Shown here: positions 1 through 34,281 of the stretch, piece by piece | How the letters are laid out: every line of letters starts with the position of its first letter | How positions within the stretch are numbered: position 1 is the stretch's first letter | NCBI GenBank assembly: GCA_024401275.1 | Contig: JAKSLJ010000034.1 | Coordinates: 1 to 34,281 of the forward strand | DNA from: Bacteroidaceae bacterium | GTDB lineage: Bacteria > Bacteroidota > Bacteroidia > Bacteroidales > Bacteroidaceae | Length of the DNA stretch: 34,281 nucleotides | Direction: 5' to 3' | The notes under the pieces: generated by a model | The model's database searches: none | What the model was told of the DNA's origin: nothing | What the model saw: the letters and a program-made list of their open reading frames with translations, nothing else | Translations under genes and position numbers: made by a program

Positions 1-26
1 TGTCCACGAATTTACCACGAATTTAT
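1..26. repeat. CCACGAATTTA direct repeat beside the GxxExxY gene
   Basis: Two adjacent copies of CCACGAATTTA (4-14 and 15-25) end just before the stop codon of the GxxExxY gene. On the other side of the gene, around 522-552, comes a related series (AATTTACGGG, AATTCACGGGC, ATTTACG). A similar pair, CGTGAATTATCGTGAA, lies at 16473-16488. Confidence 0.5.
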
Positions 27-29
27 TCA

Positions 30-512
30 TTAATTCTTTTCTTTGTCTTCGTATGAGACATACTCGTAATCGCTATCTACATCGTCGTCGTACAGAAGCT
101 CCATGCCCTTGTCAAGTAGAACGCACTCGTTGGTTTCTTCAATCCATGCATAACGCTCGCCCTGAAGACTACTACATCCAAAGTTTATAAGCAGGCCGAT
201 TGGACGCTTAGTGAGTCGCATATAGTTGAAGAGTTGAGCGCGATGGGCTGGTATGAGTTCTTTTACGGACTTCAACTCTACAACTATGTCATCTACGACT
301 ATGTCCATTTTGTATTTCTTGTCGAGAAGATGATGCTTGTAGTAGCAGTTGATTTCCTGCTCTCGTTCATTATCAATGCCCCTGTCCTTCAATTCCAGAT
401 GCAGTGCCTCTTGGTAGATAGGCTCAAGAAGTCCCCAATTGAGCTCGGAATGCACGCTCATTGCGGCTCCGATGATTTTGTAAACAGTATCTTTATATTG
501 TTTGTAATCCAT
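30..512 (-). CDS. GxxExxY family protein (PD-(D/E)XK nuclease-like)
   Basis: 160 aa, the usual full length for this family. The family signature is present as GLLEPIY at residues 27-33, followed by QEAL. The nuclease-like core is visible as D70, then E79-L-K81 in the strand VVELKSV, then the HRAQLFNYMR helix, so the D...ExK residues of the PD-(D/E)XK fold are retained. The C-terminus is a very acidic tail. No signal peptide or membrane segment, so cytoplasmic. The biological role of GxxExxY proteins is not established; they are common in Bacteroidetes and often sit alone among short repeats, as here, where CACGAATTTA-like repeats lie beyond the stop codon. Monocistronic. The start at 512 gives the canonical N-terminus. 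Confidence 0.88.
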   Translation of the reverse strand: MDYKQYKDTVYKIIGAAMSVHSELNWGLLEPIYQEALHLELKDRGIDNEREQEINCYYKHHLLDKKYKMDIVVDDIVVELKSVKELIPAHRAQLFNYMRLTKRPIGLLINFGCSSLQGERYAWIEETNECVLLDKGMELLYDDDVDSDYEYVSYEDKEKN

Positions 513-554
513 TAATTTTCGATTAAATTTACGGGTAATTCACGGGCATTTACG

Positions 555-899
555 TTAGCCGAAGGCCAAATGATTAACCGCATTTTGTTTGACGTTGGTG
601 CGCCAATGGAGACTCAGGGAAACACTTTCTTCCTTTGGTAGGAAAGAATCTTGGTGTTTCAATTCCACAAGCGCATTGCAACCATCGTCTTCAACAGGAA
701 TGTTTTCGCCTCCTTTGACTGCCAATGACTCAACAAATCTTAATGCTTCCTCCAAATCCTTATCCATGCAGTTTGGAGTATCCGCATATTGACCACGTGA
801 CAGGAGGCTATTGGCATACTCTATGACCTTTTCCTTTAGCAGGACAAGGTTCATCGTGTTACCTTTCGGAATATCTATGGAAAAGTCAAGTGTTTGCAT
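555..899 (-). CDS. hypothetical protein, 114 aa
   Basis: I do not recognise this protein. The first ~50 residues look like a genuine small-protein N-terminus (a strand MQTLDFSIDIPKG followed by a helix rich in L, K and E); the middle is acidic. The last codons and the stop are supplied by a dispersed sequence, CGTTAGCCGAAGGC, found again at 16711-16724, so the C-terminus may have been replaced by repeat DNA. There is no clear ribosome binding site. The nearest good minus-strand -7 box, at 1121-1128, is more than 200 bp upstream. It could be a decayed fragment. Confidence 0.45.
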   Translation of the reverse strand: MQTLDFSIDIPKGNTMNLVLLKEKVIEYANSLLSRGQYADTPNCMDKDLEEALRFVESLAVKGGENIPVEDDGCNALVELKHQDSFLPKEESVSLSLHWRTNVKQNAVNHLAFG

Positions 900-950
900 A
901 AATCGCTGTCAAAAATTAGTTTTATAATCGTAACTGACCTCAAGGCCTGC

Positions 951-1100
951 TTATTGATTGTTGAACTGGGTGATGATCTTATTAAACATATCTTCTTCCT
1001 GATTCCATTCTGAACCAGCTAAAGAATATGCCGTATACTGTCGAACATCTTCTTTGAAGAGTATAGGGGGCTTAAATAGGTCTTGCCAAAATCTTAATCT
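951..1100 (-). pseudogene. C-terminal remnant of an unidentified gene (49 codons)
   Basis: An open minus-strand stretch without a usable start codon reads FWQDLFKPPILFKEDV... and ends ...NKIITQFNNQ at a TAA (951-953). Composition and codon use look coding, and the ending resembles C-terminal helices that close small folded domains. A TAG at 1101-1103 stops the frame upstream, and a good -7 box lies only ~20 bp further up, so the 5' part appears to have been deleted. The family is not recognised. Confidence 0.35.
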
Positions 1101-1120
1101 CTATTGTATAATTCCGTGCG

Positions 1121-1128
1121 CAAAGTTA
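1121..1128 (-). promoter_or_regulatory. Bacteroidetes -7 box (TAACTTTG)
   Basis: The reverse strand reads TAACTTTG, an exact TAnnTTTG match, in an AT-rich context. It points toward the remnant at 951-1100 and the hypothetical gene at 555-899. It is probably the promoter of a gene whose 5' end is gone. Confidence 0.4.
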
Positions 1129-1261
1129 CGAAAAAACTTACAAAAAGGTCACTGCTTGCTCAACGCAAGTCTTGATATGCGGCGAATTTATAATTTATAT
1201 CAAAATTCATTAATCTCATTGGGAATGTTGATGATTTTATGTCGTGTGGAATGGCGATGAT

Positions 1262-1354
1262 ATTATTATCTCGTGGGGAAAGTGGGGAAAGTGGGGAAAC
1301 TAGACAATGTTAGAACTTCCACATGTTCCACACCTTCCCCACGAGGTATAATAA
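1262..1354. repeat. 76-bp hairpin repeat, copy 1 (core 1270-1345)
   Basis: The core 1270-1345 starts CTCGTGGGGAAAGTGGGG and ends TTCCCCACGAG. The ends are inverted repeats, and the pairing extends outward through TTATTAT/ATAATAA. A second copy at 16131-16206 has the same length with 9 mismatches by my count (about 88% identity), including an identical central tract TGGGGAAACTAGACAATGTTA. No coding role is visible. Confidence 0.7.
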
Positions 1355-1392
1355 TTGTGTTCACTTACTTGTGGCCTTGGTAGCATCGAAAA

Positions 1393-1435
1393 CTGACGGC
1401 GTCGTTTTAATCTCTCCGTCAGAGAGATTTTTATT
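1393..1435 (+). terminator. possible terminator with an alternative hairpin
   Basis: AATCTCTC (1409-1416) pairs with GAGAGATT (1422-1429) and is followed by TTTATTATATT, a Rho-independent layout on the plus strand. An upstream CTGACGG (1393-1399) can pair instead with CCGTCAG (1416-1422), which would break the terminator stem. No plus-strand gene lies upstream within the window, so it may be a relic. Confidence 0.3.
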
Positions 1436-1461
1436 ATATTTATTATTATTTATTCCTATGC

Positions 1462-1647
1462 TGTCGTTTTGCTTGCTGAGATGCATGTTGTTTTGCTTGT
1501 TGATGTGCGTGTTGTGATGGTGGTGATGGCTGTCTTTTGGGTGTTTGTAGAGGCTTGATAACCAGCGGAATACATGATTCTTGTGGGCGTGCGACTGCAT
1601 GTTGTTTTGCTTGTTGAGATGCGTGTCGTTTTGCTTGTTGAGTTGCG
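1462..1647. repeat. two pairs of tandem 24-bp repeats
   Basis: Consensus TGTTGTTTTGCTTGTTGAGATGCG. Copies lie at 1462-1485, 1486-1509, 1600-1623 and 1624-1647; the two tandem pairs are 90 bp apart. On the minus strand all three frames are largely open across this tract (for example QQAKRHAS repeats). A 116-residue minus-strand reading frame (1361-1711) exists, but its composition is dictated by the repeat, so I do not call it as a gene. Confidence 0.6.
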
Positions 1648-1735
1648 TGTTGTCCGATGTCAGATGGAAGATGTGACGCAAAGGCGACCTGTGCCACGCG
1701 GTGGGACGCATAGTAATCCTATGAGTTATGCCCCA

Positions 1736-1817
1736 TTTTCTTACTAGAAGCTGTAAGTTTTCTTACTAGAAAAAATATTTTTTCTTATAAGAAAATCTTC
1801 GGTTTCTTATAAGAAAA
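1736..1817. repeat. array of four 16-bp palindromes at exact 22-bp spacing
   Basis: Units start at 1736, 1758, 1780 and 1802. The first two read TTTTCTTACTAGAA(AA) and the last two (T/G)TTTCTTATAAGAAAA. Each is a near-perfect or perfect dyad, and the 22-bp period is about two helical turns, which would put bound proteins on one face of the DNA. A sister array lies at 33521-33604. Confidence 0.75.
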
Positions 1818-1991
1818 TGAATCGTCTCCCTAGGCGGGACAATTCGTAAGGCGGGGAAATACAGATTGCTTGTCCCTTTTTTAGTGATTTTCTATTCGTT
1901 GGATAGAATAAAGCTGAGAACTGCATATGCAACAAAGAAAGATGTTGTTGCTATTGATATCGGATAGCAAAAATGTTAAAGTTTTATTAAA

Positions 1992-2170
1992 TAAGTAGGT
2001 GTGCAGTTTGTCGTTCCGATTTAGTTTTGATTTATATAACTTGTAGGGCGAGGATTTCCGAGCCGTTTTTCAAAGGTTCGCAGAAGTGCGGCTCGGAAAT
2101 CCTCGCCCTACAAATAGGAAACAATTATAAATCTCACTAAAATCTATACTGATAACTGCACACCTACTTA
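1992..2170. mobile_element. 179-bp MITE-like element with nested hairpin
   Basis: Perfect 17-bp terminal inverted repeats, TAAGTAGGTGTGCAGTT at 1992-2008 and its complement at 2154-2170, enclose a perfect 25-bp inner stem (2041-2065 with 2089-2113; 5' arm starting TTGTAGGGCGAGG) and a 23-nt loop. It contains no coding sequence. A non-autonomous transposon relic fits best. An invertible segment is an alternative, because a plus-strand TAGTTTTG (-7-like) lies inside at 2022-2029. Confidence 0.6.
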
Positions 2171-2220
2171 ACGATAGAAACTTGTTCATTAAATCTGCCC
2201 TTAACCAAATACTTGGTCTT

Positions 2221-2270
2221 CAAACAAAATACAGCGACTATCAACTTATGTGCTAAGTGATAGTCGCTGT
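2221..2270 (-). terminator. Rho-independent terminator of the surface-protein operon
   Basis: ACAGCGACTATCA (2231-2243) pairs perfectly with TGATAGTCGCTGT (2258-2270). Read on the minus strand, the stem is followed by ATTTTGTTTG. It sits about 35 bp past the stop codon of the 48-aa small protein. Confidence 0.75.
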
Positions 2271-2304
2271 CGTTGCGTATTAGGCGCAAACTGGGAGTTC
2301 GCGC

Positions 2305-2451
2305 TTATTCTTCGTCGTCTTCGATGATTCTGTGATCAGTGCGCTTGGAGAGTGCGTCTGAACCATCGCCTTCACCGGAAACGGCAAAGTTGAGAAGTCC
2401 TTCTATAGTGAGATTAAATACTACAAGACGTGGTTTAATGTATTCTTTCAT
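2305..2451 (-). CDS. small protein, 48 aa, downstream of the surface protein
   Basis: Read directly on the minus strand: it starts MKEYIKPRLVVFNLTIEG and ends RIIEDDEE, 48 residues with a TAA at 2305-2307. The opening MK(K/E)YIKP plus a hydrophobic strand, a short G/S/D-rich linker and a charged tail resemble the family of very short Prevotella proteins that begin MKKYIKPxIEV and sit next to surface or envelope genes. It starts 17 bp after the stop of the 1294-aa protein and ends before a strong terminator, so the two are very likely co-transcribed. Function unknown. There is no signal peptide. Confidence 0.65.
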   Translation of the reverse strand: MKEYIKPRLVVFNLTIEGLLNFAVSGEGDGSDALSKRTDHRIIEDDEE

Positions 2452-2468
2452 TATCTTTTCCTCCGCGA

Positions 2469-5400
2469 TTACTTGTTAAACATCTTTTTACCGTTCACAA
2501 TAACGATGCCCTTAGCGTTGGCATTTACTCGCTGACCAGCAAGGTTGTAAACAGCACCATTGTTCATCTTCACATTCTCAACAGAAGAGATTCCTGTAGC
2601 ATCCTCATCATCAATGACCAATGAGATTATCTTTATGTTTGCTTCCTTGGCAACAGGGATGAAACACTTACCTGCCGCGAGAGAACCGCTTGTGAGTTTC
2701 TTGAAGCATACATTGCCATTATTAACACCAAGATAGAAATAATCAAACTCGTCGCCATCGCTATCATATAGAACCTCATCCTTAGCTTGGAGCATAGTCT
2801 CAAAATCGGCAGCTTCGCTTACGCGTGGAATCTTGTGTGTCCCCTGTGCTCCATGTACTATTATTGGCTTATTTGCAGGAACCTTTGCTTGCTCAGCTGC
2901 AATCGCATTAGAACCGTTAAGTGCACTTATTGAATAAGCTGTAACGTCTGTTCCTGTAAAGTCAAGGTTGCATGGAACTACGAGTGTCGCATATTCATAC
3001 TGACCGATAGTGATTGAATAAGTAGGTGAAGTAGTGTAGTATGCTGTTGAGCCACCTGAGATTTTTTCAAGGGTTGGGTCGAAATATTGAGTGCTTCCCG
3101 CAGTGAGGTTCGTTGTAGAGAACATCTTGAAAACCTTAGGATTTGCATTATTATCAAATGCGATTGCACGATTTGAATATGTGCTCAACATGCGAGTAGT
3201 GCCATCTTTTGCACCATCAGAGAATGTGAAATAGTATTCTGATGAATTACCTTGAAGATAATAGCTGTAATTGCTGCTTGAACCTGTTCGAGTGCAATTG
3301 AGGTATTTTACTCCATTATCCTCGTAAGAAATTGAATACTGATTTGTGCTGTCTTCTTTCTTGGCAATTGTGTAGGCATAGGCTTCTGCGCGGTTAGTAG
3401 TAACTGTAACTTGATTTACTGTTTGACCAGGAGCTACAGGCTTACCTGTCATATAATACTTAGTTCCATCCACATCAGCATAGATAAGGAACTCGCCTTC
3501 GTCAGAAGAACCACCTTCACCTTCTTCTACACGCTTATATACTGCATAGAGAGTGATGTCTTCTGTTGGCATGTATTTGCTTCCTGAAAGAGAAACGAGA
3601 CTTGGTTTGCTTGTGCTTTCTGGGTCAACTTCTGATGTTGTCCAACCGTCAAATGTATAGCTACCAACAGCCTCAACCGTAGGAGCAGTAACACCTGCGC
3701 CTGTTGTTTCCTCACGAACTTCAGTTTCCTCTCCATCTACGCTGAAAGTAACAGTATATTTTGGAGCGAAGGTCAGCTCATAAGAAGCTGTTGCTGGAGC
3801 ATAATCCCAAGTTGCGTAAGTCTTACCTGTAATGGTAGTAGTACCATAGCCTATGAAAGTGATTGCGCCATCAACTATTGCCGCAACATCTGTGTTACTT
3901 GATGTGAGTGATGTTACGTTTCTGTCATCTTGTACTATTGGAGTAGGGAGTTTGTCAAGTTCATCCTTGTCGATAGTTACGCTTTCTTCACTCCATGTGA
4001 ATGTAGGGACATTTCTGTAAACGACAAGTTCGTAAGTAGCTTCACCTGCTGTGTATTCATCTGTAGCTGGAGTTGTAGCCTTAACAGTTACAGCACCCTG
4101 AGTCTCTGTAGAGAGTTTCTTGAGAGTAAGCTTTCCTGTTGCAGGATCAATAGTTGCTACTTTGTCAATATTCTCTTCCTTTTCATATACAAGGGAGTAA
4201 GTAACTTCTGCATCAGTAGCCTTGGTGAGGGTTGGTTCTGCAAAGTCTTCAGAGCCTACAAGGATACGAAGCTCAGGTGCTGAGAATGCAAGAGCAGCGT
4301 CCTTGAGGAAGTAGACGTCAAACTCTTTGTCGAATTTGTTGTTGGCATCATCAAAGATAGATACATAATAGGTCTCTGTTGTAGAAACTTCGACAGATAT
4401 GGTTGTACCAGCTTTCTCATCATAGTTCTCGCTTTCATTGAGATAGTTAATCTTCACACCATTACCGGTGAAGGTTACCGTAGGATTCTCTGCAGAAACG
4501 GTTCCGCTCTCAGGAGTCATTGTGATTGCTGGATCAACTACCTTGATGGTGTAGGTGATTGCGTTTGATGCATTGTATTCGTCGGTTTCAGCAGTTTGAG
4601 CAGTCACAACGTAAGTGCCAGCAGATTCCCAAGCAGGCTGACCGTCAACAACAATCGCATCACCGCTGATTGAATAAATGATGGTTGAAGGACCAGAATT
4701 TGTCAAGTAAGCTGTAGGATATGACGAGAATTCATAATCGTTACCATTGAAGATAGTATAAGATTCTTTTGTGCCGTTTGCCCAAGCAATCACAGGAGTC
4801 TTTTTGCTAATGTTAAGAGTGATAGTACCAGTAGTCTCAAGGTAATTGCCGTTAGCAGCTGCGGTCACGTTGATGGTTGCTTCGCCTGCACCTGTTGCTA
4901 GGAGATAGTTGCCGTCAATCTGAACAGCTTCGCTTGTACTGCTGAAAGTTACAGCACCAGCATAGTCGTTAGGAAGGTTGAGATAAGTCTTAAGGTCTGC
5001 AATCTCATCTCCTACGAAGAGGTCAGCAGACGCTGTCTTTATGAGGTTGGATATTTCTTGCGCGCCAGCTTTGACGATAGAAACTTCGTCAAGGAAGAAA
5101 CGGTTGTTTGCTTCTTGTTCTCCTTCAAATTTTACCCTTGATGTAGTTGTAAGACTTGTAAGAGTCACAGTGTATTCTGTCCATTCTCCCTTTTTGAGAG
5201 TTATCGTTGAAGGAGTAATAGTGCCACCGCCCTCAATAGACAATTTGAGGGTTGTACTTTCGCTATTTCCATTCCATGCTGCTGCTTTGAACGTCATTTC
5301 TGCATCACATGCAACGCCTAAAATTGGAGTTTTTGCCCAGCCTTGACCCGAACCTGTTCCAAATTTTGCACATTTGTTAGCACCACTACCTTTATCATTA

Positions 5401-6353
5401 TCCCAACCATCATTATCAAATTTGATGGTGCTACTAGCAATTGTGCCTGACCACTGATTATCGTTACCACCAGTTCCATCGTTGGTGTCAAAAGACTCAT
5501 AGAAAATCTCGTTTGCAGGTCGAGAGTTAGCTAGGACGGTTACATCAATTGTTTTGCTTATCGCATTGTAGTTTGTTGTCGCAGAACCTGATACTGTGAG
5601 AGTTGTAGAACCTGCTGCAACACCATTAACAGTGATAACCTTTCCGGAAATAGTTGCTTTAGCTGTACTTTCTGCATTAGAAGAAACTGATAACGTTCCG
5701 TCGTAGTTGGTGGTAATTGTAGCTGTAGCAGTACTGCCCGCATTTACTGACACTGAAGCAGGTTCAACAGACCAAGACGCATCAACTGGGGTAGAAGGAG
5801 TTGTACCTCCTTCGTTGATATAATACTCTACCTTAGATACCTGCACTAAGCCATTGCTTGAACCTTTTTTACAATCAAAAGAAATTTTGTAGAACTTGTT
5901 AGCGGCAGGACTGCTAATTGTTACAGTCTGAGTTCCTGTACTTTTTGAAAATGTACCTTCTGAAGTTGTACAGTTGCTTGCTGACGTTCCTGAGTATAGG
6001 GTAATACTATTTACAGAAGTTGCGGTAATTGCGTCAATGGTAACCGCAATCTTAGTGACTGCCTTGTCAATAGCTGCGTTTGTGGTAATCGTACCTACTG
6101 AGGCATTAGTCTTGTTACCTGTTTTTATATAGTCCCAACCATTGTTGTTGTTATTGAAATTAGTAATATCTACTTGAAAGCTGTTTGTTGTTGAGCTAAA
6201 GGAACCCGTGTAACTCTGAACTCCAGTAGAAAAACTACTCTTTGTAAAAGCTGCAGTCTTATAGACAGCATCCTCCGCCCAACTCGCACCTACTCCAAAT
6301 AGCAGGCACATCATGAGCAGCCATGATTTAAGATTAAGTAAATTTTGTTTCAT
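2469..6353 (-). CDS. large secreted multi-domain Ig-like surface protein
   Basis: 1294 aa. The signal peptide is about residues 1-26 (K-rich start, hydrophobic core LLMMCLLFGVG, ASWA cleavage site). The body is a chain of beta-rich modules: an N-terminal carbohydrate-binding-like region, several Ig-like (BIG2-type) repeats with TITV and TAT patterns, and an InlB B-repeat / Listeria-Bacteroides repeat near residues 865-935 (YTVTFSVDG ... YTFDGWTTSE ... LYAVYKR). The C-terminus from ~1250 reads GISSVENVK ... GAVYNLAGQRVNANAKGIVIVNG, the tail typical of Prevotella secreted proteins, probably a sorting or anchoring module. No catalytic domain is seen. Likely exported to the cell surface for adhesion or glycan binding (inference). 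Transcribed with the small protein at 2305-2451. Confidence 0.85.
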   Translation of the reverse strand: MKQNLLNLKSWLLMMCLLFGVGASWAEDAVYKTAAFTKSSFSTGVQSYTGSFSSTTNSFQVDITNFNNNNNGWDYIKTGNKTNASVGTITTNAAIDKAVTKIAVTIDAITATSVNSITLYSGTSASNCTTSEGTFSKSTGTQTVTISSPAANKFYKISFDCKKGSSNGLVQVSKVEYYINEGGTTPSTPVDASWSVEPASVSVNAGSTATATITTNYDGTLSVSSNAESTAKATISGKVITVNGVAAGSTTLTVSGSATTNYNAISKTIDVTVLANSRPANEIFYESFDTNDGTGGNDNQWSGTIASSTIKFDNDGWDNDKGSGANKCAKFGTGSGQGWAKTPILGVACDAEMTFKAAAWNGNSESTTLKLSIEGGGTITPSTITLKKGEWTEYTVTLTSLTTTSRVKFEGEQEANNRFFLDEVSIVKAGAQEISNLIKTASADLFVGDEIADLKTYLNLPNDYAGAVTFSSTSEAVQIDGNYLLATGAGEATINVTAAANGNYLETTGTITLNISKKTPVIAWANGTKESYTIFNGNDYEFSSYPTAYLTNSGPSTIIYSISGDAIVVDGQPAWESAGTYVVTAQTAETDEYNASNAITYTIKVVDPAITMTPESGTVSAENPTVTFTGNGVKINYLNESENYDEKAGTTISVEVSTTETYYVSIFDDANNKFDKEFDVYFLKDAALAFSAPELRILVGSEDFAEPTLTKATDAEVTYSLVYEKEENIDKVATIDPATGKLTLKKLSTETQGAVTVKATTPATDEYTAGEATYELVVYRNVPTFTWSEESVTIDKDELDKLPTPIVQDDRNVTSLTSSNTDVAAIVDGAITFIGYGTTTITGKTYATWDYAPATASYELTFAPKYTVTFSVDGEETEVREETTGAGVTAPTVEAVGSYTFDGWTTSEVDPESTSKPSLVSLSGSKYMPTEDITLYAVYKRVEEGEGGSSDEGEFLIYADVDGTKYYMTGKPVAPGQTVNQVTVTTNRAEAYAYTIAKKEDSTNQYSISYEDNGVKYLNCTRTGSSSNYSYYLQGNSSEYYFTFSDGAKDGTTRMLSTYSNRAIAFDNNANPKVFKMFSTTNLTAGSTQYFDPTLEKISGGSTAYYTTSPTYSITIGQYEYATLVVPCNLDFTGTDVTAYSISALNGSNAIAAEQAKVPANKPIIVHGAQGTHKIPRVSEAADFETMLQAKDEVLYDSDGDEFDYFYLGVNNGNVCFKKLTSGSLAAGKCFIPVAKEANIKIISLVIDDEDATGISSVENVKMNNGAVYNLAGQRVNANAKGIVIVNGKKMFNK

Positions 6354-6410
6354 ATTTATTTAGTTTTTTGTTTTGTCTTTTTGTTGAGAGACGATGTCCC
6401 TATTAAGGCG

Positions 6411-6418
6411 CAAAATTA
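6411..6418 (-). promoter_or_regulatory. -7 box (TAATTTTG) for the surface-protein operon
   Basis: The reverse strand reads TAATTTTG, an exact TAnnTTTG match, about 57 bp before the start codon at 6353. No clear -33 TTTG is visible at the usual distance. Confidence 0.5.
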
Positions 6419-6505
6419 CAAAAAAGCAAGCTAAACAGCCCGTTGATAGCGCAAAAGCCTTGGAAAACATCCGATTGCTTGACTCAAGTTAATTCTTGCT
6501 TCTCT

Positions 6506-6799
6506 GCTACGTATAATCTAGGCGCGTATCTGTTTTCCAAGATTTCTTTTTGTTTTTGCTCGAAGATTTAGAGCCCCTTGATAAGGGGCGGCTATAATGC
6601 AGGGTTACTTCACCAAGTAAGTTTCTTTTATTTCTTATCCCGTTTCTTTGAGCTACATATAATCTTTGTGACGTATCTGTTTTCCAAGATATTCTTTTTG
6701 TTTTTGCTCGAAGATTTAGAGCCCCTTGATAAGGGGCGGCTATAATGCAGGGTTACTTCGCCAAATAAGTTTCTTTTATTTCTTATCCCGTTTCTTTGA
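6506..6799. repeat. tandem duplication of a ~146-bp non-coding unit
   Basis: Copy 1 (6506-6651) and copy 2 (6652-6799) are nearly identical. Each holds GTATCTGTTTTCCAAGAT, then a hairpin GCCCCTTGATAAGGGGC, then CGGCTATAATGCAGGGTTACTTC and TTTCTTATCCCGTTTCTTTGAG. The start of a third copy (CCATATATATCC) follows. The stretch 6419-6906 contains no gene that I can see. Confidence 0.75.
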
Positions 6800-6906
6800 G
6801 CCATATATATCCTTCGCGCGATACCGGCTCAGTAAACTTCGCCCTACATTGCGGCAGTTGGTGCTGTGAGGGCACCGCACCGCCATAATAATGCTTATGC
6901 AAGTAA

Positions 6907-7014
6907 TACTATAAGCTCGGTGCCTTCTACATCGACTTAATCAACGGTCTTGAGTCACTCGGCGACTACATCCTCAATGTCGTTCAGACAAAGGCAAGGC
7001 AGACTAGAATCTAA
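6907..7014 (+). pseudogene. 3' remnant of a probable Na/Pi-cotransporter gene (PhoU-like C-terminus)
   Basis: An open frame with no start codon, preceded by a TAA at 6904-6906, reads KLGAFYIDLINGLESLGDYI, then LNVVQTKARQTRI and a TAA at 7012-7014. The pattern of an acidic helix with LESLGD and then LNVV is what closes the PhoU-like domain of Bacteroidetes Na/Pi-cotransporter II-related proteins (usually 550 residues or more). Only about 35 codons remain, so it is dead. It ends just before a bidirectional hairpin that also serves the AbiE operon. Confidence 0.5.
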
Positions 7015-7021
7015 CGCTTGC

Positions 7022-7057
7022 AAAAAAGAGCCTCATGGTTGCCCATGAAGCTCTTTA
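7022..7057 (-). terminator. terminator of the AbiE operon (bidirectional hairpin)
   Basis: The stem AAAGAGC-C-TCATGG / CCATGA-A-GCTCTTT (7025-7056) is followed on the minus strand by TTTTTT. It lies 18 bp beyond the AbiEii stop codon and immediately after the cotransporter remnant on the plus strand. Confidence 0.7.
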
Positions 7058-7074
7058 TAATTTGCTGTTTTGGT

Positions 7075-7896
7075 TTATTCAAATCTAATCATATCTGCCA
7101 GTTGCAGGAAGTAGTCGTTCGACCAGATGTCAAGTTCGCGATCATTCTCTATGTATGTGAGAACGTCTTGCTTGACGAGGTTGATGTCTGTGGATGATAG
7201 CTTCTCTCGCAGAGCCGTCAGGTATTCCTCCTTGCTAACATCGTTTCCGCTAAACTCCCGAATGCGCTCCTGCAGATGCGTGAAATCCAATGGTACTTGG
7301 TTTCGTACGTACCATTCGAAATCATACCAATCTCGTCCCTTGATACGGCGTTGCCATGCACGATAGACAAGGGCATGCATCTTGCCGGCATAGAGATCGG
7401 GGAGGGTGAAGCATCTTACGGAAAATGAGTATGGTTGCATGAGCAGTTTCTGTTCGGTAGAGAATAGAAGTGGTGGATTGGTGTCAAGTTCTATCTTCAC
7501 CTTCATCATCTTTCGCGTTTGGAACTTGATGTCATACGCCTCGGTGTCTTCCTTAAGAAATGCCGACTCTACACGTCCGAAGATTTTCTTGTCCTTCTTC
7601 ACAATCTCTACAGGCATACCTAATGTCTTGAACTCGTCAACGATGGCATCGAAGTAGTTCTCTATGTGTATCTGGTCGTTCTTTTCCGTGAGTGAGAAAT
7701 CCATGTCTTCGGAGTATCGTCTCAAACCATGGAAAATACGCAAGCAAGTGCCACCATAGAAGGCTGCATGCTCAAAGAATCCTCCGCGATTTAATCCTGC
7801 AAGTGCCACCTTCTGCATAACCTCACGTTGTGCACTCGTTAGTTCATTATTTGTTTGTGGATGATATTGTTCAACCAATTCGTCAAACATACTCAT
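7075..7896 (-). CDS. abiEii: AbiEii-type nucleotidyltransferase toxin
   Basis: 273 aa. A DNA-polymerase-beta-like nucleotidyltransferase of the AbiEii/type IV toxin family. The active-site region is intact: FYGGTCLR with G48-G49-T50, then RRYSEDMDFSL with E63-D64-x-D66 as the metal-binding acidic pair, then KVKIELDTNPP in the central strand and KGRDWYDFEWYV near residue 190. Family members are reversible bacteriostatic toxins that act in phage abortive infection, probably by modifying tRNA. The start overlaps the antitoxin stop by 4 bp (7893-7896), so translation is coupled. Length and motifs suggest a functional protein. Confidence 0.9.
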   Translation of the reverse strand: MSMFDELVEQYHPQTNNELTSAQREVMQKVALAGLNRGGFFEHAAFYGGTCLRIFHGLRRYSEDMDFSLTEKNDQIHIENYFDAIVDEFKTLGMPVEIVKKDKKIFGRVESAFLKEDTEAYDIKFQTRKMMKVKIELDTNPPLLFSTEQKLLMQPYSFSVRCFTLPDLYAGKMHALVYRAWQRRIKGRDWYDFEWYVRNQVPLDFTHLQERIREFSGNDVSKEEYLTALREKLSSTDINLVKQDVLTYIENDRELDIWSNDYFLQLADMIRFE

Positions 7897-8525
7897 AACT
7901 GTTCTATTATTTTAATAAGGTTTGTAAGTGTACTTTTCTTTCTGCCACATTCAGCACATTGGCGTATAATCTCTGTGTCAAAATGCTCAAGCTCATCCGT
8001 GTCGAACCGGAGATCTTCCTCAAGGTAGCGTTTAAGGGCTATGATGGAAAGATTCGGTACGTATGGGTCTGCGAGAATCATGTCACAGAGTGCTTTCTCG
8101 CGTGTTGCAATCAGGAAATTAGCTCCGTCATTCATTGCCGTACTGATGCCAATGTGAAAGTATTCCTCTGGTACTTGTATGTAGGTGAACCTACCAAGTT
8201 TGTTGCTAAAATCGCGGCTTCGCTTTACTGTTACTGCGGTCATGCTATAAACACGCTCGGGTATCAATCCGTAGTAACTCAATGCCCATTGCAACGATAC
8301 GTATGACGGACCATAGATATGGTTGGAACAGATGGGCATTGAAGGTGGAAAGCCGAAGTCGCTGCCATCTACCACATAGAGGCCACGCTTCAGACGAATA
8401 ATCTCGCCTGAGCGCTCCATGCTGGCTAATCTCTTTGCAGTATCGGCAAAATCTCCTATTTGTTTTATTATGATTTTGCCACTGACAGGAGTATTCCTAA
8501 ATGTCTTTATTACCTCTGCGTTCAT
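7893..8525 (-). CDS. abiEi: AbiEi-type antitoxin / autorepressor
   Basis: 210 aa. An N-terminal winged-helix domain (residues ~1-60) ends in the wing GEIIRLKRGLYVV, which is diagnostic for the AbiEi antitoxin family. The C-terminal antitoxin domain follows with SYVSLQWALSYYGLIPERVY and VTVKRSRDFSNKLGRF, typical of transcriptional regulators paired with AbiEii. It neutralises the toxin and represses the operon in the family. It is the first gene of a two-gene operon with a clear -7 box at 8549-8556 and an inverted-repeat candidate operator overlapping the promoter. Confidence 0.9.
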   Translation of the reverse strand: MNAEVIKTFRNTPVSGKIIIKQIGDFADTAKRLASMERSGEIIRLKRGLYVVDGSDFGFPPSMPICSNHIYGPSYVSLQWALSYYGLIPERVYSMTAVTVKRSRDFSNKLGRFTYIQVPEEYFHIGISTAMNDGANFLIATREKALCDMILADPYVPNLSIIALKRYLEEDLRFDTDELEHFDTEIIRQCAECGRKKSTLTNLIKIIEQL

Positions 8526-8548
8526 TACTTGTGTCTGTTTTTTCGGTG

Positions 8549-8556
8549 CAAAGTTA
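8549..8556 (-). promoter_or_regulatory. -7 box (TAACTTTG) of the AbiE operon
   Basis: The reverse strand reads TATAACTTTGC, an exact TAnnTTTG match, 24-31 bp before the AbiEi start codon. Confidence 0.6.
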
Positions 8557-8564
8557 TAAAAAAA

Positions 8565-8601
8565 TGCACAGAAAAAAGAGTTTTTCTCCGTTTTCTGTGC
8601 A
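8565..8601. promoter_or_regulatory. inverted repeat, candidate AbiEi operator
   Basis: TGCACAGAAAA (8565-8575) and TTTTCTGTGCA (8591-8601) form a perfect 11-bp dyad with a 15-bp spacer. It lies directly upstream of the -7 box and covers the expected -33 region. AbiEi proteins repress their own promoter by binding inverted repeats, so this is the natural operator candidate. Confidence 0.5.
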
Positions 8602-8669
8602 AATATTGATAACTTTCTTGTTTTATATATGCTTCTTCATATCCTCTCCTTCTACTCCTGCGTAAAGTT

Positions 8670-8921
8670 CTACGAGTTGCTTGCCAGTTCCTTTATAATG
8701 CCGTCGGCGAGACCTTCCGCCGGAACGACGATATCTTCTGCGCCCGTTATCTCCGCAATCATGAGGAATATCTGTGCGGCAGGTACGATTACATCTGCGC
8801 GGCTTTCGCGCAGATTGAAGCGCAGCATTCTTTCCTCCACGTATTTGCAATTAACGAGAAAGTTTGTTGCAGATACGCCATTTTCGTGATTATGAATGAT
8901 TTGTTTTTCTAAGTGGTTTCA
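8670..8921 (-). pseudogene. 3' remnant of a Ppx/GppA exopolyphosphatase gene
   Basis: The minus-strand frame (stop TAG 8670-8672, no start codon, TGA upstream near 8922) reads GVSATNFLVNCKYVEERM, then LRFNLRESRADVIVPAAQIF, then GAEDIVVPAEGLADGIIKEL. The segments RADVIVPAAxIF and VPxxGLADGII are the signature of the C-terminal end of Bacteroidetes Ppx/GppA phosphatases (about 300 aa when complete). About 83 codons survive. It runs in the same direction as AbiE, and its 3' end abuts the AbiE promoter. Confidence 0.75.
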
Positions 8922-8951
8922 GCTGTGAACAACCAATAGATTTTGCTATAT

Positions 8952-8990
8952 TACTACGGTAACTATAAAAAAATACTACTTACCGTAGTA
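8952..8990. promoter_or_regulatory. TACTACGGTAA inverted repeat upstream of the broken ATPase gene
   Basis: TACTACGGTAA (8952-8962) and TTACCGTAGTA (8980-8990) form a perfect 11-bp dyad with a 17-bp AT-rich spacer, about 70 bp before the ATG at 9062. It looks like an operator or a small hairpin belonging to the broken gene. Confidence 0.45.
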
Positions 8991-9061
8991 GTTTTAATGC
9001 ATTTTCTTGCTGGAATGATAATATTTTTGTACTTTTGCATCCAAATTAACAAGGTGAATCT

Positions 9062-9557
9062 ATGGCAAATACAATCATAGGAAGAAAAAAGGAATCCATA
9101 TTACTCAATGAACTATATAATAGCAACAAGGCAGAGTTTATTGCTGTATATGGAAGAAGTACTGACAGATCTCTGTAATTGCGATTTTGTGCGCAGATAT
9201 ACGGCTTTTGGAAAAACAGAGCGCGATATGATGTACCAACTCACAGACCTCTATACCTTGTTTTATTTGCGTTTTGTAAAGTCCTATAACGGAGGTGACG
9301 AACATTACTGGAGTCACAGACAAACTGACATTACATCATGGCAAGGCTACGCATTTGAACAAATCTGTCTTCACCACATACAGCAGATAAAACGTAAATT
9401 AGGTATAAATGGAATACTCAGTAATGTTTGTACATACTCTTGGCTTCCTTTTACCGATAAGAATGAAAAGCAACACCGTGGAGGACAGATTGACCTCATT
9501 CTTGACAGAGGAGACAAGAAATCCGTAAATTGTAAATGTAATGGTGATTATTTCTGA
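9062..9557 (+). pseudogene. AAA-ATPase with DUF234 C-terminus, internally deleted
   Basis: The ATG at 9062 starts MANTIIGRKKESILLNELYN...EFIAVYGR, the conserved N-terminus of the archaeal-type AAA ATPases of Bacteroidetes, but it breaks off exactly before the Walker A motif and hits TAA at 9176-9178. From ~9150, in another frame, the C-terminal DUF234 domain is readable: CDFVRRYTAFGK, YQLTDLYTLFYLRFVKS, WQGYAFEQICLHHIQQIKR and GGQIDLILDRGD. The very end is replaced by unrelated residues after RGDKK. A deletion of roughly 250-300 codons removed the whole ATPase core, and the 3' end was lost at a second junction that runs into the DUF2207 gene. Not functional. Confidence 0.8.
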
Positions 9558-10536
9558 TATACGCGACAGATTGAAGAACGTAGACCTTCATTTCTATGTG
9601 ATAATTCTCTGGGTAGTTGTGCTAGCGAGAGTTTTGTTTGCCTTTGGAGACACGCTTCTGGACATTGATTATTCGGAGGGAGATGATGCTATTCCGTATG
9701 TCCTGCTGGCTGGAATATGTGTCGTTTATGTAATTGTCTGGTACATGAAAGGGCGTGATCCAAAGAAGCCTACCGTCATTCCGCAATATGACAACCCGCT
9801 GAAGTCCATCAATCCTTCGCTGGCTGGGCATCTTGTGGGTTGCTATTCTCGCAGAACTCCTTCCGCAATGCTCTCTCTTATAATGAAAGGAGCCGTAAAG
9901 CTTAATGTCATAAATGAATATGAAAGAGAATACATTCGCACCAATCTGGCTCTTGGCACGCTCGACGAGATAGAACGCTTCATGCTCAATGAATACTTCA
10001 AGGACTCTGACACCCTCAGAAACAATGATGTCCGTCAGCGGAAAGCGATGCACGAGGCATACAGAGCTACTGAGAACCATATAATAGATAAGGCAAAGAA
10101 AGCTTTTCCTTTCATCGTAAATGACACTATGGCTGCGGTTTTTGTGCTGATAAATCTTGTAGTTGCTATGGGATGTGCTTCTCTGAATATCCACATGGAA
10201 ACATTCTTTGCCGTTTCTGCCATGGGACTTCTCGCCTTGTTCGTCTTTCTTTATTTTCTCGGAAAAGAGAGTCAGCAGAGTGTTGAGAGCAAAGCTTTGG
10301 TTGAAGGCTACAGGATGTATCTTGACACAGCGCTGCATGATGTGAAGGAAATGGAGCGTCTGCTACCTTATGCCGTAGCTTTTAATCTGGAAAACGACTG
10401 GCTGCATAAATTTGGATTGTATGCTAAAGAGGCGAAATACAACCCAGAGTGGTGCAAACTTCCTGACGGTTACGAAATGGATTTTGACACATTCAAACGT
10501 ATCATAAAACATGTTGTCGTGAACTTCAATAGTTGA
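9541..10536 (+). CDS. DUF2207-type membrane protein, 5'-truncated
   Basis: 331 aa. It holds the cytoplasmic and membrane half of the DUF2207 family: hydrophobic segments at about 16-36 and 53-68, then YMKGRDPKKPTVIPQYDNPL (family hallmark), the SAMLSLIMKGAVKLNVI region, two more membrane segments at about 200-245, and the C-terminal LLPYAVAFNLENDWLHKFG motif. The ~250-residue N-terminal extracellular domain and signal peptide of normal members are missing, and the ORF begins exactly where the deleted ATPase gene ends, so the 5' half was lost in the same rearrangement. It may be a pseudogene. Function unknown. Confidence 0.7.
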   Translation: MVIISDIRDRLKNVDLHFYVIILWVVVLARVLFAFGDTLLDIDYSEGDDAIPYVLLAGICVVYVIVWYMKGRDPKKPTVIPQYDNPLKSINPSLAGHLVGCYSRRTPSAMLSLIMKGAVKLNVINEYEREYIRTNLALGTLDEIERFMLNEYFKDSDTLRNNDVRQRKAMHEAYRATENHIIDKAKKAFPFIVNDTMAAVFVLINLVVAMGCASLNIHMETFFAVSAMGLLALFVFLYFLGKESQQSVESKALVEGYRMYLDTALHDVKEMERLLPYAVAFNLENDWLHKFGLYAKEAKYNPEWCKLPDGYEMDFDTFKRIIKHVVVNFNS

Positions 10537-10554
10537 GAAAAGTTGAGAAAACAG

Positions 10555-10598
10555 AAAGTGCGTTGAAGGGTAGTTGCTTATACCGTTCAACGCACTTT
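10555..10598. terminator. bidirectional terminator
   Basis: AAAGTGCGTTGAA (10555-10567) pairs with TTCAACGCACTTT (10586-10598). It is flanked by TTCTTCTTG on the plus side and by T-rich sequence on the minus side (TTTCTGTTTTCTC). It separates the convergent DUF2207 and zinc-ribbon genes. Confidence 0.75.
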
Positions 10599-10623
10599 TC
10601 TTCTTGTTTAGTATTATCCTTTT

Positions 10624-10947
10624 TTATTTCTTGAAGAATTTCTTTATCTGACTCATGCTCCATAAGAATCCGCCAACCATAAAGGCGAGTCCAAGAGCGA
10701 GAAGCCCGAGAGAATCCCACGAGAATCCGTCCTTGCTCAGTATGGAAGCCATGGCGAATGTGAGAACTATGCCCACCAAGAATGATGCCAGTGCCCAGAA
10801 ACTGTCTTGCAAGAACTCAAGGATGTCGCGTAGCTTATACTCGTTCGACTTTTCTATTTCTCCACCACAATAAGGGCAGGTAACGGCGTCAGAAAGCTCA
10901 ATTACCTTTCCGCAGTGTGGGCAAGTGTTTACAGTGAATAATCCCAT
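10624..10947 (-). CDS. zinc-ribbon membrane protein
   Basis: 107 aa. The N-terminal zinc ribbon has CPHCG and CPYCG knuckles (Cys 9, 12, 24 and 27). A short amphipathic linker follows, then two membrane helices at about residues 50-71 and 78-97, ending in a basic KKFFKK tail, which predicts a cytoplasmic zinc ribbon anchored in the inner membrane. No specific family role is known to me. It starts 9 bp after the stop codon of the lipoprotein gene, so the two form an operon ending at the 10555-10598 hairpin. Confidence 0.75.
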   Translation of the reverse strand: MGLFTVNTCPHCGKVIELSDAVTCPYCGGEIEKSNEYKLRDILEFLQDSFWALASFLVGIVLTFAMASILSKDGFSWDSLGLLALGLAFMVGGFLWSMSQIKKFFKK

Positions 10948-10956
10948 GGTAGTCTC

Positions 10957-11823
10957 TTAGAGAGCCTTTGAAACTTCGAAGATGCTCTTGATGTCTTCGC
11001 GACCATTCTTCTCAACCCATACGCGACCAATGCTCAAATCAATCTTCTTTACAGTGTAGCCATCGCTGTATGAATCTACTACAGCAACAGAAACCATGTC
11101 GCCTTCCTTATATTCAGGAACCAATGGAATAACCTTCACATTTTCCTTCTTTGCAGCATAGATGTGGTCTGCAAAACCAAGAACGAGAACCTTGTCGTCA
11201 GCAATGTTGATGCAAGTAGCTTTCTTCCACTTGCCGTCCTCAAAGTAAGCAACAGGAGCACCTGGCTCGAGTTCGCCGTTAGTGAGAACCTTGAATGAGT
11301 TTGGCTTGAGCTGGTCAACGAACTTCTCAGCGAAGCCAGTGCCGTCGCCCTTGTAGTTGAGGTCGAGATATACAGTTTTAGGAGCATCTGCAGAAGCGTC
11401 GTCAGTTACGAGAGCACGCTGCATGCCAGAACCTGACTGCCACCAAGTGAGCACAATGTCACCCTTCTTTGCTGTCGCACCCTTTGGAAGAGGAATACAG
11501 AGAGCAGTAGGAGTCTTGCCGTTTACCTTGCCGTCAGTAACGTCATTGTAAGTGTCATGATAGAAAATCATAACCTCTCTTGTGAGGTCTTTCTTTTCCT
11601 CAACCTTCTTTGGATAGAATGTGTAAGGAGCAAGGTAGTACTGACCAGCTTCAAACTCAAGGTCAATAGTCTTAGGGAAGTCCCAAGGGTAGTCGTTGTA
11701 GTTGTCAGCAGCAGCTACCTCAGTGTTTGTAGAATCGCCGCCTTCAGCAGCCTTGTCTGTCTTGCCACCGCAGCTAGCAAGAGTGAATGCCATAGCTGCA
11801 AAGAGAATCAATGACTTTTTCAT
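10957..11823 (-). CDS. lipoprotein of unknown function
   Basis: 288 aa. A clear lipoprotein signal: MKKSLILFAAMAFTLASC with the lipobox cysteine at residue 18, followed by GGKTDKAAEGGDS, an acidic, serine-containing linker. The mature part is beta-rich with repeated short barrel-like stretches (KKGDIVLTWWQ, GAPVAYFEDGKWKKATCINI, YKEGDMVSVAVVDSYSDGY, GRVWVEKNGRED), suggesting small SH3- or Tudor-like beta folds. No enzyme motif is visible. Probably on the outer membrane or periplasmic face. First gene of the operon with the zinc-ribbon protein; the promoter -7 box is at 11895-11902. Confidence 0.75.
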   Translation of the reverse strand: MKKSLILFAAMAFTLASCGGKTDKAAEGGDSTNTEVAAADNYNDYPWDFPKTIDLEFEAGQYYLAPYTFYPKKVEEKKDLTREVMIFYHDTYNDVTDGKVNGKTPTALCIPLPKGATAKKGDIVLTWWQSGSGMQRALVTDDASADAPKTVYLDLNYKGDGTGFAEKFVDQLKPNSFKVLTNGELEPGAPVAYFEDGKWKKATCINIADDKVLVLGFADHIYAAKKENVKVIPLVPEYKEGDMVSVAVVDSYSDGYTVKKIDLSIGRVWVEKNGREDIKSIFEVSKAL

Positions 11824-11894
11824 AGTTGTTTTTGTTAGTAATGTTAGTATTGGTTAGATTTATTCGGTGTAATATTGGTTTGGGTTTACTGCTG

Positions 11895-11902
11895 CAAATA
11901 TA
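11895..11902 (-). promoter_or_regulatory. -7 box (TATATTTG) of the lipoprotein operon
   Basis: The reverse strand reads TATATTTGC, an exact TAnnTTTG match, about 72 bp before the ATG at 11823. The divergent region 11824-12147 otherwise holds only AT-rich DNA, a TTCCTTA-N10-TAAGGAA dyad (11954-11977) and the GH9 promoter. Confidence 0.55.
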
Positions 11903-12038
11903 AGTAATTAAATTCGTTATTCTTGCGTTTTTGAAGAAAAAAGCAAAAAAATCTTCCTTATTAATACTATTAAGGAATAAATAGTGTCAATCTGTTTCTT
12001 TTTTTCTTCATTTCCCTTTCTTATTAATGTATTTTTAC

Positions 12039-12046
12039 TAACTTTG
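12039..12046 (+). promoter_or_regulatory. -7 box (TAACTTTG) of the GH9 gene
   Basis: An exact TAnnTTTG match, ~100 bp before the ATG at 12148. The transcript leader would contain the hairpin at 12107-12127. Confidence 0.55.
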
Positions 12047-12106
12047 CAGAGTCTTACACACCGAAAGGCACAGCAGAATAACCATCAACCCTGCAAATAA
12101 CCCGTT

Positions 12107-12127
12107 CCCGAAAGTCTCGCTTTCGGG
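12107..12127 (+). other. hairpin in the GH9 mRNA leader
   Basis: CCCGAAAG-TCTCG-CTTTCGGG is a perfect 8-bp stem with a 5-nt loop, followed by CAAAAAAAAAC and then the start codon 20 bp later. It is placed where it could affect mRNA stability or ribosome access. The A-run follows the stem, so it is not a terminator on this strand. Confidence 0.4.
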
Positions 12128-12147
12128 CAAAAAAAAACAATAACCCA

Positions 12148-14463
12148 ATGAAACAATTCAGAACTAACCTCCTCGCAACCCTCTGCCTTCTTCTCTTTTC
12201 GGGCACCGTTTCAGCCACTAAGTTTCTCGAAGCACGAATCGTTGACAAGGACTACCTTCTCCTACACTTCCGCGATGGAGAAGTGCATTACCGTGACAGC
12301 GGAACCGGCGAAAGTGCGTTTCTCGGACATTCATTCGCCGAAGGAGACGATACATTGGTCGTCTTCGGACAGCGACTAAATGCACAGCGCGCTGTCATAG
12401 TAGACAATTGGACCGTCTCTTCTAACAACGATAAGTCGTGGGGAAAGAAGACGCCAATCTCCGTTTTCAGGAAAAGCAAGCCGATGAACACTGACCACAC
12501 CCTCTCCAGCGAACTCGACCACTGGCTCTTCCTGCGTCTCCCACAGCCTATGAAGCAAGGCTGCACATACAGCATACAGATGCCTTCAGACATCGGTCTT
12601 GAGGCTGATGCAACCAACAAGGCAGAAGTGAAATACGACATCTACAGCTCACCTTCTGAGGCTGTCCATGTCAACATCATAGGCTATTCGCCAAAACAGC
12701 CGATACATGCAGCCGACCTTTACCTTTGGATGGGCGACGGCGGACAGCGCGACTATTCTGCATTCGAAGGAAAGCGCGTATGGCTCTATAACGTTAAGAC
12801 AGGAAAGACAAAGCAGGTCGGAAAAGTCAAGTTCTGGAAACATGCTGCTGAGTCAAAGCATGAAGCCAACAAGAAGAACGACACAGGTTCCGATGTTTGG
12901 ACCATTGACTTCGCCTGCACTCAGTCCGGTCGCTATCGCCTCGTAGTGGAAGATGTTGGTTGCAGCATGGACTTTGACATCAGTAACGAAGTCTATTTCG
13001 AACCTTACCATTACTCAGTAAGAGGTTACTACTATATGCGACTCGGCGAGAAGCCGAATCCTAACATCTCTCCAGTGCCACGCCAGCCGGCTTTCATTCC
13101 TGAGGACGATCCTGTCGGTCTCACTGTTTACATAACAGACCTTCAGCCATGGCATCCTGACTGGCGAAAGCATCGTGGCGATGTGTGGGACGAGCCTCAC
13201 TTCAAGCCTGCCAAGGAATCTTTCTTCTGGCAGCATCGTTTGCCTGGAAACCCAGTTAATGTGAAGGTCAAGGGCGGACATTCCGATGCCTTCGACTGGG
13301 ATCGCCATCTGGCACATGTCAGCAATATCTACGACCTCTTGCTGCCATATTTGCTCACTAACGGCCGCATCACCGAGGACAACCTCAATATTACGGAGAG
13401 TGGCAATGGCATTCCGGACATCGTTGACGAGGCGAGAAACGAGGTGGACTTCTTCCTCAGCATCCGCGACAGTGATGGCGGATACAGCCAGGGAGTAACA
13501 AATCCTTCCCAGGAGTGGAGCATCATGTTCCAAGCCGGCAGTACGACCATTGCAGCATGGGCTAATGCGGCAAACTGCGCTATGCTTGCCGACTGTTTCC
13601 GCGTGATGGGCAACGACTCGCTGATGCAGTACTATCGTGATGAGGCTATAACCGCATACGAATATGCTTCCCGCCAACAGAACCAACAGCTCGACGATTC
13701 GCAGCATATTGGAGATGGTGCTATGAAAGGACGCGACTTCCGTCAGATGGCAGCGGCATATCTTTATAATGTCACTGGCGATACCAAGTGGGAAAAGATC
13801 ATGGCTGAGGGAAGCATCGTCAAGAGCCCACAGTCACGCATCTGGAATCAGCGTAATGGATACCAGATTTGGGGCACGGCAGCCTACCTTATCTGTCCTC
13901 ACGAGCGTCACTATCCGGAGCTGTATAGTAACATGAAGAGCAGTGTGTGCTTCGAAGCAGACGAGAACCATGTCAAGCCAAGTTCTCTCCGACCATCACG
14001 ACGCACTACAAACGATGCCCGTTGGCAGACCTCCGAGAATCTTCAGCTTCTTATGCTCGCCCATTATGTTACGACAGATCGTAGCAAGCGACAGCAACTT
14101 GAGCATGCTATGTATATAGATGCCGACTGGTGCTTGGGACGCAATCCTTCAAACACAGTGGAAATGACTGGTCTTGGACAGCGCCACATTACCGACTGCT
14201 ACACAACAGGTCGCAACGATGGCGTTCCAGGTTCACACCCGGGTCAGACGCCATTCAATGGAACAGAGACATGGTCTCCGGGCAATGGAGGTGACGCACG
14301 AATTCTCCTTAACCGTTGCTATCCGGATTGGAATGCCGGAGGATGGCCTTCACAGGAGTCTTTCTTCAATCAGCGCTATATGTGGGTAAACGGTGAGTTT
14401 ACACCGCGTGAAACAATGCGTGGCAAGATGGCTCTCCTCGGTTATCTTTGGGGCATCAGATAG
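12148..14463 (+). CDS. glycoside hydrolase family 9 protein (secreted)
   Basis: 771 aa. Signal peptide about 1-23 (LLATLCLLLFSGTVSA). An N-terminal beta region and a CelD_N-type Ig-like domain follow (SEAVHVNIIGYSPKQP..., about 165-290). The (alpha/alpha)6-barrel catalytic domain begins near 370 with GGHSDAFDWDRH (G376-H387; the GH9 motif GGWxDAGDxxK, with D380 and D383 as the nucleophile-activating aspartates). It continues with ESGNGIPDIVDEARNEVDFFL (from E417), DWCLGRNPSNTVEMTGLGQRH, and a C-terminal segment MWVNGEFTPRE in which E750 may be the catalytic acid. The substitutions (H for W, F for G) make it a divergent GH9 of uncertain substrate; a beta-glucan or similar glycan is likely. It is alone in its transcription unit and probably periplasmic. 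Confidence 0.88.
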   Translation: MKQFRTNLLATLCLLLFSGTVSATKFLEARIVDKDYLLLHFRDGEVHYRDSGTGESAFLGHSFAEGDDTLVVFGQRLNAQRAVIVDNWTVSSNNDKSWGKKTPISVFRKSKPMNTDHTLSSELDHWLFLRLPQPMKQGCTYSIQMPSDIGLEADATNKAEVKYDIYSSPSEAVHVNIIGYSPKQPIHAADLYLWMGDGGQRDYSAFEGKRVWLYNVKTGKTKQVGKVKFWKHAAESKHEANKKNDTGSDVWTIDFACTQSGRYRLVVEDVGCSMDFDISNEVYFEPYHYSVRGYYYMRLGEKPNPNISPVPRQPAFIPEDDPVGLTVYITDLQPWHPDWRKHRGDVWDEPHFKPAKESFFWQHRLPGNPVNVKVKGGHSDAFDWDRHLAHVSNIYDLLLPYLLTNGRITEDNLNITESGNGIPDIVDEARNEVDFFLSIRDSDGGYSQGVTNPSQEWSIMFQAGSTTIAAWANAANCAMLADCFRVMGNDSLMQYYRDEAITAYEYASRQQNQQLDDSQHIGDGAMKGRDFRQMAAAYLYNVTGDTKWEKIMAEGSIVKSPQSRIWNQRNGYQIWGTAAYLICPHERHYPELYSNMKSSVCFEADENHVKPSSLRPSRRTTNDARWQTSENLQLLMLAHYVTTDRSKRQQLEHAMYIDADWCLGRNPSNTVEMTGLGQRHITDCYTTGRNDGVPGSHPGQTPFNGTETWSPGNGGDARILLNRCYPDWNAGGWPSQESFFNQRYMWVNGEFTPRETMRGKMALLGYLWGIR

Positions 14464-14506
14464 GCAGCAACTCTTGCTCATCAGGAGAAGACTATAATTA
14501 AATAAT

Positions 14507-14540
14507 GAGGGCGTGTCTGTTACTGTGAGACGCCCTCTTT
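14507..14540 (+). terminator. terminator of the GH9 gene
   Basis: The stem GAGGGCGT-g-TCT / (g)AGA-CGCCCTC is followed by TTTG, about 45 bp after the GH9 stop codon. Confidence 0.65.
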
Positions 14541-14543
14541 GTA

Positions 14544-14687
14544 TCAATAATCATAGAGATCCGGCACATCATCAGGTTGACGGCGGTGCATTAACTGGTC
14601 CCAGTTAGACAGACACTTCCTGCCCACATTGTTCATGGCACGCTCCACGATTGTCATGTATTCCGCTCTGCTCATGCCTGGAGCCAT
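14544..14687 (-). CDS. small protein or gene fragment, 47 aa
   Basis: Read on the minus strand: MAPGMSRAEYMTIVERAMNN, then a helical stretch, ending RRQPDDVPDLYDY at a TGA (14544-14546). Codon choice and the conserved-looking acidic tail suggest real coding sequence, but no promoter or ribosome binding site is seen and the frame could be the 3' end of a longer lost gene. I do not recognise the family. Confidence 0.4.
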   Translation of the reverse strand: MAPGMSRAEYMTIVERAMNNVGRKCLSNWDQLMHRRQPDDVPDLYDY

Positions 14688-14709
14688 ATGGTGGAAAACA
14701 AAAAAATAA

Positions 14710-14928
14710 GATATTTGGGTTTATGTCTTATTCCTATTCGGTGCATTCTTAACAACAGCATCTTTATTCATGCCTCCAATAGGAGTTATAGCATCAAGTG
14801 TTATTACTGTATTCGGGATAATTTCAGTATTAATTGCAGTTGTTTTAGCCATCCAAACACACTATGTTATAGAAGTGCATTTTGGTGAAAACAAGTCATT
14901 CATATGGAAACCAACGAAAGATGATTAA
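14710..14928 (+). pseudogene. fragment of a small two-helix membrane protein (start lost)
   Basis: The plus-strand frame DIWVYVLFLFGAFLTTASLF, then MPPIGVIASSVITVFGII and further hydrophobic residues, ending KSFIWKPTKDD at TAA 14926-14928, encodes two clear membrane segments and a charged tail. It is preceded in frame by a TAA (14707-14709) with no start codon, while the +1 frame has a start (ATG 14688, MVENKKIRYLG) that loses the hydrophobic pattern. A frameshift in or just after the A-run 14699-14706 would join them. Most likely a broken gene. Confidence 0.5.
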
Positions 14929-14989
14929 TCACTTATCTTTATGTATGATGGGAACTTTGCGGTGTTATCTGTAGATTTCCCATTTATTA

Positions 14990-15021
14990 TTTGCATATTC
15001 CAAATATTAATTCTAACTTTG
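14990..15021 (+). promoter_or_regulatory. full -33/-7 promoter for the acidic paralogue pair
   Basis: TTTG (14990-14993), a 20-bp spacer, then TAACTTTG (15014-15021). This is a complete match to the Bacteroidetes sigma-ABfr promoter. It ends 24 bp before the ATG at 15046, which fixes that codon as the start rather than the in-frame ATG at 14941. Confidence 0.75.
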
Positions 15022-15045
15022 CACCCAATCAAACTTATAACATAT

Positions 15046-15345
15046 ATGGAAAAGGTATATATATTGCAACACCACCTTCATTATGTTGAAGAAGAAGGTT
15101 ATGTTTCTGATGTTTACACTGATGTATTTGGAACATTGGAAAAAGGTTATAACCAGATATTTTCAACTTATGAGAATTATCTTTCAGATGGTTGGCAATT
15201 GGATGAAGAAACAGCCGTTGATGAAGATGATAATGGATTATTAAAGCGTTATGACCTCATATTCATCCAATCCAATGGAATAACCAAGAATTTGGAATTA
15301 ACGCTATTTGAGAAGGAAGTTATTAACAATTCAAGCATTTTGTAA
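15046..15345 (+). CDS. acidic hypothetical protein, 99 aa (tandem paralogue A)
   Basis: The start is placed at 15046 because the promoter lies between this ATG and the upstream one. The protein begins MEKVYILQHHLHYVEEEGYV and continues with an acidic, aromatic-rich alpha/beta sequence (ENYLSDGWQLDEETAVDEDDNG). The opening strand (KVYILQH), the glycine-tyrosine turn and the following helix align by eye with the start of the next gene (KVYVVQELGYNTNGYI), so the two are paralogues. No known domain recognised; cytoplasmic. The next start codon lies one base after its stop. Confidence 0.65.
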   Translation: MEKVYILQHHLHYVEEEGYVSDVYTDVFGTLEKGYNQIFSTYENYLSDGWQLDEETAVDEDDNGLLKRYDLIFIQSNGITKNLELTLFEKEVINNSSIL

Positions 15346-15346
15346 T

Positions 15347-16066
15347 ATGGAAGAAAAGAAAGTTTATGTTGTGCAAGAATTGGGTTATAATACAAACGGA
15401 TATATTGACCCGTCTGTAGATACCACTGTATATGAAAGCAAAACGGAAGCACTTTATTATTTCTATGAACGGTTTAACGAATATATGGAAATGAAAGAAG
15501 AAGAGTGGCGAGTAGCAGAAAACACACCTAGTTACGGAGAATTAAAAAGGGTTGTTTTATGGAGTGATGAAGCAGATGAAGTAAGATTAACCGTTAAAGA
15601 AGAAATGTTGTGTGATGAAGAAGTGGATGATAATGAAACTCGTGTTTATCCAATATTTATCTATTACGGACAAGAGGATTATGATGGTTATTGTGATGAA
15701 TTTGGCACTTACATCAAAAACACAAGAGTTGAAATCTGTTTGGGCAGAGAAATGGCAGAAGATATGTTCCAATATGATTTGTCAGAAAGAAGAGACAATT
15801 ATAGAGGGGTTATCAAGGAAGCAGAACCAACTAATTTTAATGATGAAATGATTGTGATGGTTGAAAGAAACACCTTTGATGACAAGATTAATGTTTCAAT
15901 TCCCGAAGGTAACTATAGGGAAGTAATAAAGAAAAATGATGGTGAAGTGGTAAAAGATACAGATGAAGAAATTGTAATAAAGAAAGATGGTAATTACTTT
16001 TATTATGATTTCTTAAAGGCTAAAGTTAGATTGAACAATTTTCACCCCTGTATGACAATTGATTAG
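15347..16066 (+). CDS. acidic hypothetical protein, 239 aa (tandem paralogue B)
   Basis: The start at 15347 follows the stop of paralogue A by one base and gives the N-terminus MEEKKVYVVQELGYNTNGYI, matching paralogue A; the frame is open further upstream but that part overlaps A. The protein is very acidic, with many E/D/Y residues (VYPIFIYYGQEDYDGYCDEF; IPEGNYREVIKKNDGEVVKD). No signal peptide, membrane segment or enzyme motif. It appears to be A's domain with added beta-rich modules. Function unknown; an immunity-like role is possible from composition alone, but nothing proves it. Confidence 0.65.
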   Translation: MEEKKVYVVQELGYNTNGYIDPSVDTTVYESKTEALYYFYERFNEYMEMKEEEWRVAENTPSYGELKRVVLWSDEADEVRLTVKEEMLCDEEVDDNETRVYPIFIYYGQEDYDGYCDEFGTYIKNTRVEICLGREMAEDMFQYDLSERRDNYRGVIKEAEPTNFNDEMIVMVERNTFDDKINVSIPEGNYREVIKKNDGEVVKDTDEEIVIKKDGNYFYYDFLKAKVRLNNFHPCMTID

Positions 16067-16130
16067 ATGTTTGCCATAACGAATGCCTTTGAAGATGTCT
16101 TCTTGTGGAAATGCGATAGTTGTTTTGTAC

Positions 16131-16206
16131 CTCGTGGGGAAAGTGGGTAATATGGGGAAACTAGACAATGTTAAACCTTCCCCATGTTCCACATATTCCC
16201 CAAGAG
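16131..16206. repeat. 76-bp hairpin repeat, copy 2
   Basis: Same length as, and about 88% identical to, the copy at 1270-1345, with the same dyad ends (CTCGTGGGGAA ... TTCCCCAAGAG). It lies 65 bp after paralogue B. Confidence 0.7.
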
Positions 16207-16275
16207 ATTAATAAAAATAGGAAGTAATATACTATTTGGCACAACGCTGATTATAAACAAAAACCAAGATACACC

Positions 16276-16407
16276 CCTTGAAGAGTATGGGTGCTTGTCA
16301 GCACCTGATGTCATGCTTCCGCTTTGTTCTTATAAGAGCGAGCTCTTAACGCCCAAACCGAAAGCATAACATCACCTTCTTAACGAAGGCTTTCATACTC
16401 TTCAAGG
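16276..16407. repeat. 132-bp foldback with cloverleaf-like branches
   Basis: A perfect 14-bp outer stem, CCTTGAAGAGTATG (16276-16289) with CATACTCTTCAAGG (16394-16407), encloses three parts: a small hairpin GGTGC-TTGTCA-GCACC on the left, a long imperfect central stem (TGATGTCATGCTTCCGCTTTG with CCGAAAGCATAACATCA) capped by AAGAGC-GA-GCTCTT, and a small hairpin CCTTC-TTAAC-GAAGG on the right. No ORF. It could be a folded ncRNA or a foldback mobile element. Confidence 0.55.
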
Positions 16408-16440
16408 CGATAAACCGAAGATAAACATTCGCGGTTCGAT

Positions 16441-16760
16441 TAGGAGGGCATCTGTTGTTTTTTTCTTTTTAACGTGAATTATCGTGAAGGTTCTCTGCAC
16501 TAAAGGCAGAGCATCGCAAGCGCTGAGCGCAGCTCGGCGACCGATAGGGTAAGCCAATTATCGTAAATATTTCTTTATAAGCAGCATAAATAAATTTCGA
16601 AAATTAATGTTAAAATTGCGGTATTTTCTTCGCTCATTATATATTTGTCTAAGGTGCTCAGGCGAGACCTCCGCTTGCGCCTGAGGCTTTAGCCGAAGAA
16701 GCTCGGAGTCCGTTAGCCGAAGGCAAAATATTTAAGTATCAGTCATTTATTGTTGACTAT
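16441..16760. other. gene-free stretch made of short repeats and hairpins
   Basis: Holds CGTGAATTATCGTGAA (16473-16488), the hairpin CTCTGC-N7-GCAGAG (16493-16511), GCGCTGAGCGC, the hairpin CTCAGGCG/CGCCTGAG (16657-16664 with 16678-16685), and CGTTAGCCGAAGGC (16711-16724), which also occurs at 553-566. I see no coding sequence between 16067 and 16929. Confidence 0.5.
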
Positions 16761-16814
16761 CAGGGGGAAAAGTTAAGTAAAATATAGATTATCGGCAAAA
16801 AAACTAAAGAATTC

Positions 16815-16845
16815 TTGCACAAATCGTTTTTTTTTCTTAATTTTG
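16815..16845 (+). promoter_or_regulatory. promoter of the FtsK/VWA/kinase operon
   Basis: TTG (16815-16817, -33-like), a 20-bp spacer, then TAATTTTG (16838-16845, exact TAnnTTTG). The start codon at 16930 follows after an ~80-nt leader. This is the only strong promoter I can find ahead of the 16-kb gene set. Confidence 0.6.
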
Positions 16846-16929
16846 CCGCAATATAGCATGTTATGCTTACACAATCATAAGTGATTCCCCTATACATTTA
16901 TATAATGAAAATTACCCAATAATCTAAAA

Positions 16930-19900
16930 ATGCAGACCTTAAAAGACTTTAGGACATTCCTTGATTGCGAATATGACAAGATTGCATCTATCCTGCGTGA
17001 AGGTAGTTTGTTCTCTGCTGTAAAAAGCGAAGAGGCAAACATTGCGCGAGTAAAGGACAATCTGTCTCGTACCTCAAAGCTACAGCGTACCCAGCAACAA
17101 GACTTGATACAGCGAAAATACCAAGTGAAATTGGATTGTATCAATCAATTCTTGTCAAAGCTTGGAATGTCTCTCAATAATCCAAGCATGATGACTCGTG
17201 AAGACATAACACGAATCTCCGGATTGCTTAAGGAGATGATTGGATTGGTAGATGAACAGAAAACACGCGAATTGAACGATGTCATTTCGCAAGCAGATAC
17301 CAAGACCCAGACTCAGATAGACGAATATACAGAGCGCACCAGTGCTGTACTTGACAAGCATATTCATGATGCCCAGGCAAAGATGTACGAGCTGCTCCGT
17401 AAGCTTGAGCCTCTAAACGACTATTATGAGACCGCCTCAATAGATGCTCCAATTTGGGATCAGCTGAAAATAAAGTCTGCATTCCCACAGCTTGACGAGA
17501 TACGTCTCGGAGAGAGTGCAACAACAGTTGAATGCAAAAACGAGCGCATCACATGCAGTGTGCCAGAGGTAGTGCCATTCTTCACACGCAACTCTCTCAC
17601 GGTTGTTTATGACAAAAACGACCGAACCAAGCTAAAGAGTGTTGTGGACAATATCCTTGTTCGCGGACTTGTTTCTGCTCAGACTGGAAATGTCAAGTTC
17701 ACCCTGATTGACGGAAATGGCAATGGCTCTTTGTTCTTCGACTACTTGAAGTGTTCACAGCGTACATTGGAGCTCTTCAACAACAATATCATAACTCGGA
17801 CTGGCGACATAGACCGATTCCTTCTTGGTCTTTTGACAGACTATGATAGTCTTAACCAGACACGACTGAAGGGCGACACGATAAAAGTCTATAACAAGAA
17901 TAACCCAAATCATACCATTCCTTACCAGATTGTGGTAATAGACTCTTTCCCAAGTGGACTGTCGTCTTCATCAATGCAGATCGTCAGTCGTTTGATACGA
18001 GAGGAAATAAATTCCGGCTTGCATTTCGTATTGCTCACCCAGAAGGAAAATCTTCAGAGCGTTTTGTCTGTCGTCCATGATACTGCATTATTTGAGATTT
18101 CATCTGGATATCAGATTCATCCTCTTATGCATGGTGTAGTGGAAAACACAATCAAGTATCTTGACCATTCATCAAAGGACATCTCATTGCTCTTCGAGGA
18201 TTATTTCAATCAAGCATTCGAGTGGTGGACTGGCAATTGCGCCAATACGACTTCCATACCTTTGGGTTATGGCGATTCTGGTGTCTATAATTTCATTTTC
18301 GATGAAGAAGGTGCAGCCGACGAAGGCAGGGACGCAACGGCATTTGCAATAGTTGCAGGTTCTACCGGTTCGGGAAAATCATTCTTCCTACACAATATCA
18401 TTCTTAGTGCAAGTATGATGTACACCCCTGACGACCTGAGATTCATGCTCGTCGATATGAAGAAGGTGGAATTCAAGTCATACATAGACTATAAACTGCC
18501 TCATGCGGAATATGTTGCATTGCAAGCAGACCCGGAATATGCCCTTAACATGCTCAAACTCATACAGAAGAAAGTAGATGAGCGTGCCCGACTCTTCCAG
18601 GAGAATGGAGTGTCTAACTATGCAGAGTATCGCATCCAGCATCCAGAGTCAAAGCTTCCAAGATACTTGATCATCATAGACGAGTATCAGGAAATGTTCA
18701 AGGGCAGCAAGAAGGGGGAGATCGAACGTGCTCTTGAGACGATACTCCGCACAGCCCGTGCCTTTGGATTCAACATGATCTTGTCGTCGCAGAATGTGGC
18801 GCTGAGTCCTAGCCTGCTGCTAAACTTCTCTCATCGCATAGTGATGAAGATGAAAGATCAGATGGTGATACAGGAACTTATCGGTTCGTACAGCGAGAAG
18901 AGGCCTCTTAATTTTAAGCCAGGTGAGGCTCTTATCCATGTCAACAAGAGCGAGATAATGCAGAGTTTCTTCTTGCCGCTTCCTAATTTTGCAAAGGAAG
19001 GCCAGCTCTGCCGATTTGACTACATGAAACGTATTGCAGACGCTTGGGATGCACGAACCAACGGAGAAGGCGAATACCCTATGTATGTATTCGACTTGCA
19101 GAAGCTTGCATATCTGGAAAGCAACAAGACTGTAGCAAGCATGCAGCCAGTTCCGGGCATAAAGAACATACTCTTCACTCCTGGAGAAAAACTCATGGCA
19201 GATGGCGACGACTTTATCTGTAAGATAACAGGTAGGGAAAACAATGAGAACATCCTGGTTGTGGGTGGAGATACATTTGTTTCTGCAAAGGTGGCAAACG
19301 GATGTCTGCATTCGATGCTTCCACAGTTTGCATCGTCTAGTACAGAAATCAACATCCTCAATTTCATACCGAAGGTTCGTGACGAAGTTTATTCAGCTGT
19401 TGAAAAATCTGCACATGACATACAGACGCAGTATCCACTTGCTACATACTCAACCTCAGGTTTGCAGGAATTGCTTGACCGAGTGAAAGATGAGATCGCC
19501 GAGCGAACAACGGCATTGCAACAAGGTCAGACACTCGATCCACACATCATTGCCATTTTCGGAACAGGAAATTGTCCTGAGCTTGCAAATGTGAAGAGCA
19601 TAGATGAATTCTTGGGCATAGAGGAAATCAAGCGCTCGCCAGTATGCAGTTTGTTGAAAGATGTTCTTGCCGAATGTTCTATCGTTGGCATACATTTCAT
19701 TATTCATATATTTAATACAGAAGAATTTGACGGAGTGTTTGAGAGCAAGGGCAACTCTATAGGCGTATTCAAGCATCGTTTGCTGTTGCAAATGAGCAAT
19801 AATGCCAGCGAATACTTCTTGGAGAATTATATGAATGATGATGCTGCAAATCTGGTGAATGCAAATCTTGATGCACAGTTTGCACAAAATGTATGTCTCT

Positions 19901-19953
19901 ACTATAATTCGGTGACCAAGTCACAAACAAAGCTCAAACCTTATGAATTCTAA
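16930..19953 (+). CDS. FtsK/SpoIIIE (EssC-like) multi-module ATPase
   Basis: 1007 aa. Residues ~1-175 are helical/coiled coil. Module 1 (~200-440) has an FtsK-like fold pattern (LTVVYDKNDRTKLKSVVDNI, VKFTLIDGNGNGSLF, GLHFVLLTQ) but no Walker A. Module 2 is a complete FtsK ATPase: Walker A GSTGSGKS at 477-484, LRFMLVDMKKVEFKSY, Walker B YLIIIDEYQEM with D584-E585, then ARAFGFNMILSSQ and the FSHRIVMKMKD tail. Module 3 (~740-1007) is degenerate (NILVVGGDTF, HIIAIFGTGN, VGIHFIIHI, FKHRLLLQMSN). Three tandem modules with at least one active resemble the type VII secretion motor EssC/EccC. Unlike those, no FHA domain or transmembrane segment is present, so it is soluble or docked to a partner. First gene of the operon. 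Confidence 0.85.
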   Translation: MQTLKDFRTFLDCEYDKIASILREGSLFSAVKSEEANIARVKDNLSRTSKLQRTQQQDLIQRKYQVKLDCINQFLSKLGMSLNNPSMMTREDITRISGLLKEMIGLVDEQKTRELNDVISQADTKTQTQIDEYTERTSAVLDKHIHDAQAKMYELLRKLEPLNDYYETASIDAPIWDQLKIKSAFPQLDEIRLGESATTVECKNERITCSVPEVVPFFTRNSLTVVYDKNDRTKLKSVVDNILVRGLVSAQTGNVKFTLIDGNGNGSLFFDYLKCSQRTLELFNNNIITRTGDIDRFLLGLLTDYDSLNQTRLKGDTIKVYNKNNPNHTIPYQIVVIDSFPSGLSSSSMQIVSRLIREEINSGLHFVLLTQKENLQSVLSVVHDTALFEISSGYQIHPLMHGVVENTIKYLDHSSKDISLLFEDYFNQAFEWWTGNCANTTSIPLGYGDSGVYNFIFDEEGAADEGRDATAFAIVAGSTGSGKSFFLHNIILSASMMYTPDDLRFMLVDMKKVEFKSYIDYKLPHAEYVALQADPEYALNMLKLIQKKVDERARLFQENGVSNYAEYRIQHPESKLPRYLIIIDEYQEMFKGSKKGEIERALETILRTARAFGFNMILSSQNVALSPSLLLNFSHRIVMKMKDQMVIQELIGSYSEKRPLNFKPGEALIHVNKSEIMQSFFLPLPNFAKEGQLCRFDYMKRIADAWDARTNGEGEYPMYVFDLQKLAYLESNKTVASMQPVPGIKNILFTPGEKLMADGDDFICKITGRENNENILVVGGDTFVSAKVANGCLHSMLPQFASSSTEINILNFIPKVRDEVYSAVEKSAHDIQTQYPLATYSTSGLQELLDRVKDEIAERTTALQQGQTLDPHIIAIFGTGNCPELANVKSIDEFLGIEEIKRSPVCSLLKDVLAECSIVGIHFIIHIFNTEEFDGVFESKGNSIGVFKHRLLLQMSNNASEYFLENYMNDDAANLVNANLDAQFAQNVCLYYNSVTKSQTKLKPYEF

Positions 19954-19970
19954 AAACTTCTATTATATAT

Positions 19971-20282
19971 ATGAGCAATTCACAGTTTAGAACAGCAAAT
20001 GGCATGATTGCCGACCCTAGACAGATGAGGGAATTTGTCGCAAAAATGCAGCGACAGATGGAGGATTTCACTAATACGCTTGGTGAAACTCGTGGTGCCA
20101 TCCTTAAGACAAATCAGTTAGGCTTTCAAGATGGCATCTATGAAAAGTTTAACCAGGACTTCGAAGAAGATGCCAAGATAATCGGTAAGATCAATGAAGG
20201 TCTCAACCAATTCTCTGTGCATTATCTTAACTTGGCAAAAAAGGTAGAAGAATATTTAAAAACAGTCCACGAAAGGAGATAA
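19971..20282 (+). CDS. WXG100-like helical hairpin protein A
   Basis: 103 aa, almost entirely helical: helix 1 about 15-46, a turn LGFQDGIYEKF at 50-60, and helix 2 to the end. The size, the central turn with aromatic-x-x-G (F52-Q-D-G55) and the F60 that follows match the WXG100/EsxA layout, with Phe replacing Trp. The turn and YEKFxxxF motif recur in the next gene, so the two are paralogues and could form a heterodimer. Position directly after an EssC-like ATPase is where Esx substrates sit in type VII loci. The assignment rests on architecture, not on a strict WXG motif; a small adaptor is the alternative. Confidence 0.55.
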   Translation: MSNSQFRTANGMIADPRQMREFVAKMQRQMEDFTNTLGETRGAILKTNQLGFQDGIYEKFNQDFEEDAKIIGKINEGLNQFSVHYLNLAKKVEEYLKTVHERR

Positions 20283-20286
20283 TGAA

Positions 20287-20586
20287 ATGGGAACAATAAA
20301 TGGTGCACATAATACGGTCGAAGCATTAGAACTAGGTATCAAGAGTCTTGAGGCTTATGCAGCAAAACTTGTGGAATTTGACCAGAAGACTAAGGAGGCT
20401 GCAAAATATCTGGGCACGACTCACAGAGACCAGAACTACGAGAAATTCTATAACACATTCGTTCCTTTCTGGAAGAATGTAGATAATTTCAAGAATCATG
20501 TTGATGAATATAAGGACTATCTTGTGATTAAACTAGGCCAGATAAAAGCCTACGATGAAGATGGTGAAATAGACGGCATCAATTAG
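20287..20586 (+). CDS. WXG100-like helical hairpin protein B
   Basis: 99 aa, helical, 4 bp after protein A (GGAG lies 13-16 bp before its ATG). Helix 1 is about 8-42; the turn LGTTHRDQNYEKFYNTFVPF aligns with the turn of protein A through LG...YEKF...F; helix 2 is about 58-92, ending in an acidic tail EDGEIDGIN. No signal peptide, as expected for Esx-like proteins, which are exported by the ATPase rather than by Sec. Likely partner of protein A (inference from tandem order and shared motif). Confidence 0.55.
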   Translation: MGTINGAHNTVEALELGIKSLEAYAAKLVEFDQKTKEAAKYLGTTHRDQNYEKFYNTFVPFWKNVDNFKNHVDEYKDYLVIKLGQIKAYDEDGEIDGIN

Positions 20587-20598
20587 TAGCCTAAGAAG

Positions 20599-21096
20599 AT
20601 GGATGAAACAGCTAATGTTGTAGATGCAAGTGTATTCGTTCAGTTGAGCAAAGCGATAAACGAATATATTGATGGATGCCATCATTCCATTGATCAGGCG
20701 CGTTTCTTTATGTTGCAACAAGACAATGCACTTGAGGAAGTAAATAATTTGCTCTTGCAACGATTGAAAGATGCAGAACAATGGCGCATGAATGCAGATA
20801 TAGCTTTGAGAGTGTGTCAGCAGCGAGTAGAATATGACGACGAAGGTCGCCGTGTAACGCCAAACTGTGGTTGCGAAAAACGAGATCTTCGCGATGCTGT
20901 TGAGGCATTAAAGGTTGCTCAGCGTAACAAGGACACCATGGACGGAATATTGCGTTACGCAGAGCAACTGAAGGAAAAGTTCCATGATCATGAAGCTCAT
21001 CTAAAGAATCTTGCAGACCAAATACTGCCTGATGCCTCAGATTGGATGCTCCGCTGCCGACAGATTGTGGATGAATATCAAAAATTATCTATATAA
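20599..21096 (+). CDS. helical coiled-coil protein, 165 aa
   Basis: Nearly all helix with heptad-like spacing (YIDGCHHSIDQARFFMLQQD, LKDAEQWRMNADIALRVCQQ, LRYAEQLKEKFHDHEAHLKN). A short loop at ~88-95 contains NCGCEK; the two cysteines could bind metal or form a disulfide, but no partner cysteine pair is obvious. No membrane segment. Unrecognised family. It sits between the WXG100-like pair and the degenerate FtsK, with 12- and 2-bp gaps, so it is likely a chaperone or structural component of the same machine. Confidence 0.7.
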   Translation: MDETANVVDASVFVQLSKAINEYIDGCHHSIDQARFFMLQQDNALEEVNNLLLQRLKDAEQWRMNADIALRVCQQRVEYDDEGRRVTPNCGCEKRDLRDAVEALKVAQRNKDTMDGILRYAEQLKEKFHDHEAHLKNLADQILPDASDWMLRCRQIVDEYQKLSI

Positions 21097-21098
21097 AT

Positions 21099-21467
21099 AT
21101 GGAAGAAAATAATGAAAACAACGAACAGAGTATAGAAGAGACTCTCCCCCCTATTACTCTCGACTTCATAAAATCAACGAAAGCTTTTCTTTGCGTCACG
21201 GAGCAATTCCCTGGCGAACGCTGGAATGACTGCGTTGCTCAATGTTTCCATGATACTATTGATCTGAAGACAAGACATGTCGCAACTGATTATCTAAAAG
21301 AATTTCTCAATCTTATCCATGGATATGAAGTGCTAATAGAAGAGGCGGAGAAACTGACCAAATGGAATGCGGGCATGGGTGGCTGGCTTTCATTCAATCA
21401 GATTTCAATGCTTATGTCGCGCCAGATATCACGCTTTCTTACAGGACGTGATGGTGTCAGACTATAA
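21099..21467 (+). CDS. small helical protein, 122 aa
   Basis: An acidic, disordered first 18 residues (ENNENNEQSIEETLPPITLD), then a compact helical domain with aromatic and basic positions (FPGERWNDCVAQCFHDTIDL, GWLSFNQISMLMSRQISRFL). No motif recognised. It starts 2 bp after the preceding stop, and the next gene starts 15 bp later, so it belongs to the operon. Cytoplasmic adaptor is my best guess. Confidence 0.65.
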   Translation: MEENNENNEQSIEETLPPITLDFIKSTKAFLCVTEQFPGERWNDCVAQCFHDTIDLKTRHVATDYLKEFLNLIHGYEVLIEEAEKLTKWNAGMGGWLSFNQISMLMSRQISRFLTGRDGVRL

Positions 21468-21482
21468 AACAAGAAACCCAAT

Positions 21483-23966
21483 ATGAACAATAACATCAAT
21501 TTAATACTTCCAAGCATACAGAGTTTCTGTCGCCAAGGATTTATGCTGCCGCAACAAAAGCAAGCGCTGAAAAGCCTGGCAGATGCTCATGGGATAGATT
21601 GGAGTGAACTTGAACCGTATATAAATGCAGAGCTGAAGAATGCTCGCGAAGCAACACTTGACACACTCTATAAAGCTTCAAAGCAACCAGATGCAGCCAT
21701 CTGCAACGAAGTGAAACTCTACACACAGTCACGCAGACAGTTTCCTGATGTAATTAAAATGGGAACGTTGACTTTGAAACTGAACAAAGAGGTGCATGCG
21801 CCAGCCTTTGTGCCTATTCAAGGAATGCGTGGCCTCTGCGTAAAACACTCCTCAAACGAAGTTGGGGCTCGCAACATGTTGCTCAATGCAGCAATGCGCA
21901 TTATGCTCTCAGTGCGTCGTTCTCTCACCAAGATAACTTTGATTGATCCTGTCAATATGGGCGACGACTTCTTGCAGATATCAGGACTTGACCGTCGGTT
22001 GCTGACTGTCATCAGGGATGATGCAGAAACCATCAACTATCTCCAGAAGCTTGTTAAGGATCTGTCTGATTTCAATTTCAACGAGATGGGCAACAAGTAC
22101 GAGGATCTTGCTTCGTACAATCGTGATCATATCACAAATGCTCGTCCTTACGAATTGGTCATAATACCGGAATTTGCCAAATGCCTGAACAAGAACACCC
22201 TTCCTATGCTAGAACGTATTGGAAAGTTGGCTAGCAAGGCAGGCGTATTCTTTATGTTGATGATAGATGAAGCGAACTTGCAGGCAGAACCTGGACTTTT
22301 GAACGTCTTCCAGAAGGCTCTCTGTTTAGTAGATATTAGCAGTGAGGCACCATATATAGAGACTTCGGAAGTAACAAAACTCTTCAACAATGCATACGAT
22401 TTCACTCCTCAGACCGAACTTGAGTTCAATGACAAGACTATAGCAGAAATCAACCATGAGTTCGATCCTGAGTCTTGGAACATTGCTGTTGCCCAAAATT
22501 CCGGTCTTCTCAGCATCGATTCGATCTGCGCAACTTTGGGTACAAATGCATCAAAAGGAAAGAAAATCTCCGTGCAGCTTGAACGAGAGGGAGACAATGT
22601 GCTTGTCGTTTCATCTAATGCATCCAATGCTACTAAGACTATCCAAAAAATACTTAGTGGTATTGCCAGCGCCTATAGACATGAAGAGATATCATATATG
22701 TTCTTCAACTGTACTTTCGTCGGCACAACTGTTAATGGTCAGGATGTGAAATGCAATGTACATACGGACAAGTTGCACTATCTGCAAGGATTGCTCAAGA
22801 ACATATCTGAAATTGTAGAGTCAAGAAAGTTGCAATTCAAGGATCTAGATTATGTATCATTCCGCAATAGTAGCGAAGAGCAAACGCCTCGCATCCTATG
22901 CGTGGTAGATGGTATTGAGAAGATTCTCGATTCTGACGACATCAGTGCTGTAGAGTCTGTAATGATACTTGACACATTGCTTAGCGAGGCTGGCAGGTAT
23001 GGAGTACATTTCATACTTGCAGGATGCCCAACATTCAGCTTTTACAAAATCAACATCGCTGATAATATCAACTATAAGATGCTCTCGTCGATGGATGAGA
23101 TGGAAACATCGCAAATTGGACTTTTCCTCAGCGCCGAGGAGAACAATCATATTCAGGTAGAAGGTCAATCACTTCTCAACTCAGCAAAGGTAGGGCAAAA
23201 TGTTCTTGTTATCGACCTGGCGGATGACAATGATGCTTGGATGAAGGCGTGCGACAGGCTATCGGAAAACAGAAGTGAAAGTCAATCAATAAATGTTATT
23301 GAGGATTTTGCTGATAACTACCCAACGTGCTACAACGAAACAAAAGTTTCCGACTTACCAGACTCTGCATTTGCAGATTCAATACCTTTGGGCATAGTTC
23401 GAGAGTTCACTGCCCAGTATGCTTGTCTGAAGCGAAAAGACGCTGACACCTTTGTGGTAGGCAATGATACCGATAGCATTGAATCAATTCTCAAATCCGT
23501 CTATGAGGCAGCGAAGCGTACTGTGGGAATTGACGGCATGAGTGTTTACGATGCTTCTAATCAATACTTGATTGGCATACCAGGCTTGTCAGGTGTTGCT
23601 CCTTGTTCGCAGCTTTCGTCAGTTCCTGTAGCAACTGATGGTATTGTCTGCCTTCTCAATATGGATGAGTGTGATTTCAATGATTCTTCAGAGTTTGACA
23701 AGTTGATGGACCGCGCAGCCAAAGCAAATGCAAAAGTAGTCATGATGAGTAAAACCGATTTGCTTGCTGAAGGCAAGATTGGATTATTCCAAAGCAGATT
23801 TAGGGAAAAGATTGCATTAGTTGGGGCTCCTGATACATTTGTATCACCTTTCTTGCTTGTGGCAAACAAGACGATATCTTCTCCACAGCACGCATGCAGT
23901 GCTCTGCTTGAAACTATTGCGAATGATTATTCAACAGAAATCAATAGCCTTTGGCTTTTTAAATAA
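21483..23966 (+). CDS. catalytically dead FtsK/EssC-like protein
   Basis: 827 aa. The N-terminus (about 8-50) is a small helical TerB-like segment (GFMLPQQKQALKSLADAHGI). Two or three FtsK-like modules follow, recognisable from strand patterns (KITLIDPVNM, YELVIIPEF, AGVFFMLMID; then NVLVVSSNASNATKTIQKIL from N372, RILCVVDGIEKI, AGRYGVHFILAGCP; then DTFVVGNDTDSIESILKSVY, DGIVCLLNMDE). Where Walker A should be, the sequence reads SSNASNATKT, and the Walker B acidic pair is absent, so it should not hydrolyse ATP. Its general organisation mirrors the active ATPase three genes upstream, suggesting a non-catalytic ring partner or a substrate-recognition platform. Confidence 0.7.
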   Translation: MNNNINLILPSIQSFCRQGFMLPQQKQALKSLADAHGIDWSELEPYINAELKNAREATLDTLYKASKQPDAAICNEVKLYTQSRRQFPDVIKMGTLTLKLNKEVHAPAFVPIQGMRGLCVKHSSNEVGARNMLLNAAMRIMLSVRRSLTKITLIDPVNMGDDFLQISGLDRRLLTVIRDDAETINYLQKLVKDLSDFNFNEMGNKYEDLASYNRDHITNARPYELVIIPEFAKCLNKNTLPMLERIGKLASKAGVFFMLMIDEANLQAEPGLLNVFQKALCLVDISSEAPYIETSEVTKLFNNAYDFTPQTELEFNDKTIAEINHEFDPESWNIAVAQNSGLLSIDSICATLGTNASKGKKISVQLEREGDNVLVVSSNASNATKTIQKILSGIASAYRHEEISYMFFNCTFVGTTVNGQDVKCNVHTDKLHYLQGLLKNISEIVESRKLQFKDLDYVSFRNSSEEQTPRILCVVDGIEKILDSDDISAVESVMILDTLLSEAGRYGVHFILAGCPTFSFYKINIADNINYKMLSSMDEMETSQIGLFLSAEENNHIQVEGQSLLNSAKVGQNVLVIDLADDNDAWMKACDRLSENRSESQSINVIEDFADNYPTCYNETKVSDLPDSAFADSIPLGIVREFTAQYACLKRKDADTFVVGNDTDSIESILKSVYEAAKRTVGIDGMSVYDASNQYLIGIPGLSGVAPCSQLSSVPVATDGIVCLLNMDECDFNDSSEFDKLMDRAAKANAKVVMMSKTDLLAEGKIGLFQSRFREKIALVGAPDTFVSPFLLVANKTISSPQHACSALLETIANDYSTEINSLWLFK

Positions 23967-23975
23967 ATAGGGTAT

Positions 23976-24899
23976 ATGAATGCATTTTTTAATCAATATA
24001 ACAATTATTTGAAGCATTTGATTCAGGTTGAATGTGCAGAGCAGAATTTGGATTTCAAGCATATCTATGAGGCATATCTTCAAAATTCAGAAACGAATCT
24101 TGAAGAGGCTAAACGCAAGGCTGCTGAAGAAGCTAAACGCAAGGCTGCTGAAGAAGAAGCTCGACGCAAGGCTGCTGAAGAAGCTCAACGCAAGGCTGCG
24201 GAAAAAGAAGCCCAACGAAAGGCTGCTGAAGAAACTCAACGCAAGGCTGCGGAAAAAGAAGCTCAACGCAAGGCTGCTGAAGAAGAAACTCAACGCAAGG
24301 CTGCTGAAGAAGAAGCTCAACGCAAGGCTGCTGAAGAAGAATCTCAACGCAAGGCTGCTGAAGAAGAAGCTCAACGCAAGGCTGCCGAAGAAGCAAACAA
24401 GAAGCGTGGAGACTTGGACTTCGAAGATGGTTACTACATCGGCGAAGTGAAGGATGGCCTGATGCATGGCACAGGAACTCGTTTCTGGGATGCTAACGAC
24501 AAAAAGTGGGAAGGCGAATGGGTTGATGGCGTCGCATGCGGTCATGTCGTTGTCAGATTCTGTGATACAGTTGTCTATGACGGTCAGATGGAGCATGGAC
24601 TTCCTAATGGGCATGGCACATACACCGACCCTAATTCCGGTAGAGTGTATGTTGGCGATTTCGTTGATTTCAAGTACGAAGGTGAAGGTACACTCTATAC
24701 GAGCAACAACGAGAAAATATATGAAGGTCAGTGGCTTAACGGCAAATATCATGGCTATGGTCAGACATTCCTTCGTGGTCAGTGCAGATACGAGGGTAAC
24801 TTTGAGAACGGCAAACGCCACGGTGAAGGCATTTCATACAATGCGATGGGCGAAGAAGAATACAACGGCTTGTGGCAAAATGACCACAGAACAGAATAA
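23976..24899 (+). CDS. coiled-coil plus MORN-repeat protein
   Basis: 307 aa. Residues 1-44 are helical. Residues 45-~140 are eleven copies of an (A/T/S)(Q/K/R)RKAAEE(E/K) repeat forming a long, highly charged single helix or coiled coil. From ~150 to the end come about six MORN repeats (GYYIGEVKDGLMHGTGTRFW, VYDGQMEHGLPNGHGTY, VYVGDFVDFKYEGEGTLY, IYEGQWLNGKYHGYGQ, RYEGNFENGKRHGEG). MORN repeats bind phospholipids or act as scaffolds in known proteins; here it could tether the machine to the membrane or set spacing. The stop codon directly abuts the 19-bp terminal repeat of a MITE. Confidence 0.85.
   Translation: MNAFFNQYNNYLKHLIQVECAEQNLDFKHIYEAYLQNSETNLEEAKRKAAEEAKRKAAEEEARRKAAEEAQRKAAEKEAQRKAAEETQRKAAEKEAQRKAAEEETQRKAAEEEAQRKAAEEESQRKAAEEEAQRKAAEEANKKRGDLDFEDGYYIGEVKDGLMHGTGTRFWDANDKKWEGEWVDGVACGHVVVRFCDTVVYDGQMEHGLPNGHGTYTDPNSGRVYVGDFVDFKYEGEGTLYTSNNEKIYEGQWLNGKYHGYGQTFLRGQCRYEGNFENGKRHGEGISYNAMGEEEYNGLWQNDHRTE
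24108..24395 (+). repeat. 24/27-bp in-frame repeat tract in the MORN gene
   Basis: Eleven units of AAGGCTGCTGAAGAA(GAA)GCTCAACGC type, all multiples of three, so copy-number change would alter only helix length. Units are very similar to each other, which points to recent expansion. Confidence 0.8.
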
Positions 24900-25093
24900 A
24901 GGTGGGTTCTATAAATTACCACCGAGATTTTCTTTAATGATTAATGGGTTACGTTTTGTCATCTTTCGGTTTCTTTTTGGCTCAAACTGTCAGTTAAATC
25001 AGTCGTGTAGCCCGCTACACTCCATCTTTAACTAACATTTTGAACTCAAAAATAAACTCGCAAGCTAACAAAGCTAATTTATAGAACCCACCT
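24900..25093. mobile_element. 194-bp MITE inside the operon
   Basis: Perfect 19-bp terminal inverted repeats: AGGTGGGTTCTATAAATTA at 24900-24918 and its complement at 25075-25093. The interior has a palindromic centre, GTGTAGC-CC-GCTACAC (25005-25020), with further pairing (TTAAA/TTTAA) around it, and no ORF. It lies between the MORN and VWA genes, accounting for most of the only large gap in the first eleven genes. Flanks are A-rich, so a target duplication cannot be resolved. Confidence 0.7.
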
Positions 25094-25145
25094 AAAAAAG
25101 AACTAACTTGTATGCATTTTTGCATCACTAAATAATAAACAGAAG

Positions 25146-25817
25146 ATGAATACACCAAAAGAACGTAGGCTCAAGGGCCCTATGAACATGAAGTCTCCAA
25201 AGACATTTGAGCAGTTAGGAATTCTTGTATTGGATGGCAGTGGATCTATGGAAGAAGAAACTCGCAATAAGATTTCAAAAGCAGCTGCGGTTTCAGAAGC
25301 AACACAAGATCTATTCTCTCGTTTCAAAATAAGCAGAATTTCCAGGAATTTCAGTTTTGCGATTGTCAACTATGACCATCGTGCGGAAATTGCAATGCAG
25401 CCAACAGAAATGAAGGATATTGACGACCATGCTGATTATAATCCGATGAAGAATCTTGGTGGAGCAACATATATTTCTGAAGGTTTGAAGAAGGCAAAGG
25501 ACATGGCTGTTGATTTTCTTGCAGAAGAAAATGAAAGCGGCTTGACACGTTCCGTTGTAGTTGTGTTAATGACCGATGGAGTCGATATGACAGAAGCTGA
25601 GACAGTCAGCGTTGCTAAGCAACTTGTTGACATGGAACACGTTGATGTCTGCGGCTGTTTCTTTGAAACACTCGGAGCTGACCATGTAGAAATGAAGAAA
25701 TGTGCAGATTATATCAAAGGGCTCTGTTCAGAAGAACGACTCTATGCCGATGTGGCAGATTCAGAGGATCTTCGTAAATTCTTTATTGCAAGTATGTCTA
25801 ATGGCAATGTCATTTAA
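25146..25817 (+). CDS. TerY-like VWA-domain protein
   Basis: 223 aa, essentially one von Willebrand A domain. The MIDAS metal site is complete: D30-G-S32-G-S34, T108 in GGATYISEGL, and D144 in LMTDGVD. The order VWA, PP2C, kinase is that of the TerY-P triad known from tellurite-resistance-type gene sets, where TerY binds metal and couples phosphorylation to a larger complex. No signal peptide, so cytoplasmic. The MITE upstream may have separated this gene from the previous ones, but the -7-like sequence CATTTTTG at ~25117 is only weak evidence for a local promoter. Confidence 0.88.
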   Translation: MNTPKERRLKGPMNMKSPKTFEQLGILVLDGSGSMEEETRNKISKAAAVSEATQDLFSRFKISRISRNFSFAIVNYDHRAEIAMQPTEMKDIDDHADYNPMKNLGGATYISEGLKKAKDMAVDFLAEENESGLTRSVVVVLMTDGVDMTEAETVSVAKQLVDMEHVDVCGCFFETLGADHVEMKKCADYIKGLCSEERLYADVADSEDLRKFFIASMSNGNVI

Positions 25818-25829
25818 AGTGAAGTCTTT

Positions 25830-26957
25830 ATGGATAGGATTTCAAATCACCTTGACGACAATTTTACATTAATTTTCGCACTCCTACTTATCATCCTATT
25901 GATTGCAGCAATTGCCTTGCTGATCTTGGCAGGATATATAATGTACAAGAAGTATATGAACACAAAACCAATAACTCCTTTTGATCCTGAGGATACGTCT
26001 GATTGCCAGACTCTCGACAGTCAGACTCTCTCATCTCCCCTTGGTACATCTGTAATTGCCAATGCAAGCGACGTATCCGGCACTACAGCATTTGCTGTAG
26101 CAACAGAGACAAACAAGAAAGGAACCAATCAGGACTCTTTCTGCCAGAAATATCTACCGTCTGCCTCTGCTTCAATCATTGCTGTAGCTGACGGTGTCGG
26201 TAGCTCTTTCAGATCGGAAATCGGCAGTGCGTTTGTTGCCAATCGGGCTGTGGAACTTATTGCCGAAGCAATAGAAAAGGATCCCAAGCAGATAGATTTT
26301 GACTGCATTTTCAATAGGGTTCAGCAGGATTTTGATCTGGAGATTGAAAAGCAGTTTGCCGATCAGATGGATGTAATACCTACGACTGGAATGGCATTCG
26401 CCACAACCCTTGTTGTAGGCATTGACCTCCCTGACCGTTTCATTGCTGCCTATGTTGGTAATGGATCAATTATACATCTGTCAAACAGGTTCATCACATT
26501 CCCAAAATACATTTGTGTACCTTGGAATGCAGTCAACCTCTTGAACCCTCACACTGTGGATCAGGGCGGAAAGGAATCTCTTTACAGAGTATTCTTCTAT
26601 AAGGGCATTGAAAGAGCTCACCAACCTTCCGTGGTAGAGGTAAGAAAGCAAAAGCAAGGCAATGACGGTGAAATATTCATAATCACTACTGACGGCGTGA
26701 ACTCAAACGATCATGATATTGCAGGCAAGGATGAAGAGGGAAGCATTTGGTCACCTGTTTCCCAGCAGTTGGCTGACCTTTATGACCATTTGAAAGCGTA
26801 TGTGACAAGTCCGGAAGAAATCAATAACGAAACACTTCTGACCTCTGTTGAAACCTATCTTAAGGCAATGAAGGAGGGTAAAAAACTCGATGACGACACA
26901 ACTCTCGGAGTATTCATCACTCCTCTTGCAATAAAGTATTTCAAAGATATTAAATAA
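25830..26957 (+). CDS. membrane-anchored PP2C-type Ser/Thr phosphatase
   Basis: 375 aa. One membrane helix at about 13-38, then a linker rich in T, S and D, then a PP2C fold: NKKGTNQDSF at 95-104 (motif with D102), ADGVGS (D121-G122), AAYVGNGSIIHL (motif GDS replaced by GNGS), TTDGVN (D288) and DDDTTLG (D354-D356). The metal-binding aspartates are present, so it should be active. The expected partners are the two kinases directly downstream. The catalytic domain lies in the cytoplasm if the N-terminus is outside. Confidence 0.88.
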   Translation: MDRISNHLDDNFTLIFALLLIILLIAAIALLILAGYIMYKKYMNTKPITPFDPEDTSDCQTLDSQTLSSPLGTSVIANASDVSGTTAFAVATETNKKGTNQDSFCQKYLPSASASIIAVADGVGSSFRSEIGSAFVANRAVELIAEAIEKDPKQIDFDCIFNRVQQDFDLEIEKQFADQMDVIPTTGMAFATTLVVGIDLPDRFIAAYVGNGSIIHLSNRFITFPKYICVPWNAVNLLNPHTVDQGGKESLYRVFFYKGIERAHQPSVVEVRKQKQGNDGEIFIITTDGVNSNDHDIAGKDEEGSIWSPVSQQLADLYDHLKAYVTSPEEINNETLLTSVETYLKAMKEGKKLDDDTTLGVFITPLAIKYFKDIK

Positions 26958-26968
26958 TAGAGGAAAAG

Positions 26969-28417
26969 ATGCAAACGCTCGAAATAGGATATTACCAAAG
27001 CGTACTTGACAAATCTGAATTAGCTGACCATTGGGAGATATCCATAGAAGACCATTCCTTCTCTCATGGGGGATTTGGGGAGATCTTCCATATCATCAAT
27101 ATTGATGGGGTAGCACCAGAGCAGCCTCTTGTACTTAAGTTGTTTTTCAATAATAAAGAACAAGAGCATTGCTTTGATGCTATTTCCCAGTTAGGTGGTA
27201 AGGTGTTCGATCAAGTTCACGATAATAAAAACTTCCTTGAAGATTATCCTGCACTCAGGGCTTTGCCATTGTGTATATTCGGTGTTGAAATTGATGGAAT
27301 CGAAAGGGATGGTTATGTGATGTACGATCTCGCGGAAATGGATCTTATCGGTTTTGATAAGATTGCCGTGGATTATGATGAAGATGCCTATGAGGAGTTC
27401 GAAAATCATGACCTCACATGGCGACTTACAGCGGCATACCATTTGGTTAGAGGATTTCATATGTTGGAAAAGATGAGGTTCCTCCACGCTGACATCAGTG
27501 CCGACAACATCTTCATAGGCAAGAAAGAGCCTATGGCGGTAATACTGGATTACGACAGCGGTGCGGTTATTGAGTCAAAGGACGATACTCCTTCTACTTT
27601 CGGAAAGAATCAGCCATGGCTTGCTCCAGAGATTCTCTTTCAGCTAAAGGGTATGCAAAAGAAGGGGAAAGCCTTAGTGGACGTTAATATCTACTCCGAC
27701 AGGTGGGCTGTGGCAAATGCGATAGTACAGATACTTACTTCCATGCAGGCACTCTATCTGACCGATTTGTCTGAGGAAACATTGAGGCGATACAGCAAAT
27801 CATACCAGTGGCCAAAAATAGATACCTCTGACAGCATCTTTATGGAAGGTAATGAAGAGTATTACGAAGAGTTCATTGAGCGTTGGAAAGAGCTTCCTGA
27901 ACCGGTAAGGAGAGAACTGGACTACACCTTCAATAAGGGTATGTTCAACCCTCAGTGCCGAACATCGTATGGCAGATGGGAAATGATCTTGAGGTCGGTT
28001 ATTCAACAGAACGGTCTTCATGTGCCTTTACCAACTCCACATACTTCCTCGGCAGGAAATAACTCTGCAAAGCCAAAGCCTAGCCCAAAGAATGTAGTCA
28101 ATAAAACTGGTAATGTTGAAGATTTGGAGGCTGCAAAGGAAGAACTTAACAAATACATGGATGTTCTGGTGATGGACATCATAAGTGGCTCAGAAAAAAT
28201 CGAAGACAATAAGTTCTTCATTGACATGAGAGCACAAAAAGCTGAGGTGAATCCTGATGAACTGATAAGCGAACTGAAAGATTTTATCGAGATGTTCAAT
28301 ACATGCCGAAAGCATAAGCCATCGCAGTTCGAACTAAAGAATCTTAGATATCAAGGTTCAAGAGCATTTATCAGTCTTTATATCGTGGATAATATTATTG
28401 ATAGATATTGTAAATGA
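26969..28417 (+). CDS. Ser/Thr protein kinase 1 (TerY-P type)
   Basis: 482 aa. Kinase domain about 25-345: glycine loop FSHGGFGEIFHI (G34-G37), lysine K57 in LVLKLFF, catalytic loop HADISADN (H173-N180, with A for R in HRD), DYDSG in place of DFG (D194 in LDYDSG), LAPEILFQ as APE. A S/T/P-rich linker (~355-385) follows, then a helical C-terminal domain (~388-482) with KFFIDMRAQKAEVNPDELIS. It lacks a membrane segment. It ends in a 4-bp ATGA overlap with the second kinase, so the two are translationally coupled. Expected to phosphorylate partners in the machine, opposed by the PP2C. Confidence 0.88.
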   Translation: MQTLEIGYYQSVLDKSELADHWEISIEDHSFSHGGFGEIFHIINIDGVAPEQPLVLKLFFNNKEQEHCFDAISQLGGKVFDQVHDNKNFLEDYPALRALPLCIFGVEIDGIERDGYVMYDLAEMDLIGFDKIAVDYDEDAYEEFENHDLTWRLTAAYHLVRGFHMLEKMRFLHADISADNIFIGKKEPMAVILDYDSGAVIESKDDTPSTFGKNQPWLAPEILFQLKGMQKKGKALVDVNIYSDRWAVANAIVQILTSMQALYLTDLSEETLRRYSKSYQWPKIDTSDSIFMEGNEEYYEEFIERWKELPEPVRRELDYTFNKGMFNPQCRTSYGRWEMILRSVIQQNGLHVPLPTPHTSSAGNNSAKPKPSPKNVVNKTGNVEDLEAAKEELNKYMDVLVMDIISGSEKIEDNKFFIDMRAQKAEVNPDELISELKDFIEMFNTCRKHKPSQFELKNLRYQGSRAFISLYIVDNIIDRYCK

Positions 28418-29820
28418 AAGTAATAAAGGTAACGGGCAGTGTTTCTTCTCTTGGGCTTGATCCACATTTTGAAGCAATAAAAACAATTGAGATTGAGGAC
28501 AAGTGTTTTGCAGAAGGTGGTTTTGGCCGTATCTACCATTGCATAACGGTGGACAAAAAGAAATGCCATAAACCGCAAGTCATAAAGATTTTCAAGGATA
28601 GTTGTGGCAGTGCTGCACACAGCTATCGCACCATCATGGGGTTGCTCAATGGTTTGAAGCGTAAAAAGGAAGAACTGGATGAACTGGAAATAGACCTGAT
28701 AGATTATTATCCAGCGTTGTTCGGTGCTCCTCAGTTTGTGTTTGAAGGTGAACTTGATGGTGAGTATGTTCAGGGATATTCCGCAAACAACTTGACGAAG
28801 TTCGGCTATGTGTGCTTTACAGATGTATTGGAGAAAAACGACGTCATGGAAAAGTATTACGATATATCCATTGAAAGCCGTACTGGTATGGCATATCACC
28901 TTGTTCGTACGTTTGAACTGCTGAAAGAAATCCGATATATACATGCCGACTTCAAGTCTGATAATTTCTTTGTCGGTCTTGGCGATGATGATAAGTGTGC
29001 CCTTATTGACTATGATAGTGGATCAATCATTGAGAATCTTAATGATGAACCATTTACTGCAGGAACTCCTTCGCAGGATATGCTTGCGCCGGAGATTCGT
29101 TCGCAGCTGCATGCAACAGGTCATGCCAAAGTAAATCTGCATACAGACGTTTGGTCGGTTGCCGTCGCTTGCCATTACCTCTATTTCCTTTGTCATCCTT
29201 TTTATTCGTTATCGGAAGTATCTGACCAATCGGTTTCTGCATATAACGCCAAATTTACATGGCCTGCAATAGACAAGAGTTTCAAATACATTAACGAAGA
29301 TATTGTCGATTACATAGATGATTTACAGGAGAACTACACTCTGATTGACAATGAAATAATAAAATGTTTCAGATATACATTCACCAGCGGCTACTTTAAT
29401 CCAAACTACCGTACCTCGTACAGTCAGTGGCGAATGAAACTTACTCCATCGCTGCCAGAAGGCTCCGAGCGTAAAAGCCTTGAATGGATAAGGCGACACA
29501 AATTTGCCCCAGAACCACAAAAGCCTACTTATACGGTGAGTCCAGAGAATTTTGCTGGATATATCTCTGAACTCGCCATTGACATAATCAATCACAAGAA
29601 ATATCTGCATCAGCTTAAGGATGAACTCCAGAAAATAGAAAGGGAACTCAATAAGCCTCGCCTTTACGATAAGACACAAGCCTTCATCACAGCTTACTTC
29701 GACATCTGGGCTGATGGCGTCATCACAGAAACTGAACGCAGAAAGTTTATGTTTACAGGTAAGACACTCGGAGTTAATCCTGATGTTGTCGAGATGTTGT
29801 TAGCGACAAATCCGTTATAA
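28414..29820 (+). CDS. Ser/Thr protein kinase 2 (TerY-P type)
   Basis: 468 aa. Paralogue of kinase 1: glycine loop CFAEGGFGRIYH (G35-G38), K58 in VIKIFK, HADFKSDN (H177-N184), DYDSG (D199 in LIDYDSG), LAPEIRSQ. It has a longer insert after the N-lobe (KKEELDELEIDLIDYYPALF). The C-terminal ~100 residues are helical and end with WADGVITETERRKFMFTGKT then LGVNPDVVEMLL, a TerB-like metal-binding pattern (DG...E). It follows kinase 1 with a 4-bp overlap and precedes the membrane paralogues by 3 bp. Catalytic residues are intact. Confidence 0.88.
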   Translation: MKVIKVTGSVSSLGLDPHFEAIKTIEIEDKCFAEGGFGRIYHCITVDKKKCHKPQVIKIFKDSCGSAAHSYRTIMGLLNGLKRKKEELDELEIDLIDYYPALFGAPQFVFEGELDGEYVQGYSANNLTKFGYVCFTDVLEKNDVMEKYYDISIESRTGMAYHLVRTFELLKEIRYIHADFKSDNFFVGLGDDDKCALIDYDSGSIIENLNDEPFTAGTPSQDMLAPEIRSQLHATGHAKVNLHTDVWSVAVACHYLYFLCHPFYSLSEVSDQSVSAYNAKFTWPAIDKSFKYINEDIVDYIDDLQENYTLIDNEIIKCFRYTFTSGYFNPNYRTSYSQWRMKLTPSLPEGSERKSLEWIRRHKFAPEPQKPTYTVSPENFAGYISELAIDIINHKKYLHQLKDELQKIERELNKPRLYDKTQAFITAYFDIWADGVITETERRKFMFTGKTLGVNPDVVEMLLATNPL

Positions 29821-29823
29821 ATT

Positions 29824-31212
29824 ATGAAAGACAAGTCTTTATTTAACAGCAAAGAATACAATGAAGAGCGTATCGAATACATCAACGAATGTGTTCGTGA
29901 GGTATGTATTAATGGCGACGACCTCAGCAAGTATGAGAAGATGATCGGGAAATTGTTCCCAGAAGAACCGGAGCTATTCTTAAAGCTATCAAGCTTTGTG
30001 GAGTTCTGTGTCTCTTTAAAGTTTCGTAAGTCAATGTCAGAAACATCTGTTGCAAACATCAAATATCTTGCTGAAGAAATACATGTAACAGACGACACAA
30101 TTGCTTTGTTGACTAAAGAAAATTCTCTGGATGAAAGTAATAATCTGAACTCAGAGAATAATGTTTTTTTGTCAAAAATCCGTAATAATTTTCAGCGGCT
30201 GTGGTTAGTCGGGGGAATTGTTTGTGGCATTTGTTGTTTTTGTGTGCTATTCATCTGTGTAAGTGATCCGTATAGCTCTTTTTTTGATGGAAAATATTGG
30301 CTTTTGGTGTTTACGGGATTAGGAACAGTTGGCCTTCTACTTGAATGGCGAAAAGTTCGATATGCAGTTTTCCTAACAATGGCATCATTCACCCTCCTTG
30401 CTTTTTCTTTAATAGGTTATGATGAGTCCCTCTGGATGATGATGATGATGATTTGTGTATTTCTTCACGGGATTGTAATGAAGATTAGTCGTGTTAAAGA
30501 AAGACAAAGTAAAATGGTCATGAAAGATAAATCATTATTTAATAAAGAAAACCAAGATTTCGTAACAGATGCTACAATAGATGTTTTGTTGTCTGGATAT
30601 TCACAATCGGCAGATAAGCAGGGAAGTTTGTGGGGTAGGTTGTTCCCGATTGCGAAATACAGAAAAATTATGTTGTCTGTACTGTTATTGACAATTGTCT
30701 GGTTTTGCAGTTACTTTTATGGAGGAACAATCGATTCTATATTAGGTCTTATATGTTTTGAGATTTCGGTTTCATCTATAGCGATTATTGTCGGGTTCTT
30801 CTTGATAGTTTCTGATGTTAAATGTCATCATCTAAAGACTATAGATGCTCCCAAATGGTTAGCCCCCCATCTTAAGATACTTAGTATTGGAAGGGCATTG
30901 ACTATAACGATATTTATTATATTTGCTATTCTGTTATATGGTGTATTTTATAAAGAAATAATACTGGAGTATAGTAGTTATTATGATGGTTTTGATGTAG
31001 TAAATCTTTTTATTCCTTTCCACATACTCTTGTTATGTATGGGAATATCTATTCTATGTGTACTTTTATTCAATCTAATAAATTGTGATTTCAAAGCACT
31101 ACATCTTGTAAAAACTTACGTGGTTGTAATGTTATTATTGCTAATATGTGTATTATGCATATATGGGGAATTGTTCTTATATTTCCCCAAAGAATTATTA
31201 TTTAGACACTGA
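29824..31212 (+). CDS. membrane protein with shared N-terminal domain, internal duplication
   Basis: 462 aa. Residues ~1-100 are the helical domain shared by three tandem genes (starts MKDKSLFNSKE; core ERIEYINECVREVCINGDDL; ends VANIKYLAEEIHVTDDTIALL). Four membrane segments follow at about 125-220. At 233 a second MKDKSLFNKEN appears in frame with a shortened helical part, followed by four or five further membrane segments to the end. This looks like two paralogues fused by loss of the intervening stop, or an internal start at 30520. No enzyme motif. Likely a membrane sensor, anchor or pore partner of the kinases (inference). Confidence 0.7.
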   Translation: MKDKSLFNSKEYNEERIEYINECVREVCINGDDLSKYEKMIGKLFPEEPELFLKLSSFVEFCVSLKFRKSMSETSVANIKYLAEEIHVTDDTIALLTKENSLDESNNLNSENNVFLSKIRNNFQRLWLVGGIVCGICCFCVLFICVSDPYSSFFDGKYWLLVFTGLGTVGLLLEWRKVRYAVFLTMASFTLLAFSLIGYDESLWMMMMMICVFLHGIVMKISRVKERQSKMVMKDKSLFNKENQDFVTDATIDVLLSGYSQSADKQGSLWGRLFPIAKYRKIMLSVLLLTIVWFCSYFYGGTIDSILGLICFEISVSSIAIIVGFFLIVSDVKCHHLKTIDAPKWLAPHLKILSIGRALTITIFIIFAILLYGVFYKEIILEYSSYYDGFDVVNLFIPFHILLLCMGISILCVLLFNLINCDFKALHLVKTYVVVMLLLLICVLCIYGELFLYFPKELLFRH

Positions 31213-31214
31213 TA

Positions 31215-31237
31215 ATTATGTCATATAGTAACATAAT
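31215..31237 (+). other. short hairpin in the gap before the second paralogue
   Basis: ATTATGT (31215-31221) and ACATAAT (31231-31237) form a 7-bp stem. The 70-bp gap holds no ORF. It could be a processing or weak attenuation site. Confidence 0.25.
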
Positions 31238-31282
31238 CATTTAAATGCAGATTTAACATGTATGATTCAATAAATAAAGATT

Positions 31283-32107
31283 ATGAAAGATAAATCTCTT
31301 TTTAACAACACGAATGATACTGAGCGTATCGAATACATCAACGAATGTGTTCGTGAGGTATGTATTAATGGCGACGACCTCAGCAAGTATGAGAAGATGA
31401 TCGGGAAATTGTTTCCTGAAGAAGAGCATTACTACGCAAAGGTTCAGGCATTTATCAATCAGTTTAGAACTCTCTCTAATAAGCAAGCTATTTCTGATAC
31501 CTCAATAGCCAACATAAAGTATATTGCCAAAGATGTCCATGTTACAGATGATACCATAAGCTGTATATTGTCGGACATAAAAGATAAGCGCCAGCGCAAG
31601 GCTGAGGAAGAGCGTAAACGCAAAGAAGCGGAAAGCAAGCGCTTTGTGGAAGAAGCGAAAAAACGTTTGGCAGAGGAAAACCGTCAGCAAGAGGAAATGG
31701 AGCGCCAGCGCAAAGCAGAGGAAGAGCGTAAACGCAAAGAAGCGGAAAGCAGACGTTTTGTGGAAGAAGCGAAAAAACGTTTGGCAGAAGAAGACCGTCA
31801 GCAAGAGGAAATGAAACGCCAGCGTAAAGCTCAGGAAGAGGCAGAAGAGAGAAAACGATGGGAAGAGCTTCAGAAACGTATGGCTGAGCAAGACCGTCAG
31901 CAGGAGGAAACGGAATGCCAACACAAGGCTGGGGAAGGCCAGGAGAAGAAAGGCTGTATGGCACTTGTTTTGACAGTTTTGCTTCATTGGTTTGCTGCTT
32001 TATTCGTCGGCGGATTGTTTGGAATTATCGGACTACCTGCTGTTGGAGGTCTTATATTTATTGGTTGGTTAGTGTATTTGGGGTATAAAATTAAAGCAGA
32101 ATGGTAA
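31283..32107 (+). CDS. shared N-domain plus coiled coil and C-terminal membrane segment
   Basis: 274 aa. Residues ~1-95 are the shared helical domain (MKDKSLFNNTNDTERIEYIN...). From R103 to ~215 there is a charged coiled coil made of a 38-residue unit (RQRKAEEERKRKEAESKRFV...) repeated twice almost perfectly, then a third diverged copy. The C-terminus has two hydrophobic segments (ALVLTVLLHWFAALFVGGLF; IIGLPAVGGLIFIGWLVYLG), so the protein is anchored with the coiled coil in the cytoplasm. It resembles the charged helix of the MORN gene and may contact it. Unknown family. Confidence 0.75.
   Translation: MKDKSLFNNTNDTERIEYINECVREVCINGDDLSKYEKMIGKLFPEEEHYYAKVQAFINQFRTLSNKQAISDTSIANIKYIAKDVHVTDDTISCILSDIKDKRQRKAEEERKRKEAESKRFVEEAKKRLAEENRQQEEMERQRKAEEERKRKEAESRRFVEEAKKRLAEEDRQQEEMKRQRKAQEEAEERKRWEELQKRMAEQDRQQEETECQHKAGEGQEKKGCMALVLTVLLHWFAALFVGGLFGIIGLPAVGGLIFIGWLVYLGYKIKAEW
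31589..31816 (+). repeat. 114-bp in-frame tandem repeat (two units)
   Basis: Unit 1 is 31589-31702 and unit 2 is 31703-31816, each 38 codons and nearly identical in DNA. A degenerate third unit follows. The tract is a multiple of three, so length variation would keep the frame. Confidence 0.7.
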
Positions 32108-32185
32108 AAGAGCACCATAGTCATAAGGAACGAGCTGTGGACTCAAAGTTATACATAGAATGTAATTAACAAAAATAAATAGGTA

Positions 32186-33187
32186 ATGGAAGATAAATCT
32201 CTTTTTAACAACACAAATGATACAGAACGTATCGAATACATCAACGAATGTGTTCGTGAGGTCTGCATTAATGGCGACGACCTCAAGAAGTACGAGAAGA
32301 TGATTGGGAAACTGTTCCCTGGCGAGCCGGAACTATTTCAAAACCTCATGGTATTTGTCAAAAATTGGAATGGCATTAAGAGCCGTGAGACAATGACCGA
32401 AACCTCAATTGCTAACATCAGGTATATTGCGCAAAATATACATGTATCTGAAGAGACAATTGAGGCATTGTTGAAGGAGAAGACTGTGGCTACAAGACCG
32501 CAAGAAAGCCTATGGAAGAGACTCTTTCCATCAAAAATAGGCAGGATTGCAATGTATATTGCTCTTTTTTATACAATTGTAGGCGCTTTTATTTATGAGA
32601 TACAAAATCAACAATTTTATTTTGGTGAATTGACGGATTCTGATGCATGGTATGGTAGATTTCTTACCGTACTTAGTGTTCCTTTTGATGATGTTCTCCG
32701 CGAAGATTTATGGGTGTGGTTTTTTTCTGGGCAATTTGGGTATCGGGGTATTGTTGACATATTTAATGAAATCGTATCTGCATCTATCATTATTTTAATC
32801 TTCAGTCTCATAATGACCGATGCAAAGTTTGACCATCTGAAAAATATAAAATCTCCAAAATGGTTGAGCTTATCTCTTGAGTTTATTCGTATTGGCAGAA
32901 AATTAAGAGTGATTATGTTTGTCGTATTTGTTCTGATGGCAATATGTTTATTGGGTGTTATGTATTGGTATCACGATATGACTATATATGAAGCATTCCC
33001 GTTTTTCGGACTATACCATCTGTTGTTATTGGCAATTGGCTTCTCTATCTTAACAGTTTCTTTTCTGAAGCTTTTTAGATGCAACATTAGCTTATTATAT
33101 AGGTTTTATGCTTTAGTTATAATAGGTGTTTTATTAGCGTTGATTGGGACACGTTTCTATTATCTTCACTGGTGTTATTATCTATAA
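32186..33187 (+). CDS. membrane protein with shared N-terminal domain
   Basis: 333 aa. Residues 1-~95 are the shared domain (MEDKSLFNNTNDTERIEYIN; ENIHVSEETIEAL-type ending). About five membrane segments follow (IAMYIALFYTIVGAF, IVSASIIILIFSLIM, VIMFVVFVLMAICLL, LLLLAIGFSILTVSF, YALVIIGVLLALIG). The C-terminal half resembles that of the 29824-31212 protein (SDVKCHHLKTIDAPKWLAP versus TDAKFDHLKNIKSPKWLSL), so these two are full paralogues. The last gene of the operon; no clear terminator follows within 200 bp. Confidence 0.75.
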   Translation: MEDKSLFNNTNDTERIEYINECVREVCINGDDLKKYEKMIGKLFPGEPELFQNLMVFVKNWNGIKSRETMTETSIANIRYIAQNIHVSEETIEALLKEKTVATRPQESLWKRLFPSKIGRIAMYIALFYTIVGAFIYEIQNQQFYFGELTDSDAWYGRFLTVLSVPFDDVLREDLWVWFFSGQFGYRGIVDIFNEIVSASIIILIFSLIMTDAKFDHLKNIKSPKWLSLSLEFIRIGRKLRVIMFVVFVLMAICLLGVMYWYHDMTIYEAFPFFGLYHLLLLAIGFSILTVSFLKLFRCNISLLYRFYALVIIGVLLALIGTRFYYLHWCYYL

Positions 33188-33520
33188 AGTGTTTGATTTT
33201 TAGATGTAAGTGGTTCGACTCTTTATGCGAAATGAAGCATTAGTGAATGCAAACTGAGAATATGCAATGAAGGAACAATAGGACGAGCCAAACCTTATAT
33301 GACGAATAAACTCCCCATCAAGCGCAACTTATTTTGCGAAAACAAGGTTCCACACCAAACGAACAATCTGTTTATTATTGATGTGAAGGAGAACCGTCCC
33401 TTGTTGTGAAGGAGAACCGTCCCTTGTCACCCGTTTGAGAGTCGCCAAATTCTTTTACCCTTGGGGAGCGAACTTGTCTCTTAGGGGAATGGAACAAATA
33501 TTCTTTGGGATTAGGTATCA
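33188..33520. other. gene-free stretch after the operon, with a 23-bp tandem repeat
   Basis: No coding sequence seen. TGTGAAGGAGAACCGTCCCTTGT occurs twice in tandem (33382-33404 and 33405-33427). The rest is unremarkable. Confidence 0.5.
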
Positions 33521-33604
33521 GTTTCTTACTAGAAAAGAATACGTTTTCTTACTAGAATATATATTTTTTTCTTACTAGAAAAATTTTGTTTTCTTATAAG
33601 AAAA
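33521..33604. repeat. second array of four 16-bp palindromes (22-23-bp spacing)
   Basis: Units at 33521, 33544, 33567 and 33589: three TTTCTTACTAGAA-type and one TTTTCTTATAAGAAAA, in the same order and orientation as the array at 1736-1817. Spacing is 23, 23 and 22 bp. Confidence 0.75.
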
Positions 33605-33723
33605 CCACACCTAAGGCCAAGGAATAAGAAACGCATCGCAAAGTGGGAAATGGCTTGCCGCCCTATAAAATGGTACAAAAAGCACTGTGTTTTTTACTTT
33701 TGTGCTACATAAAGTGTAACATG

Positions 33724-33751
33724 GTGCAACATATTTAGGAGTATGTTGCAC
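33724..33751. repeat. GTGCAACATA inverted repeat
   Basis: GTGCAACATA (33724-33733) and TATGTTGCAC (33742-33751) form a perfect 10-bp dyad. Nearby are GTGCTACAT and GTGCTACAGTGCTAC (33791-33805). The cluster of GTGCWAC words may be protein-binding sites or a decayed replication or regulatory region; no gene is seen from 33605 to 33842. Confidence 0.4.
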
Positions 33752-33842
33752 TAGGAAAAACACTGATTGTCAATAGTTTAGGCGAGCGTAGTGCTACAGT
33801 GCTACTTGTTTTGTAGAACCAAAACCAAAATACAAACAAAAA

Positions 33843-33875
33843 GGCAGAAAAAGTATGAATGTTCATCTTTCTGCC
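33843..33875 (-). terminator. terminator after the XRE pseudogene
   Basis: GGCAGAAA (33843-33850) pairs with TTTCTGCC (33868-33875). On the minus strand the stem is followed by TTTTTGTTTG. It lies ~30 bp past the normal stop of the XRE gene. Confidence 0.6.
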
Positions 33876-33902
33876 AGATTTTGTGAGGGGGAATGTGTCT
33901 TG

Positions 33903-34217
33903 TTACCTTTCAGCTACCATGGTTGGTTCTTCTTCACTGATATTATATGTGTATGATGCCACGTTGATGATAGGAGCATTCAACGCAAGGGAGATACGAG
34001 CAATAGTGTTGGTCGTGAAATTATGGCGGCCAGTCAGTCACTTGCTTACTTCGGATTCTCGTTTTCCCAATCGCTTTGCAAGTTCACGCTGCGTCATACC
34101 CTTGCGTTTCAGCACCTCCTCTATGCGGTCGGCAATGGCAAACGATAGCTCAAATTCTGCCTTTCGCTCTTCAGGAACTGCGGCAAGGCATTCACGGAAT
34201 AAAGGATTCTGTATCAT
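33903..34217 (-). pseudogene. XRE-family (HigA-like) antitoxin gene with a nonsense codon
   Basis: From ATG 34217 the minus strand reads MIQNPLFRECLAAVPEERKA, then the helix-turn-helix GMTQRELAKRLGKRESEVSK. A TGA (34038-34040) then replaces the conserved Trp of the SKWLTG motif. The frame continues cleanly past it (LTGRHNFTTNTIARISLALN, then ASYTYNISEEEPTMVAER) to TAA at 33903-33905, giving 104 residues if read through. Members of this family pair with RelE/HigB-like toxins; none is seen inside the window, but one could lie beyond the end. The truncated 59-aa product would lack the last recognition elements. Confidence 0.75.
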
Positions 34218-34272
34218 AGTTCAAAAGTAAGCATTCATTAAAATACAAATTGTAGCAGTTGTATAAAAGTTG

Positions 34273-34280
34273 TACCTTTG
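34273..34280 (+). promoter_or_regulatory. -7 box (TACCTTTG) at the right edge
   Basis: An exact TAnnTTTG match on the plus strand, pointing out of the window, with ATTG about 19 bp upstream. On the minus strand TACTTTTG lies 4 bp before the XRE ATG, so the two genes would be divergently transcribed. Confidence 0.4.
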
Positions 34281-34281
34281 C

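Follow-up and report, generated by a model that had tools for sequence, protein, structure and literature searches.

An operon joining an EssC-like ATPase and WXG100-type proteins to a TerY-P-like kinase/phosphatase set in a Gram-negative Bacteroidales genome

Discussion of WXG100 proteins and EssC-type motors usually centres on secretion in Gram-positive bacteria. Two described systems nevertheless resemble the locus analysed here. In Type III-A CoCoNuT extensions, an EssC-like ATPase and WXG100 proteins lie beside a VWA/PP2C/kinase (TerY-P) set, and TerY-P-like modules are reported to be active in defence (PMC11090510). An island of Helicobacter, Sulfurimonas and Vibrio also combines ATPase and WXG100 genes with VWA, PP2C and kinase genes (PMC4978471). 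Given these precedents, and a Caballeronia plasmid considered below, the initial annotation of our locus overstated the novelty of the motor/kinase combination. What does stand is the joining of an EssC-type motor and WXG100-type partners to a TerY-P-like set in a Gram-negative Bacteroidales genome.

The window, that is the whole stretch of DNA analysed (34,281 nucleotides), is an entire contig (C28) of a Prevotella-like, gut-type bacterium. The host is Gram-negative, with lipid A genes present and an LpxC-FabZ 82% identical to that of a Prevotella. All the genes named previously are present on a single strand, between 16930 and 33187 (+), but they number 14 on recounting and not thirteen (Table 1). 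The intergenic gaps are, in order, 17, 4, 12, 2, 15, 9, 246, 12, 11, -4, 3, 70 and 78 nt, and thus short, as had been claimed, for all but the 246-nt gap between the MORN and VWA genes. A MITE accounts for 192-194 nt of this gap, leaving ∼50 nt before insertion, and the genome holds three further full copies of the element at 99% and one partial copy at 85%; the insertion is recent and is the source of the long gap. The single strong promoter proposed earlier corresponds to a candidate site matching TTG-N20-TAATTTTG, which we take to be a promoter consensus of Bacteroidota type. Because this pattern occurs 9 times on the two strands of the window, against 2.5 expected from mononucleotide shuffles, the site is weak evidence for a promoter. 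With the contig stopping 1.1 kb beyond the last gene, part of the operon may be missing on its 3′ side. An AbiE-like pair lies upstream of the operon. The genome's DUF2357 gene is located on another contig, C12, next to genes for a cytosine methylase and an AAA_5 protein; C12 might conceivably adjoin C28.

Table 1. Features of the operon and its surroundings, with window coordinates
Feature	Coordinates	Strand	Length	Assignment	Basis
Candidate promoter	16815..16845	+		TTG-N20-TAATTTTG, 84 nt 5′ of first gene	Pattern match
P0001	16930..19953	+	1007 aa	EssC/EccC-like ATPase	FtsK-type domains D1-D3
P0002	19971..20282	+	103 aa	WXG100 superfamily, bend motif FQD	Profile and structure prediction
P0003	20287..20586	+	99 aa	WXG100 superfamily, bend motif HRD	Profile
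P0004	20599..21096	+	165 aa	Relative of the cassette's coiled-coil partner, CGCE motif	
P0005	21099..21467	+	122 aa	Perhaps related to the ∼70-aa small partner	Weak score
P0006	21483..23966	+	827 aa	EssC-like paralogue without Walker A	Profile comparison
P0007	23976..24899	+	307 aa	KAAEEEAQR-type repeat and MORN repeats	Pfam
MITE	24900..25093	.	194 bp	19-bp perfect terminal inverted repeats	
P0009	25146..25817	+	223 aa	VWA, MIDAS-type residues DGSGS, GGAT, TDG	Pfam and motifs
P0010	25830..26957	+	375 aa	PP2C phosphatase, one N-terminal TM helix	Pfam
P0011	26969..28417	+	482 aa	Ser/Thr-type kinase 1 (HADISADN, DYD)	Pfam and motifs
P0012	28414..29820	+	468 aa	Kinase 2 (HADFKSDN, DYD)	Pfam and motifs
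P0013	29824..31212	+	462 aa	Shared N-terminal domain, eight hydrophobic stretches	
P0014	31283..32107	+	274 aa	Shared N-terminal domain, charged repeat, hydrophobic C-terminus	
P0015	32186..33187	+	333 aa	Shared N-terminal domain, five hydrophobic stretches	

P0001 contains an FtsK domain (Pfam PF01580, E 4e-28), its nearest NCBIfam model is EssC (3e-31), and EssC/EccC is its top match among NCBIfam models and solved structures; against the EssC equivalog it scores 107.9 bits, for a cut-off of 778.4. Internal profile comparison indicates three FtsK-like domains (D1-D2, P 2.7e-6; D3-D2, 1.2e-14; D1-D3, 1.1e-8). By pattern, Walker motifs are present in D2 (Walker A 477-484, Walker B 580-585) and in neither D1 nor D3. 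The earlier description of an active three-module FtsK/EssC-like ATPase thus holds for the three modules, although only D2 looks active. The N-terminal region is presumably helical, and no TM helix was found in P0001 by a hydropathy scan. P0006, previously called a dead FtsK, proved to be an EssC-like paralogue, matching D1 (1e-12) and D2 (3e-10) of P0001 in profile comparison, while residues 560-827 matched none of the three domains. It has a DE motif at 257-263, and Walker A is absent.

The two ∼100-aa proteins had been proposed to be WXG100-like, and profiles bear this out for both. Compared with a 24-member WXG100-like family, P0002 gave P 3e-9 (score 53.8) and P0003 P 1e-5 (score 35.3), with shuffles reaching at most 15.8. 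A joint profile of the pair and 17 Planctomycetota-type relatives, by which it is dominated, matched HP0062 at 2e-12 and EsxB/EsxA at 2e-7 to 1e-5. In the test set in advance for the small proteins, P0002 was predicted to form a WXG100-like two-helix hairpin (H16-49/H55-102; pLDDT 82, pTM 0.61). The W-x-G bend motif is absent from both proteins, neither has a direct Pfam WXG100 match, and comparison with two small-gene families of L014, L015 and Deinococcus gave P 0.007 or worse; in related cassettes, 3 of the 8 small genes tested exceed Pfam WXG100 cut-offs.

P0004 matched 32 genes of Planctomycetota loci at P 4e-5 over 159 columns (score 35.8; shuffles ≤15.9), these genes having been picked by size and place and some being unrelated, and it matched L014 with an E of 1.9e-6. 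We assign it as the predicted coiled-coil partner gene of the cassette. The score of P0005 against the ∼70-aa small partner was weak (18.6, with 20 shuffles ≤14.9), and the Caballeronia and Helicobacter small genes gave no match to the profile of this partner. The proposed MORN scaffold gene was recovered as P0007, which exceeds the Pfam cut-off.

The operon shares its motor family and the WXG100 superfamily with Type VIIb secretion (EssC, EsxA, EssA/EssB, YukD/EsaB). In type VII systems, however, N-terminal TM helices hold the ATPase in the membrane; P0001 has none by hydropathy, and the operon has neither an FHA match nor a WxG motif. The absence of EssB and YukD was also upheld: EssB/YukC (PF10140) and YukD (PF08817) had 0 matches in the host genome, which is 91% complete, whereas B. 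subtilis, one of 14 control genomes, was positive. It is against several of these points that a true secretion system must be weighed, in which P0001 and P0013/P0015 would act as an unrelated inner-membrane channel, gated by phosphorylation, and export the WXG100 proteins or cargo encoded elsewhere. An EssC-like motor with WXG100 proteins is the type VII core, membrane helices could be supplied by P0010 and P0013-P0015, the L014 and L015 ATPases have one hydrophobic stretch each, another forms the end of the gene preceding the Deinococcus ATPase, and a Helicobacter plasmid shows a nuclease-SUKH-1 layout. We nevertheless consider such a system unlikely, with the missing subunits, the motor without TM helices, a Gram-negative envelope that would also require an outer-membrane exit, which was not seen within the operon, and no cargo or toxin domain recognised among its genes.

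The VWA, PP2C and two kinases claimed for the second part of the operon all exceed Pfam cut-offs (P0009-P0012). By eye, P0010 has GNG at the position where GDS is usual in PP2C, so that its phosphatase activity is putative. Using hhalign, matches to the Caballeronia triad were weak for P0009 (P 0.003), P0010 (0.0015) and P0011 (0.001), and clear for kinase 2 (P0012, 1e-7). Because only kinase 2 clearly matches, the predicted set is TerY-P-like by content rather than demonstrably of one lineage.

Measured against the Type III-A CoCoNuT extension (PMC11090510), the operon is alike in having an EssC-like ATPase without TM helices, with an N-terminal extension and only D2 of three domains active, together with two WXG100-type proteins, a coiled-coil protein, VWA, PP2C and kinase. 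It differs in having no McrB/McrC-type genes, CnuH or CnuE (no Pfam match of the CnuB/CnuC, CnuH or CnuE kind in the operon), no CARF nuclease, no second VWA and no nuclease domain found in the coiled-coil protein, and in kinases P0011 and P0012, for which Pfam gave no C-terminal zinc ribbon or OB-fold; its extras are the pseudo-ATPase, the MORN protein, a second kinase and three membrane paralogues. With the TerY-P island of H. pylori, Sulfurimonas and Vibrio it shares VWA, PP2C and kinase with WxG and FtsK genes in a Gram-negative setting, but it has none of the helicase, nuclease, ParA-like and DUF2357 genes reported there (PMC4978471). Judged by predicted gene content, the missing CoCoNuT core, the pseudo-ATPase, MORN, kinases without the usual C-terminal domains and the membrane paralogues distinguish the operon from the known combination.

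The reported defence role of TerY-P-like modules (PMC11090510) would suit an intracellular anti-phage machine without secretion, in which infection is sensed by the switch and the EssC-like ring remodels or releases toxic or membrane-active P0013-P0015, so that growth stops. The CARF, DUF2357 and AAA genes also carried at the Caballeronia locus, the upstream AbiE-like pair, the methylase/AAA/DUF2357 set in the same genome and the possible domain common to kinase 2 and the three membrane proteins point the same way. We regard it as improbable all the same, as the operon is without the CoCoNuT core and PADLOC returned only generic ATPase/kinase matches and a few weak ones; the PADLOC result says little, because the Caballeronia VWA and PP2C were also unflagged.

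The three paralogues noted at the end of the operon were confirmed, P0013-P0015 having in common an N-terminal domain of ∼105 aa that is 56-62% identical; P0013 also contains a partial repeat of its own start. The C-terminus of kinase 2 resembles this domain (hhalign 1.3e-5) and was the best non-self match among 998 ORFs, yet with an E of 0.11, making the resemblance suggestive. It is possible, if doubtful, that the operon encodes a type VII-derived, channel-less conflict machine whose EssC-type motor and WXG100 pair act within the cell rather than in export. P0001 and P0006 would form catalytic and pseudo-catalytic rings, gated by the two kinases and the membrane phosphatase, and would load or release P0013-P0015 as membrane effectors, using as a homotypic effector domain the one that these proteins may have in common with kinase 2.

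Channel-less EssC/WXG100 cassettes are also present in other Gram-negative groups, and cassettes without kinases were found at L011, L014 and L015 and in Deinococcus, Helicobacter and Planctomycetota. Like the operon, those of Planctomycetota (among L024-L103), Deinococcus (L020), a Helicobacter plasmid (L122) and the HP0062 region have adjoining ATPase, WXG100-like and small partner genes; unlike it, nearly all are without a kinase module. The Helicobacter plasmid has the order WXG100-like - WHH nuclease - SUKH-1 - small gene - ATPase, with nuclease and SUKH-1 both over Pfam cut-offs. Because this nuclease did not match the coiled-coil profiles and the Caballeronia coiled-coil gene had no Pfam match, the idea of a toxin carrier rests partly on the CoCoNuT paper.

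Linkage of motor and kinase is rare by counts: a kinase shares a same-strand chain with the ATPase at 2 of 75 genome loci, which are sister loci, and lies beside it at none of 4 other Bacteroidota loci (phmmer, with window proteins as the only queries) and in 1 of 5 plasmid records. The adjacency proposed earlier is thus uncommon, yet it recurs in separate groups. The operon itself is rare: in a set of 295 genomes from the order, its own was the only one with kinase 2, and no second copy of the whole operon was found. In the ATPase tree, which has very long branches, Caballeronia and Helicobacter pair (100) and P0001 is set apart from them (82/84), a pattern consistent with a putative separate recruitment of the kinase module. 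Whether two unrelated operons merely lie side by side by chance, VWA to P0015 being a separate signalling or stress unit, turns on these data and on the 246-nt break. The break itself and the lack of a kinase module in most relatives of the ATPase cassette would favour chance, but the break is largely MITE, and the pairing recurs on the Caballeronia plasmid, where the ATPase cassette lies beside VWA-PP2C-kinase, and in the Helicobacter, Sulfurimonas and Vibrio clusters (PMC4978471). We find this explanation very unlikely.

On balance, we lean towards an accessory operon in which a cross-phylum cassette of EssC-like ATPase, WXG100 and coiled-coil genes has come under a TerY-P-like switch, most likely for conflict. 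P0002/P0003 and P0004/P0005 would form a helical adaptor or substrate complex docked on a ring of P0001, with which P0006 may be mixed or stacked, and the protein so bound would be moved or remodelled by ATP hydrolysis in D2. Switching on and off would fall to the two kinases and the membrane-anchored PP2C, while the VWA protein would serve as a peptide-binding sensor or as an assembly factor and the MORN protein as scaffold. Through their N-terminal domain, which kinase 2 possibly has as well, the three membrane proteins P0013-P0015 would be recruited to the switch, placing the output at the inner membrane or across it. Biological conflict, whether phage defence or toxin deployment, would be the most likely purpose, because relatives of the cassette either carry a nuclease and an immunity gene or are located in restriction-type islands; from its sequence, the operon is probably a conflict machine under phospho-control.

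Taken with its relatives, the window points to the occurrence, in several Gram-negative groups, of a cassette of ATPase, WXG100 and coiled-coil genes that lacks the known channel. In one case a nuclease gene and an immunity-type gene accompany it, and in more than one group it is coupled to a kinase/phosphatase switch. This raises the testable question of what an EssC motor does without a channel, and whether phosphorylation gates it, for which the dead ATPase paralogue P0006 and the kinase-linked membrane proteins provide specific handles.

The large ATPase of the operon, P0001, matches the FtsK/SpoIIIE family (4e-28); its best-matching model is EssC (3e-31, though far below the equivalog cut-off) and its best solved chain is EccC5 (1e-20). 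Profiles from 32 aligned ATPases show that proteins of this type have three homologous domains (D1–D3), and a motif scan of P0001 placed GxxxxGKS and hhhhDE in the middle domain only. A hydropathy scan found no transmembrane helix in P0001, and its N-terminus is probably helical. The paralogue P0006 aligns to D1 (P 1e-12) and D2 (P 3e-10), its last part fits no domain, and the motif scan found no Walker A. At 1e-5, relatives of this pseudo-ATPase occur in none of the 59 other genomes of the genus (1 of 60 counting its own).

Neither of the small proteins P0002 and P0003 gave a direct Pfam WXG100 match. Both were nevertheless recognised by a WXG100-like set of 24 relatives, of which 22 came from 80 genome loci and the others from Caballeronia and the kinase-free locus L011: P0002 scored 53.8 (P 3e-9; shuffles ≤14.8) and P0003 scored 35.3 (P 1e-5; shuffles ≤15.8), with 20 shuffles of each protein scored against three profiles. 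Two small-gene families of the kinase-free loci L014 and L015 and of Deinococcus match the same set (P 5e-7 and 2e-4); neither P0002 nor P0003 matches these two families. Searched against the PDB, a joint P0002/P0003 profile in which 17 relatives make up most of the sequences picks up HP0062 (2e-12) as well as EsxA/EsxB. As described in passages of PMC3397514, the HP0062 gene lies near an FtsK-type gene and the protein carries WRD in its bend, whereas the bend motif is FQD in P0002 and HRD in P0003. The predicted structure of P0002 is a two-helix hairpin with its bend at 50–54 (pLDDT 82, pTM 0.61). In related cassettes, three of eight small genes exceed the Pfam WXG100-type cut-offs (L011, 92 aa; L014, 87 aa; Caballeronia), and those of Helicobacter and Deinococcus fall under them.

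The next gene product, P0004, resembles the coiled-coil gene of Planctomycetota loci (P 4e-5 across 159 columns) and that of L014 (1.9e-6). It bears the motif CGCE, with the equivalents CSCE in L014 and CSSE in Deinococcus and Caballeronia. No motif of this type is present in L011, and neither the 167-aa gene of L011 nor the WHH nuclease of Helicobacter matched the coiled-coil family. P0005 bears a weak resemblance to the cassette's ~70-aa partner. The C-terminal extension of the L014 coiled-coil partner may be an effector domain; an ART-like identity (ART-PolyVal) reached a Pfam E of only 0.22 and is not claimed.

The second half of the operon encodes the putative switch. The VWA protein P0009 contains DGSGS, GGAT and TDG; the PP2C protein P0010 retains DGVG, TDG and DDxT, and a single transmembrane helix lies at its N-terminus; and the kinases P0011 and P0012 retain VLK/VIK, HxDxxxxN and DYD, with no Pfam match to a zinc ribbon or OB-fold on either. 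Compared with the Caballeronia triad, kinase 2 (P0012) alone shows clear likeness (1e-7), the VWA, PP2C and kinase 1 (P0011) being weak. The membrane paralogues P0013–P0015 have an N-terminal domain in common. Of 998 ORFs, the one that matched it best outside the three proteins themselves was kinase 2, at its C-terminus (E 0.11; hhalign 1.3e-5), suggesting that the domain recurs there. A further copy at the C-terminus of kinase 1 was unsupported (rank 10 of 998). The domain matched no solved structure at E 5; its sole match elsewhere, a PspA/IM30 protein (3e-4) in one genome among 197 others, was judged to be chance, and a TerB identity was considered and could not be demonstrated.

Scans sensitive to close relatives only revealed no close copy of the operon, either by P0001 in genome contigs or by P0001 or P0006 in viral contigs. 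At 1e-20, three of the order's 295 genomes contain a relative of P0001 (its own, G082 and G174); by profile at 1e-30, three of the phylum's 395 genomes do so (its own, G258 and G307, the last with internal stops). Kinase 2 is confined at 1e-10 to its own genome among the 295, and phmmer searches with the window proteins found no kinase, PP2C or VWA relatives in the four other Bacteroidota loci, of which L015 spans just 7.8 kb.

A profile scan of species genomes confirmed at least 292 relatives of the ATPase, and the best 80 of these were kept. By title, Planctomycetota predominate, and Alphaproteobacteria, Chloroflexota-type, Verrucomicrobia and Lentisphaerae contribute single records; in many of the Planctomycetota loci an EssC-like ATPase of ~1300 aa is accompanied by a WXG100 gene, a coiled-coil gene and a gene of ~70 aa. 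A WXG100 gene was detected in 22 of these best 80 loci, and in 11 of the 22 the order is WXG100, a 176–393-aa gene, a 70–101-aa gene and the ATPase; many of the contigs are cut, and ORF picking drops overlapping genes. Among 126 of the 133 same-strand chain neighbours of the ATPase, from the 75 loci with an ATPase ORF, there were two kinases, in the sister loci L091 and L092; VWA and PP2C were absent from the 25 families listed, so that one or two could lie hidden outside that list. Outside the same-strand chain, a motif scan found a further kinase near the ATPase in L078.

P0001 matches 463 plasmid records at 1e-5, of which the neighbourhoods of six (two as outgroups) were inspected, plus Helicobacter. 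At 1e-30 the Caballeronia ATPase has matches in five plasmid records, and of these only Caballeronia has the kinase module, in the order VWA, WXG100, coiled-coil, two small genes, ATPase, CARF, VWA, PP2C, kinase, AAA, hypothetical, ParA-labelled and DUF2357. The Deinococcus record has the ATPase and four small genes, like L014 and L015, and in the Rhodococcus records the neighbours are Hsp70/GrpE or TerD. The five-gene set on the plasmid of Helicobacter sp. NHP19-012 is plausibly a toxin–immunity version of this cassette, here in a Gram-negative bacterium. A tree of 34 ATPases, built on 1195 columns, groups the Caballeronia sequence with that of Helicobacter (100) and places P0001 separately (82/84); its branches are very long. 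This topology fits, without proving, separate recruitment of the kinase module.

Coordinates of features in the window and in other loci
Feature	Location	Coordinates	Strand	Remarks
Operon	window	16930-33187	+	
1294-aa gene	window	2469-6353	-	no Pfam match at 0.01
AbiEii gene and neighbour	window	7075-8525		upstream of operon; neighbour slightly below AbiEi cut-off
GH9 gene	window			upstream of operon
Tandem repeats, MORN protein P0007	window	23976-24410		encode charged repeats
MITE	window	24900-25093		194 bp; 19-bp perfect inverted ends; between the operon's two halves (MORN and VWA)
Tandem repeats, P0014	window	31587-31937		encode charged repeats
Cytosine methylase, AAA_5 and DUF2357 genes	own genome, contig C12 (L121)	1980-7286		near contig start
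WXG100-like, WHH nuclease, SUKH-1, 77-aa and EssC-like ATPase genes	Helicobacter plasmid (L122)	9408-13810		
Coiled-coil partner	L014	7813-9375		520 aa; C-terminal extension

The 14 genes of the operon all lie on one strand, and 12 of the 13 gaps are ≤78 nt. The remaining gap, of 246 nt, consists mostly of the MITE, of which the genome holds four full copies at 99% (three besides that in the operon) and one partial copy at 85%. Its flanks are TAA...AAA in the operon and TTA...TAA in the three other full copies; counting the repeat's outer A/T as part of the flanks gives target duplications of 4 bp (TTAA and TAAA) and a gap of ~50 nt prior to insertion. Folding with RNA parameters gives the MITE a long hairpin of −63.9 kcal/mol, which might affect transcriptional read-through. 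Sigma-70 and terminator scans gave no excess over shuffles.

The window is the whole of contig C28 (34281 bases) in a genome of 3.2 Mb, 71 contigs and 91% completeness. Contamination of the bin is unlikely, because the three other 99% MITE copies lie on other contigs and the GH9 gene has 65–68% relatives in 8 of the 59 other genomes of the genus. Genes for LpxA, an LpxC–FabA-type fusion and LpxD mark the genome as Gram-negative, and the identities of the fusion (82% to Prevotella sp. oral taxon 299; 67–73% to Phocaeicola, Bacteroides and Parabacteroides) fit a Bacteroidales host. Continuation of the operon onto contig C12, with its DUF2357 gene, was judged unlikely since that contig opens with ~2 kb without a recognised gene, followed by a methylase; the methylase/AAA_5/DUF2357 set looks like a separate restriction system.

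The closest precedent is in PMC11090510, passages of which describe CoCoNuT Type III-A extensions where an EssC-like ATPase (only D2 active, no transmembrane segment) occurs alongside two WXG100 proteins as well as a TerY-P triad; the authors expect secretion via a different mechanism. The Caballeronia locus probably belongs to these systems. The window operon lacks the CoCoNuT core. Passages of PMC4978471 (2016) report these same components in an island of Helicobacter, and others in PMC7159879 describe VWA, kinase and PP2C conflict systems in other settings. No word starting 'bacteroid' occurs in the text of PMC11090510, none of five Gram-negative terms is present in PMC3935865, and none of the open-licence papers searched brought together WXG100, Planctomycetes and type VII secretion. 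PADLOC returned generic ATPase and kinase matches together with some weak matches, among them AbiTi for P0002 (0.0015) and LeoBC for P0014 (1e-4); it also left the Caballeronia VWA and PP2C unmatched, and its result therefore allows no conclusion.

Because no fitting Bacteroidota or Planctomycetota version was found among the open-licence papers searched, we regard the operon as a novel version. It stands out for the pseudo-ATPase, the missing CoCoNuT core, a coiled-coil protein in which no toxin domain was recognised, and membrane paralogues that may be linked to the kinase. In the mechanism that we propose, phosphorylation would gate P0001; the substrate moved, and any release from the cell, we can only infer. 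Most likely, the operon encodes an EssC-type motor that is gated by phosphorylation and serves in conflict.
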